Origin: Branchiostoma floridae
Taxonomy: Eukaryota > Chordata > Leptocardii > Amphioxiformes > Branchiostomatidae
DNA length: 64,000 nt
Direction: 5' to 3'
Assembly (NCBI RefSeq): GCF_000003815.2
Contig: NC_049983.1
Location: forward strand, 2,172,310-2,236,309
The notes below the pieces were generated by a model. That model was not told the origin of the DNA and searched no databases. It saw only the letters and a list, made by a program, of their open reading frames with translations. Below, piece after piece: positions 1 to 64,000 of this stretch; the stretch's first letter is position 1; every line of letters begins with the position of its first letter. Position numbers and translations under genes: made by a program.

Positions 1-12
1 TAACCCCGGGCC

Positions 13-79
13 GTACGGAAAGTTATCATCCGGTCCGGAACACCCGTATCGAACGTTTTCGCGTCACAGGTATGACATA
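13..79 (+). repeat. Dispersed repeat, inverted partner at 22013-22080
   Basis: The stretch around GGTCCGGAACACCCGTATCG reappears as its reverse complement at about 22013-22080 with few differences. It is probably the end of a dispersed element that continues outside the window. Family unknown. Confidence 0.6.
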
Positions 80-1268
80 ATGGGGCAGACATACCAAAGC
101 TGTTTTACTGTCAACAAGGCTTGATACATTTCATTACATTTCAGGAAGATGTCCGTATAGTTAACTGTGAATGACAACTTTCCTATTCTTGTGCAGAATT
201 GTGGTATGTGTACGGAAAGTATTTAGTAAGTCCAACAACAATAACAAGACAATCTTTTCAACCATATCGATGTGTCTCGGTCAGTGTCAAAACCTATCAG
301 TGTCAAAAGCTCCTCCCCTTACCCAAAGGGATAAAATATTTATTAAGTAATTGAATAGTTCGCTAACATTATGTAATGAAATTTCCTGTTGCAAATAGAT
401 ATGTACATGATTGTGTACATGACACACCGTCTGCTCACCACTGCACTCTCAACTGCACGGGTAGGTGTAACGTATAAAGTTTTGGCCTGTCTAGACTAGT
501 TAACAATGCAGATACCACTATAAGTTGCACATCAATGGAAAATCAAATCCGGCTTAAGTCGGTTAAAGCTACACATTTCAAGTGCTTAAATCTACAACGT
601 TTGGATGTTTTTGTTTCAGCTATCACAAAGAAGAAATGAAACGAACATTTCATTTTACCTTTATGTTTGCAGGCTTAGAAGACAAAATTGAAATATTCTC
701 TGGATCTCAGATGAAAAATAAAATCATGTTTTTATTCATGTTGTTGTTCTTAACAAGTTACTCCGAGACTGTAAACATTTCTTACACATGCCAGGGAAAT
801 ACGCGTAGAAAGTCGATAGGCTTGAAGCAATAAGTTTCCAAAAACGAAAATCAAGGTCTTAATGTCCTTTCACATAGACAAACCAGCAATCGGATGCAAA
901 AGCCCCTCAATGGGAAGAAGGCCTTTCAAAGTGCCAGAAAGACCAAGATACTATGATAACCAAAGATGCAAGCTTGCGGCGAGATTTGTAAGGCGTGAGA
1001 CCCAAACCAGCGAGGCACAGCTGCGTTGAAAACTAATTTTGTAATATCAGAAAAATGGCACTTAACACGACTTTCCTCAGGTGTAAATGAATGCCTACCT
1101 CCGATAGAGACGTATCTCAAATTCAGACAGAACGTTAAACGGAGATATGGTGTTTGCCACAAAAAGATTGAATTTCAGAGATTAAAACAAGCAAATATCA
1201 GGTAGAGATCATTTGAAAACATGTACACTTTGCAGTTTTAGTGTCTACAATAAATAAACGTCTATCGG

Positions 1269-1725
1269 TAGGGGTGGGTGCTCGTACAAAAATTAGGTAC
1301 ATGTTTGGTTCAGGTCCAGAGGATCGGGTCCTAAAGGACCTAATTATATGTGAACTTATTATACTATAAATAATGGTCCATTTTGCTAACAAAGATTCTG
1401 TTAGGTTGAGTATCCGACGTCCACTGTTGTTTTAAAATCCTAGATTCATGTTAACAAAACTAACTACAGCCTCTGTTTTTGACCAGGTTTCGCTGTGAAA
1501 ACTTGGTAAAAATGACTATCAACTCTTCTCTACTTCGCACTTGTTGTTTGCTTGGGCCTGTAAGCCCTAAAACACGTGAACGCCTGACGGTACAAATTGT
1601 TCATTTTCCTATCGGTTCAACATCCGGTATTATACAAATTTCTACTCAGGGTTTTTCCGGACCGGTCCAACAAGAAAAAACGATTTTGTACCAGTACACC
1701 GTATAACGTTAGGTACCCACCCCTA
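1269..1725. mobile_element. hAT-type MITE, copy 1
   Basis: The ends are TAGGGGTGGG and its inverted match CCCACCCCTA. Interior sequence (TTCAGGTCCAGAGGATC, ATGGTCCATTT, and a GGTCCAA..AGAAAAA stretch near the 3' end) matches 37979-38428 and 60584-60966. TAGGGGTGGG termini are typical of the hAT superfamily. There is no transposase, so it is non-autonomous. No clear target duplication is seen at this copy. Confidence 0.7.
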
Positions 1726-2844
1726 TCTTATCTGTCGGACAAATTTTGAATTGCACGTTGATGTAATAAACCTCTCTTGCTCAGCTCTTGGATTTTGACA
1801 AACTTCCATGACATCTTTGAATAAACTCAGTCACTCATGAGAATCTCAGCTAAACATTGTGATATCTTAGTCCCCAGAACTAGAATATAATCTCCCTATT
1901 CATTTGTGTCTTTGTGCAAAACGAATAACGTTATTTTTTGACCCACAGCGTATGTTAAAAAAGCCTAATTCACTCTCATTATTCTACCGTAGATTTTTTT
2001 ATTAAAACATCTACTTCAAACGGCTTTAGATTCTGTGCATTATATTATACGGATATGTTTGTTACTTTTCTGACAACCATTGTGCCCCTGTGTAGGATAC
2101 TCTTATGTGTACATATAACTATTTGATACGTAAAACAGCAATAACAATGCAAACATCATTTAGTCATATCGATGTGCAATGGTCAGTGTTAAAGACCAGT
2201 GGTACTTACTTTCCTCCACAAGGTGTTTTTGAAGTATTTAAAAAATTCTAACCTGCTGTAAGGAATCTTCCTGTTGTTGATAGGTTTGGCTGCTGCTCGC
2301 GGATAGAAGAATGGATCGGATCGGTCACGTCACGAATATTTGTTTCAAAATGACCCCACTCGAAGCGTCCGTAGGTCTAGTTACTAAATATCGATACTAA
2401 ATGTTACTCTGGGATAAGATTTACTATCTGATACTGTTGGTGCACATACGTACAGCTGTACACGACACACCGTCTTCTCACCACTGCTCTCTCAACTGCA
2501 CTGGTAGGTGTACGGTATAAGGGTGTGGTCTGTCTAGACTTGTTAACAGTGCTGGTTCCACCACGCGTTGCACATCAACGGAGGATCAAATCCGGCTTAA
2601 GTCAGTTAAAACTACACATTTCATGTCCTTAAATCTACAACACTTTTGATGTATTTCTTTCAGCTATCACAAAAAAAATGAAACGAACGTTTTTTTTACC
2701 TTTATGTTTGCAGCCCTACAAGAGACAACATTGAAATATTCTAGGGATTACGAATTACTTTGTCCACAGCCACACACTTGCTGAAGCTTTCTACACAGAA
2801 AATCGTTGTTTTGACTAATCTAAGAGATGAATGAGTGTAAAGCA

Positions 2845-2902
2845 CTGTGTGTGTGTGTGTGCGTATGTGTGTGTGCGTGCACGTGTTTGTTTGTTTGTTT
2901 GT
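2845..2902. repeat. (TG)n and (TTTG)n microsatellite
   Basis: A run of TG dinucleotides is followed by GTTTGTTTGTTT. It lies at the same place in the tandem unit as the one at 5430-5498. Confidence 0.9.
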
Positions 2903-3186
2903 TGCATGAGAGTCTCCTCAAGACTGTAAAACGTTCTCTGACATTGCTACAGAAACACTAGACGAACGTCCCACCAGTAAGCCTGTAACGCTTTAGTTCC
3001 CAACAACGATGAAAAATCATAGTCTTGATGTCTTATCGATTGGTCTTTTCATATAAAACAAAACAGCAAACGGATGCAGACTTTTGATAGTTAACCCCTT
3101 AAAGGCAGAGTAATCTTCCAAAGTCCTCATCCAAGTCGACAAAACATATAATTAATTTACATGTAGATTTGCTATAAATCATCATC

Positions 3187-3560
3187 ATGGGGTCGTGTGG
3201 CGCAATCGGCAGGGTGTTCGATTCAGAGGTTATGGATTGGTTTCTGTTATAGTACCACCTGTGCCCTAGGGAAAGGTATTTTACACGACGTTCCCCGCTT
3301 TTCTCAGGTTTCAGTACCTAGCTTCAGTTTGGGCCGTCCCACAGATGATTGTGATTGAGGAGACACCCTGGGGACGACAAGTCACCCTCCACACTTATCA
3401 AAAAGAGTAGGGTCCTTCCCGGTGTGAGTGGTTCAAACCCTACAGTCCGTCTACTGCACATGGGGCAATTGCTGTCGTGTTGAGGTTACCTGAGTTACCC
3501 TTGAGATAAAGCCTCGCCCATTGCAAGCTGAGGGAGTGACAAGTAACAATCACCAGTCGG
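3187..3560 (+). mobile_element. tRNA-headed SINE, diverged
   Basis: The head GGGTCGTGTGGCGCAATCGG resembles a tRNA A box. It is followed by a diverged B-box region and then the conserved body GTGCCCTAGGGAAAGG..TTTACACGAC..CAGTACCTAGCTTC shared with 32319, 43881 and 49266. Downstream sequence (GGTGTGAGTGGTTCAAACCCTACAG) recurs at 15295-15450. It is not a functional tRNA gene. Confidence 0.65.
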
Positions 3561-3639
3561 GGGTGCTAACGCTGTGGCTAAACCGCCACTTATGGGGTTA
3601 TATGCCCTTTCGAGACTGATACAGGAGGACGAGAATGCA

Positions 3640-3870
3640 GATCTCCCTTCTGGGCGAATGATGTAAATGAATAATGTGAACCGGGACGAGAGGGAATACA
3701 AGCTTAGCCACTTTTTGGATTGTTTTCTCACCGCAAAAGCGCCGCCTACATCGCTACATATAGCGGTGAGAAGCAGAACCCCAGTTAGAAGATCTGACGA
3801 AGGTGTCTGAGAAACATCGAAACGTAAACAATAAAAGACCTGCTGGTTTTGTAAAAAGAATTCTCATATA
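3640..3870 (+). mobile_element. Retroelement 3' tail fragment, possibly Penelope-like
   Basis: The plus strand reads a fragment around NRDEREYKLSHFLD followed by GACGAAGGTGTCTGAGAAACATCGAAACG and an A-rich end. Such a tail (GATGAAG..GAAACGT) is common after Penelope-like and some other retroelement reverse transcriptases. Another copy is at 6010-6160. The assignment rests on memory of such tails; no catalytic domain is present. Confidence 0.35.
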
Positions 3871-5429
3871 TCATATATATTCTACCAAACTGATTAAATC
3901 ATTTTCGGATGTAAATCACTGTAAACATATTAATAGGCGAATGTCCTAGTTCCCCAGGACACGTGCTCAGAGTAATTGAATATCTACTCCTGACGAAGGT
4001 CGACGGATGTGCGACCGAAAATTTGACTTGAGCAATTTCGTGTGTTGAATGAGAAACTTGAATATAAATTTAGATTATACCAACACAGATGAGCTTTGAT
4101 GCTAATATGAGACGAAAGTTTGCTATGCCTCCATCCTGTCATTTGTAGTGAATCGTCAAATCCAGACAGAATATGGACCATTGCTCACTGAGGCATGCCG
4201 CCACTCTTAGTTAAAAGGTATGGTTCTTAAATGTGTGAGAGGTATTGCCCTGCCTTAACACGAGATTTCCATTTAACGTCATATGCGAGGGACGTCCGTG
4301 ATCGAAGCCGGGTACATTTACATTTAAGTGAAGGGAGAAAAGTCTTGTACTTTTCTTGAGGGCACAGGATCGGTGGCATGATAGGATTGAAACCAGTACG
4401 ATTTGTTTATTAGCAAAACATTGTGATATTTTAGTCACGAAGATAATCTTACTTCTCATTGCCCCAAATTCAACTCATTCGATGAAAATTTGAGCTTGTT
4501 GTAGTATACAAAACCATGCGCTACCTTTTGACTCACTCCGTAAGACGTAACCAATGAAAAAAGTCCAATCCACAATCATCATTGTACCGGTAGACTGTTC
4601 TAAACGACTATTCTTATCGAATAACACAAAAGCTTTGATATTCTTTGCTGTATATATTCCATTAAGCTGTCTATAAATTTGCTGACAACCAACGTGACCA
4701 TTTGCAGAATACCTGTATGGGTACATAAAACTATCAGTTATGTTTAACAATGATAAAAAACATTACTTTTACCCATATCAATGTGTTAACGGCTATACTT
4801 TTTCCCTTTTTCCCCCAAGGTAAAATGTCAAATAAATGAAAGAATGTCTAACCTGCTGTAAGAACTTTCCCTGTCGTTGATAGGTTTGGCTGCTTCTCGC
4901 GGATAGGAGAGTGGATCAGATCGGTCACGTCTGGATATTTGTTTCAAACTGACCCCACTCGAAGGTCGAGTTCTGAATCGATACTAAATGTAAGTCTGGG
5001 ATATGATCTACGGCTATCTGACACTGTTGCAGTACGTACAGCCGTACACGACACACCGTCTTCTCTCCACTGCACTCTCAACTGTACTGGTAGGTGTAAC
5101 GTATAAGGGTGTGGTCTGTCTAGACTAGCTATCGGTGCAGGTACCACCACACGTTGCAGATCAATGGAGAGTCAAATCCGGCTTAAGTCGGTTAAAACTA
5201 CACATTTCATGTCCTTAAATCTACAACATTTTGATGTGTTTCTTTCAGCTATCACAAAAAAAAAGAAATGAACATTTTTTTCACCTTTATGTTTGCAGGC
5301 TTATAAAAGACAAAATTGATATATTCTCGGGATTACGGATGACTTTGTACACACCCACACACTTGCTGAAGCTTTCTACTCAGAAAATCGTTGTTTTGAC
5401 TCATCTAGGGATGAAGGGATGTGAATCAC

Positions 5430-5498
5430 TGTGTGTGTGTGTGCGTGTGTGTGTGGGTGTGTGCGTGTGTGCATGTGTTTGTTTGTTTGTTTGTTTGT
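5430..5498. repeat. (TG)n and (TTTG)n microsatellite
   Basis: TG repeats with GC interruptions are followed by GTTTGTTTGTTTGTTTGTTG, equivalent to 2845-2902 in the neighbouring tandem copy. Confidence 0.9.
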
Positions 5499-6009
5499 TG
5501 CATACGAGTCTCCTCAAGACTGTAAAACGTTCTCTGACATTGCTACAGAAACACTTGACGAACATGTCACCGGTAAGCCAGAACCATTTAGTTTCCAACA
5601 AGGATCAAAGATCATAGCTTAATGTTCTTAAAAAGAAACAGCAAACGTTGCACATCAAGGATGTTTAAATCCGGTTAAAGCCAGTTAAGGCTCCGCATTT
5701 GATGTCTCAATTCCCCAACATTGTGATGCAGACTTTTCAAATAGGAAAGCCAAATATCAAATAAAATAAATACTTTCTTTTCTTCATGTTTGCAGTCAAA
5801 GAAGGTACACAAAAATTAAACATTCTTTGAAATGCCACACTAGCTGAAGCTGAAGCTTTTTACACAGAAAATCATGCTTTGACTGACTAATGAAAAGTAC
5901 CGAAATAGTATCGATCATTGTGCCTGTGTGTTGTTTTACATTTTGTTGTCTAAAAGTCACTCCGAAACTAGAAACATTTCCAGTATAGGAAAATTCTTTT
6001 ACAGAACCA

Positions 6010-6160
6010 GTAGGTACTTACTTATATTCGAACCGGGACGAGGGGGGATACAAGCGCAGCCGCGTTTGGGATTGTTTTCTCACCGCAAAACTTCCAATTG
6101 CAATCAATTTGGCTACTCAAAGCGGTAAAAAGCAGAACTACAGTCAGAAGCTCTGAGGAA
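6010..6160 (+). mobile_element. Retroelement 3' tail fragment, second copy
   Basis: GAACCGGGACGAGGGGGGAT..TTTGGGATTGTTTTCTCACCGCAAAA..AGCAGAAC matches 3675-3800 with insertions and deletions. It is a truncated copy of the same dispersed retroelement end. Confidence 0.45.
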
Positions 6161-6430
6161 CGGATGAATACGTCCAGCTTCACACAAAGACTGAAATGTT
6201 ATTTTACATAGAAATGGGTTTGCCTTATTCACTAACAAAGTGTGAATCACACGTGGAAACAGTAATGACAGTAGTTTGATAACAACCTTATTCTATCTAG
6301 TTGGAATTTGTCTTTGTTTTGGCTTGTACTGAATTACGTTGGGCAAAAGTGTCTTCATTCATTTAGTCAAGTGTTTTGTAAAGTACTTATCAATTAACAA
6401 GAGAAATGTATCGTGAATCAGCGAGCTTAG

Positions 6431-8400
6431 TTTCATTTCTCTTAGTTTTCGGCCTTGATTCGTGGTGAATTTCAAGAAAAAAAATACCACCTACGTTGTT
6501 TCTGGAAAGTTTAACCTGTTTACAAAAGCTGCACAGTTTTGTATACAAACACTCCTTGTCCAAGTGTCATTGCTTATGTGTATCATTCATGTGTTCCCTA
6601 TCAATGTGCATTCAGAGAAAACAACATCTAAACTAGATGTTCGGTAACCTCATACCTTAATAGAATGCTAATATATTTTATGCAAATTACTTAATCATTT
6701 GCATGATTTATGCAGGTAAATATTCGCCTTCAACTAACACGTCACAATTATTGTTGCCATCATTTATCTTTAAGCAGTTTTGACAATTTTGTATTGAATT
6801 TGCAAATTAGTTCCTTATTTGCATGTTAGGTTTTTTTTTCATGTACCACCTGTAATGATTTACTTGCTATATATAAGGTCCCATTGATGTATTACTCCAA
6901 AAACTAAACGTCACAGGGGTCAGAGAATCTTAACTTTTCTTACCAGTCTGGACCGTTTGTACTTTGTCCAAAAACTGATAGGTGGCGCTTTCACGTCATA
7001 ATTGCACCTGTTTCTAACAGATGTCAGAGGTTAATACGTTGACGTACGACACCCAGACTTTCAGGGGTGATAGAGAAGACAGTATTCTTTAGTTTGATAG
7101 TTTTATTTAATACATTAAAGTAAATGTCTCATTGATGTATTATCCCGACTGGGTAACCTAAAAGAGAACAGAGCCAAAAATTAAACGACAGTATGGACGC
7201 GTGTTTTTAGCGGTGAGAAATTCCCTTTTAGCCAGCCGATCTGATCCCAAAAGTTAGATTGGTGTAAGTTTGTTTGTAACTGAAGAAAATAGCAGGTAAA
7301 GTTTGGCAGCCGCGCGCTAGGTCGGAGGTACACAGTCCTGAGTTCTGGGTGGCAGCTAAAAAGTTCTTGTTGCGATGCTTGGCTAACTGCATTTTGTAAT
7401 TGTCCTAAAAAGACTGTACGCATAGAGGCTGTTGGGAATTTTTACGAGTAACTGTGCTCAACAAAGAATGAATAAGATTGATATATTTCAAGTAGGTTTA
7501 TTATGAACGCGCCCATGTAAAACACGTATTATAACATAGAAGTCTATGGGAAGAAAAAAAATCATCAATTATTAATGGGACCTTACTGAAGTCCAGTTAT
7601 ACATTAGTCTATTTTCATTATCTTCTGTGATTGTTTGTTGCAAAAAAATAGTTTTGAAAATTCAAGGTGGTGGATATAAGATGACGGAGCCCAACTGGTA
7701 TCTTAGATATACATGACGTCATTTTATGAAGTCATTTTGACGTCATTGATAATGCTATTGGTGACACAAGTTCATAAATCTGTTATCATTTGCTGTTACA
7801 TTTTGTAGCATGCCTTGCAGTTTTCTGGGAATAACCCTTTTTAACGATTTCAGCTAATACAGTAAAATTGATGACGAGATAATTACGTCATCTCGAAATA
7901 TAATAGCATCAGGATTCTCGAAATCTTTATATATTATGTCTACATCACTCTCCTAAAATTTGATGGCCATAATAATGTATTAAAGAGTTTACAGGGGTCA
8001 GAAGGATGGGCCTCCAAAGAAGACAACAACAACACCCAACACCCCCTCCCCTCCCTGTCCTTGGATGACTAAAAAGCCTGATTAGGTTTAATGTAATTTT
8101 GACACGTTCATTTCGCCTGCTACACCCCAGGAGGCGACTTGGTAAATCGCTTAATTGCTTCGACAATGGGACATGGTATAGGTTACGTTACTTAGGGCAC
8201 TAGAAGTTAATAAGTTTACTTGTCGCTATGTTAACTAATAAATTGAAGGAGCCGCCTCGCAAACAAAGTTTTTTATCACTACCAACTGGAGTAGGCTGGA
8301 TACAGCATGTCTGTCGGCCTTTAGAACTGAACAGAACATTCTTGCAAGGGAATGTGTTGATCTTTTTTCTCTAAAGGCAAAGTTGAAATGTTTGTTTTTG
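6431..8400 (+). promoter_or_regulatory. Conserved upstream block of gene A
   Basis: From TTAGTTTCATTTC to the start codon this block is collinear with 36713-37837 before gene B and 55781-57059 before gene C, apart from insertions such as a TGACGTCA-rich MITE piece near 7660-7900. The best conserved parts are about 8090-8400 (GGAGGCGACTTGGTAAATCGC, GGGACATGGTATAGGTTACG), which should hold promoter and 5' UTR. No convincing TATA box or transcription start can be fixed from sequence alone. The region 6650-6840 is rich in AT and TTTGCAT-like motifs typical of a dispersed repeat. Confidence 0.45.
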
Positions 8401-8512
8401 ATGATGTTACGATTGAGGTTGACCTGCACCTTTCTGGCTATTATAACAATGGGTGTGTACTGGGAGAACGGCGCTACGGCTTTGAACAAAACACAGTTGA
8501 ACAACATAGCCA
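8401..8512 (+). CDS. Gene A exon 1: start codon and signal peptide
   Basis: Tandem ATGs at 8401 and 8404 open a 112-nt exon ending A|GTAAGT (phase 1). The peptide starts MMLRLRLTC and has a hydrophobic core (TFLAIITMGVYW), then small and polar residues (ENGATALNKT), as in a signal peptide with cleavage near the GATA stretch. The tail LNKTQLNNIA starts the heptad pattern continued by exon 2. The same exon is found at 37838 and 57060 with near-identical length and phase, which is strong evidence that it is real. Either Met could start; the first is preceded by TTTTTG, the second by ATG. Confidence 0.85.
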
Positions 8513-8696
8513 GTAAGTACTTAATGTGTTAAACAATATACTAATGCGTGTATTAATAAGTAAGGGTAGGGTAGTGTTGAATATCAGTTGAATAACAGCG
8601 TTGGTGACGATGTGTCATGCCAGTGTTATATTCTGCAATGACTGCATTTTGTGGTGTAGTGTTGCATTTGCTGTTATTAATTACTAATGCATGTCT

Positions 8697-9189
8697 TAAG
8701 CTTAGTTTGTTTGTTTGAACCTTGATTTATTCATGAGAAGCTCAGATCGGCCAGAAGGCCGCATTTCACTGAGGTCATGAGGGAGGTAAGGGTCAGATAA
8801 AATATAACAGAGATACAGATTACATTGAGTACTGATAAATCCACCAACATATATCACTAAACATACATGGTACAAAACATATAGTGGTGCAAGAAGCTCA
8901 GTGTTCATACTCCGTGTCCGTTCGTTTTGGTCATTACTTTTACTTCAAGAGTCTCTTAAAACAGGTCAGGTTTGGAGTCGTATGTATGCCTGGTGGTTGG
9001 TTGTTCCAGACATTGGGTCCACGGTAAGCTATTGGTCCTCTGAAGGTCTCTCGCTTAGGTTTTGGGACAACCAGTTGACTACTTGTGCTTTGTCTGGTTG
9101 TCCGTGTACTCTGGTCCCTGCAGTACACAAACATCTGGCGCATGTAGGGTGGTAGTTTGCAGTTTAGGGCCTTGTAGACTAGCATGTCT
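8697..9189 (-). mobile_element. 5'-truncated non-LTR retrotransposon with 8-bp target duplication
   Basis: The minus strand encodes a reverse-transcriptase C-terminal tail at 8940-9185 containing KRETFRGPIAYRGPNVWN, a motif usual at the end of CR1/RTE-like ORF2 proteins. Flanking GCATGTCT occurs at 8689-8696 and 9182-9189. The matching introns of genes B and C lack the insert, so it landed in gene A after the duplication. It has no catalytic core and is dead. Confidence 0.7.
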
Positions 9190-9630
9190 AATATGTAAGA
9201 GTTGGTAATGGTCAGGAAGTACCACTGTAAATATTTTACATTGTTTGCAGATCAATGTGTATACATTTCATTGTTGTATAACGCGAAGATATTACAGATA
9301 TGTCAAGTATGAATGGCGTTTCTACATTTCATATACATTGTACAAATACCTTCTTTATACCTTCGGCCATTTATGCCATAGCAAGCCCCGCTGAGAGCAA
9401 AAAAAAGAGCAAAAACAAACGTAAATAAGTGACCGTAGGTAACATACTCTGTAGCGTATTTATGGTTTCGAACACATTTTTAATGCAAACATATAAATTA
9501 TGCAACAGATGAAGGTCAGTAAGTGATACAGTAATAAGTACCATACCGTTGACACATGAGCTGTATGAGTCAAAATTAATATTTTCCTAACATAAATGAA
9601 TAACTATGTAACGTTTTACACCATGTACAG

Positions 9631-9768
9631 GGAGAATCACACAGATCCGTGTGAAAATCGACAGAATCACCTTTGGGATGGCGAACACCAGTCTTTCCCT
9701 CCAGTCTATGGCGAACACAGGGTTTCCACGTGTGATTCCGGTTAGCACTACACAAACTACACAAACAG
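9631..9768 (+). CDS. Gene A exon 2: coiled-coil stalk
   Basis: The acceptor TGTACAG and donor G|GTAGGT frame 138 nt (46 codons, phase 1-1). The peptide reads RITQIRVKIDRITFGMANTS, then SLQSMANTG, then a Thr-rich tail. Joined to exon 1, hydrophobic residues L-I-I-I-I-I-M-(T)-L-M fall at alternating 3 and 4 spacing, the pattern of a parallel coiled coil. The likely role is oligomerisation of the secreted protein. The tail carries TTQTTQT, possible O-glycan sites. It is conserved at 39020 and 57684. No named domain is recognised. Confidence 0.8.
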
Positions 9769-10129
9769 GTAGGTAATTACTACTTATGAATGTACAAGTT
9801 TGCCACGTGACGCATGTTTTTTGTACACATTTTCTTGGAAATACATGTGGCCATGGTGCGGTAGATATGGTGTGGGTATGTAATCTATCAAGATCATAAC
9901 TTGAGAAGGTGAGGACTTGAGAAGTACCAGTTGTAGACAGGAAGGTCAGGTTCAAAAATGGTTTCCCTACCGTTTTCGTACAGTACAGCAGGGTCTGTGT
10001 ATGTATGTATGTGTGTTTGTTTGTTTGTGGACAGCACTAAATGGACGGATAAAATAGAACTTCCTGCTGCAAACACACGTTCATGCAGTTGTTACCTGCA
10101 TGTATGCAGGTATGGTTTTTAATGGGCGT

Positions 10130-10760
10130 GCGAATTTTTGGTAGCTGGGGATGTAGGGCGCTGTATCTCAAGAACGGATAGTGCGAGCACAAAGATTTTT
10201 GGTACGTTGGTTGGGGGTGGTAGCCTGACACTCAGGTGTGATTTTGGGCCTCCTGGTGCTTGACCTTGACATTGACGATGACATTTTTTGTGTTTTGGGG
10301 GCACTTTTGGCGCTGTGTGTCCGGAACGATACGCGCCATTGCGACAATTTTTGGTACATGGGTGGGAAGTTGTTGCCTGTTGCCTAGGATTGACTTTGGG
10401 CCTAGTCGCGTTTGAACTTGACACGGCAGGTCGAATTTTGTGTCCGGGAGGGGGTTTTCCGGAGTTATATCTTCTGAACGGTTGGTGCGGGCGCGATGAT
10501 ATTTGGCACATGTGTCGGCGGTGGCTGAATAATTCTCAAATTTGATTTTGGCGCCCTTGATGCTTGAACTTGACATTCCAGGTTACCTTTTGTGCTGGCA
10601 TGGGGCATGCGCTGTATATTCGGAACGCAAGGTGACATTGTCTTGCTATTTGGTAGATGGGTTTGTGCTAGTGTCCTGGTTGTCAGGATTTTGGGCTTCC
10701 TAGTGCATGAACTTGACACTGTAGGAATGATGCTGTTTTTTCTTGGTTGGGGTTCAGGTC
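10130..10760. repeat. Degenerate tandem repeat, unit about 150 bp
   Basis: Variants of TTTTTGGTACATGGGTGGG recur at about 10196, 10350, 10498 and 10649. Each is followed by a CCTGACTCTCAGG-like stretch, TTTTGGGCC, CTTGAACTTGACA and TTTTGTGT. GC content is higher than in its surroundings. The open frames across it simply follow the repeat. Confidence 0.7.
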
Positions 10761-10969
10761 CACTAACATCTGCTTGGTTGTGAAAACAGGTGATGTTCCA
10801 GGGTTTGGGTTGATTGATAGGTCTTAGTTTACTGTGTAACAGTCATCTGGTTTGCAGGGGCCTACATGTAGGTCACATTCAATGTATTGGGTTACTTTGT
10901 ATCCCCTGTTTGTGCCAGATGCTGCTGCTGCCAAATGATGCTTCTACTCCTGCCAGATGATACATTGGT

Positions 10970-11160
10970 GCTTATTTTATTTATTTATTTCATCTTGAAA
11001 CAGATGGGTAGCCCCTACAACAGTGCGTAGTTGATTTCCAAGGGGGCCCATCAGACATACATGTAAAATAATAAATACAGGACAAAACGTGGTTACAATC
11101 AGTCAAACTTTGAACACCCAGGGACAACATACAATACAGAAAACATAAAACCGGTGCGTC
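10970..11160 (-). mobile_element. Possible non-LTR 3' end
   Basis: TTTATTTATTTATTTCATCTTGAAAC on the plus strand reads as an (AAAT)n-tailed 3' UTR on the minus strand, as in CR1-like elements. No coding part is present, so this is only suggestive. Confidence 0.3.
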
Positions 11161-11432
11161 AAAACATAATCAATGGTGCTGAATTGGTTTGGATAGGGGT
11201 CGGGAAAACGAAGGTCAAGTTAAAAAAAGGGGCCCCAAGCGGCTTGCTAAGGTACTGCAGCAGAACCTCAATCTTTAATATCTCGTGTTTTGCACATGCT
11301 TTGGTTGTGATTTTTGAGTGGTAGATAGCCCTTGGGTCAGAGAGTAAGTGCTGTAAGTTTGGACCCCCTGGCCACTTCTTTGGAACTGCAGTCGTCGATT
11401 TCCTTTCAAACTTTGGACGTGAATAACTTGAG

Positions 11433-12090
11433 AACGTGTTGATGGATCGTCATGATTTTTGGTATGTAGATAGCCCAAGTAACAATGTACATAATGGAAT
11501 ACTAATTATGTAAATCAGCAGCTAATTTGCATAATTAATAAGGAAAGTTTATAAATCCACTGCATTCCATGATAGGACTTTCAAACTTGTCACATATATA
11601 GATGAGAAAGAGAGAAATATGAAGGCAAATTAATTATGCAAATTACGGGCTCATTGGTATAATTAATGAGAAAACATAAACGTGTTCACGGATCGTCAAG
11701 ATTTTTGGTATGTAGATAGCCAAGGGGAAGACTTACATGATGGAATCCTAATTATGCAAATCGACAGCTAATTTGCATAACTAAAGAGGAAAGTTTGTAA
11801 ATCCACTGCATTCCTTTATAGGACTTTCAAACTTGTCACATTTGTAGCTGAGAAAGAAAGAAATATCAATACATATTAATTATGCAGATGATGACCTCAT
11901 TTGCATAATTAATGGCAAAATAAGAACGTGTTGACGGATCGTCATGGTTTTAAGTATGTAAAAAGTTACGTAATGATATACTAAGTATGCAAATTAACAG
12001 TCAATTTGCATAATAAATGAGGAAAGTTGATAAATCCACTGCATTCCGTGATAGGACTTTCAAATTTGTCACATATGTAACTGAGAAAGA
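11433..12090. repeat. Tandem repeat, three copies of a 246-bp unit
   Basis: Copies begin with AACGTGTTGATGGATCGTCA or variants at 11433, 11679 and 11925, exactly 246 bp apart; the third is incomplete. Each contains GGTATGTAGATAGCC (third diverged), CTAATTTGCATAA and AAATCCACTGCATTCC. It is AT-rich. Confidence 0.85.
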
Positions 12091-12599
12091 TGGAAGAGAG
12101 TAAGAGGTGTATGTTTTTCTTTTGGAATAGGTACCGTTTAGAAATACATTGAATGGACGTTAAAGTCTTGAATAAAGGTATGATTATTTGGCGAGGGTAT
12201 ACGTTCGCGGAACTCTAGTATGATTAATGGAAAAGCAAAAGATACAAAACGCATATGTCATTTCGAATGAATAATCATTATATTGAATATCTTTCATGAA
12301 ACCTTTCAAATCTGCTTGAAAAATATTCAGTAACTTTGGTTTAAACAATGGGATTTTAAGATTTTCTTTCTAAACTACACATGTCTTCTATCTATCTTTC
12401 ATATCTAACATGATGTGCTAATGAGATGACGTAATTGGTCAAAATTTGAGATAGCCAACCATATCATGATGAGAAGTATAATCAGCTTATTTTTGGTCGT
12501 ATTTTATCAGAACTTTGTATTTTTTACAAATAAACATTCATGTGGGTGTTTTTAATCCATTTTCCATCGGTTTCAGGCTATATGTTAAAAAAAAGGCAT

Positions 12600-13016
12600 C
12601 TTACGACATTTCAAGTTGATGAACAAAGATGGCGGATTGAAAGTAACAAACAGAATAAATATGACGTCATTTTATGAAAAATGACGTCATATTGACGTCG
12701 TTGTGGTGGCTTGTGACAGCATAAGGCTAAGAAGATTTAAAGATTGATAAGAAAACCTTTATGGTTAACATTTTGGGTGATTTCTTGAGTATTAGGTATT
12801 CCCCGATTTAGCCAATTAAATCAATCAACATGTCATAAGTACGTTATACTACGTCATAATGATATCAAGATTCCATAAATTATAAAACTGAATAAGCACC
12901 TCACTCCCTACAAATTTACTGATCGTACAGTAAGCCGTAATGAAATATTACGAAGAGGTTGGGGTTAAATGACCACCCCCCACCCACTCCAGGGAAGCTC
13001 GGTCGGGATAGGGTTA
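12600..13016 (-). mobile_element. MITE of the TTAACCCTAT family, remnant
   Basis: It ends GGATAGGGTTAAGC at 13016 and carries the family's TGACGTCAT..TGACGTCAT pairs near 12662-12700. The left end is unclear. Confidence 0.5.
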
Positions 13017-13117
13017 AGCCCTTGATAAAATAGATTAGAATCTTTTCTCTAATGGCCGTCTTGCAAATCTTAATTTTTAGTTTGTTCCAGACTGCCTTTT
13101 CCCTGTTTTCCATGTAG

Positions 13118-13291
13118 TTGATGGCGGCTGGTCTGACTGGAGCCCATGGTCTGCCTGCAGCGTGACGTGTGGAGTCGGTACGCAGACTCGGGACCGAAGC
13201 TGCACCAATCCGGCACCAGAGCACGGCGGAGCGGAGTGTGATGGAGATACTCAGGAGACACAAGAATGCGACTCGGGAGTTTCCTGTCCAG
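13118..13291 (+). CDS. Gene A exon 3: TSP1 domain 1
   Basis: 174 nt, phase 1-1, between CATGTAG and G|GTAATT. It encodes [19 protein letters not shown], then GTQTRDRSC and ending DSGVSCP. All six Cys of a thrombospondin type 1 repeat are present. WSDWSPW carries WxxW C-mannosylation sites, and CSVTCG is the O-fucosylation and glycan-binding motif. Length, phase and sequence match the other five exons of this subtype in the window. It faces exon 2 upstream and a second TSP1 1.0 kb downstream. Confidence 0.92.
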
Positions 13292-14311
13292 GTAATTTAA
13301 GTTATATTGTTGTACTTGTATTTCTAAGGTGTCAATTTTTAATCATTCACATTATTAATGGTAAACAAAAGACACAAAAAGCGTAGAGTCCATTCCAAGT
13401 CACCATGAGGGTTTTTAGGTAATATTTTTAATAAATCTGAATCATTTTGAATAAAAGAATATCTAAGCCACAATAATAAAATTCCTTGCTAAGGAAATAC
13501 GTATCTATTTTAATTCCTTTGAGTATTTTAGAAACATTTTGAAAGTAACTGTACAAAAATATCTTTATTTAGAATAATTGTGAAACCTCTATGTGATTCT
13601 TTCACATTTACAAATATTTACAAATATTTGTAAACTTTGCAATATAGTAAATTTAGTTTATAGCCCCCATAAAAGTAAGCCCTATTGTTGCCAACGTATT
13701 TTCAAGATTTCTCTACTGGGCACTGGTGGATCCTTTGTGGTGGGCCATTATTGCATGGCACCCAAACATACCTTGCAATGATGTGTGAATTGCTATCTTC
13801 CTAGACCACTGTCCCATTTACAAAATGTTACAAAAGATGGTAGAAAATGGTAAATTATGGTAGAATGCTTTTATCATTATTTAGAAACCATTAGAGGTAT
13901 CCAGTTCCACATCATGAATATTTCCAAAGTTTTACAAGACCGGGGAAATATTTTTAAAGTTGAAACAGTGTTAAAGATATTTCAGATGTATCATCTATCC
14001 TGGACATAGAATTACAAAACTTTAAAATTAATTCTTAACAATGGCTACAAACATCTGCACGGTGACGTGGAATCGACTCTATGCCATTTCGAATTAGATA
14101 ACTTTTTTTCTAATATTTTCGATAAAAAATTTCAAACCTGCATGAAAACATTGTGATCATAGTCGAACTATTTATAGCATCTATGTGTCATTATAGCTAG
14201 CCCTCTTTAAGCTCTTGATAAGAAACATTAGAATTTTTTCCTCTAGTAGTCGTCTTGAAAAGTTGTCTGTTTAGTTCGTTCCAGAGTAACTTTTCTCTGT
14301 TCTCCATGTAG

Positions 14312-14485
14312 TTGATGGTGACTGGTCTGACTGGGGCCCATGGTCTGACTGCAGCATGACGTGTGGAGTCGGTACGCAGACTCGGGACCGGAGCTGCACC
14401 AATCCGGCACCAGCTAACGGCGGGGCGGAGTGTGATGGAGATGCTGAGGAGACCCAAGAGTGCGACCCGGGAGTTTCATGCCGGG
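14312..14485 (+). CDS. Gene A exon 4: TSP1 domain 2
   Basis: 174 nt, phase 1-1, acceptor CATGTAG, donor CGGG|GTAACT read as CGG G|GT. It encodes VDGDWSDWGPWSDCSMTCG and ends DPGVSCR. Six Cys and the CSxTCG motif are intact. It is more like exon 40576 of gene B than exon 3, so the TSP1 pair predates the gene duplications. Confidence 0.92.
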
Positions 14486-14759
14486 GTAACTTCAAGTTGT
14501 ATTGTTGTTTTCGTTCTAATGTGTCATATTTGAATTATTTATATTATCAATGAAAAAGCGAAAGATAAACTATGAATATGTTATATCGAGTCAAATAATC
14601 ATTTAATCAAATATTTACATGATAACTTTCAAATCTGCATTAAAAAACACTGTGACCATAGTGATACAATTTATAGCATTTATGTTATTTGTAAGATTTG
14701 CGTCTTATAATTTCACCTGTACTTAACTTTGAAATGTTGAAAGGAAGCAATTAAAACAA

Positions 14760-15642
14760 TTAACCCTATTTAGACCGGGATCTTTTGGTAATCCCTGGAC
14801 GGGGGACATAATACCTGAAAACCGAAAGAAATGTGAGACTTTCATGACGTAACATGGCGTAATTATTACGTCATTAATTTAACTTTATTGTCTAGAACCA
14901 TACAAAAGGGTATTCTCAGAGAACTTCAAGGTATGCTATACTATATTAGCAAGTGCAGATAACAGAATTATAATGTTTGTTATGACTAGTGCCACCAATT
15001 GCAGCATAATTGTCGTCAAAATGACGTCAAATAATGACGCCATATATATTTAAGATACAAATTGGGCTCCGGAATCTTATATACACAACCTTGTTTTTTT
15101 TTTAATACATTTTTTCAGCAAATAATTGCAAAAGACAATGTAAATAAACAAAAAAAAAACGTTCACTTCAACATTTTAATGAACACCAGGTAAAAGTTTT
15201 AGGAAAAATAATCAAATTATTATTGATGTCGTCAAAGGGTCCGCTATCTTACCTTTTCTTATCTATCCTCGGAAAACTTTCCAAATTCCACGTGCGATGG
15301 TGCGGTGTGAGTGGGTCAAAACCTACAGTACCTTGGCCGCACCTGGGGCAATTATTGTCGTATTGAGGTCACCTGAGTGGCGCCGAATAGCACCTCGCTC
15401 CAGACACTTGCGACAGTCGTATTGACGTCACCTGAGTGGCGCCGAATGGCAGCTCGCTCCAGACCCTTTAGATTTAGCCTATTGTAATCTCCTCACAATT
15501 CAGCCCCTGGCTGCAAAGAGTGAGTAGTCGGCCCACCCAACAATAACAATAACAAATTCAGTAGCTTTAGCGTGAGCCGTTCTGCTGTAATAGAAGATAA
15601 AAGTTGGCGCGGACCTCAATCCCCCCGTCTGAATAGGGTTAA
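14760..15642 (+). mobile_element. MITE of the TTAACCCTAT family, full length
   Basis: It starts TTAACCCTATTTAGACCGGG and ends CCCCCCGTCTGAATAGGGTTAA, which are inverted repeats. It is about 880 bp with no transposase. The interior holds the family's TGACGTCA stretch near 15015. The right half (15295-15545) includes sequence also found at 3400-3560, so another repeat is nested in it. Confidence 0.75.
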
Positions 15643-16324
15643 ACTGAAATTTAATACCATAACGGGAGAAAAGTCTCTCACAGCTGACAGGTGTTTTTGT
15701 TTACTGCCAATCATCACAGTACCAAAAATGATTTTTGCTTGTTTTGCTTACCCCATGGACGATTCTTATATGAAGAAAAATATTCTTGCAAGAAGAAAAT
15801 GTAGAATAAAATTTTAAGCAAAACAAGCAGAACAAGAATCTACCAAAAAATCTTAATTCTCACGCAAAAACCATTTTCTTATTCTTCTTTGGTGAGGAAA
15901 AAATTTTCTCACACCTAAGAATTTTGTGGAACTTTAAGCAAAATCTTCTTTTTGTTTTCTTATTATGCAAGAAAAAATTTCTAGAAATGCTAAAGAATTT
16001 TTGCTCTTGATGTAAGAAAAGTATTCTTGGTGTAAGAACATTAATCTCAAAAATGTCTATAAAAATTCAAGCAAAAATTTGCTTGCTCCATGGACAAAAA
16101 ACAGAATTTACAACCTATTTTTGGTAAAATCGGTGTATGATGTCTCCGAACTCTAGTTTATTCTGCGATCTTGCCATAGACATTGCATGGATCTCGAGAG
16201 AGTTTCCAATGTCCCTAAGATACAAATAGCTTTGAATAGAACCAAGATATATAGAGGGAAACCCAGATATATAGAGGGAACCCCAAAAGTTGTGAAGTTT
16301 CTATTAATGTCGTCTTTTTCTCAG

Positions 16325-16636
16325 GTATCCGACTCGTGGGTGGACAATCGTCCATCAGGGGAGGCAGGGTTGAAGTGTACCATGACGGACAGTTGGGGAC
16401 CGTCTGTGACGACGGTTTTGACATAAACGACGCCCACGTGGTCTGCCGTCAGCTGGGATACCTCATTGCTGCCGAGGCCCGATCTCAAGCAGCCTTCGGG
16501 GCGGGGACAGGCCCGATCTGGCTGGACAACTTGGCCTGCGGGGGTTCCGAGACAAACATCGGGGACTGCAGCCACAACGGATGGGGCACACATAACTGCG
16601 GGCACAGTGAGGACGCTGGTGTCGTCTGCACGGACG
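16325..16636 (+). CDS. Gene A exon 5: SRCR domain 1
   Basis: 312 nt (104 codons), phase 1-1, acceptor TTTCTCAG, donor GACG|GTGAGA. It starts [18 protein letters not shown] and ends DAGVVCTDG. It has six Cys (TVC, VVC, LAC, GDC, HNC, VVC); the two extra Cys of classic eight-Cys domains are replaced (RGG and LGY). One exon encodes the whole domain. It has one residue more than the other SRCR exons here. Expected to be an extracellular ligand-binding domain. Confidence 0.93.
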
Positions 16637-16779
16637 GTGAGACAAGAATTTTAGCTCTTGCGTTTCGTCACTTACCCATACAATTTCCGTTCAAAATTAT
16701 CGTATCAAAAGTGATTCTTAAACAACTGGTAATAATCGTTATCTGCACTAGCCGTGATATTTTTGTGGCATAACTTAAA

Positions 16780-17022
16780 GTTTTCTGGGAATACTCCATG
16801 GTTTCAGTCAATACTATCAAATTAAAGACGTCATATATATGTCACATTACATTGTAATAGCGTCAGTTCTTTTCAAAATCTTTACATACTATGTCTACAT
16901 CATTCTTATTAAATTTGATGCCATAAAATTAATTCTTGAAGAATTAGAGGAGTTAGAAGAGGAGGGCCTCAACCACCCCGTCACCCCCTGACAAAAAATT
17001 CCTGGTCTGAATAGGGTTTAGT
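16780..17022 (-). mobile_element. MITE remnant in intron 5
   Basis: TTTTCTGGGAATACTCC and the terminal GGTCTGAATAGGGTTTA match one end of the TTAACCCTAT MITE family in reverse orientation. The rest of this 570-bp intron shows nothing else. Confidence 0.5.
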
Positions 17023-17206
17023 TATCTTTTTAACATTTCGAAAAAATGCAATAGACATTGCAGAAATCCACCAAGCAGGTGTCAAACAGTGAATTCTTAA
17101 TGTTTGTCAGTTCTAAAGGAAAATAGATTTGAATCGAACAAAATATAAAACCATGAAGTTGTTAAGTAAGTTTCGATTCCATGTCCACGTCGTCTTTTTT
17201 TTTCAG

Positions 17207-17515
17207 ACATGAGACTCGTGGGTGGACGTTCGTCCAGCGAGGGCAGGGTTGAAGTGTACCATGGCGGACAGTGGGGGACCGTCTGTGACGACGATTTTGA
17301 CCTGAACGACGCCCACGTGGTCTGCCGTCGGCTAGGGTACGAAGGCGCTGCCGAGGCCCGATCTCAAGCTGACTTTGGGGCGGGATCAGACCCGATCTGG
17401 CTGGACAATTTGGCCTGCGAGGGTTCCGAGACAACCATCGGTGACTGCAGCCATAACGGTTGGGGCTCACATAACTGTCAGCACAATGAGGACGCTGGTG
17501 TGGTCTGCCAAAAGT
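17207..17515 (+). CDS. Gene A exon 6: SRCR domain 2
   Basis: 309 nt (103 codons), phase 1-1, acceptor TTTTTTCAG, donor AAGT|GTGAGT. It starts [20 protein letters not shown] and ends DAGVVCQK, with six Cys and [11 protein letters not shown]. Met replaces the usual Ile at the domain start, so its ATG is not a start codon. The first base of the split codon is T, which joined to the next exon gives TGT (Cys), an extra cysteine between domains. The closest relative in the window is 62310-62618 of gene C. Confidence 0.93.
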
Positions 17516-17732
17516 GTGAGTCAATAGTTTTAATTTTTTTACGTGGTGTACAGAATGACATCTAAACGATCAGCATGAATGACTATAAAAATTGGATGAT
17601 TTCGTTTTTCCAAGCTGAAAAATACCAGACTCCCTCTCGCATGACACAGAGCTCCAACAAACTGACAAAGAGTACCTGGAACAATGGTAAGCTTACTGAG
17701 CTCACAAAGATCAAAATATACAGCGCCTTAGT

Positions 17733-17849
17733 CTGTATCTGTATCTATATAGCCGGTATAACCGCCGTTCGGTGTAACAAACCAGCTTCGCAGGCACGCG
17801 GCGCGGCAGCAGCTGGTTATATTACACTGAACGACCCGTCACACCTACC
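17733..17849. mobile_element. Short insertion in intron 6, absent from gene C
   Basis: Intron sequence around AATGGTAAGCTTACTGAG..CCTTAGTC is shared with gene C near 62785-62832, but here about 117 bp interrupt it. The insert has a CTGTATCTGTATCTATATAG start, a GC-rich middle, and TTACACTG near its end. The start recurs reversed near 47095-47120. Family unknown. Confidence 0.5.
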
Positions 17850-17956
17850 GTGAGCAACATCCTCTACTGCAGTGAGTCTTGTACCTTGCTTGACGGACAG
17901 GAACAGTTGCTCATCACTTTTCACGCGCAGTCGTCCGTTGCGTTATCCTCCAAGCA

Positions 17957-18127
17957 GAGGTAAGGCTCCGGCTGTTTTTATTTTTACTTTTGTTAGTCGT
18001 TTTATCAGCTTTCTATTTTGTCATTTTCTTGAAGTCCGCAAGCCAATACAAGATACAATATAAAATTGAAAGCTTGATAAAAAGCCACAAAAAAAAAACG
18101 TAAGAAAAAACAGCCGGAGCCTAATCT
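17957..18127. mobile_element. Fold-back element
   Basis: AGGCTCCGGCTGTTTT and AAAACAGCCGGAGCCT are inverted repeats about 170 bp apart, with partly paired interior (GATAAAA and TTTTATC). A decayed copy sits in the same place of gene C at about 62880-63040, so it predates that duplication. Confidence 0.6.
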
Positions 18128-18978
18128 TTCCTTGGAGATTACGTTGCGTCGGGTTCATTCTAAACATTACATGACAGGACAAGATCTTAAACAACATTTT
18201 TCTTAAAAGACCTGGAAGCACAAGCGTATACGTGTTGCTGACACAGGCAAGGCTGAATGATGGACAGATGATTATTGTACAGAGAACATGTGCAGAAAAA
18301 TTGCCCCCCCCCCCTCCCCTGTAGTTAGAACCTAGCCACGCTACAAAAATGTGTGTAAAATAGATTAGAAGGCATCAAAAGTGACCAACTGGGTAAAACA
18401 ACCCTAAATCAGTCAGCCTGAAGACAGATTGTGCACAAAATGTCTCTCTAGGTTCCAAGACACAACAGGCTTTAGCCTTAGCAGACAGACAGCGACGGTG
18501 AGACTGTCATTGCCGTCTTGGCAAGTCAAGCCACACCTGACTACGTCCCAATATCAACACCAAGAGCGCAACTCCATAAATATCTGTCGAGACTAAATGA
18601 TGCCTACATGGCAACGGTTTTCTAACATGACAAATGGAAAAATTCTCTCTTTTTGGTTGCGACACAAATTTGTCTAACATGATATAGATCTTATGCACTA
18701 AGATCTAAATTTCATAAGCAAATACCAGTATTTGTCGAAGCGATGTTTGTTTGCATGCTATGATTGAAGTATTGTTAATGTATTTAATATTTACATTCAT
18801 TTTAAAGTAATGTTTTATAATCGTAATTTTGAGACGGAAAACATAGCAGTTATACACCAGACGAATATCAAGTTATTGATGCCCGCAAGGTCAAAAGGAA
18901 AATAGATTTTCATCTAACAAAGATATGAAGAGAACAAAAACATTGCAAAGATTCCATTCAATGCTGTCTTTTTTTCAG

Positions 18979-19287
18979 GTATCCGACTCGTGGGAGGAAG
19001 TTCGTCCATGGAGGGCAGGGTTGAAGTTTACCATGACGGGCGGTGGGGGACCGTCTGTGACGACAGTTTTGACATGACTGACGCCCACGTGGTCTGTCGT
19101 GAGCTGGGATACGGAGGCGCTGCCGAGGTCCGAGGATCAGCAGCCTTCGGGGAGGGGTCCGACCTGATCTGGCTGGACGATTTGGCCTGTGGGGGTTCCG
19201 AGACAAACGTCGAATACTGCAGGCACAGCGGATGGGGTTCACATAACTGTGGGCACAGTGAGGACGCTGGTGTTGTCTGCCAGAAAG
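18979..19287 (+). CDS. Gene A exon 7: SRCR domain 3
   Basis: 309 nt, phase 1-1, acceptor TTTTTTTCAG, donor AAAG|GTGATT. It starts [20 protein letters not shown] and ends DAGVVCQK. Six Cys; [14 protein letters not shown] and [17 protein letters not shown] are characteristic. Intact. Confidence 0.93.
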
Positions 19288-21096
19288 GTGATTCGATGTT
19301 ATGTTACATCTTTAAGACAACATATCCGTGCACAAAACAAAGCGCTTACCAACAAGCTTTCGATCAGTCCTCTGATCCTTCTCAATTGAAATGACCCAGA
19401 GCCTAAGTCACACATCCGGAACGGAAATGTGACGTCAACAAAGGGTCAAAGGTGCTTGGTAGTCGATATCGGCCCCTTCTCTGTGATTCAATGTTTATGT
19501 ACAAAATAACAAACTTGTGAACGTGTATAATTTTCCGGCCTTGCGTCTAACTTCTAAGTATGTTTGTAGATAGAAGGACGCCGGGCCCTTTCAATTTCTC
19601 TGTATGAATCGTTGTCTATTCTCATTTAGAACAATGTACCTTAACCCTATCTAAACGGATGGGCGGTGGACTTGCCAACTATGACGACGTGCCGAGGTGC
19701 CAAGGTGCTGCTTCTCCTCTGGCAGTAACCAGAATGCTGAAACTGTAACATTTTTCGACCCTTAAGTCCGACATTTAAGACACACTATATAGAAAGACGA
19801 GAAATCCGATATATTTAATAGCTGTTTACCGGCTGTCGTTGGTCACAATCAAACATTGCCTTTACGCTGCCCTATAGGGGTCCCTGAGTGTTCCGGCGGG
19901 CACTCGGTGGCTGTTCTTTAAAATTTTGCCGCCTTCATAGCTTCGTCTCTGGCAGACACCCGTCAGATGTTCTGCCAAAAAGTGAAAAAAAAAGCCCGTG
20001 AACTGCCCGGCATGGGCCCCTGTTTCCAATTGGGCCCTAAGCCTAATGTGAGGTTTTGGTCAACGTAAAATTTCAAAACCTTGACAGTGGGTCGTTCAAA
20101 TTCATCATTCACGTATGTACACAGTTAATAGAACTTTCATAAACCAGTGACTGCTTTTAAAGGTACACTTACGTACCTCCAAATGTTCGATCGCTATTAG
20201 TCCACCTTGATCACGGAGTGACCCAGTTCTCGCGAGAGTTGCGAAAACTGTGTCGAGACTAGCGTGGATGATGGCTGGGAGCTGCCCAAGTCCTACTTAC
20301 CCTTACTCCGCAAGGAGGCGGGCAGAGGGGCAGAAGATCCACGCAAGTCTCGACCCAGTTCTCGAAACTCTCGCGAAAACTGGGTCACTCCGTGATCAAG
20401 GTGGACTGATAGCAATCGAAAATTTGGTACGTGAGTTTACCTTTCAAAATGTAGTTACTGATTGATGAAAATTCTATTGTCGGTGGGTATGTGTTTTTCC
20501 CTTTGCTTGAGTTAAGTAAAGTTGTACAGGACGTGTGTCTAATGTTTTCACAAATGTTCCAACCAGCACGTATTAGTAATTGTCTTTAGGCTACCAGGTT
20601 ACCAATCGACCGTCCGCCGGGTGATTAATTTCCAAAATTAAGAACCTTTTTATCCATATAACTTTCATTCAGTTTAAGCACATCAAGGCACAGACAGTCC
20701 ACATCAGAGAAAACTGTCGTCTATAACAGGGTAAAAAAAGGTAATAATATTGAGGAAAAAGGATCTTTGACAAATCAAAATTGAATTTACGACACAACAA
20801 CAGATAAGCACCCTTCCCCATAGCAAAAAAAAGGAACAAAATGAAAAATACAGTAAATATTTAAAAAAATATTCAGTCCAGGCTATGTTGGTCTACTCTG
20901 GACCGGGGTGTCATGTCCCGAACCGTGCCCGTCCCGTTCCTTGCCAATTCAGACACGGAACGGGATACAGCCGAACTATCCAGGCCTGTGATTTTCTTGT
21001 AAGAAAAGTAGATTTAAATCGAACCAAAAGAAAAACAAAACGTAGAAATTGTGAAGTTTTCATTCAATGACAAAGTGGTCTTACTGTATATTTCAG
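19288..21096. other. Gene A intron 7
   Basis: It contains the long palindrome at 20157-20447. Elsewhere no exon, element end or repeat was recognised in about 1.5 kb. Confidence 0.5.
20157..20447. mobile_element. Long palindromic (fold-back) element, about 290 bp
   Basis: The left arm runs AAAGGTACACTTACGTACC..GTCCACCTTGATCACGGAGT and the right arm ACTCCGTGATCAAGGTGGAC..GGTACGTGAGTTTACCTTT in reverse complement, with about 85 bp of imperfect loop sequence. It would form a strong hairpin. It is a MITE-like element of unknown family. Confidence 0.75.
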
Positions 21097-21405
21097 CCAT
21101 CCGACTCGTGGGTGGAAGTTCCTCCAATGAGGGCAGGGTTGAAGTGTACGATAACGGACAGTGGGGGACCGTCTGTGACGACGAATTTGACATGAACGAC
21201 GCCCAAGTGGTCTGCCGTCAGCTGGGATACGGAGGCGCTGACGACGCCCGATCTGACGCAGCCTTCGGGGCGGGGTCAGACCCGATCTGGCTGGACAACT
21301 TGGCCTGCGGGGGTTCCGAGTCAAGCATCGAATACTGCAGGCACAACGGATGGGGCACACATAACTGTGGGCACAATGAGGACGCTGGTGTGGTCTGCTC
21401 GGTCG
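21097..21405 (+). CDS. Gene A exon 8: SRCR domain 4
   Basis: 309 nt, phase 1-1, acceptor TATTTCAG, donor GTCG|GTGAGT. It starts [20 protein letters not shown] and ends DAGVVCSVG. Six Cys are present and the domain is complete. DNG replaces the usual HDG or YDG, and [15 protein letters not shown] marks it as a distinct paralogue. Confidence 0.93.
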
Positions 21406-21559
21406 GTGAGTCAAGAGTTTATTTTTGCGGGTGCGTAGCACCGGCTATAAGACGGGAGAAGCGGTTATTTCAACCCATCGTTTGGTTTGCATGGATGCAT
21501 GCATCCATAGATGCATGGACCGGTCAATTTAACTAAACCCTTCTAATAGCCCTCCTATA

Positions 21560-21625
21560 CGCCCTATTGCGTAATCGCGTTTGCTTCTCCAGCCGTAGAT
21601 CGTGGGGTCAAACCCCACTTGCTAA
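21560..21625 (+). repeat. tRNA-like SINE head fragment
   Basis: TTGCGTAATCGCG resembles an A box and GGGGTCAAACCCCA a B box and T stem, with a normal spacing. A T-run follows. It lacks a foldable acceptor stem that I can see, so a SINE head or tRNA pseudogene is likelier than a gene. Confidence 0.35.
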
Positions 21626-22012
21626 TTTTTTTTTCTTTGTTAGACAAATCTCATGTAGTGTTTTTTTTAATAGAAGAAAGACCAATTCAGTAATTCGATG
21701 TTTAAAAACTCTTTTTTTTTCGTGTGGTTTTGTTTAACATCCAGGAAGCTTTCTTGTTTACGATGCCTCCACGGCCACGTATAGGCCAAGACGCATGTGC
21801 GGGTCGCAATGCATGGCGGGTAGGTCAAAGTTGAGTGTCACTTTGCGTACAGACAAGGGCAGGCGCAAGAATTAGCGCATGCGCCTTGAGCCTCCGCTGA
21901 GAGAGCATAAACAAATTAGCAGAACACAGTATTTATGCGCGACCCCCTGGGTCCATGACTCGGGTACATAAAGTACAGATAAACTTGTAGAGGTAAGGAA
22001 GGGTAAAAATCC

Positions 22013-22080
22013 TTATGTCATACCTTTGACGCGAAAATGATCGATACGGGTGTTCCGGACCGGGCCATAACTTCCGTATC
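22013..22080 (-). repeat. Dispersed repeat, inverted partner of 13-79
   Basis: CGATACGGGTGTTCCGGACC matches the window start in reverse complement. The element itself is not identified. Confidence 0.6.
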
Positions 22081-23099
22081 GCACAGGTTCGAAAGGCCTA
22101 TCACACAGGCTTCCTTCGAATAAATCGAACCATTTCGAACGGGCCGAATACGGCTTAGTTGGCAATTCGAATACCTGATTCGGACGTTCGAACATTGCTG
22201 TTGCAACACTTTTTGCTCGATTTGTTCAACTTCTGGCGCATTTCTCATCAAAACATGGGTTTTCTTAGGTGGGTATGACATAAATAAAATCACCCTCGTT
22301 CCCAGCCCTCCCGCGGGTCGGATCACCCTCCGGACTTCGGCCGTCGTGCGATTCGACACGCGGTAGGGCTGGGACCTTGGGTGATACGGAATACACCGTG
22401 TTGTATTCTATATTTATTTGAGGGGCATGCAGCCAAATATAACCTGTGCTGCGTGTTCACGGAAGGTGTCGACTCTGAGACTGTATGATTTTGATTATAA
22501 TTTTTTTATTATTTTGTGTATAAATGCTCCCTATTACGCAACTGCCCTCTTTGTGTGAGGCTGCAGTTATTTCACCTTCGGAGAGCGGCTTTTCACAGTG
22601 TACGTGAGCAGGCAATACGCCAACAGGATTTTGTTGTTTTTCAATATTTTGTGGCTTGTAACCTGAACTCGAACATGTCCGTTTTGGGTATTTCTAAAGT
22701 GCACCATACTTTATTTTTTTCCGCGTCGAAGCAAGTCACCTTAAGGCCCTTAACTATAAAAATCCCTATAGGCCGAAAGCGAAAGCTCTGCTACCATAAG
22801 GCATTAAACCATTTAAAGCCTTTCTTGGTTGGATTTTATGTGAAATCTGGGCATTTGTGGAGTGAGTGTGTTAGGAAATACCCTATACTCAATATTGCAA
22901 GATATTGGTGCAGCTGATTCGATGTCATGCACCTAATGAGAAAAGAGACTTCGGACCATTCTGTGCACTTCATTTTCCGTTTGTTTTCAATTTTGCCATA
23001 GGGTAGAAACGCGATGGAAATTACACTAAAATCTTCTGATTTTAGGTAATATAATGAAAAGAATACAGCTAAACAAATCAGGTAATGAAGTAAAAAGCT

Positions 23100-24076
23100 T
23101 TAACCCTATTCAGACCGGCCTTTTTTGCTTTTTTGGTCATCCCTGGACCGGGGGGGGGGGGGGGCTTTGAGGCCCTCCACTTCTAAGTCCTATAACACTA
23201 AAACGACGAGCTGTGGGCCACCAAATTTGTAGGACATGATGTCGACATAATATCGGACAAGTATGTGACGTTTGAAGTTACGTTAACGTACGATGACGTA
23301 ATTATGACTTCATCAATTTGATTATATTGGGCAAACCCGTGAAAAAAGGGTATTCTCAGAAAACTTAAAGTTATGCTACAAAAAATGTAACAACAAGTGC
23401 AGATAACAGAATAATAATGTTTGTTACGCCTTGCGTTGCCAATAGCAACATCAATGACGTCAATATGACGTCATATTACGGTCATAAAATCACGTCATGC
23501 ACATCTAAGATACGATTTGGGCTCCGCCATATTATATCCACCACCTTGAATTTCTAAAAATACTTTTTGCAACAAATAATCACAAAATGCAATGGAAATA
23601 GACTAAAATCATTCATTTAGATGGTTTTTGATGAAAAAATACCAGGTAGCTACAAATTTTAAGGGATAATTAGCTTGTTATTCTTGATCTGGCCATTCGG
23701 CCCGCCATCTTGGATTTTGGGCTGATGACGTCATCAAATTAGCATAATTTATGCATATATCATTATGAAAGATATGGTAAATAATATAAGATTTTATTTA
23801 TGTAACAAAATTACAGTAATATAGCAAATAAATGTGAAAAATACATTGTTAGAACCAAAAATAGTGATTTTTAGCAAAACTGCCTGTCAACAAACGGTTG
23901 CCATGGCAACAAGATAAAATGGAAAATTTGTCAAACTTAGTAAAATAGTTGCCAACCATATTCTAAGAAAACTCATCAAATTTGGTGGCTCTAGCATAAG
24001 CCGTTCTGGCGTTATAGGGCATCAAAGTTAGCGCAGGCGTCAAAAGCCCCCCCCCCCCCGGTCTGAATAGGGTTAA
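23100..24076 (+). mobile_element. MITE of the TTAACCCTAT family, reference copy
   Basis: Terminal inverted repeats are TTAACCCTATTCAGACCGG and CCGGTCTGAATAGGGTTAA, with G- and C-runs just inside the ends. The middle has AATGACGTCAATATGACGTC. Its length of about 976 bp and good ends make it the best full copy here. No ORF. Confidence 0.8.
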
Positions 24077-24190
24077 AATTGTATACGCGATGAAATACTG
24101 AATATACATAGAATATACAAGCAGCAAGCTTTCATGTAAGTAGTCCCGACGCCCGGGGTTCGTGGAACATAGAATTGTCTCAAAACGGCG

Positions 24191-25620
24191 TGCGATTCGC
24201 TACGGCATTTACTGAGAACAAATACAACATATTTCAGCCATCTCCCTCCTCATGTAACAATAGACTGTTCCAAAATCACCCATGTGCAAAAATGGAACAC
24301 TTCTGCTTAAAATGACTTCTAACTACTAATCACATTTATGATCAAAAATGAATCTTACAACCCCCCTTCAAGAATGGACTCTTCTAGTGCAGCCCATGTA
24401 GAAAGGTAAAATAGACGACTCCAAAAACACTTCAGCTAAGAAATGGAATTTTGAATCATCAGCCGTCCAAAACCATATTTGAAAAAAAAAAACATCTGTG
24501 CAAGAATCGACTCTTCCTGTTAAACCCCTATGTAAAGTGGAGCTATCCAAAAATACATCAGCTAAATTAGGACATCGACATGATCACCAAAGTCCACAAA
24601 ATGAATTAAAAGAAGTTACCCCTTCGTCGAAGAATGGAATCTCCCAGCACACCCTGTTTGAAATTGCACAATAGACAAGTCCAGAAATACTCACAGTACA
24701 TAGCCTTTTGTATAATAAGCAACCCAGTCCAAAACTGATTTTTACAAAAGTCCCTCTTCCAGATAACACCAGGTTTGCTGATTGGCTGCAGAATCCTCCT
24801 CATCATGTGCAGTCTTCAGGTGGGGGTCAACTTCCATTCAACAAATGGAATTCGGAATTATCACCCATGTCCAAAACTGAATTTTCAAAAAATCCCCCCA
24901 ATGTACCAAAATGGACTGTCCCAGTAGTAGTCTTATGTCAAGTGGTTCAGTGCAAAAACACTTCTGCTAAAAAACATTGTCATTATCACCAGAGTCTAAA
25001 AGTAAATTAAAAAAAACACCACCTGCCCAACAATGGACTCTTCCAGCACATTGGCTGGTCATTCATTGGATTTACCTTGTCCCCCCAACCACCTGGATGT
25101 CTATGGACTAGGTAGGTAGGTAGATAATTGGATCTACCTGGCACACCTGTGGCCCTGATACACTAGAATGACCTAGAGGTCGTTGACCTCGGCACTCCAG
25201 ACCTCACATATCCGAAACTCTCCCACAAAAACCTCCTTAAGGAACCATTTTTAAGTGATTTGTATCAAATATCATACATGGATGCTTTGAATAAGTATCT
25301 AGGCCACCTCTGTCCCAAATTTCAGGTAATTTGGATGTAATACCATGGTACAGGGGGGCAAATTATATAGTTTTGGTCCAAAAGTTGCAATAAAACATCA
25401 ATAAAATCATTTAAGGAGCAGATATTAAAAAAAAAACTGAAAAAAAAAGCATTTGGGTATTGGCCCACTCTACCCCTGTGCCAAATTTCAAGTCATTTGG
25501 TCCAGGAACGGCAGAGATGAATCGCATTGAAAATTTGACAGGAGAAAGAAAGAAAGAAAGAAAAAGAAACATTATGAATACAATATGTTTCACCATACCT
25601 ATGGTATGGCTGAAATATAA
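24191..25620 (+). mobile_element. Unclassified TE ending TGGCTGAAATATAA
   Basis: ATATTTCAGCCA at 24229 is inverted as TGGCTGAAATAT at 25607. The 3' region (GGTATTGGCCCACTCTACC, GTGCCAAATTTCAAGTCATT, GAAAGAAAGAAAG) is shared with 54490-54710, and the 5' region with 27112-27400 and 51881-52000. No transposase. Confidence 0.65.
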
Positions 25621-26159
25621 TCAAGAAATGAACATATAGAACATTACAAACGATCTACATAGGGTAGTACGTGTGAAACTTGCCTTTTTTGTTGCAATTG
25701 ACACACAGTAAAGAGGCAACGCAAACGTTTACACAGCGTGAGTCCTGGAATTAGGCGTTCTTGACTAAAGGTGTAACATAAATATCATATAGCCAGGCGC
25801 CGCGGACCAATCAGAAGTCCCCGTTCCGCGTTGGTTATGACGCAGTAACACATAGATTCCGGTTCTAACAATGGATTTTTTCACGTTTATTTGCTATATA
25901 CCGCTATTTTACTGCGTAAATGAAATCTTATGTTATCTAGAATATGTCACATATTTAAATATGAATAAATTATGCTAATCTTTTGAACGGCATCTGCCAA
26001 AATCTAAGTTGGCGGACAATTTGACCAGATCAAGAGTAACTAGATTATTATTCCTTAAAAAATGCGACTACCTGGTATTTTTTTCATTGAAAAATGTTTA
26101 AATGAACGTTTGTAGTTTGGTTCCATTGCCTTTTGCGATTATTTGCTGTCAATTCTTTT

Positions 26160-26550
26160 TTTTTTAATTCAAGGTGGTGGACTTAGATGGCGAGACCAAC
26201 TGATATCTAAGAAATGGATGACGTCATTTATGACATCATTTTGACGTCATTGCTGTTACTATTTGCAACACAAGTCGTAACAAATTTATGATTCTGCACT
26301 AGCTGTTACAATTTTGTAGCATACCTTGCAGTTTTCTGGGAATGCCCTTTTTTCAGGGTTCCAGCCAACACAGTCAATTTAATGACGTCATCATTAATCG
26401 CCATTATTACGTCGCACTATGTCAGTATGGCTTCATTTTTATAAAGAATCTTTAAGGAATATATATCATGTCTATATCATTCCCTGAAAATTTGATACAT
26501 CGTTTTAATAGTTAAAGAAGTTAGAAGTGGTGGGCCCTAAATAGGGTTTG
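26160..26550 (-). mobile_element. MITE of the TTAACCCTAT family, partial
   Basis: It carries the family core GGATGACGTCATTTATGACATC..TTTTGACGTCATTG and TTTTCTGGGAATGCCC, and ends AATAGGGTTTGAAC. The right end is diverged. Confidence 0.55.
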
Positions 26551-27111
26551 AACGATAGATAGACCGCAAGACATCGCTCTTCGCGTTTACACATACGCTG
26601 AAGTGGGACATTGCAATGGTAGTCAAGCCGTCATGTATCTAATTTATGTCCGATGTGGCGTGAATACAATGGTGGATACTGATAGCCCCTTCCGAAACCT
26701 TCCCTGTATGTTACGCTGAAGTCTAAGTGTGATGTGTTTGTTGTAGGTCATGCTTAACATATAACTGGGTTACGCTGCGTTACGCTATTTTCTTACGTAA
26801 CAAACGTCACATACACTCGCGAATGTTCGCCACGTTTTTGTCACTCCTTTCCTTTGCTAATGGTTTCGTCCATTTGAACCGTTTGAGCCTTGGATCAATA
26901 GACGTGCGCCCCCTTTTGTACATTGAGGTTAACATCCGTCAAAATCCCACTGGTCTCTACAGAAATGCTATTCCGAAGAAGTGTATACAGTTAAAATAAA
27001 CATGGTGATTCCCCCATACAAATTAAAACCAGGCAAAACACCAATTTTAGGATATCATGGATGGATGTCATTCGAGGTCCACAATCGACTTTTAAAATTA
27101 TAGCGAAATGA

Positions 27112-27400
27112 ACTAAAAAGGCCGGCATTTGCTTGAGAGCAAATACAGCGTATTTCAGTCGTCCCCCTCCCCATGCAACAATAGACTGTTCCAACATCAC
27201 CCATGTGCAAAATTGGTACACTTCTGCTTAAAAATCACTTCTACTAATTACACTTTAGCCCAATAATGAATTTTACAAATTTCCCCGTGAAAGAATGGAC
27301 TCTTCCGGTGCACCCCATGTGAATTTATACAATAGACCAGTCAAGAAATACTACAACTGAAAAAATGGCCTTTTGAATAAGTAACCCGGTCCTGAAATAT
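27112..27400 (+). mobile_element. 5' fragment of the TGGCTGAAATATAA-type TE
   Basis: CTAAAAAGGCCGGCATTTGC..GCAAATACAGCGTATTTCAG and GTCCCCCTCCCCATGCAACA match 51881 onward and 24200 onward. It breaks off near 27400. Confidence 0.55.
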
Positions 27401-27759
27401 AAATATATGACAACTGCTCTTTGTGTAAAGTACAATTCCCAATGTTTTATTCACCGACAAGGCAAGAGAGATATTAGTTTCCCGTTATGATAACAACGTT
27501 ACGTTAACGTAACATAACATTGACATAATATTTGGATGTACGTAACTTAACTTAATTACGTATGTAACCTTAAAACATGACACATGCACATAACGTATCA
27601 GTACGTGACATTTGGATGTATGTTTTGCCATAGGTGATATATTGACCATCAAAAAAGTGACGTATAAATCCCAAAACGAAACTTTTTTACGTACGTAATT
27701 TTGACACGGAAATTGCCGAGCAACATGTACATAACGTATCCTTACGTTACGTTTTTTTT

Positions 27760-28135
27760 TTATTTACTTAGGAATAACCGCAAAGCAAGGCTCATGGAGC
27801 CACTCAAGCGTTTTGGGTTACAGTACTGTATTGTGAAGAAAGATGTCTGTTAACCCTTGACTTAAACAGCTTCAATTTGTACCCCATGTACAAGTCCATG
27901 GTTCTAGGAAAGAAGCTTTCAGCGTGGAACTTTCTTCTATTAGGAGGATTATAGAGGGGGGGGGGGTGATGCTTTGTTTCCGTGGAAGTAGCAAAACGGG
28001 TTCTAGCAGAGAAAGTTCGTATTGGAGGCACAAATAAGTGAAGTTCTGCTGAGCATTTACCATGGAAGTAGCGATAGACTTGCTGTATTACACCTTTGAG
28101 ACAGGGGTGTAAAGTGGCGAACAAGTCACTCCCAG
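27760..28135 (-). mobile_element. Non-LTR retrotransposon 3' fragment
   Basis: The minus strand encodes a reverse-transcriptase tail with FHAESFFPRTMDLY..KLFKSRVNRHL, resembling the SFFPRTIRLWNSL..FKSRL end of CR1/L2-type proteins. The strand's 3' end is an A-run (27751-27760 as T on plus). No catalytic part. Confidence 0.55.
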
Positions 28136-28511
28136 CAAGATTCCTTAAGCGGTTCCTTAAGGAAGTTCTTGGAAGCTCCAGCCCAAATGTGACAGCATTA
28201 TTCCATTTTGGGCCTTATCTGACTCTATCGTAACGTTGGCCTAGCATACGTTGCGTATTGGCCAAAAACGTGACATATAGACCGAAAACGGGACGTTTTT
28301 TTACGTACGTAATTTTGACACGGAAATGATGCCATAGACATATTGCCATACATGACTTACTTGCAGAAATGCACCAGGTGGCCGAAAACTAGTTAGGTCT
28401 TGATGTCCGTAAGCTCTAAAGGAAGATGGATTTAAATCGAATCCAGATATAGATAAAACAAAGTACACAGAATGTTTAACAAAGTTTCCATTCAATGTCA
28501 CCTTATTTTAG

Positions 28512-28820
28512 GCCTCCGACTCGTGGGTGGAAGTTCGTCCAGCGAGGGCAGGGTTGAAGTGTACTATGACGGACAGTGGGGGACCGTCTGTGACGACGAG
28601 TTTGATTTTTTCGACGCCATCGTGATCTGCCGTCAGATGGGATACGTAATGGCTGTCGAGACCCGATCTGACGCAGCCTTCGGGGCGGGGTCAGGTCAGA
28701 TCTGGCTGGACAACTTGGCCTGTGGGGGTTCCGAGACAAACATCGCACACTGCAGCCACAACGGATGGGGCTCACATAACTGTGGGCACAGTGAGGACGC
28801 GGGTGTTGTCTGTTTTGACG
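28512..28820 (+). CDS. Gene A exon 9: SRCR domain 5
   Basis: 309 nt, phase 1-1, acceptor TTATTTTAG, donor GACG|GTAAAA. It starts [20 protein letters not shown] and ends DAGVVCFDG. Six Cys. It diverges most in the middle (EFDFFDAIVICRQMGYVMAV), where other copies read [14 protein letters not shown]. The long intron before it and the kringle after it mark it as the last SRCR. Confidence 0.92.
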
Positions 28821-30453
28821 GTAAAAAATAATTTTGTTCCTCTATACATTGGACTTTTGTATTGAGAGGAGACAAATTGTGCGAATGATGACCTTAGTTC
28901 CATAATCAATGGGAAAATCGATAATACTAAATGTTAACCCAGCTTCTACCCCTCTGCTGCCAGGAAATAATGTGTACAAGACGTAGTAGAACAGTAGTCT
29001 CTACCAGACCCCGGGTCGCTGGAAAACCGTAGAAATGGAATAAATAGAGGANNNNNNNNNNNNNNNNNNNNNNNNNNNNNNNNNNNNNNNNNNNNNNNNN
29101 NNNNNNNNNNNNNNNNNNNNNNNNNNNNNNNNNNNNNNNNNNNNNNNNNNNAGACTAGTAGAACAGCGTGTATTCACATGAGTCGTCTCTATACGCATGC
29201 CCTGGCCTGTTCCATTGGTAAGGAAAAGGGGGGGGGGGGGTACCTAAACTATTTCAACACTAAATACGTTAATGTATGAGTACGTGGAGCTCTAGTTGCA
29301 TGTTGCTATGGTATGCGATATTGCAGGGATCCGCAGAACGCTTTAGCAATGATATCTTTGCCATATAGTGAACGTTCATATCACAACATTATACACGTAT
29401 TTGCGCTTGGTTTAGGTAACTTTTTAGAACAGTATTTTGACACATGTATGAATAATTATGATCATTTTAATAAGAAAATGACGTATTGGCACCTAAATGA
29501 ACCCCTCCTTCTTAAGAAATGACGTTGTTTCATGACATAGAATCATTGATGTATATTCACGGTATCCTTTTTAATAAAGTATTCTGACTCGGAAATTCCT
29601 CCATATACACTATGACAAAAAATGCGGAATGTTACAGCAACGTATTGTCAGTCAGTCTACAAAAGGACGCTGTCGTCTTATCATATGGCGGTGAATCATG
29701 TGATCTATGTGACCATTACCTAACGGAAGAAAGATGCACTATCACAGCACATTTTAGAACATATTCATTAAGTTGTAACGATAGAACGCAATCACCATTC
29801 GGTAGCACCTTAGGGCGAGGTCACATACGTCATACAACCGTCGTACGATTTTGATGCAATATGATAAGTGTGACGTAACCAACAACCTAAAAGGTCTAAG
29901 ACAGCCTTTTGTGTGGCAAGCTTATACTAAACTTGTGCCAAAACATGCTCTAAGATAACGATCGTAAGATGATCACACGACGTTTGCGACCGCGCCCTGG
30001 GTTAAGCTAAGGACACAACCCGCCGTACGTGCAATTTTCCGTACGTTTTTTTTTTAAGCCACTTACGCACTGGCACGTACGTGGGCCAATCCGCAGCCCG
30101 ATGGCACACACGTTTTTCTTGCGCGTAAAGTTCTACTGCGTGTCTGAGTGCTCCAAAATCCCTATGATTCCCTACGAGTTCGTACGTAGGCGGTACTCAC
30201 CTCTTACGGATCCAAAAAGATTGCCCACGTTTTGGCACGTACACAGCACGTATTTGCACGTGCGGCGGGTTGTGCCCTTAGCTTTACCACTGCCCTGCCA
30301 GTATGATTTATCTCGTGTGCTGCACATGAGAAGCTATTCGTCATTACCCCACGCCTGTCATCAACTCATCTTCCCCTCCCGGACTAGCTTATGCCCCAGT
30401 TAAAAATCAAGACAGTATGTGTTAATACTGTGTTTTTAAATTAGATCAACCAG
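28821..30453. other. Gene A intron 9 with assembly gap
   Basis: Ns fill 29052-29151 (100 bases, a nominal gap size). Sequence before the gap (CCCCGGGTCGCTGGAAAACC..AATAGAGGA) resembles 43230-43280 and is probably a dispersed repeat. The frames at 29313-29854 and 30029-30403 have no recognisable domain. An exon hidden in the gap cannot be excluded. Confidence 0.6.
29052..29151. other. Assembly gap
   Basis: 100 consecutive N. True size unknown. Confidence 0.99.
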
Positions 30454-30702
30454 GACAGGCAGAAGATTGCCAGGAGGGGAATGGAGCGTCCTACCGAGGA
30501 ACCATCTCTGTGACCGCATCAGGCAGGACGTGTCAACGCTGGGACAGTCAGTTTCCTCATATACACGTCAAGACACCTGCTAATCACCCATCATCCGGAC
30601 TGGAGCACAACTACTGCCGGAACCCGGACGGCGAACACGGAATCTGGTGCTACACCACGGATCTCTTCAAGAGATATGAGTATTGTGACGTTCCATTCTG
30701 TG
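30454..30702 (+). CDS. Gene A exon 10: kringle domain 1
   Basis: 249 nt (83 codons), phase 1-1, acceptor CAACCAG, donor TGTG|GTACGT. It encodes GQAEDCQEGNGASYRGTISV, SGRTCQRWDSQFPH, NYCRNPDGEHGIWCYTTD and YEYCDVPFCG. All six kringle Cys are present. NPDGE keeps two acidic positions where plasminogen-type kringles have a DxD lysine-binding pair; whether it binds lysine is unknown. The duplicate is at 47455. Confidence 0.93.
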
Positions 30703-31265
30703 GTACGTAAGATCTACTGTTATGTTACCTTTAGGCCACACTAATTTAATTTGTTGCTTCTCGGATTTTTTTCAGGAAAATATTGGGTCGGTCGGTCGGT
30801 CGAAAGAAAAAAGACATAAAAAAATTGCAAAAAGTCTGGGGTGAACTTATATAACACAAAAAACAATGTTAGTAGTCAAGTTTTCAGCTTTCCATGGCAT
30901 AGTTTATCCAATGAATCTCTTCCTTTGATTTGACACCACAATTCTGATCATGTGACTCTCTCTGATTGGTTTATCGGAAGTATGTGCCCCTGGAATGTTT
31001 TTTTTACACGTCTGCAAGAGCAAAACCTATTTTTCTTGCGACTTAATTTTTTTCAAAATTCGAAAAAAATGGGTCGGGAAATCCGGGAAGCAACAAATTA
31101 AGTTGGTGTGGCATTACATGAAAAATGTTATGATCTCTCATCTGTACTACATCTGCTCCTCGATTGGCTTATTTCATGGTAGATCTTTCGTGTGACATAG
31201 GTGAGCTGTGTTTAACAGAGGAATAAAAAGCCAAAATAGGTCATGGAGGTGACAACCTACAATTA

Positions 31266-31685
31266 TAGAAAAAATTCAATAACCATATTCAGACTTGAGG
31301 CCTATTTAGACCTGTTTCAACTTTCTTGTCGCATACGCCCGAATGGCTTACGGTAGACTTTTCCTATAATTTTATCCAATCTTGAAAGATATTCTTGATA
31401 AAATGAGATTTTCTTTACGTAATAAGATAGCAGTAATGTGGCACATAAACATGAACAATATATTCCTTTTATTAGAACTGAAATTAGCCATTTTCGTCAA
31501 AAATACCGGTCAATAAACAGTTGCAATGGTAATCCGAAAAACATAGAAAATTGTTCAAGCCTGCTAAAATCGTTGCCAACTAAATTTTAGGAAAACTTCT
31601 AAAATTTGGTGGCTCTAGCGTACGAAGTTCTAAAGATATGCGACATGAGAGTTGGCGCAGGCCTCTCTATCCGAATTGGGTTAAA
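31266..31685 (+). mobile_element. MITE remnant between kringle exons
   Basis: Diverged TTAACCCTAT-family element, from CAATAACCATATTCAGACTT to CTATCCGAATTGGGTTAA. The family's GGTGGCTCTAGCGTACGAAGTTC is present. It is duplicated at 48220-48626, so it predates the block duplication. Confidence 0.5.
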
Positions 31686-31881
31686 TAGTCGACAAGCCAA
31701 AACGATTTCACCAGATGGTAGCACATGAGTTATCAGTGCGTCAGTACCATTCATCTCGTGTGTTCTGTATGACACGCTATGCGCCATGACTCATAACCAT
31801 GTCCTTCACAAACTTGCATATACCAATCTTGAAACTCAAGACAGCGTGTGTTAATACTACATTTTAACTTTCATCAACTAG

Positions 31882-32121
31882 GAGGTTGCCAGGAGGGGAA
31901 TGGAGCGTCCTACCGAGGAACTGTCTCTATGACCGCATCAGGCAGGACGTGTCAACGCTGGGACATTAGGTTTCCTCATATCCACGACAACACACCTGAT
32001 AATAAACCATCATCCGGACTGGACGAGAACTTCTGCCGGAATCCTGACGGCTCACAGAGAGTCTGGTGCTACACCATAGATCTCTTCATGAGATGGGAGT
32101 ATTGTGACGTACCATTCTGTG
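31882..32121 (+). CDS. Gene A exon 11: kringle domain 2, probable C-terminus
   Basis: 240 nt (80 codons), acceptor TCAACTAG, possible donor TGTG|GTAATG. It encodes GGCQEGNGASYRGTVSMTAS, NFCRNPDGSQRVWCYTID and WEYCDVPFCG; six Cys. The protein must end here: read-through gives GGT AAT GTC TGA (stop at 32127-32129), while splicing to the acceptor at 32858 gives Gly-Arg-stop. NPDGS lacks the second acidic residue kept in kringle 1. The duplicate is at 48828. Confidence 0.92.
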
Positions 32122-32318
32122 GTAATGTCTGATTATGTAACCTCAGCTCTGTCTTATGATCTTCATTCATCTGTACTAACCACTACATCTGCTCCGCAAC
32201 ATTTCGATTTTTATCAAATCAATCAGTCATTATATAACCTCCGTAAGACGTACGTCAATACTATTAAAATATGCTATTGGACTAAGGAATCTCTTTTTGT
32301 ATCTTTACGGTAGATGTA

Positions 32319-32575
32319 GGACCGCGTGGCGCAATCGTCAGCACGTTTGACTCAGGTCCAGAAGGTCCTGAGTTCAAACCCCGCCGTGTCACCGATCTTG
32401 TGCCCTTGGGAAAGGCACTTTACACGACTTTCCTATATAGGCTACAAAAGTCTTCAGCAAATTGAAGTTGGTAGCCTCAAAAACGGAAGAAAACGGAAGA
32501 GATGTTGTAGGGGCAGTAAGGGGCAATATAACCCCGTCGGGTGTAAACACGTCGGCCGATGATGATGATGATGAT
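32319..32575 (+). mobile_element. tRNA-headed SINE
   Basis: GGACCGCGTGGCGCAATCG (A box) and GAGTTCAAACCCC (B box) are followed by GATCTTGTGCCCTTGGGAAA and CACTTTACACGACTTTCC, then a (GAT)n tail ending GATGATGATGATGATTGATC. The body matches 43881-44047. It is duplicated at 49266. Confidence 0.8.
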
Positions 32576-32858
32576 TGATCACCCCTTGTATCTTCTTTGT
32601 GTTGATGTACATGCAGTCGCTGCACGGTATTCTGACAACAGTTAGGGCGTTTCAAACATACATCAACAAGTACATAATGCCTTTGTAAAAGTAAAACCGC
32701 CTGCACCGTTGAAGTTGTTATCTGATGCCTTTCATCAAGTTATAAAATCATAACTGTCCTTGACCACCTCATATCTTGATAACAATTTTAATGAATTAGA
32801 AAAAAATCGGATGTTTGTTCATGTAACTTACGTTAACCAATCTTTCCGTTTCCAACAG

Positions 32859-33152
32859 GGCGGTAATCCTGAGGAGCACATTGGATTTAAACTCGTGTGG
32901 GGTACCAATGTGCAGTGCTGGTCAGAACCCACTGGTTACCAACAAGGGACTTCACACATCAGTGTAATCTATTCATTATTGATATGCATAGCTGCACAAA
33001 GAAACACTCACCTGAGTTTTGACACCTCATTTATGAGGTATACTATAGGGCTAAAAGTGGCTGATTTTCTTATTGTGTTCTGCTGCAGATTAAACTCATT
33101 TGGTTCCATTCAATTTCATTTCTTGCATAGTCAGATAAGAGGTGAACAATAG
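32859..33152 (+). other. Possible spliced 3' terminal exon or 3' UTR of gene A
   Basis: TTTCCGTTTCCAACAG is a good acceptor. In phase 1 the next codons are GGG CGG TAA, so it would add only Gly-Arg. Another frame is open (GGNPEEHIGFKLVWGTNVQC) and is also open in the copy at 49793, but the block is recently duplicated, so this gives little evidence of coding. I favour 3' UTR. Confidence 0.35.
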
Positions 33153-34552
33153 TAGTACCTTTAATTTATTTAGCCCCTTTAACCACCCAACAACAACTGG
33201 TAAGACTGTTTCGAGACTGTTTCAGCCCAGTTTATTGGGTTCTAAGTCCAATCTGCATTGGTAGTGTCACATGAACGATATATGTATAAAATTATGTAAG
33301 TACGAAATGCTTCAACAGCCAGCGATTCGTCTGCCAGGGACCTCCACTTGGAGACAAAGCGTCAGAACGAACAAAGCGTCAAAACGAACATCACAAGAAC
33401 TATTCAAAATTTATATTTAAATGATAGATCACAATAATTCCCAAAATTCTGCCATATACATATTAGAATCACACTTTTAACCCATTATACAGTGTACGAT
33501 TATTGTATCCATTTCTTTAACCACAATTCAGTCCTATGACTGCAAGTGTGATGTGTTGTTTGCGATGTCAGTATTAAAGAAATCACTCATAGTACACTGT
33601 CATTCTCGTATATGACTGTTTAGCCACAGTCGACGCTGTACTTTAAAGTTCGGAACTTACTTGGAAAGTCACAGACCAAAATGATCGGACTGTCACAACA
33701 GAAACTGTGACAAATATAGACATGTCAAATGTAGGACTGACAGACTAAGAAACTCACCGATACCCTACGTTGTTCGTCTTTTAAATTCTTAATGATGTGT
33801 CTCTAAGGATATCTGTTGTGCTTTTAAAGTGTTTCTACACGCACTTGTTTTGGGTTTATCAATGTCAGAATTTTAAATGTTATTTCAGTGTTCATAATAG
33901 ATCTATAATTGATGATATAGATGTTTAATATCATGAATTAGTTTTGGCTGGAAGTTGTTCAGATGTCGGAGAAAGACCATCCGTCGACAGCAAAAAAAGC
34001 GAGCGTTGGTAGTTTTTTATTTGGTCAGTAGGTTATTAATAAATAGAAATAAGACAGGAATTCTATTTGTTTGACTTGCATTTCAAATATGATAGAAATA
34101 TCATGTGCAGTCACAGACAGTAAAGCAGTCTAAGAAAAATACTTTCTTCGATTTCGCGTCTTGTTATCAAATTGTTTTACTGTACGGTACAGTTCTGACA
34201 AGTGTTCATGCTATACCTGACTTAACATGAATCTACATGGTATATAATGTCGGCACAAAAATTTGGATTATCAACATTGGTATATCATATTTCCGTTATT
34301 TCTGCATAACTTTCAATGTATTACATGTCAATGGAAAATCTTGTGTGATTCCCTTTCTTATGGTATCAAACTTACTATGATTGTTAACTCATGAAAGGAG
34401 CACCAGGCCTGCTTACATGAGTGGGTCACCAAAAAAAGTGCGCAAATTCCCCTGCTTCTGTTCAACACTGTATTGTCCTGTTGGTATTGTCGCGTGTCAG
34501 TGATTCAACCATCGCGTGCCAGTGATTCAACCAAACTTATTTTTAGGTCACG

Positions 34553-34938
34553 TTAGGTATACCGAACATACAAGTTTGTTTTAGCACATGTGAGTAGAAT
34601 ATATGTGCCAATTTGGCAGTTGGATGGACAAATCAAAGCGTGGAGATCGAGGCGGCAAGAAGAACCACACGCTGACATGATTGTTGAAGAATAACTTTTA
34701 GCGTTAGGTAGTGGATGCAGTTGTGTGGAGCGGAATAACCGCCATAGGAAAAGCAAGACTCGTCATCATTCCAGGCAACTTCAATGTTGTGAAATATATG
34801 GACACCATCCTCCATCCAGGCGAAATATACCTCCTCTTCAATATTGGACCAAATGTCATTCTGCAATATGACAACACCCGTCCACAGAGAGCAAGGACCA
34901 TTGCAGACTACATCCAGGATGCTGGGGCACAGTCTTAG
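34553..34938 (+). pseudogene. Tc1-like transposase remnant, copy 1
   Basis: The plus strand reads VVWSGITAIGKARLVIIPGN, KYMDTILHPGE and NVILQYDNTRPQRARTIADY. This is the middle of a Tc1/mariner transposase, with the second catalytic Asp in QYDNTRP. The N-terminal DNA-binding domain and the last acidic residue are not found. There is a stop upstream. It is a dead fragment duplicated at 51560-51880. Confidence 0.75.
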
Positions 34939-36184
34939 GAAGAAATAGCCTTCCTACGGTTTAGGGCTAGCACTCGATTAAACACCTCTTGGTTCAAATT
35001 GTTTGCTTGAATAAAGAGTTACAGTGGCTTTGATTGACATGCCCTGTTAATTCAACTTTTTTATTCACAAGTCAATACCGACGGAAGAAAATGAGCTGAA
35101 TGGAGTGTTTTACTTTAGTAACTTAATGGTAATTTCGGCACTTTCTTTTTGTATTGTCACCCTCATGTATGCTAGCAGGTGCTCTTTCCATGAATTTACA
35201 ATGATTATCATAAAATACTTAACTAAATTAAAGTAAACTCGGGTGTTCTGTATACCATAAGATACATGAGAAATGGATTGACTGAATCATTGTCACCTAC
35301 AGCCATAACAACCGGACGATACAGTGTTGACAGAAGCGGGGAAATTTGGGCACTTTTTAGTGAGCCACTCAGGTAAGCAGGCCTAGTTCGTGTTCCATGA
35401 GTTGACAATGATAATGAGTTCAATGTCATTATAAAGAAAATTGACATGCTTTCTAATGAAATTGATGCAGAAACAACGGAAATATTATCAACCAAAGTTG
35501 ATATTTCAAACTTTTTGTGCCGAATTTATTACAAAATACACTCAAATGAACTCATACCAGAAAGCATATACTAGTCATTTATTTTGCATATAGGATGACA
35601 ATTTATGTTGAAACCTACAAACTTGCATCATCATTAGTTCCATGATATCTTTGCAATTTAATTCAAATATCGCCTTCAAAACTGAGCTATAAACAAGACT
35701 ATCCATATTCTCCCCAAAATGATGTTGATCCTGGGTTATCAGAGCAATTGGTGTATTTTCCACACTATACTGTGTCTAAGGTGCTGCACATCTTTTTTCT
35801 AAAGTACTTGAGCCACACAGCTATATGTAGAGGTATTGTACGTATTAAACAAGGGACTGATCGTTTGCTTTGATTATACAATTTTTTCCGTACTGCAGCC
35901 AAAAAGTACTTGTCGATGTAAATACCACACCATTACTATACAAGACGAGTTATATTTAGCACACTTTGGCTAAGAAGATGTCCCTAAAACTGTCCCTAAA
36001 GATACATCCAGTCCTATGACAGTGGTGTTTTTAGAACATACCCTTTCTAGGCATGCCCGGGGATCCAACCTGCAACCTCCAACATGCTACGCGAACACAC
36101 TTTACCCAATGTCCCATTGCAGTGGTCTATATCGGACGAGACAAGATAAAATGTTGCACGTCAGGCATTAGGGTGTCAATTTAT
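34939..36184. other. Intergenic, no recognised gene
   Basis: 34941-35400 continues the segmental duplication (matching 54761-55190). From about 35500 the sequence is unique within the window; its short minus-strand frames show no domain. Confidence 0.5.
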
Positions 36185-36433
36185 AGGTCCGTGTTGTAGA
36201 TATCAATATTGTACCGGACATGTAGGTCAATCCCGTCATCATCGGCTGGATAGGTCACTACCAACTGTCCTTCTGGTCCAACAGCAACGTGTTCTACCGC
36301 TAGTCCACAGGCGACATGGCACGCGTACTGTCAGCAGCTTGTAAACACGTACACGGATACCCGCTTGTTCCTGGGGTCCGATATAATGGCATGCCTATAC
36401 TTGTCAGTGTAGATGCCTCTCGGAGCCATGGGG
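36185..36433 (-). pseudogene. NHL-repeat gene fragment (TRIM-NHL-like)
   Basis: The minus strand reads MAPRGIYTDKYRHAIISDPR then NKRVSVYVFTSC-stop, and after a frame change YACHVACGLAVEHVAVGPEG and QLVVTYPADDDGIDLHVRYN. PRGIxTDKxxxxIISDPxNKRVSVY is an NHL repeat as in TRIM-NHL proteins; the rest fits a following blade. The frame break near 36335-36345 and missing flanks make it a remnant. It abuts the truncated promoter copy at 36453. Confidence 0.5.
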
Positions 36434-36452
36434 GTCACTTATTGAATCTCAT

Positions 36453-36712
36453 AATTGGTTCCACAATGCGACACGGTATAGGTTACGTAATAACAGGCGC
36501 TAGAAGAGAATGAGTTTTCGAGTTGCTATGTTAACCAAAAAGTTGAAGGAGCCGTCTGGCAAGCAATATTTTTTATCACTACCAATTATAGTAGGTTGGA
36601 CACACTATGTCTGTCGGCCTTAAGAACTGAGCAAAACATTATTGCAAAGGGAATTTGTTGATCTTTCTCCTCTAAATGCACAATTAACAGGTTTGGTTTT
36701 GATGATGTTACA
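36453..36712 (+). pseudogene. Truncated fourth copy of the family promoter and exon 1 start
   Basis: ATAATTGGTTCCACAATG..GGTATAGGTTACG..TATGTTAACC..TGTCTGTCGGCCTT matches 8148-8411 upstream of gene A, and reaches GTTTTGATGATGTTACA, the first codons of exon 1. It then switches directly to TTAGTTTCATTTC, the start of the conserved block of unit 2. A paralogue's 5' end is therefore cut within codon 4 and joined to the next unit. Confidence 0.75.
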
Positions 36713-37837
36713 TTAGTTTCATTTCTTTTAATTCTTAGTAATTCTTAATAAAAAGAAAACTGCCGGCCACGTTGTTTCTGGAAGGTTTAACCTGTTTACA
36801 AAACCTGCACAGTTCGGTTTACAAACACTTAGTGCCTTTATTTATAATATGTATCATTCATGTGTTTAGCATCAATGTGTGTTCAGAGAAAACAACTTCC
36901 AAACTAGAGTTCGGCAATCTCATAACGTAATGACATACTAATAGATTTTATGCAAGTTACTTAATCATTTGCATTATTCATGAATGTAGATATTTGCCTT
37001 CAACTAACACATGTCACAGTTATAGTCTCTATCATTTATCTTTAAAATAAGCAGTTTTGACAATTGTGTATAAATTTTCAAATAAGTTCCTTAGTTGCAT
37101 GTTTGGTATTTTTCCATGCACCACCTGTAATGAATTCTTGTTACATTTATTGAAAACCAGTTAGACATAATAGTCCGCTATTTTGGATCATTAACCTTAC
37201 ATGAACGTTCTAGATCTATTTTTAACTTTTGTGATTATTTCTTGCAAAAAAATATTTTTGAAAGTTTTCTGGGAATACCCCTTTTTAACGATTCCAGCCA
37301 GTACACTCAAATTGATGATGTCATAATTACGTCATGTTACATCATAATAGCGTCTGGATTCTTAGAATCTGAAGATATTATGTCTGCATCATTCTCTTAA
37401 AATTTGGCGGCCATAGATTAATGTGTTAAAGAGTTAAACAGGAGTCAGAAGGATGGGCTTCAAAAGAAGACAACACCCACCACCCCTCCCCTCCCTGTCC
37501 TTGGAAGACTAAAAAGCCTGAAAAGGTTTAATGTAATTCTGACACATTCATTTTGCCTGATACACCCCAGGAGGCGACTTGGTAAATCGCTTAATTGGTT
37601 CGATAATGGGACATGGTATATGTTACGTAATTAGGGGCACTAGAAGTTAATGAGTTTTCGGGTTGCTATGTTAACCAACAAGTTGAAAGAAACGTCTTGC
37701 AAGCAAATGTCTTTATCACTACCAACGCGATTAGGCTGAACATAGTATCTGTCTACTTTTAGAACTGAGCGAAACATTCTGGCAAGCTAAATTGTTGATC
37801 TGTTTCCTGTAGAGGCAAAGTTGAAAGGTTTGTTTTG
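36713..37837 (+). promoter_or_regulatory. Conserved upstream block of gene B
   Basis: Collinear with 6431-8400 and 55781-57059. The proximal part (37540-37837) with GGAGGCGACTTGGTAAATCGC is the most conserved; it should include promoter and 5' UTR. No TATA box can be assigned. Confidence 0.45.
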
Positions 37838-37949
37838 ATGATGTTACAATTGAGACTGACGTGCACCGTTGTGGCTATTATGGCACTGGGTGTGCACTGG
37901 GAGTACAGCGTCGGGGCCCTGAACAAAACACGATTGAACAACATAGCCA
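37838..37949 (+). CDS. Gene B exon 1: start codon and signal peptide
   Basis: 112 nt from ATGATG to A|GTAAGT. It starts MMLQLRLTCTVVAIMALG; the tail is ALNKTRLNNIA. It has the same length, phase and hydrophobic core as 8401 and 57060. The start of the mature protein is probably near GVHWEYSVGA. Confidence 0.85.
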
Positions 37950-37978
37950 GTAAGTACCGAATGTGTTATACTTCATAC

Positions 37979-38428
37979 TAGGGGTGGGTACCGGTACAAA
38001 AAATTCAGGTCCAGGTCCGCTTCAGGTCCAGAGGATCAGGTCCAGGTCCAGACCTGAACCTGATTCGGTATGTGAAAACTTGTGAATGGACCATACTCAA
38101 AACAATGGTCCATTTCGCTACAAAGAAATCTGTTTTGTGGAGTATTCAACTCCCACAGGCGTTTTGACATCATACTTCATGCATGGCTACTAAACTGCCT
38201 CTGATCTGTTAACTGTAAAACTTCAAGTTGGTAGAAATGACTATAGACTCTACTCTACTTCGTTCTTGTCATTTTCTTCGAATGGTAAGCCCTTAAACGT
38301 GTGGATGTTTGAAAAACTAATCCGTTAATTTCCAATAGAGCCAACATCCGGTCCACTGAATTTTTTCAGGTCCGGTCTAATCAGAAAAACCGGTTTGTAC
38401 CGGTACACCATATCGGTAACCAACACTA
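37979..38428. mobile_element. hAT-type MITE, copy 2
   Basis: It starts TAGGGGTGGGTACCGGTACA and ends TACCGGTACACC..ACACTA. The flanks CTTCATAC (37971-37978) and CTATATAC (38429-38436) form an imperfect 8-bp target duplication. Gene A and C introns read ATATAC once at this place without the element, so it inserted only in gene B. Confidence 0.7.
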
Positions 38429-39019
38429 CTATATACAAATGCGTGCATAAATGAGTGATGGTAGGGTAGTGTCGAAAATGGAAACGATGTGTCATATCAG
38501 TGAATATTCTACAATGACTGCTTTACTAGCGTATACATATGGTTAACTACTAATGTAGAATGGCTAATATGTTCGTGTTTGTAATGGTCAGGATGTACCA
38601 CTGTTAATATTTTACATTCATTGCAGATCGATGTGTATACATTTTATTGTTGTATAACGCGAAAACTATTGCAGATATGTCCTGTATGACAGGTGCTTCT
38701 TCCTGTTATATACATTGTATATATACACCTTCTTTATACCTTCGGCCATTTATGCCCTAATAAGCCCCACTGAGAGAAAAAAAAAACAAAGCAAAAACAA
38801 AGGTAAACAAGGGACCGTAGGTAACATACTCTGTAACTTATTAATGGTTTCCGACCCTTTTTTTATGCATATATATATATATATATAGCATGCAACAGAT
38901 GGGGGTCAGTAAGTGATACAGCAATAAGTTCCATGCCGTTGTCACATGAGCTGTACGAATCAAATTAGTATTTTTCCTCACATTAATGGATAATTATGTA
39001 ACGTTTTCACAATGTACAG

Positions 39020-39148
39020 GGAGAATCACGCAGGTCCGCGTGAAAATCGACAAAATCAACTTGAAGGTGGCGAACACCAGTCTGTCCCTCCAGTCTATGG
39101 CGAACAAAGGGTTTCCACGTGTGATTCCGGTTAACGTTACACAAACAC
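39020..39148 (+). CDS. Gene B exon 2: coiled-coil stalk
   Basis: 129 nt (43 codons), phase 1-1, acceptor TGTACAG, donor C|GTAGGT. It reads RITQVRVKIDKINLKVANTS then SLQSMANKGFPRVIPVNVTQ. The heptad hydrophobics are kept. It is three codons shorter than in A and C (one ACTACACAA-type repeat fewer). NVT is an N-glycosylation site absent in gene A. Confidence 0.8.
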
Positions 39149-39358
39149 GTAGGTAAACTGCTTATGAATGTAGAATATTTTGCATTTTTTTTTACAAATT
39201 GTCTTGCAAATACAAAGAAAAAAAAGTTCTACCTACACAGGTCTTTGCCTAATGATAAAATTATGGACAGTGCCTTTTATCTAAGTCTTAAAGACTCGAT
39301 GTATTAATAGATCAGTACCTACCCGAAACGATAACGCTTACGAGTGCTTGAACGTGTG

Positions 39359-39640
39359 TTAACCCTATCCAGACTGGGCTTTTCTGGCATTCCCTGGCCT
39401 GGAGAGGGGGGGGGGGGGGAGGTGTCGCTTATTCGACGCCCCTTCATAATTTCAAACGGCTTACTGTGCGATCACCAAATTTGCAGGTCATGATTCGCTG
39501 GTTAGGTTTTATATTTCCTTAATTTTTTTTAACTTTATGGCCTTGATATGATGTGATTATGGCGTCATTAATTGATTTTATTGTCTAATTCCCGTGAAAA
39601 ACTATGTCATACTAATTACTGAATATGCATGAAGTGCTAT
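39359..39640 (+). mobile_element. MITE 5' fragment before TSP1 exon
   Basis: It begins TTAACCCTATCCAGACTGGG and follows the family's first 250 bp including a G-run, then stops. A similar fragment precedes gene C's first TSP1 exon at 58297, so the insertion predates the B/C split. Confidence 0.6.
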
Positions 39641-39761
39641 TTTATAGCTAGCCCTCTTTAAGCTCTGGAGAAGATAAATCAGCGTTTTCCCTCTAGTAGT
39701 CGTCTTGAAAATCTTAATTTTTACTTTGTTCTAGACTGCCTTTTCTCTGTTTACCATGTAG

Positions 39762-39935
39762 TTTATGGCGGTTGGTCTGACTGGAGCCCATGGTTTGCCT
39801 GCAGCGTGACGTGTGGAGTCGGTACGCAGACTCGGGACCGAAGCTGCACCAATCCGGCACCAGCTCACGATGGCTTAGAGTGTGATGGAGATGCTGAGGA
39901 GACACAGGTGTGCGACTTAGGAGTTTCCTGTCCAG
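39762..39935 (+). CDS. Gene B exon 3: TSP1 domain 1
   Basis: 174 nt, phase 1-1, acceptor CCATGTAG, donor CCAG|GTAACT. It reads [18 protein letters not shown] and ends CDLGVSCP. Six Cys and CSVTCG are intact. A Ser-to-Phe change follows the second WxxW. Confidence 0.92.
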
Positions 39936-40139
39936 GTAACTTCAAGCTCTTTAGCTATACTTGTCCGACTTTTTTTACATCATTAATGGAAAAGCAAAAG
40001 ATACAGATTGCATATGCCATTTCGAATGCATATGCACATTCTTAAATATTTTGGATAAGCTTTCAAATCTGCAGGACAACGTTGTGATGATAGTAGAACT
40101 ATTTATAGCAACTATGTGTCATTTTAGCTAGCCTTCTTT

Positions 40140-40466
40140 AACTTTAATGTCGTATAACGTCAGAACGGCTTACGCTAGAGCCACCAAATCTTGTTGAGTT
40201 TTTCTTTAAAAATGTTGTCAACGATTTTATGACGTTTTACAAATCGCTAGTTTCGGTTCTAATAATGTACTTTTCACGATTATTTGTCATATTATTGCGC
40301 TATTTTCATACAAGAATATTTTTCATGGGTTCAACCCATTTAATCCAATTGGTGGCGTCATAATTACGTCATGTCATTCCCTAAAATTTTGTTGCTTTAC
40401 AATAGTTTTGGAGTTAAAGGACTTAGAAGGGGAGGGCTTTAAAAAAGCCCGGTCTGAACAGGGTTA
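40140..40466 (-). mobile_element. MITE of the TTAACCCTAT family, internally deleted
   Basis: Reverse orientation: ATAACGTCAGAACGGCTTACG at the left, CCCGGTCTGAACAGGGTTA at the right. About 330 bp instead of nearly 1 kb. Confidence 0.6.
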
Positions 40467-40575
40467 GGCTCTAGATCTTGGTAAGAAACATTTCAAATTT
40501 TAATCTAGTAGTCGTCTTGAAAAGGGTTTTTTTTTAGCTGGATCTAGACTATTTTTTTTTTCTTTTTGAATGTAG

Positions 40576-40749
40576 TTGACGGTAGCTGGTCTGACTGGAG
40601 CCCATGGTCTGACTGCAGCGTGACGTGTGGAATCGGTACGCAGACTCGGGACCGAAGCTGCACCAATCCAGCACCAGAGCACGGCGGGGCGGAGTGTGAT
40701 GGAGATGCTGAGGAGACACAAGAGTGCGACCCGGGAGTTTCCCGTCGAG
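40576..40749 (+). CDS. Gene B exon 4: TSP1 domain 2, last Cys lost
   Basis: 174 nt, phase 1-1, acceptor GAATGTAG, donor CGAG|GTAAGC. It reads [20 protein letters not shown] and ends DPGVSRR. The sixth Cys is replaced by Arg (CGT at 40743-40745, where the other copies have TGT or TGC), leaving five cysteines and one without its partner. All else is intact, including splice sites. Confidence 0.9.
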
Positions 40750-41385
40750 GTAAGCTTAAAGAGCAAGCCTGTACTAAAAAAACACCCAATAAATTCGACT
40801 AACGTAAACTACTGGAGCTCAGTCTTCTGTGGATTGTGGTAGGCCGGGGGCACATCAGTGACGACTGGCTGAGACTGCTAACGAACAAAAAGTTTTTCTA
40901 ACTCACTATAAGAATTAGAATGAAAAAATGAAAAAAATAATTAAACACGAAGAAAAACTTAGCTTTACCTAACCCATAATATAGAGTAATGACTTGAATA
41001 TAATGCTTGCTTGACTTGCTCTGGTAGAGTGAGACATGACTGGCAGTTACATGATTGTTCAGTCTACACAGTCCTTGTTGGTAGGCTTCCAAATAGATAC
41101 CACATTATCAGCCATGTTTCTAGACACATAAAGATCAAACCATCTTCAGCTATAAGAAAGGCATTTTTAAACATTGTAGATACAATACGACAATCTGGTA
41201 CAAATTTACAGAGGTTATAGCTGGTTCTCCTTAACGGGGATGGAGTCTCTCATATAGCAAATTAGGTGCTTTCTTGCATACCACAAACACTGTGATACCT
41301 TGTTAATGCTGAATGACAACCCTTCTGTTGCATTTTACTAGTTATGGCCTGGTGAATATTCATGCATACAAACTTTGCTACCTAA

Positions 41386-42855
41386 GGGACTGGTCGATAT
41401 TTAGCGGGGGGAGGGCCGGTCGTCAGAGGGTCGGGTAAAAAAATGTTTCCTAGCCCCCCCCCCAGGTCAATTTTTTTTCCTAGGCCCTCCCCCAAAGTCA
41501 AAATATTTTTGCTAGGCCCTCCCCCCCTTCTTTCAAATTTGACAAATATTCAAGACACCGGTACCAAAAAATCACTGCGCTCCCGCTTGGAAAAGTCCTT
41601 TACGCCATACTTATGATATTGGTTTTCCGTTTTTAGTGGCGAAGCAGATCTCTCACCCCTAGCAAAAAAGGGAGATTGAATGGCTCGGAGCCCAAGAATA
41701 TATGCTTCATGGATGGCACTTTATTATTTTGATATTCATAAACGATGCCACTCTATACAAACAGCACCACAAAAGTGTTTTGTGCCTGGATTTCTAGTAG
41801 ATTTGCGCCGCTTGGCGACGCGCGCCCCGCACCTTTACAAGTTCGTGGGGTCCGAGCGGCATGTGCCCTGTCGGAGACTATTTTTAATTTACATACCTTT
41901 TGGAATTTTTCTTGGCTCTGTGGTGGCAATAACTGACGGTTTACTCGAAGAAAAATGACAACAAAAATGTCAGCACGATGTGACTAACCAAAACTGTAGT
42001 GGGGAGGGGGGCGCCGAAACGTGACGACGATTTTTCCACAGTCACCTCTCTCCAGCTCTCCCAGCGGGCGTTAGAACGTTAGTTTTTTTTCTATCCATTT
42101 TGTCGGTACAAATGACCGGCGCCTACCCTGCACCTTGTAGGAATCTTGCGATGGTTTGAAATAAAATACGCATTACAATATGCAAACATACATTTTGCCC
42201 GACGTTGCAGCAACATGTTAACTTTATGTCTGTATTATACCACTTTTATTGTTGAAGGCGCGTAAGAAGATTTGTACTGGCAAATGAACAAGCATGACAA
42301 AAGAACTATTATGATACTATTTATTCGGTAACATTCACTTTTATTCACGATTCTAATCTGCAATGCCTGCAAACTCCGATCTGAATCATCCGGACCTTGA
42401 ACGATTTAAAATGCATTTGACGGGAAATTGGAATCTATTACGAATTCGACACGTTAGTTCAGATTCTTTTCTCAGTAGTCACGCTTCCCAGTGCATGCTT
42501 CCTATTTTCATAGTTTATAAACAATTGACAAAGGAATCGTTAAAGGATGTTTTTCTCCTGGTGCAAACTGTAAACACACGTCATACACCACTCGTCTCCG
42601 ATGTGACGAAGCCACTGCCGCCTGCGCCATTTTTATTGGATTTGAGATGGGCTCGACGTCGACAGTCGAGCCATCCACCGCGGCCCTGGCGTCGTTTCCT
42701 CGCGATCGGTGTCAGCCCTGACCTCACCGCCCCTTGGCCTTGTCGATATTTTTACAACGTTTTAGCAGCGTGTTTAACAGAGATAGAGTCAAAGGTGCGG
42801 CAGCAACCACCTACTTTTTTTTGCCTTGCCGGGCGCCGAACTCGGGCGCAAGGCT
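41386..42855. mobile_element. Left arm of a large inverted-repeat element
   Basis: GGGACTGGTCGATATTTAGC at 41386 pairs with GCTAAATATCGACCAGTCCC ending at 46712. A C-rich CTAGGCCCTCCCCC stretch occurs near both ends, but in direct orientation. CTAA lies outside the left end and TTAA outside the right, suggesting a TTAA target as in Kolobok or piggyBac elements. The frames at 41680-41958 and 42363-42857 are not recognised. It may be one 5.3 kb element or two copies facing each other. Confidence 0.5.
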
Positions 42856-43001
42856 AATCTCCAAGCAGAATCTTGCTGTGGCAAACGGGAAGGAGTCTAG
42901 CCAGCAGACGAGGTATTGGCCACCCTGGGCTTGGGAACTCCTCTGCCGGCTAAACTGGGCTTCGCCGGGTGCTCGGCTGCAAGATCTGCTTGGAGATTAG
43001 T
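42856..43001. mobile_element. Small fold-back element next to TSP1 exon
   Basis: CTAATCTCCAAGCAGAATCTTGC and GCAAGATCTGCTTGGAGATT(AG) form terminal inverted repeats 146 bp apart. Inner sequence (GGCAAACGGGAAGGAGT..TTAG) matches the left end of the element at 45463. It is a deletion derivative ending 45 bp before exon 43047. Confidence 0.65.
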
Positions 43002-43046
43002 AAATATCAATAGATAAATAATCAAACCTGTGTTTTTGCTGCCCAT

Positions 43047-43211
43047 TTGACGGCGTGTGGAAAGAATGGGGCGAGTGGGAGCAGTGCACGGAGAGCTGTG
43101 GCGGCGGGGTGCAGTCCCGTCTTCGGAACTGCCGCGACCCCAACCACGGAGGGAGGGAGTGTAAAGGAGAGAACATCCAACTGCGACCGTATAACAACGG
43201 GCCATGCCCAG
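43047..43211 (+). CDS. Gene B exon 5: TSP1 domain with damaged acceptor
   Basis: 165 nt (55 codons) phase 1-1 if spliced as in the sister exon at 43690. It reads VDGVWKEWGEWEQCTESCGG, NCRDPNHGGRECKG and ends YNNGPCP; donor CCAG|GTACGG. The base pair before TTGACGGC is AT (43045-43046) where AG is needed, and no other AG lies close by in frame. Cys 5 is Tyr (TAT 43190-43192) where such repeats read PCNNGPC. Two faults suggest an exon that is decaying and skipped; its symmetric phase allows this. Confidence 0.6.
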
Positions 43212-43689
43212 GTACGGTCAATCTTAGTCTGTACCAGACTCCGGGTCACTGGAAAAACCGTGGAACAAATAGAGGAGTAAGCCGACCAGAGGAGTATAGC
43301 CGGCTAAGAAACAGCGCATGACCTGCGGAGGGAAACTGAACACTTTCCAACTATGGGCCGGAAAACTGAACTGTCCCAGGTGCTGAACACTTTCAAAACG
43401 TAAACATGGGAAGAAGTCTTTTGAAATTTCACTTCTTGAAGAAAATACTATCCAAATTGTGACTTCTTGCCCAAGATGTTACTTATTGTGTATAAAGAGC
43501 AACATTTTGTAAGCCCAGAAATCACCTCGTGCGTTTCAGCCCCAAACCGGTGAGACTTTTCTGTAACTAGTGCCTGTGAAGAAACTAATGATAGGAAATT
43601 ATTTTTCTTCCAAAACGTTTGTCATTAAAAGACCGCTTAGAATTTTCAATACGATTTTTTTTCTTCTGCCACGTGTCTTTCTTTTCCAG

Positions 43690-43854
43690 TCGACGGTAGC
43701 TGGAAAGAGTGGTCGGAGTGGACGGAGTGCTCGGCCACGTGCGGCGGGGGCAGGCGGCAGCGCACCCGAGAGTGCGAGCCTCCTCAGCACGGTGGTGCTG
43801 GCTGCACGGGAAACCGGCTGGACTCTCAGTCCTGCAATACACATGATTGCCCAT
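43690..43854 (+). CDS. Gene B exon 6: TSP1 domain, WKEW subtype
   Basis: 165 nt, phase 1-1, acceptor CTTTTCCAG, donor CCAT|GTGAGT. It reads VDGSWKEWSEWTECSATCGG, RTRECEPPQHGGAGC and ends SQSCNTHDCP. Six Cys, WxxW and CSATCG motifs are intact. Its open frame has no internal ATG. Confidence 0.88.
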
Positions 43855-43880
43855 GTGAGTAGAAAAAGTATGGGTTTGTA

Positions 43881-44047
43881 GGACCGCGTAGCGCAGCGGC
43901 AGCGTGTTTGACTCATGACCAAGAGGTCTCGGGTTCGAATCCGGCTGCCGTATCCGATCTTGTGCCCTTGGGAAAGGCACTTTACACGACTTTCCTCACT
44001 CTACTCAGGTGAAAATGAGTACCTAGCTTCGGCTTGGGCCGTCCCGC
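43881..44047 (+). mobile_element. tRNA-headed SINE, best conserved head
   Basis: GGACCGCGTAGCGCAGCGG (A box), GGGTTCGAATCCGGCTGCCG (B box), then GATCTTGTGCCCTTGGGAAA, CACTTTACACGAC and GAGTACCTAGCTTCGGC. It lies 26 bp after the exon 6 donor. Confidence 0.8.
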
Positions 44048-44059
44048 ATATAGAAAAAT

Positions 44060-44780
44060 AGTTCTGTCCCTGGTGTTGAACGCTTTCCAAATACGGGAAA
44101 ACCTAACTGCCCTGGTGCTGAATGCTTTCCAAACTGTCACTGATGCTGAACTCTTTCCACATATGGGTAACCCAAACTGTCCCTGGTATTGAACGCTTCT
44201 AAATATCAAAAACCTAACAGTCACTGGTACTGAGTGCTTTCCTAATATGGGAAAGTCGAACTGTCCCTGGTTCTGAACGCTTCTAAATATCGAAAAGTTA
44301 AGTCCTTGCTGCTGAACCCTTTCCAAACATGGGAAAACCGAACTGTCCTTGGTGCTGAGCGCTCTCTAACTATGGGAAAACCGGACAGCTCCTGGTGCTG
44401 AACGCTCTCCAAATATGGGAAAACCTGGTACTTAACGGTTTTTACAAATACTTAACATTAGTAGATTCGACCTGTCCATGGTACTGAACGCTTTCCATGT
44501 GAGAGAGAACCAACCTGTTCCTTGTGCTGAACACCTTCCACATAAAGTAGAACGCTTTCCAAGTACGGGAAACCCTAACTGTACAATATCTACATGTGTT
44601 TTCAGCCCGCCGTGACAAGTCAGTCCGCCGTGAACGAAACCGTACTGTCCTACGTGCTGAACTATGGAAAAACAGAACTGTCCCTCATTGGTGCTGAGCA
44701 CTTTCCACATGCAGGAAAAACGAACTGTCCTTGGTGCTGAAGGCTTTTCAACTATGGGAAAACATAACTTTACAGTTTAT
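44060..44780. repeat. Minisatellite, about a dozen units
   Basis: Variants of CTGTCCCTGGTGCTGAACG followed by CTTTCCAAATATGGGAAAAC repeat at roughly 55-65 bp spacing. A single unit is at 43340-43395. It is non-coding and directly precedes the acceptor of the cysteine-rich exon. Confidence 0.8.
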
Positions 44781-44794
44781 ACATGCATTTTCAG

Positions 44795-44953
44795 CCCTCG
44801 CAAAAATGTGGACCCGCAGCCCCACCGGGTGCCAGTGTTACTGGGACCACCGGCGGTGGGACTGCGCGTGTTGCGAGGATGGCGGGTGCCAGTGTTACCA
44901 CGACAACCCGCACCAGTGTGTGCGCTGCGGCTACGGGGCTGACTGTGGAAGGC
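44795..44953 (+). CDS. Gene B exon 7: unrecognised cysteine-rich module
   Basis: 159 nt (53 codons), phase 1-1, acceptor CATTTTCAG, donor AGGC|GTACGT. It reads SPTGCQCYWDHRRWDCACCE then DGGCQCYHDNPHQCVRCGYG and ADCGR. It has eleven Cys in about 40 residues: CQC, CACC, CQC, CxxC and one final Cys. I do not recognise the family. The two GCQCY motifs suggest an internal duplication. It joins the TSP1 and kringle exons in frame. The acceptor lies in minisatellite-adjacent DNA, and partial copies follow at 45114 and 45318. Confidence 0.65.
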
Positions 44954-45462
44954 GTACGTACTGTCTTTTTCTCTTTGTCAGATTTAGTTGCAAATAAATA
45001 CTTACATGTAGTAGCCTTGGTTGCCTATCATATATCCTGCCTAAATGCTTAGGTTTAGGGACTGGTCCCTTGCTCCTCTCCGTATAACACCATAGCCGAA
45101 TTATCGTGAGAGTCAACCCGCACCAGTGTGTCCGCTGTGGCTACGGGGCCGACTGTGGTAGGCGTACGTACATGTACTTTCTTTGTCTCAGTCAGATTCA
45201 GGTTGCAGATAAATACTTACATGTAGTAGCCTTGGTTGCCTAAGCCTAAGTGCTAAGGCCAGGGACTGGTCCCTTGCTCCTCTCCGTATAACACCATAGT
45301 CGAATTATCGTGAGAGACAACCCGTACAGGTGTGTGCGCTGTGGCCACGGGGCCGACTGCGGCAGGCGTACGTAACGTTACTTTCTTCGTCTCTGTTATC
45401 AGATCTGGGTTGCAGAAAAATACGTACATGTAGTAGCCTTGGTTGCCTATCATATAACCTGC
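44904..45462 (+). repeat. Partial exon 7 plus donor, tandemly triplicated
   Basis: Units start at 44904, 45114 and 45318 (210 and 204 bp apart), each with CAACCCG..GTGTG(T/C)GCGCTGTGG, CGGGGC, GACTG and the donor GGCGTACGTA, followed by about 150 bp of the same intron. Only the first has the 5' half of the exon. Copies 2 and 3 lack an acceptor, so they should not be spliced in. Confidence 0.85.
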
Positions 45463-45503
45463 TAATCTCCAAGCAGATCTTGCTGTGGCAAACGGGAAGG
45501 AGT

Positions 45504-46376
45504 TTAGCCGGCAGAGGAGTTATTGGCCACGCTGGGTTTGGGTGCGACCAGCGGATTGGGGCTGGGCTTCGCCGGTTGCTCGGCTGGCGGCACGCTGGAG
45601 GGTCCAGGGTTGGTTTGTACGGGCGACATGCTTGGGTTGGCTGCCGGCAAGCCGAGTCCAGGGTTTTGTCGTACGGGCTGGACACTGGGGTCGGGAAGAC
45701 TGAGCTTTTTGGGGTCGGGTAGGGGTAGAACAGGCGCAGGCTGCAGACTCATGGCGCCCAGTATGCGATCAACCTCTGCGACCGCGGCGCTGTCACGCCG
45801 CAGGTCCTGGATAGTGCGCGCCACGTCGTGTGGCGAGGCTGCATCGTGCGTTACCGCCTGGTCCTGAGACAGACCAGGCCGGTCCTTCGCTGACTTGTCC
45901 TTTGCCGACTCCACGTCGATAGACCCGGCCAGTCCCTGCCCCTCACGACCAGGGCCGGTTGGCGCCCATGGAGAAGCCTCTGGGGGAGGGGGGGTGAATT
46001 CTCGTCGTGCGGTCGACCGAAATTGTAACTGCACTTTCCTCCTCCGGAGGTCCTCCACTTCCTTGGCCAACTCCGAAATCCTGATCTCCTCGAGGAGTGC
46101 CGTCCGCTCCTTCTCGAGCGCATCCTCTTCCGCCAGGGGAACGGTGCTTGGGGGGCTCGTGACCGGCCGACCACGACCNNNNNNNNNNNNNNNNNNNNNN
46201 NNNNNNNNNNNNNNNNNNNNNNNNNNNNNNNNNNNNNNNNNNNNNNNNNNNNNNNNNNNNNNNNNNNNNNNNNNNNNNNTTATTTCCTCGGCCACTTTCT
46301 GTATTTCGACTTGTATGTCCGTGTCCACAAGCCTCGCAGGTATCTTAGCCGTCCGTTTAGGGCGTACCGATTCCAT
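45504..46376 (-). CDS. Transposable-element ORF, Gag/ORF1-like
   Basis: A 290-codon frame (with gap residues) starting MESVRPKRTAKIPARLVDTD. An acidic/basic heptad stretch follows the gap (EKERTALLEEI, LAKEVEDLRRRKVQLQF), probably a coiled coil. Then come a Pro-rich region, a segment DVARTIQDLRRDSAAVAEVD and a long Pro/Asn-rich tail ending VANNSSAG. It has no catalytic or zinc-finger motif. Composition resembles Gag-like first ORFs of retroelements; the class is unclear, and the ends suggest a DNA transposon instead. It is unrelated to the gene B coding strand. Confidence 0.5.
   Translation of the reverse strand: MESVRPKRTAKIPARLVDTDIQVEIQKVAEEIXXXXXXXXXXXXXXXXXXXXXXXXXXXXXXXXXXGRGRPVTSPPSTVPLAEEDALEKERTALLEEIRISELAKEVEDLRRRKVQLQFRSTARREFTPPPPEASPWAPTGPGREGQGLAGSIDVESAKDKSAKDRPGLSQDQAVTHDAASPHDVARTIQDLRRDSAAVAEVDRILGAMSLQPAPVLPLPDPKKLSLPDPSVQPVRQNPGLGLPAANPSMSPVQTNPGPSSVPPAEQPAKPSPNPLVAPKPSVANNSSAG
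46179..46279. other. Assembly gap
   Basis: About 100 N inside the transposable-element ORF. True size unknown. Confidence 0.99.
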
Positions 46377-46712
46377 GACATCGGCTCAAAGTGACGAAAA
46401 TGACGAAAATTTTGCAGAAAACGTGCGGAGTAAAAGTCCCTGCATCACATCCAGTCACGTGTTATCGCGGAATAAACCATCCCAGGTGTGGGGGTGCCTC
46501 ACATACAATTACACAGGATGTCCGCTCATCCTATCACCATTTCCGGCATTTTGACGAACAAATTTCACTGATAGTCCGAGAAAAACTTTTTCCTAGGCCC
46601 TCCCCCCCGCTCAATTTTTTTTCTTAGGCCCTCCCCCCGCCCCCGTTTTTTTTTTTTAGCCCCCCCCCCGTGTGTGGCGCCCCCTCCCCCCCGCTAAATA
46701 TCGACCAGTCCC

Positions 46713-47454
46713 TTAATCAAAAGTATTAAATTGAGTACAAGGTTGGTTCTCCTTAACGGGGGTGCAGTTTCTCACAGAGGAAAGGGGGGGGGGGGGCAAT
46801 TAATTGGCCTGTAAAATAAAACTCTTTAGATCAATGTAACTTTGAAAAAGTTTTTTTTGGATATTTCAAATTACCTATTATCTGCAATTACAGAATAGGA
46901 GTGTCATAGTCACGACATGTACTCAAACCGTTTCTGTAAATTCATTTTATAAAGAAATTAGGTGCTATCTTGCATGCCACAAACACTGTGATACCTTGTT
47001 AATGCTGAATGACAACCCTTGTGTTGCATTTTACTAGTTAAGGGTCATGTGAATATTCATGCATAACTATATTCAAGCTGGTGTGTTACTCCGAACGGCT
47101 ATATAGATACAGATACAAATACAGAACTACGTCATATTACGTAAAAGTGATATAAAGCTTTACGAGTCATAAAACTTGACGAACGTATCATCCCCTGCAA
47201 ATTTGGTGATCGTACAGCAAGACGTTTTGAACCACGAATGCAAGATTAAGTCAACAATTTGAAACGATAGAACGCACATGAGTTACAACTGCCATGTCAG
47301 TAGCATTCAGCTCGTGTGCTGCACAAAAAGCCATGCTCTATAACACCACGTCTGCTTTCAAACCATGTCCTATCCAAACTTGCTTATACCTTAGTCGAAA
47401 ATCAAGACAGTGTGTGTTAATACTGTGTTTTTTTTTTTAAATTGGGTCAACCAG
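46713..47454. other. Rest of gene B intron before kringle 1
   Basis: 46740-47080 is similar to 41218-41382 and to 59700-59945 (GATACCTTGTTAATGCTGAA, GAATATTCATGCATA), an intronic sequence shared by the units. No exon is seen. Confidence 0.55.
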
Positions 47455-47703
47455 GACAGGCAGAAGATTGCCAGGAGGGAAATGGAGCGTCCTACCGAGG
47501 AACTGTCTCTGTGACCGCATCAGGCAGGACGTGTCAACGCTGGGACAGTCAGTTTCCTCATATACACGTCAAGACACCAGCTAATCACCCATCATCCGGA
47601 CTGGAGCACAACTACTGCCGGAACCCGGACGGCGAACACGGAATCTGGTGCTACACCACGGATCTCTTCAAGAGATATGAGTATTGTGACGGTCCATTCT
47701 GTG
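47455..47703 (+). CDS. Gene B exon 8: kringle domain 1
   Basis: 249 nt, phase 1-1, acceptor CAACCAG, donor TGTG|GTACGT. Nearly identical to 30454-30702; residue changes include Ile to Val after YRGT and Val to Gly in YCDGPFCG. Six Cys are intact. The few changes point to recent duplication or gene conversion. Confidence 0.93.
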
Positions 47704-48219
47704 GTACGTAAGGTCTACTGTTATGTAACCTTTTGGCCACACCAATTTAATTTCTTGCTTCTCGGATTTTTCAGAAAAATATTGAGTCGGTCGGTCGAAA
47801 AAAAAGACACCAAAAAAATTGCAAAAAGTCTGGGGTGAACTTATATAACACAAAAAACAAGGTTAGTAGTCAAGTTTTCAGCTTTCCATGGCATAATTTA
47901 TCCAATGAAACTCTTAATTTGATTTTTTTTACACGTCTGCAAGAGCAAAACCTATATTTCTTGCGACTTAATTTTTTTCCAAATTCGAAAAAAATGGGTC
48001 GGGATATCCGGGAAGCAACCAATTAAATTGGTGTGGCCTTACATGAAAATGTTATGATCTATCATCTGTACTACATCTGCTCCTCGATTTTAATCTTTTA
48101 TATGATTGGCTTATTTCATGATGGTAGATCTTTCGTGTGACATATGTGACCAGTGTTTAACAGAGGAATAACAAGCCAAAATAGGTCATGGTGGTGACAG
48201 CCTACAATTATAGAACAAA

Positions 48220-48626
48220 TTCAATAACCATATTCAGACTTAGGCCTATTTAGACCTGTTTCAACTTTCTTGTCGCATACGCCCGAATGGCTTACGGCAG
48301 ACATTTCCTATAATGTTATCCAATCTTGAAAGATATTCTTGATAAAATGAGGTTTTCTTTACGTAATAAGATAGCAGTAATGTGGCACATAAACATGAAA
48401 AATACATTCTTTTTGTTAGAACTAAAATTAGCCATTTTCGTCAAAAATACCGGTCAACAAATAGTTGCAATGGTAATCCGAAAAACAAAGAAAAGTGTCC
48501 AAGCCTGCTAAAATCGTTGCCAACTAAATGTTAGGAAATCTTACAAAATTTGGTGGCTCTAGCGTACGCAGTTCTAAAGATATGCGACATGAAAGTTGGC
48601 TCAGGCCTCTCTATCCGAATTGGGTT
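48220..48626 (+). mobile_element. MITE remnant, duplicate of 31266-31685
   Basis: Same diverged TTAACCCTAT-family copy at the same place in the duplicated block. Confidence 0.5.
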
Positions 48627-48827
48627 AAATAGTCGACAAGTCAAACGATTTCACCAGATAGTAGCACATGAGTTACCGGTGCCCTGTCAGTACCATTCAT
48701 CTCGTGTGTCCTGCATGGCAGGCTATGCACCATGACTCATAACCATGTCCTTCACAAACTTGCATATACCAATCTTGAAACTCAAGACAGCGTGTGTTAA
48801 TACTACATTTTAACTTTCATCAACTAG

Positions 48828-49067
48828 GAGGTTGCCAGGAGGGGAATGGAGCGTCCTACCGAGGAACTGTCTCTATGACCGCATCAGGCAGGACGTGTCA
48901 ACGCTGGGACATTAGGTTTCCTCATATCCACGACAACACGCCTGCTAATAAACCATCATCCGGACTGAATGGGAACTACTGCCGGAATCCTGACGGCTCA
49001 CAGAGAGTTTGGTGCTACACCATAGACCTCTTCATGAGATGGGAGTACTGTGACGTACCAACTTGTG
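48828..49067 (+). CDS. Gene B exon 9: kringle domain 2, probable C-terminus
   Basis: 240 nt, acceptor TCAACTAG, ending YCDVPTCG. Against 31882 it differs in DENF to NGNY, D to A in TPAN and F to T before the last Cys. Read-through stops at TGA 49073-49075 (Gly-Asn-Val), the same as in gene A. Six Cys are intact. Confidence 0.92.
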
Positions 49068-49265
49068 GTAATGTCTGATTATGTAACCTAAGCTCTGTCA
49101 TATGATCTTTATTCATCTGTACTAACCACTACATCTGCTCCGCAACGTTTCAATTTTTTATACACATCAATCAGTCATTATATAACCTCCGTAAGACGTA
49201 CGTCAATACTATTAAAATATGCTATTGGACTAAGGAATCTATTTTTGTATCTTTACGGTAGATGT

Positions 49266-49525
49266 GGGACCGCGTGGCGCAATCGTCAGCACGTTTGACT
49301 CAGGTCCAGAAGGTTCTGAGTTCAAACCCCGCCGTGTCACCGATCTTGTGCCCTTGGGAAAGGCACTTTACACGACTTTCCTATATAGGCTACAAAAGTT
49401 TTCAGCAAATTGAAGTTGGTAGCCTCAAAAACGGAAGAAAACGGAAGAGATGTTGTAGAGGCAGTAAGGGGCAATATAACCCCGTCGTGTGTAAACACAT
49501 CGGCCGATGATGATGATGATTGATC
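49266..49525 (+). mobile_element. tRNA-headed SINE, duplicate of 32319
   Basis: Same insertion as at 32319, carried by the segmental duplication, with a shorter (GAT)n tail. Confidence 0.8.
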
Positions 49526-49792
49526 ACCCCTTGTATCTACTTTGTGTTGATGTACATGCAGTCGCTGCACGGTATTCTGACAACAGTTAGGGCGTTTCAA
49601 ACATACATTAACAAGTATATTTGCCTTTGTAAATCATCCTGCATCGTTTATGCCTTTCCTAAAGGCAATGTCCTTAATGTCCTAGACCACTTCATATCTT
49701 GATAGCGATTCTAATATATCAGAAAAAATCGGATGTTTGCTCATGTAACTTACATTAACCAATCCTTCCTTTTCCAACAGGGCGGTAATCCT

Positions 49793-51559
49793 GAGGAGCA
49801 CATTGGATTAAAACTCGTGTGGGGTACCAATGTGCAGTGCTGGTCAGAACCCACCGGTTACCAACAAGGGACTTCACACATCAGTGTAATCTATTCATTA
49901 TTGATATGCATAGCTGCACAAAGAAACACTCACCTGAGTTTTAACACCTCATTTATGCGGTGTTAAAACTATAGGGCTAAAATGGGCTGATTTTCTTATT
50001 GTGTTCTGTTGCAAATTAAACTCATTTGGTTCCATTCAATTTCATTTCTTGCATAGTCAGATAAAAAGTGAACAATAGTAGTACCTTTAATTTATTCAGC
50101 CCCTTTAACCAACCAACATCAACTTGTAAGACTGTTTCAAGACTGTTTGAGCCCAGTTTATTGGGTTCTCAGACCAATCTGCATTGGTAGTGTCACATGA
50201 ACGATATATGTATAAATTATGTAAGTACGAAATGCTTCAACAGCCAACGATTCGTCTGCCAGGCACCTCCACTTGGAGACAAAGCGTTAAAACGAACAAA
50301 GCGTCAAAACGAACATCGCAAGAACTATTCAAAAGTTATATTTAAATGACAGATCGCAATAATTCCCCAAATTCTGCCATATACATATTAGAATCACACT
50401 CTTAACCCATTATACTGTGTACGATAATTGTATCCATTTCTTTCACCAAAATTCAGTCTTATGACTGCAAGTGTGATGTGTTGTTTGCGATGTCAGTATT
50501 AAAGAAATCACTCATAGTACACTGTCATTCTCGTATATGACTGTTTAGCCACAGTCGACGCTGTAGTTTAAAGTTCGGAACTTACTTGGAAAGTCACAGA
50601 CCGTCAATACTGCCGAAAAAAGGATCGGACTATCACAACAGAAACTGTGATAAATATCGACATGTCAAATGTAGGACTGACAGACTAAGAAACTCACCGA
50701 TACCCTATGTTGTGCGCCTTTTAAATTCTTAATGACGTGTCTCTAAGGATATCTGTTGTGATTTTAAAGTGTTGCTACACGCACTTGTTTTGGGTTTATC
50801 GATGTCAGAATTTTAAATGTTATTTCAGTGTTTGAAATAGATCTATAATTGATGATATAGATGTTTAATATTATGAATTAGTTTTGGCTGGAAGTTGTTC
50901 AGATGTCGGAGAAAGACCATCCATCGACAGCAAAAAAAGCAAGCGATGGTAGCTTTTTATTCGGTCATTAGGTTATTAATAATTAGAAATAAGACAGGAA
51001 TTCTATTTGTTTGACTTGCATTTCAAATATGATAGAAATATCATGTGCAGTCACAGACTGTAAAGCAGTCTAAGAAAAATACTTTCTTCGATTTTGCGTC
51101 TTTTTATCAAATTGTTTTACTGAACGATACAGTTCTGACATGTGTTCATGCTATGCCTGACTTAACATGAATCTACATGGTATATAATGTCGGCACAAAC
51201 ACTTTCGAATATCAACTTTGGTATATCATATTTCCGTTATTTCTGCATAAATTTCAATGTATTACATGTCAATGAAAAAGCTTGTGTGATTCCCTTTCTT
51301 ATGGTATCAAACTTACTATGATTGTTAACTCATGAAAGGAGCACCAGGCCTGCTTACATGAGTGGGTCACCAAAAAAAGTGCGCAAATTCCCCTGCTTCT
51401 GTTCAACACTGTATTGTCCTGTTGGTATTTGTCGCGTGTCAGTGATTCAACCATCGCGTGCCAGTGATTCAACCAAACCTATTTTAGGTCACGTAAGGTA
51501 TACAGAACATACAAGTTTGTTTTAGCACATGTGAGTAGAATATATGTGCCATTTTGGCA
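49793..51559. other. Downstream of gene B, duplicated non-coding DNA
   Basis: Includes the counterpart of the possible terminal exon (CAACAG at 49787-49792, then GGCGGTAATCC) with the same in-frame TAA. The rest matches 33150-34550. No gene is recognised. Confidence 0.5.
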
Positions 51560-51880
51560 GTTGGATGGCCAAATCAAAGCGTGGAGGTCGAGGCGGCAAG
51601 AAGAACCACACGCTGACATGATTGTTGAAGAATAACTTTTTAGCGTTTGGTGGTGGATGCAGTTGTGTGGAGCGGAATAAACGCCATAGGAAAAGCAAGA
51701 CTCGTCATCATTCCAGGCAACTTCAATGTTGTTAAATATATGGACACCATCCTCCATCCAGGCGCAATATCCTTCCTCTTCAATATTGGACCAAATGTCA
51801 TTCTGCAATATGACAACACCTGTCCACACAAAGCAAGGACCATTGCAGACTACATCCATGATGCTGGGGCACAGGAAGAA
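51560..51880 (+). pseudogene. Tc1-like transposase remnant, copy 2
   Basis: Same fragment as 34553-34938: VVWSGINAIGKARLVIIPGN and NVILQYDNTCPHKARTIADY. HKA here is nearer the usual transposase motif (RPHxA) than copy 1. It ends at the insertion junction. Confidence 0.75.
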
Positions 51881-54760
51881 CTAGAAAGGCCGACATTTGC
51901 TTAAGAGCAAATACAGCATATTTCAGCCATACCCCTTCCCACGCAACATTGGACTGTTCCAAATCACCCCTGCGCAAAAATGGAACATCCTCTTAATTAA
52001 CAGTACATTATCCCCCAAAGTGGACTGGTATTGTGAATTGATTCCAGGTAAAAACAGAGCTTGCTTCTATTTTTCAGAAAATGACAATAATCACACCTTC
52101 CATTCGGAAAATTTTCATCATGACTGAAAATTGTTGAATGACTTCATGTAATGTCATTAACAATCTTCAGTACGATAACTAGGTGTAAGTTTAAAAAAGT
52201 ATAAGCTCCTTGTGATGTGGGTACATTTATTATTGCAGTGAACTTTTTTTATTCAAGTAGGGCATACGATTTAATAATCATCAAGCAGGTGCAGGTACTG
52301 TAGGAGCGTTTGTTTTCTTCAAGCTGTAAAACTGTTAAACTGTTTTACTTTGTATGCAATCAGCCATCGAGCCTATTCTTATTTTAGTTTAACAACTTCC
52401 TGCCAGACACGGAAGATATGATTGAACTTTGTTCGAGGATTTATTTTCGTCTGTCTGGTCAGTCTGTTCATACCCTGGCGCTGAGAGTGTTTTATTGGGC
52501 TGAAACTCTGGCAGTTTAAAGTTACTTACGATTTAAATGTTCAAAGTTTATGTCAAACAACAACAGCACTAGGAAATGTGGCCACTATAGACAGGTGGTC
52601 ACTATAGAGAAAATGCTGATCTATTGACTAGGAGCCATACGTTACACATGATTTCAGAACACTGATCATTAATCATATAAACATTGCACAGGTAAGCCAA
52701 TTGTTTAGATGTACAATTAAGTTCAAATAATTCTGAAGAGATATATTGATGAGAAAATAATCATTCTCGCCACTGTCTAACTTATAATTACGTATCAAAA
52801 CTAAACGCAGATTTTCTAACAAACGCACCTTTCGCCGACTTCATCAAAGGACCGCCGGCTATCAATCAAACACGGCTGTTGATTAGACTTAGAGTTTCAA
52901 ACAGTCATGTGCTGTGTGCCAGTGGACAGCGAACTTCATGCTACGTGATGTTTTACATTGCTTGGACCTTCTTTCCTACAGCGGTGCTTCTACAAAATAT
53001 TTAGACTGTAACACTGAGTCCCACATGTTTTATAGAATAGAATTTGACGCAGAACAGCGTTTTTTGCTGGGTATTTTTCTTGAAACATGTCCGTGGGAAT
53101 ATCAGCGGGGCGGCGACGTAGGGATATCAGACCGTCAACAAAAGTCGCACGGCGGCTAACGGCGCAGCGAAGATACTAGCGCTATAAATAATCGCTTCAA
53201 CTAAGGATGTCAACCCGTACAATATTTTTGTATACTGTTGAGCTAAGTAAAGTTTGTAGTTTATGAGGTTTTAGTTGTCTTTGAAGCTTTGACCCGAAAT
53301 ATTTTAAAGTCAAACTGCTGAAGAGAAGTAAGTGACAGCTACGATTATCGTAGATATGACCCTAAAAAAACTGATAAAAGAAGCCTTCTCAATAGTCTAA
53401 AATGCAAGAGCTTCCGGGGGGGGGGGGGGGCTTCGTCCACCTGGGTCCCCCCCACAGTGACCCTGCCCCTGGACCCCGCCAGGGACATTCGGCGGCCCCC
53501 GGACCCCTGTCCGACGAGTCTTCAAGTTATCGTATTGTGTGGTCCCGCTTATGAATATTAATTAGCCTTCGCTTTCCTCTTCGCTGATTGGCTGAACCAT
53601 TAATTGAATTAACTCTTCCTGCCGGCTAGACGCAGGTGCAGATGTCGGCTCTGTTTGGTGAACGTCCGAAAGGTCATGGCATGGAGAACGAAAGAAAACC
53701 AATTTCCCCTATAAAAAAGTGCTGTAATTAAGCCCTTTACAGTACTTTATGCCAAAAATTTTACTTGGATCATTTTACCAACTATCTTATGCCTATCTAT
53801 ACCAAACGTTACTCATACCAGGGTACAGGGGTGCAAAAAATACCGTTATAAGACCGTCAACAACAGTCGCACGGAGCTAACAGCGCAGCGAAAATACCAT
53901 CGCTAGCGTTTCAACTTCGGATAACAAGTTATAAGTACTGTTGAACTCAGTAACGTTAAAGTTTGTTTTTAGTTGCCTTTGACGGTTTGACCTGAAATAG
54001 TGTTACGCTAAACTCCTGAAGAGAAGTTAAGTGACTGCTGCGATTATCATAGATATGCCCCTAAGAACTGATACAATATAAGGCCTTCTGAATAGTCTAA
54101 AATGCGAGAGCCTTAGGCGGGCTTCGCTCCCCCTGGCGGGAACACTGCTATATACGAGATCATGAGGCCCCGCTTATGAATATTAATTAGCCTTTGGCCT
54201 CCTCTTCGCTGATTGGCTAGGTCTTTGATTCAATTAACTCTCCGGCTGACGCGCACAGGTGTGGCTCTGTGCGGGGTCACGGAAGGTCACACCAGGAGGC
54301 CAAGAGAAAACAAGTTACCCCTCAGAAAAGTGCCAAAATTAATCATTTTAAAGTAGTTTATGTCAAAAATTTTACTTGGATAATTTTACCAACTATCTAA
54401 TGCCTATCTACACTAAATTTCAGGCCATTCCATTGTAAGACCAGGGTACAGGGGGACAATATATTTTATTTTGGTCAAAACATGACCTTGAAACCTCAAT
54501 AAAATCATTTTAGAGGCAGATATGACAAAAACTGAGAAAAGCATCAAGGTATTGGCCCATTCTACCCCTGTGCCAAATTTCAGGTCATTCGGTCCAGGAA
54601 CGGTGGAGATGAATCACTTTGAAGATTTGACAGGAGAAAGAAGAAAGAAAGAAAGAAGAAACATTACGAATACAATATATTTCACCATACTATGTATGGC
54701 TGAAATATAAACATTACGAATACAATATATTTCACCATACTATATATGGCTGAAATATAA
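51881..54760 (+). mobile_element. 2.88 kb insertion in the duplicated block
   Basis: Copy 1 reads GGAAGAA|ATAGCC (34947); here GGAAGAA is followed by 2880 bp before ATAGCC resumes. The insert begins CTAGAAAGGCCGACATTTGC, has ATATTTCAGCCA at 51918 and the inverted TGGCTGAAATAT at 54747, and shares both ends with 24191-25620. Inside, about 53130-53830 and 53850-54500 are related direct repeats (GTCGCACGG, GGCGCAGCGAA, GCTTCGCTCC or GCTTCGTCC). The final 50 bp is doubled (54661-54710, 54711-54760). No transposase frame is recognised. Confidence 0.75.
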
Positions 54761-55190
54761 ATAGCCTTCCTACGGTTTAGGGCTAGCACTCGATTAAACA
54801 CGTCTTGGTTCAAATTGTTTGCTTGAATAAAAAGTTACAGTGGCTTTGATTGACATGCCCTGTTAATACAACTTTTTTTATTCACAAGTCAATGCCGACC
54901 GAAAAAAATTAGCTGAATGGAGTGTTTCACTTTAGTAACTTAAAGGTAATTTCGGCACTTTCTTTTTGTTTTGTGACCCTCCTGTATGTTAGCAGGTGCT
55001 CTTACCATGAATTTACAATGATTATCATAAAATACTTAACTAAAATTAAAGTAAACTTGGGTGTTCTGTATACCATAAGGTACATACTAAAATCTATTAG
55101 ATTGACTGAATCATTGTCACCCACGGCCATAACAACCGGACGATACAGTGTTGACAGAAGCGGGGGAATTTGGGCACTTTCCTTCAGGAA

Positions 55191-55780
55191 GCCAGAAAAA
55201 CTGCACAGCGTCACCAAAACGGCCATTTCTAGTCTTATACGTGCATAATATAACCGTGGCAACCATCGTACTAGTGGTGGTAACGTTTGTTAAAGAATCT
55301 GGCGACAGGCATAAACCAACGATAAATACTAGTTTTTTTTTAATCAAATTCCGTCAAAATCTTTTATTTTCTTACAAAACACAATCATTTGAACCTTTTT
55401 AGTCCACTTCCATTGGGTTTTGGGGTTACATGTGGAGAAAGTCGTATTTTAGAAAATTCAAGCTTGTCGATCCAAGATGACGGACAAATGACGTCACTTT
55501 CTGACGTCATATTGACGTCAGTGTCGTCGTCATTGGCAACAAAAGTTTTGGCAGACTTAGACACCAATACGATAACCTTTATAGTCATCGTTTTCTTAAA
55601 CACATTTAAGTATAGCGGAAATTTCATATGTAGACGATTTTAGCCTAAAATATGACATTATGACGTCATAATTACGTCCTATTACGTCATAACGATACCA
55701 AACTTACAGAATATATAAAACTTTACTAGTACATCATCCCCTCTAAATTTGGTGATCGTTTGGTTTTGATGATGTTACAT
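55191..55780. other. End of unit 2, MITE remnant
   Basis: 55400-55755 carries TGACGTCA motifs of the MITE family (ACGTCACTTTCTGACGTCAT). It ends with TTTGGTTTTGATGATGTTACA (55759-55779), the scrap of promoter and exon 1 that marks the unit junction. Confidence 0.55.
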
Positions 55781-57059
55781 TAGTTTCATTTCTTTTAATT
55801 CTTAATAATTCTTAATCAAAAGAAAACTGCCAGCCACGTTGTTTCTGGAAGGTTTAACCCGTTTACAAAACCTGTACAGTTCGGTTTACAAACACTTAGT
55901 GCCCTTACTTATAATGTGTATCATTCATGTGCTTAGCATCAATGTGTGTTCAGAGAAAACAACTTCCAAACTAGAGTTCGGCAATCTCATAACATAATGA
56001 CATACTAATAGATTTTATGCAAGTTACTTAATCATTTGCATAATTCATGCATGTAGATATTTGCCTTCAACTAACACATTATAGTCTCTATCATTTATCT
56101 TTAAGCAGTTTTGACAATTTTGTATAAATTTTCAAATTAGTTCCTTAGTTGCATGTTTGGTATTTTTTCATGCACCACCTGTAATGAATTCTTGTTATAT
56201 TTATTGAAAACCAGTTAGACATAATAGTCCGCCATTTTGGATCATTAACCTTACATGAACATTCTCGATCTATTTTTTTAAATCTTTTGTGATTATTTCT
56301 TGCAAAAAATATTTTTGAAAAATTCGAGCTAGTGGATATAAGATGATGGAGCCCAACTGGTATCTTATATATGCATGACTTAATTTTATGAAGAAATTTT
56401 GACCTCATTGATAATGATATTGGCAACAAAGGTCCACCATTCTGTTACCTGCACTTGCTGTTACATTTTGTAGCATACCTTAAAGTTTTCTGGGAATGCT
56501 CCTTTTTAACGATTCCAGCCAGTACAGTCAAATTGATGATGTCATAATCACGTCAAGTTAGATCATCATAGCGTCTGCATTCTTAGAATCTTATGATATT
56601 ATGTCTGCATCATTCTCTTAAAATTTGGCGGCCATAGATTAATGTGTTAAAGAGTTAAACAGGAGTCAGAAGGTTGGGCCTCAAAAGAAGACAACACCCA
56701 CCACCCCCTCCCCTTCCTGTCCTTGGAAGACTAAAAAGCCTGAATAGGTTTAATGTAATTTTAACACATTCATTTCGCCTGATACACCCCGGGAGGCGAC
56801 TTGGTAAATCGCTTAATTGGTTCGATAATGGGACATGGTATAGGTTACGTAATTAGGGGCACTAGAAGTTAATGAGTTTTCGGGTTGTTATGTTAACCAA
56901 CAAGTTGAAAGAAACGTCTTGCAAGCAAAGGTTTTTATCACTACCAACATGATTAGGCTGAACATAGTATCTGTCTACTTTTAGAACTGAGCGAAACATT
57001 CTGGCTAGGGAAATTGTTGATCTGTTTCCTGTAGATACAAAGTTGAAAGGTTTGTTTTG
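55781..57059 (+). promoter_or_regulatory. Conserved upstream block of gene C
   Basis: Collinear with 36713-37837, more complete (it includes the ATAAGATGATGGAGCCCAAC section also at 7676 before gene A). GGAGGCGACTTGGTAAATCGC lies at about 56791. Promoter and 5' UTR are presumed here. Confidence 0.45.
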
Positions 57060-57171
57060 ATGATGTTACAATTGAGGTTGACGTGCACCTTTCTGGCTAT
57101 TATGACACTGGGTGTGCACTGGAAGAACGGCACAGAAGCTTTGAACAAAACACGGTTGAGCAACATAGCCA
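57060..57171 (+). CDS. Gene C exon 1: start codon and signal peptide
   Basis: 112 nt, ATGATG to A|GTAAGT. It starts MMLQLRLTCTFLAIMTLGVH and continues WKNGTEALNKT, RLSNIA. It keeps the gene B-like QLRLTC start and the gene A-like FLAI core. Probably cleaved near NGTEA. Confidence 0.85.
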
Positions 57172-57683
57172 GTAAGTATCGAATGTGTTAAACTATATAC
57201 TAATGCTTGCATGAATAAGTAAGGTGTATACATGTCTTTAGGCTTATACCTATTGTTTGCAATAGTCAGGAAGTACCACAGTGAAGATTTTACATTGTTT
57301 GCAGATCAATGTGTATACATTTTATTGTTGTGTAACGCGAAAATTATTACAGATATGTCCAGTATGACTGGTGCTTCTGCCTGTTATATACATTGTATAT
57401 ATACCTTCTTTATACCTTCGGTCATTTATGCCATAATAAGTCCCGTTGAGAGAAAAAAAAGGGAAAACAAAGGTAAACAAGGGACCGTACGTAACAAACT
57501 CTGTAGCGTATCTATGGTTTCCGACCCATTCTTGATGCAAAAATATAAATATCATGCAACAGATGAAGGTCAGTAAGTGATACAGTAATAAGTTCCATGC
57601 CGTTGTCACATGAGATGTACGAGTCAAATAAGTATCTTGTCTCACATTAAGTGATAATTAGGTAACGTTTTCACAATGTACAG

Positions 57684-57821
57684 GTAGAATCACGCATGTC
57701 GGAGTGAAAATCGACAGAATCACCTTGAAGGTGGCGAACACCAGTCTTTCTCTGCAGTCTATGGCGAACACAAGTTTTCCACGTGTGATTCCGGTCAACG
57801 TTACACAAGCTACACAAACAC
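57684..57821 (+). CDS. Gene C exon 2: coiled-coil stalk
   Basis: 138 nt, phase 1-1, acceptor TGTACAG, donor C|GTAGGT. It reads RITHVGVKIDRITLKVANTS then SLQSMANTSFPRVIPVNVTQ. Heptads are kept; one Arg is replaced by Gly (HVG). NVT is shared with gene B. Confidence 0.8.
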
Positions 57822-58296
57822 GTAGGTAAACTACTTATGAATGTAGAGTTTTGCTATGGGAAACATTTGTTTTTGAATTTTTTTTTTTGAAATACAAAGA
57901 GAAAATTTTTACGTACAGAAACCTTTGCCTAATAATAAAAATTAAGGACAGTGCCTTTATTCAAGTCTGAAGACTACATATTAATAGAAGAGTACCTACC
58001 CACAACGTTAACTCATACGGGTGCTAAAATGTGTGTTAAAAACCTATCCAGAATTGGCTTTTTTGGCATTCACTGTTCTGGAGGAGAGGGGAGGGCTTAT
58101 TCGACTCCCCTTCATAATTTCAAAACGGCCTACTGTGCTGTGCGACCACCAAATTTGCAAGTGATGATTTGCTGGTTAGGTTTTGTATTTCCTTAAATTT
58201 TTATCTTTATGGCCTTTATATGATGTGATTATGACGCCGTTAATTGATTTTATTGTCTAATTCCCTTGAAAAACTATGTCATACTAATTATTGAAT

Positions 58297-58570
58297 TTAA
58301 CCCTATCTAGACCAGGCTTTTTTGGGATTCCTGGGAGTCCCCGGGGGGTGCTCTTTTGACCCCCCCTTCGTAATTTCAAAACGGCTTGGGTTACGATCAC
58401 CAAATTTAGAGGGGATGATTTACTAGTAAAGTAATATTTTCTGTATTTTTGGTATCGTTATGACGTAATATAAGGTGATTATGACGTCATAAGGTCATAT
58501 TTTGGGCTAAAATCGTCAAAATATGAAATTTCCGCTATACTTAAATGAATTGAACAAAATGATGACTATA
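58297..58570 (+). mobile_element. MITE 5' fragment before TSP1 exon
   Basis: It begins TTTAACCCTATCTAGACCAGG, keeps the G-run and ATTTCAAAACGGCTT, then breaks off. It occupies the same place as 39359-39640 of gene B. Confidence 0.55.
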
Positions 58571-58717
58571 AAGCTCATCTCATTTAGTGTCTATGTCTGC
58601 TAAGTCTTTTGTTGCCAATGACGACGACACTGACATCCGAGTTTTCCCTCTAGTAGTCGTCTTGAAATTTTTAATTTTAGTTTGTTCCAGACCAACTTTC
58701 CCCTGTTTTTCATGTAG

Positions 58718-58891
58718 TTGATGGCGGATTGTCTGACTGGAGCCCATGGTCTGCCTGCAGCGTAACGTGTGGAGTCGGTATGCAGACTCGGGACCGAAGC
58801 TGCACCAATCCGGCACCAGAGCACGGTGGGGCGGAGTGTGGTGGAGATGCTGAGGAGACACAAGAGTGCGATTCCGGAGTTTCCTGTCCAG
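58718..58891 (+). CDS. Gene C exon 3: TSP1 domain 1, first Trp lost
   Basis: 174 nt, phase 1-1, acceptor CATGTAG, donor CCAG|GTAATT. It reads [20 protein letters not shown] and ends DSGVSCP. The first Trp of WxxWxxW is Leu (TTG 58729-58731). Six Cys and CSVTCG remain. Nearest to 13118. Confidence 0.92.
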
Positions 58892-59219
58892 GTAATTTCA
58901 AGCTCTTTAGTTGTACTTGTATTTCCAAGGTGCCAATTTTCTATTATCCACATTAACAATTTGAAAGGAAACGCAAAAGACACATAGTGTATACGCCATT
59001 TCGAACAAATAATCATTTTATTGATTTTTTTAATAGAAAATTTTCATCCTGCATGAAAATATTGTGATTTTAGTAAAATGTTACAATCATCTATGTGTCA
59101 GTTTAGCTACCTCTCTTTAAGCTCTTGATAAGAAACATAACAAAGATTTCTTTAGGAGTCGTCTTGAAAAGCTGTATTTTCAGTTGGTTTCAGACTACCC
59201 TTTTCCTGTTTTTATGTAG

Positions 59220-59393
59220 TTGGTGGCGGCTGGTCTGACTGGAGCCCATGGTCTGACTGCAGCATGATGTGTGGAGTCGGTACGCAGACTCGGGACCGAA
59301 GCTGCACCAATCCGTCACCAGCTAACGGCGGGGCGGAGTGTGATGGAGATACTGAGGAGACACAAGAGTGCGACCCGGGAGTGTCCTGTCGGG
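59220..59393 (+). CDS. Gene C exon 4: TSP1 domain 2, fucose site lost
   Basis: 174 nt, phase 1-1, acceptor TTATGTAG, donor CGGG|GTAACT read as CGG G|GT. It reads [20 protein letters not shown] and ends DPGVSCR. ATG at 59267-59269 replaces the Thr codon of CSMTCG, removing the O-fucosylation residue. Six Cys are intact. Nearest to 14312. Confidence 0.9.
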
Positions 59394-60241
59394 GTAACTT
59401 GTAACAAGTTTTGTTTCTGTGTTAGTTGATGGCATTGCTGCCCCTACGGCCGATGAGGCTATGGGACCGGGGAGGTGAGGTTAGTATTTGTAAGGTGTCA
59501 TCATCAAATTATTTATATCGTCTATGGAAAAGCGAAAGATAAACAATACATATGCAATACACATAATCATTTGATCAAATTTGGTAGCTCTAGCATAAGT
59601 CGTTCTGGCGTTATACGAGATAAAAGTATGCGCGGCCCCCAAAGCCCCCCCCCCCCCCCGAATGAAATAAATAAAGCTGAAATGTTTTTCACAGCTGGCA
59701 GGTGTTTTTAACATAGTGGGAGCAAACAATTGACCTGTTAAATAAAGCTTATCAGATCAATGTAACTTTAAGCATGCATGTTTTTTTTAATATTTCAGAT
59801 CACCGTCTATTATCTGCAATTGCAAAATAGGAATGTCATAGTAACAAACACTATCACATCTTGTTAATGCTGAATGATAAGGATTTAACCCTTGTGTTGC
59901 TTTTTAGTAGTTAGTGGCCTTGTGAATATTCATGCATACAAATTTTGCTAACAGAAGTGTAAGGCAGTCACAGGCAATCATTACCAAGCATAAAATTTAC
60001 CAAAAAATGTGGAAATTGGGGTCCCCGAACTCTAGTTTATTCCCTAATATAACAATAGTGATAGACATTGCAGGGGTTTTTGTTTGTTTATTTGTTTGAC
60101 CCTTTATTCATGGATCCACCAGGCAGGTGACATCGAGTGAGATTCACATGTCCCTAGGTTATAGAAAATTGAATGGCACCAATTTACATAGAGGGAACCC
60201 CAATAGTGGTGAAGTTTCCGTTAAATTTCGTCTTTTTTCAG
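59394..60241. other. Gene C intron 4
   Basis: Contains the 3' end of a MITE (59580-59660, GGTAGCTCTAGCATAAGTCG and a C-run) joined by deletion to intron sequence also seen after 14485, and the repeat shared with 41280 and 46980 (59850-59945). No exon. Confidence 0.5.
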
Positions 60242-60550
60242 GCATCCGACTCGTGGGTGGACGTTCGTCAAGGAGGGGCAGGGTTGAAGTGTACCATGGC
60301 GGACAGTGGGGGACCGTCTGTGACGACGATTTTGACATGAACGACGCCAGCGTGATCTCCCGTCAGCTGGGGTTCGTATTCGCTGCCGAGGCCCGATCTG
60401 ATGCAGCCTTCGGGGCAGGATCAGACCCGACCTGGCTGGACAACTTGGCCTGCGAGGGTTCCGAGACAAACATCGGACACTGTGGCCACAACGGATGGGG
60501 CTCACATAACTGTGGGCACAGTGAGGACGCTGGTGTGGTCTGCACGGACG
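60242..60550 (+). CDS. Gene C exon 5: SRCR domain 1, one Cys lost
   Basis: 309 nt, phase 1-1, acceptor CTTTTTTCAG, donor GACG|GTGAGT. It starts [20 protein letters not shown] and ends DAGVVCTDG. The second of the six Cys is Ser (TCC 60358-60360, ASVISRQLGF), leaving its usual C-terminal partner unpaired. A Trp-Leu core ([12 protein letters not shown]) remains. Corresponds to 16325 of gene A. Confidence 0.92.
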
Positions 60551-60583
60551 GTGAGTCAAGAGTTTTTGCTCTTGCGTTTCGTC

Positions 60584-60966
60584 TAGTGGTGGGTACCGGT
60601 ACAGGTCAAGAAGATTAGGTCCAGGTTTAGACCTGGACCTTATTCATTGTGTGAATGGACGATACTTAACAATGGTCCATTTCGAAAGAAAGAAATCTGC
60701 TTAGTGGAGTCTTCGACTCCCAGTGACGTTTTAAAATTTTTACAACGCTAACTAACTGTTGACTGTAAAAGTTGGTATAAATGCCTATAGACTCTACTCT
60801 ACTTCGCTCTTGTTATTTTCCTCGACAGGTAACCTCGGAATGTGTGAATGCCCGATCATATAATCAATTCATTTTCTAATATGGTACAACACCCGGTCCA
60901 CCTAATTTTTTCAGGTCCGTTTTTTACCGGTCCAGTAAGAAAAACCGGTTTTGTATCCACCCCCTA
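60584..60966. mobile_element. hAT-type MITE, copy 3, with empty site in gene A
   Basis: It starts TAGTGGTGGGTACC and ends GGTTTTGTATCCACCCCCTA, flanked by GTTTCGTC (60576-60583) and GTTTTGTC (60967-60974), an 8-bp target duplication as hAT elements make. Gene A's intron reads GCGTTTCGTCACTTACCC once (about 16655) with no insert. Confidence 0.85.
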
Positions 60967-61212
60967 GTTTTGTCACTTTCCCATACAATTTCCGTTCCAA
61001 ACTATCGTCTAAAAGGTGTTTCTTAAACAGGTGAAATATTAATAGAATAATCGTTTTATCCCAAATTTTCCCTAAGCCTCATTGCAAGTGACCAGGAAAA
61101 AATATCTTCACTTGTTGTTATATTTTTGTTGTATAACTTAAGTTTTCTGAGAACACTGCATTTCCATGATCCCAAGTATCGGTCATATTTGACTTTATAT
61201 CACATTGTAATA

Positions 61213-62035
61213 CAGTCAAACCTGTCCGAGCGACCACCTCTTCTCAGCGACCACCTGGCCATTTCGACCGCTTTTTCTCGGTCCCGAGTTTTTTTTTCCA
61301 TTGACGTAAGCATTAAGCGACCTTTTCTCAACGACCACCTCGCCAACGCGACCGCGACCAGCCCGAATTGGGACCCATAACGACCGCATCATTTTCAAAA
61401 TTGAGGCTTTCATCGACTTATAATGATAACCAGCGCAATTTTGTGCCGAAATCCGAATTTAGTTGTTACAGAAGTTTTTTTTTAAATCTATATCATTATA
61501 AAGTGAACGAATGCTGAAACGTATATATAGCCTCATACTTTTTTAAGAAAGATCTGTGTAGCTTATACCTTTTTAAGAAAGATCTGTACGTGTGAGTGCT
61601 TTTGTCTAATTGTACTGTACATTTACCCGTGGGTAAGTACGCTATAGGGACGCACCGGGCATCGAATTCGAGAAGTGCACCGTAATTATTTCAGATCAAG
61701 AACATAGCGACGCATAAAGGCTTGAATGGTAACTGACAGCATCAAAGTTCCCTTACTGTCCAAAACGTTAGTGTATAGATACGCTGTATCGGATAAAAGC
61801 TCGATAAAAGCTTGGGGTTAAATTTACAATTACAGTGTGCGTGTTGTATTTGACATTAAAGACCTCGCTTCTTTGCGTGCGTGCAGTGTGCTTGCCATTT
61901 GCCATTAAACACAACGGAAACCATTTATACTTTGCATCGGGCAGGTTTTGAGTCGATACTCTTCTCAGCGACCACCTGCCCAAATCGACCACTTTTTCCG
62001 GTCCCCCGGGTGGTCGTCTTGGACATGTTTGACTG
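61213..62035. mobile_element. pogo/Tigger-like non-autonomous element
   Basis: CAGTCAAACCTGTCCGAGCG at the left and inverted ..TTGGACATGTTTGACTG at the right, each bordered by TA. CGACCACCT-type motifs recur several times inside each end (61219, 61238, 61328, 61968). TA targets and CAGT ends fit the pogo branch of Tc1/mariner. About 820 bp, no transposase. Confidence 0.65.
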
Positions 62036-62309
62036 TATATTATTGCCACATCATTATCTTTAAACGAGATGTCACACAATAAATCGTTAAATAGTAAGAT
62101 CAGTCTCAAAAGAAATTGACAGAAATAGGGTTATGTTGCCCTTTTTTTACATTGTGACTAGAAAATAATTCCATAGACATTGCAAAAATCCACCAAACAG
62201 GTGACAAGTAAAACTTCAGCTCGAAAGGAAAATAGATTTGAATCGAACAAAAAAAACATGAAGTTGTAAAATAACTTTCAATTATATGTCCACATCGTCT
62301 TTTTTTCAG

Positions 62310-62618
62310 ACATCCGACTCGTTGGTGGACGTTCATCAAGCGAGGGCAGGGTTGAAGTGTACTATGACGGACAGTGGGGGACCGTCTGTGACGACGATTT
62401 TGACATGAACGACGCCCACGTGGTCTGCCGTCAGCTGGGATACGGAAGTGCTGCCGAGGCCCGATCTCAAGCTGCCTTTGGGGAGGGGTCAGACCCGATC
62501 TGGCTGGACAACTTGGCCTGCGGGGGTTCCGAGACAAACATCGGTAACTGCAGCCACAACGGATGGGGCTCACATAACTGTGGGCACAGTGAGGACGCTG
62601 GTGTGGTCTGCCTAAAGA
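62310..62618 (+). CDS. Gene C exon 6: SRCR domain 2
   Basis: 309 nt, phase 1-1, acceptor TTTTTTTCAG, donor AAGA|GTAGGT. It starts [20 protein letters not shown] and ends DAGVVCLK. Six Cys, complete. GTAGGT is a weaker donor than the GTGAGT of gene A's counterpart (17207). The open frame ends at a TGA 10 bp past the donor. Confidence 0.92.
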
Positions 62619-64000
62619 GTAGGTGAATAGTTTTCATTTTAAGTGATGTACAGAATGACATTTCCAAACCATCAGCATGATTGACTATAAAATGGACGAC
62701 GTCCAAGATTTTGTCCATGCTAAAAAATACCAGACCCCCTCTCGCATGACACAGAGCTCCAACAAACAAGATTACCTGGAAGAATGGTAAGCTTACTGAG
62801 CACACAAAGATCAAGATCAACAGAGCCTTTGTCGTGAGCAACATCCTCTACTGCATTGAGTCTTGTCCCTTGCCTTATTCTCAAAGCAGAGGTTAGGCTC
62901 CGTTTGTATTTTTAATACCCTTTTCCAGACGTTTAATTGGGCTTTCTATTTTGTCATTTTTCTTGAAGTCCGCCAGTCATTACAAGATCCAATACAAGAT
63001 AGAAAGCCCGATAAAAAAGACTAAAAAAAAGGAAGAAACTAGAGTTCGGCGACCTAATACCTCCATGAATATTAAGAGCTTTTGTAAATTTCAAGCAATT
63101 GACTGATACATTAACATAATTTATGCATGGCATTGTTCACCATTGACTAACGTACACGTGTCACAATAATAAAATTTCCATCATTAATTATTAAGCGGTT
63201 TAGCAATTTTTACATAAATTTTCCAAATACGTTCCTCATTACCATATTTGGTATCTGCTTATAATCCACCCATCATAACTAACAGGTGTTGCATTTATTG
63301 AAGTCCAGTCATTGAAAACAATCGAATTAAACAATTTCCAAATTAACAAATTAATTATGCAAATTAATTCCTCATTTGCATAACATGCATATCATTATGA
63401 ACATCTTTGCCCAAGCTACCTGCATGCCTAATATGATGATAATCCCTCAATCCTTTCTGCAGTTATCCTTTTTGGAATGTATTGACAAAAACGCCCCTGC
63501 AGTTCCCAAATTAAATTTTAGGGAGCTGAAACTTGGTTTACTTTGTCATGACACAAAAAGCTATCTACCGCTTAAATGTCAAGACCATAGCATGTCTAGA
63601 ACAAGACATACATTGAAAAAAATGCTATTACAGAAAATTACCATTTATTATGCAAATGTGCTCCTATTTTGCATAAATAGTATTTTATCTTGTACAACAT
63701 TGTCTAAGGTACCTACATACAAAAAATCATGAAAATCCGCTGTTCCCTTCCTGAGAAGTTCTCCTCTTCAGAAGCTTTTGACAAAAATGCCCCTGCTATC
63801 CCAAAACTAGACGCTAGGGGGCCCAAAATTATGTGACTTATTTCTGAGCACAAGAGCTATCTAACATTCGAATATCGTGACCATAGTATGTTCAGAACAC
63901 CCAGATAGCAAAACCGGAAGTTGCACTGCAGTACAAAGGGGATTCGCTAGGGGGCCCAAAATCTAAAAATTTCCAGCTTTCATCACACACTACCAACACA
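62619..64000. other. Gene C intron 6 (incomplete)
   Basis: 62640-63040 matches 17530-18130 of gene A without the 117-bp insert and with a decayed fold-back element. 63040-63420 is an AT-rich dispersed repeat (AAACTAGAGTTCGGC, ATTTGCATAA) also seen at 6630, 36900 and 55970. 63480-64000 has two copies of a unit of about 300 bp (TTGACAAAAANGCCCCTGC, CAAAAAGCTATCTA or CAAGAGCTATCTA). No exon is visible. Confidence 0.55.

Follow-up and report, generated by a model that had tools for sequence, protein, structure and literature searches.

Genes A, B and C, which lie in a window of 64,000 nucleotides of the Branchiostoma floridae genome (the whole stretch analyzed; contig NC_049983.1, positions 2,172,310 to 2,236,309), probably belong, as neighbors, to a multigene family of the lancelet that encodes secreted recognition proteins, oligomerized by a coiled coil, in which one base carries exchangeable heads. 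A first-pass annotation of the window had described three tandem genes with a common N-terminal start and different extracellular modules; its observation is partly confirmed and its interpretation, a family that keeps an oligomerizing base and varies its binding heads, is partly supported.

The Start Cassette

Each gene begins with a signal exon and a coil ('stalk') exon (Table 1), together referred to as the start cassette. The first-pass annotation had reported these exons three times, each time followed by two TSP1 exons, and this holds: all three cassettes are present with phase-1 splice sites, and the adjoining TSP1 exons are recognized by Pfam in A and B and by a local profile for the rest. 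Compared pairwise, the three genes are 82-88% identical in exon 1 and 85-89% identical in exon 2, and the dN/dS of the cassette ranges from 0.37 to 0.81. A search of the 513 Mb genome with the coil exon of gene A returned 16 matches at E<=10. Seven of these lie on C5, so that three cassettes within 48 kb are not a matter of chance. At E<=2e-6 seven matches were obtained, including A itself.

Judged by simple rules rather than by a dedicated signal predictor, exon 1 combines a short hydrophobic core with -3/-1 cleavage sites (ATA↓LN in gene A). Exon 1 would encode the signal peptide together with the beginning of an amphipathic helix, and exon 2 the remainder of this helix, followed by the motif MA-x-x-[GS]-[FL]-P and a Thr-rich linker. 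The amphipathic helix is about three and a half heptads long. Its heptad pattern was matched by 5 of 100000 column shuffles and the register is identical in all 13 cassettes of the genome in which signal and coil exon could be joined. A coil from C3 was modeled as a single helix (2-29, pLDDT 86), but a window coil modeled alone gave a helix at a pLDDT of no more than 58.6 (3 sequences). The proposal that the base oligomerizes is supported by the heptad pattern and the single-helix models, the oligomer itself being putative. Ile/Val-rich a and d positions favor, as a rule, a bundle of three chains, and since the coil has such positions, three chains are probable. In the averaged hydrophobic profile, a period of 2.3 exceeds that of 3.5-3.6 (53 vs 36); a period of 2.33 is the third harmonic of the heptad, but a twisted strand is also near that period.

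No family was found for the cassette in Pfam and none of note in NCBIfam, and a PDB search returned non-significant matches alone, several of them helical. The accessible open literature on such architectures yielded no description of the cassette.

Head Modules and Assembly Gaps

Pfam identified TSP_1 in one cassette-adjoining exon each of gene A (3.6e-17) and gene B (4.1e-16) and in the third and fourth TSP1 exons of gene B (3.2e-11 and 5.6e-14), while the other TSP1 exons of the window were identified by a local profile that was itself derived from the window's own exons. SRCR (PF00530) was above the cut-off in all three window exons that were run, two from gene A (4.7e-32, 2.7e-33) and one from gene C (5.9e-31). 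The local SRCR profile scored all seven window SRCRs at 197-212 bits, and six of the seven have six Cys, with five in the first SRCR of gene C. The third TSP1 exon of gene B is ruled out as a working exon, because its acceptor AG is missing and a Cys is lost; given the lesions in this exon, in the second TSP1 exon of gene B and in the first SRCR of gene C, gene B or C could be failing. Contig C137 contains a TSP1 match that ends at the same position as the second TSP1 exon of gene B and was considered as an alternative haplotype; the genome search with the gene A coil gave no coil match on C137.

Gene A had been read as five SRCRs plus two kringles, and gene B as other TSP1 exons, a cysteine-rich module and two kringles. 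The five SRCR exons of A and the modules of B are present, apart from the decay of TSP1 exon 3, but both joins to the kringles cross an assembly gap (100 N in A, 101 N in B), so the window sequence does not connect those heads to kringles and the full A and B architectures are not accepted as proven. The return of SRCR exons in gene C is confirmed, with two in the window and a third past its end (C5:2237781-2238083). The cysteine-rich module of gene B has no Pfam match and no significant PDB match; relatives of it are located on contigs C4, C8, C10 and C18.

The two kringles before gene B were identified by Pfam (1.3e-28 and 2.4e-29) and those before gene C by a local profile, and a PDB search with a window kringle gave its best scores for chains of plasminogen and HGF. 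Both kringle tails derive from a single block, with 94.4% identity over 4,538 aligned bases. Tail and promoter copies are about 93-98% identical where they can be aligned (BLAST and sliding alignment), and the drop to about 84% starts inside exon 1 of gene C. A value of 84.8% for the B-C promoter, obtained from a fixed-boundary alignment with mismatched ends, was discarded in favor of the BLAST and sliding alignments. Over 2.8 kb aligned past kringle 2, comparison of the copies gives no sign of constraint for most open frames. A few short frames have dN well below dS (33438-33536, 33685-33789, 33942-34028 and 34557-34691), and an additional exon 3' of kringle 2 is possible.

Table 1. Features of genes A, B and C in the window (position 1 is the first nucleotide of the window)
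Feature	Positions	Strand	Remarks
Gene A exon 1	8401..8512	+	signal peptide and first heptads; phase 1 at end
Gene A exon 2	9631..9768	+	coil ('stalk') exon, phase 1-1
Gene A TSP1 exon 1	13118..13291	+	Pfam/splice sites
Gene A TSP1 exon 2	14312..14485	+	splice sites, local profile
Gene A SRCR 1	16325..16636	+	6 Cys
Gene A SRCR 2	17207..17515	+	two possible phase-1 donors, first intron base 17498 or 17516
Gene A SRCR 3	18979..19287	+	splice sites, local profile
Gene A SRCR 4	21097..21405	+	splice sites, local profile
Gene A SRCR 5	28512..28820	+	final recognized module 5' of N gap
Assembly gap, 100 N, in gene A	29052..29151	.	between SRCR 5 and kringle 1
Copy 1, kringle tail, intergenic and promoter block	30284..37872	+	35357-36690: counterpart not found in copy 2
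Kringle 1, tail before gene B	30445..30702	+	acceptor 30445 or following AG nine bases downstream
Kringle 2, tail before gene B	31882..32132	+	in-frame stop 3 codons past last Cys (GNV*); weak donor after that Cys possible
Gene B exon 1	37838..37949	+	signal peptide
Gene B exon 2	39020..39148	+	coil exon
Gene B TSP1 exon 1	39762..39935	+	Pfam/splice sites
Gene B TSP1 exon 2	40576..40749	+	without last Cys
Gene B TSP1 exon 3	43047..43211	+	decayed: acceptor AG changed to AT, one Cys gone
Gene B TSP1 exon 4	43690..43854	+	intact
Gene B cysteine-rich module	44795..44953	+	no Pfam family; weak splice sites
Assembly gap, 101 N, in gene B	46179..46279	.	between Cys-rich module and kringle 1
Copy 2, same kringle tail/promoter block	47283..57090	+	51875-54758, 55181-55757: counterpart not found in copy 1
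Kringle 1, tail before gene C	47455..47703	+	start approximate; GG where A's kringle 1 acceptor has AG, next AG in frame
Kringle 2, tail before gene C	48828..49078	+	identical GNV stop
Gene C exon 1	57060..57171	+	signal peptide
Gene C exon 2	57684..57821	+	coil exon
Gene C TSP1 exon 1	58718..58891	+	Leu replaces first Trp
Gene C TSP1 exon 2	59220..59393	+	splice sites, local profile
Gene C SRCR 1	60242..60550	+	5 of 6 Cys
Gene C SRCR 2	62310..62618	+	3' end approximate

Cassette Relatives Elsewhere in the Genome

The three cassettes belong to a larger set than the family of three genes that had been proposed, since 17 coil exons are present in the same genome, on the chromosome-sized contigs C3, C5 and C14. 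Pairwise, the coils of C3 and those of C5/C14 match each other weakly (E 0.025-2.5), but a profile of seven C5/C14 coils matched a profile of nine C3 coils with a probability of 97.8% and an E-value of 1.2e-12 over 34 of 35 columns. A signal exon was located within 2.5 kb upstream of 13 of the 17 coil exons (those of A, B and C plus ten at other loci) and was not found for the other four in the sequence searched. This search demanded a phase-1 donor, whereas gap-free joins and a shared donor sequence were not demanded; still, all 13 signal-coil joins align gap-free, and the donor AGTAAGT is identical in 10 of them. Further ATG frames that passed the signal-exon filter were set aside by eye at A (one), C3:10175046 (one) and C3:10147549 (second donor).

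The nearest recognized downstream domain, available for 14 of the 17 coil exons, is TSP1 (3), half of an F-type lectin (7), kringle (1), SRCR (1), SUEL (1) or PAN (1). Recognition relied on the window-built TSP1, SRCR and kringle profiles and on seven probes from coil-adjoining exons, a restricted set by which other domain types would be missed and which makes the assignments for C14 and C5:1988072 partly circular. Pfam placed eight of ten exons of relatives above its curated cut-off, and named the F-type lectin exons of the C3 relatives F5_F8_type_C_2. Linkage is direct at several loci: one open frame spans the coil and the F-type lectin half at C3:10096919 and 10108593, and at C3:10089530 the order signal-coil-kringle-kringle lies in ungapped sequence without N. 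The F-type lectin motif RxDx4[RK] occurs in 10 of the 14 second halves on C3, one of the other four being partly read. For three coil exons (L016, L020 and L029) no recognized domain was found in 1.5 kb downstream. L029 (C5:1905483) is a doubtful member, with E 6.2 to the gene A coil, a search of its own that finds itself alone and a long branch in the tree, and the terminal motif is altered in two of the 17 coil exons, L020 and C5:1905483. The core idea, that the base is retained while the heads vary, is supported, as related two-exon cassettes precede F-type lectin, SUEL lectin, PAN, kringle and SRCR domains elsewhere in the genome.

Alternative Explanations

The genes could instead be ordinary tandem duplicates of an extracellular mosaic protein of the matrix or adhesion type, with the cassette as ancestral 5' end, neutral gain and loss of exons and no recognition role, which we consider unlikely. 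TSP1/SRCR/kringle-type modules are also present in matrix proteins, several exons are damaged, and the dN/dS values of the cassette and of the SRCRs (about 0.33 to 1.2 in 21 pairs) correspond to weak to moderate constraint, with clear positive selection not seen. High domain recombination is moreover general in lancelets, according to PMC4284660. However, the cassette is retained while the heads on three contigs include sugar-binding folds, and most of the second lectin halves on C3 keep the F-type lectin motif. More improbable still is an assembly artefact in which a single region is represented by two haplotypes placed end to end, as contig 2 (after 29151) and contig 3 (after 46279), leaving fewer than three genes. 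In its favor, the tail/promoter divergence of a few per cent is near the lancelet allelic level (SNPs of 4.39% in B. belcheri; PMC4284660), N gaps of about 100 occur at both junctions and the coil tree joins B with C (94/90). Against it, exon 1 of B and C differs at 15%, B-C dS is 0.29 for the cassette and 0.185 for TSP1 whereas dS between the tails is 0.061 for kringle 1 and 0.128 for kringle 2, the modules past the second TSP1 exon differ in kind, and small contigs carry no coil copy in the genome search with the gene A coil.

Comparison With Known Systems

Class A scavenger receptors (SR-A, MARCO, SCARA5) likewise have an oligomerizing rod on the N-terminal side and SRCR heads, and in the PDB the second window SRCR matches the SRCR of MSR1, MARCO and SCARA5, with top scores for CD163 chains that have many SRCRs. 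These receptors are anchored in the membrane in type II orientation and have a collagen-like rod and a single SRCR at the C-terminus, whereas the lancelet genes carry a putative signal peptide of the cleavable type (by simple rules), several SRCRs and TSP1. A collagen stem in the window is ruled out by a motif scan, which in six frames found nowhere as many as 8 consecutive G-x-y. Collectins and ficolins provide soluble multivalent recognition through a trimerizing stem and sugar-binding heads; they are alike in working principle only. The window lacks a collagen repeat, and several head fold types are combined with one kind of stem.

The C3 relatives resemble F-type lectins (fucolectins) in their F-type-lectin-like exon pairs (RxDx4R in 10/14). 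The accessible sections of a review on F-type lectins report domain shuffling, amphioxus mosaics and trimeric organization, and do not describe an N-terminal coil cassette common to SRCR, TSP1 or kringle genes (PMC5712786). The His-to-Arg spacing of the fucose motif, His ... RxDx4(R/K), is 26 in two joins (counted by eye), vs X24 as printed in the review. Lancelet proteins of the neurotrypsin/plasminogen group combine SRCR, kringle, LDLRA, PAN and trypsin domains, and the cassette is not mentioned in the accessible portion of the source (PMC6337849). This group shares SRCR and kringle in one protein, and plasminogen and HGF each have several kringles. The trypsin motifs GDSGG and AAHC are absent from the six frames of the window, which rules out an evident protease as far as motifs go, although the N gaps could hide such a domain.

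Proposed Mechanism and Implications

Under the family reading, the predicted transcripts would yield secreted proteins whose helices most likely bundle, probably as three chains, and bundling would bring several copies of the head domains into one molecule. The heads on this base would be TSP1 and SRCR arrays in the window, plus kringles if the gap joins are correct, and F-type lectin, SUEL lectin, PAN, kringle or SRCR in the relatives. Weak contacts of single domains may in this way add up to strong multivalent binding, with glycans or proteins of microbes or of host debris as ligands, a putative immune function modeled by analogy on collectins and class A scavenger receptors. Since the window modules have phase 1 at both sides, gain, loss or exchange of exons keeps the frame. 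New head combinations on a constant base could then arise when the kringle-tail/promoter block is duplicated or converted, or when exons are copied between chromosomes (the Cys module of gene B).

A variety of combinations alone is unsurprising: the domains TSP1, SRCR, kringle and F-type lectin are mobile, and for lancelets a high level of domain recombination and SRCRs combined in diverse ways are already reported (PMC4284660, PMC2575513). More tentatively, and with somewhat less than even confidence, we suggest a cassette-based soluble recognition system that consists of a secretion and coiled-coil start, with 17 coil exons on C3, C5 and C14 and perhaps a fourth contig, C7, and some seven folds as heads (TSP1, SRCR, kringle, F-type lectin, SUEL lectin, PAN and discoidin-like), in which exchange via homologous tail/promoter blocks and phase-1 exons keeps making new heads on a constant trimeric base. 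If true, the family would clearly exemplify a fixed oligomerizing base that is reused with many binding folds, in an animal that is not known to have rearranging immune receptors. Any lancelet genome or transcriptome can be screened for its two-exon signature, and the change of heads without loss of the stem in multivalent recognition proteins would become testable.

Cassette and head exons of the three genes

The first-pass annotation proposed that one signal exon and one stalk exon recur in three tandem genes, and both are indeed present in A, B and C: exon 1 (112 bases) encodes a signal-like peptide and ends in phase 1 ahead of GTAAGT, and exon 2 (129-138 bases) has phase 1 at both ends. 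Pairwise identity is 82-88% for exon 1 and 85-89% for exon 2. The two TSP1 exons expected after each cassette were seen in all three genes, A's pair is followed by the five SRCR domains described earlier, each in a single exon, and of the SRCR exons said to return in C two lie inside the window and a third immediately past its end. Pfam supported the families of all nine TSP_1, SRCR and Kringle window exons run against it and gave no family for the tenth exon, the Cys-rich module of B. Of the seven SRCR domains in the window, six contain six cysteines; C SRCR 1 has five, one being gone. In B, TSP1 2 is missing its last Cys, and TSP1 3 has AT instead of AG at the acceptor position and lacks one Cys.

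For A and B the proposed architectures stand as regards the head exons, and each proposed head-to-kringle join crosses an N gap. The window consists of three pieces, namely the A head, a kringle tail with the B head, and a second kringle tail with the C head. A 293-residue minus-strand open frame spans the second gap; its gap-free 224-residue part matched no Pfam family.

Positions of features (window: G000:C5:2172310-2236309, plus strand; other contigs in contig coordinates)
Feature	Position	Remarks
Exon 1 of A	8401 (start)	next head TSP1
Exon 1 of B	37838 (start)	next head TSP1
Exon 1 of C	57060 (start)	next head TSP1
Kringle tails	30445-32132; 47455-49078	ahead of B; ahead of C
N gaps	29052-29151; 46179-46279	head exons from kringles in A; in B
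Transposase-like remnants	34695-34945; 51644-51901	Tc1/mariner-like by eye
Minus-strand frame	45504-46385
tRNA-like match	43882-43953	inside ~120-base repeat
Similar repeats	32315-32434; 49263-49382
B Cys-rich module	44795-44953
Its relatives	C18:15210492; C8:12290131, 12302392; C10:13.53-13.58 Mb; C4:21.46 Mb
C14 coil		SUEL lectin, then F-type-lectin-like pair and SRCR
C5 coil	C5:1988072	PAN, then discoidin-like domain
C3 array	C3:10080001-10230000	next head F-type lectin half (7), kringle pair (1), SRCR (1); PAN, kringle or SRCR further downstream
Possible coil	C7:12501105-12501215
TSP1 arrays	C4:34196568-34206272; C314	period ~503 bases

The Cys-rich module of B has about 50 residues with the pattern CxC...CACCxxGGCxC...QCVxCG...CG and is present on five contigs. 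Identity to the C18 relative is 92% over 49 residues; in DNA the exon region is 87% identical (228 bases) and the repeat-rich sequence upstream 76-81%, which is consistent with copying of exon and flanks between chromosomes. The 3' end of the exon recurs twice shortly downstream. The tRNA-like match in Rfam (30.6 bits against a cut-off of 29) lies in a repeat that occurs three times and is probably a SINE of tRNA origin and not a tRNA gene.

The cassette family across the genome

With the 45-residue coil exon of A as query, the genome (513,431,437 bases, 431 contigs) yielded 16 matches with E<=10. These are A, B and C themselves, four further C5 loci, one C14 locus and eight C3 loci; the C3 matches and C5:1905483 are individually weak (E 0.03-6.2). 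A C3 coil query also returned 16, comprising nine C3 coils (C3:10161244 being new), one match on C7, five C5 coils (E 0.025-2.5) and one partial C3 match. The C7 match (E 0.0017) is a possible further coil exon. Ten matches came from the C14 coil query; six of them are C5 coils (E<=1.1e-7) and three are C3 coils (E 1-2.4). C5:1905483, the most divergent coil, matched itself alone. Profile-profile comparison of seven C5/C14 coils with nine C3 coils gave a probability of 97.8% (E 1.2e-12).

Seventeen coil exons were examined: A, B, C, four more on C5, the C14 coil and nine on C3. A signal exon, sought by requiring a donor in phase 1 and a loosely defined end motif, lies within 2.5 kb upstream in 13 of them. 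Outside these search criteria, the donor reads AGTAAGT in 10/13 and all 13 signal-coil joins align gap-free. The coil exons without a signal exon are those of stretches L019 and L020 (<=1.5 kb upstream covered), C3:10161244 and C3:10166386 (preceded by 1.7 kb of N). The C3 region (stretches L030-L044) is a tandem array with nine coil exons, all on the plus strand and seven of them with a recognised signal exon, and with heads of the F-type lectin, PAN, kringle and SRCR types.

Predicted structure of the coil

Over the helix the alignment of the 13 joined cassettes needs no gaps, and columns 7, 10, 14, 17, 21, 24 and 28 are restricted to Ala, Ile, Leu, Met and Val throughout; column 31, the next expected a/d position, breaks this rule. 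The a/d excess over columns 4-31 was equalled in 5 of 100,000 column shuffles, and all 13 sequences chose the same heptad register (shuffle fractions for single sequences, 0 to 0.0096). In the averaged profile a period of 2.3 carries more power than one of 3.5-3.6; a period of 2.33 is a heptad harmonic, and by the periodicity test alone a strand may also fit. AlphaFold predicted, as single chains, a helix at 2-29 for the C3 coil exon (nine sequences, pLDDT 86) and at 2-28 for the window coil exon (three sequences, pLDDT 58.6). As a rule, Ile and Val at a and d positions favour trimers, and from these residues we infer that the coil would form a trimer.

Heads downstream of the coil exons

TSP1, SRCR and kringle domains were sought with window-built profiles, and F-type lectin halves, SUEL, PAN and discoidin-like domains with probes from exons near coils; since the probes were limited to these types, other heads would be missed. 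For 14/17 coil exons the next domain recognised in the same orientation is of an extracellular binding type, and stretches L016, L020 and L029 (the last holding C5:1905483) have no recognised head within the 1.5 kb covered. Eight of ten head exons of relatives exceeded the curated Pfam cut-off, with E-values including SUEL 3.8e-20, kringle 9.5e-29, SRCR 1.7e-13 and PAN 1.6e-6; one C3 PAN and the second lectin half of C14 fell below it. RxDx4[RK] occurs in 10/14 C3 F-type lectin second halves, one of the other four being read in part.

Coil-to-head distances on C3 (n=9) are 117-1871 bases, matched by 55 of 100,000 random nine-position sets. At C3:10096919 and C3:10108593 coil and lectin half share a single open frame, which is the best direct evidence tying the cassette to lectin heads. 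The gene at C3:10089530 reads signal-coil-kringle-kringle with no gap, which lends plausibility to kringle tails in A and B. Long arrays of near-alike TSP1 exons were also observed on C4 and C314.

Evolution and selection

A tree built on 13 cassettes unites A, B and C (97/95), pairs B and C within that group (94/90) and places the three beside two other C5 genes; of its ten inner branches six are drawn open, and C5:1905483 forms a long branch. A and C have the order TSP1-TSP1-SRCR-SRCR in common. Judged by the sequence around the exons, A SRCR 2 corresponds to C SRCR 2 (739 aligned bases plus another 181). By the same measure A SRCR 1 is slightly nearer to C SRCR 1 (403) than to C SRCR 2 (321), whereas the A SRCR 1 exon itself is closer to C SRCR 2.

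Ratios of dN to dS are below 1 for the cassettes of A, B and C (dN 0.108-0.143, dS 0.165-0.292), the paired TSP1 exons (dN 0.043-0.090, dS 0.185-0.228) and the kringles compared between tails (0.011/0.061 and 0.033/0.128). For 21 SRCR pairs dN/dS is about 0.33-1.2, which may reflect relaxed or diversifying selection and is not decisive. A neutral matrix-protein family is one rival reading of these genes.

The kringle tails, the DNA beyond them and the next promoter form two copies of one block, 94.4% identical over 4,538 aligned bases (additional pieces 93%) and broken up by stretches present in one copy alone. In sliding windows up to exon 1 identity is about 93-98%, save one 23-base window at 74%, and it falls to 84% from inside exon 1 onward. 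For the tails, partial haplotype duplication is possible, their divergence being near the allelic SNP rate reported for B. belcheri (4.39%, PMC4284660), but it does not agree with the B-C coding divergence. Remnant transposase-like frames lie at the edge of the conserved block; the copy at 34708-34932 had no significant Pfam match.

Relation to known lancelet proteins

Published work describes SRCR expansions and rich domain recombination in lancelets (PMC2575513, PMC4284660, PMC10855680), mosaic F-type lectins in amphioxus (PMC5712786), and lancelet SRCR-kringle-trypsin proteins (PMC6337849) and APEC proteins with a fucolectin and C-type lectins (PMC12373286). In the text that it covered, our open-literature search found no description of a two-exon start common to these head types. 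The best-supported reading is that the window genes and their relatives constitute a family of recognition proteins, secreted and oligomerised, with a constant base.
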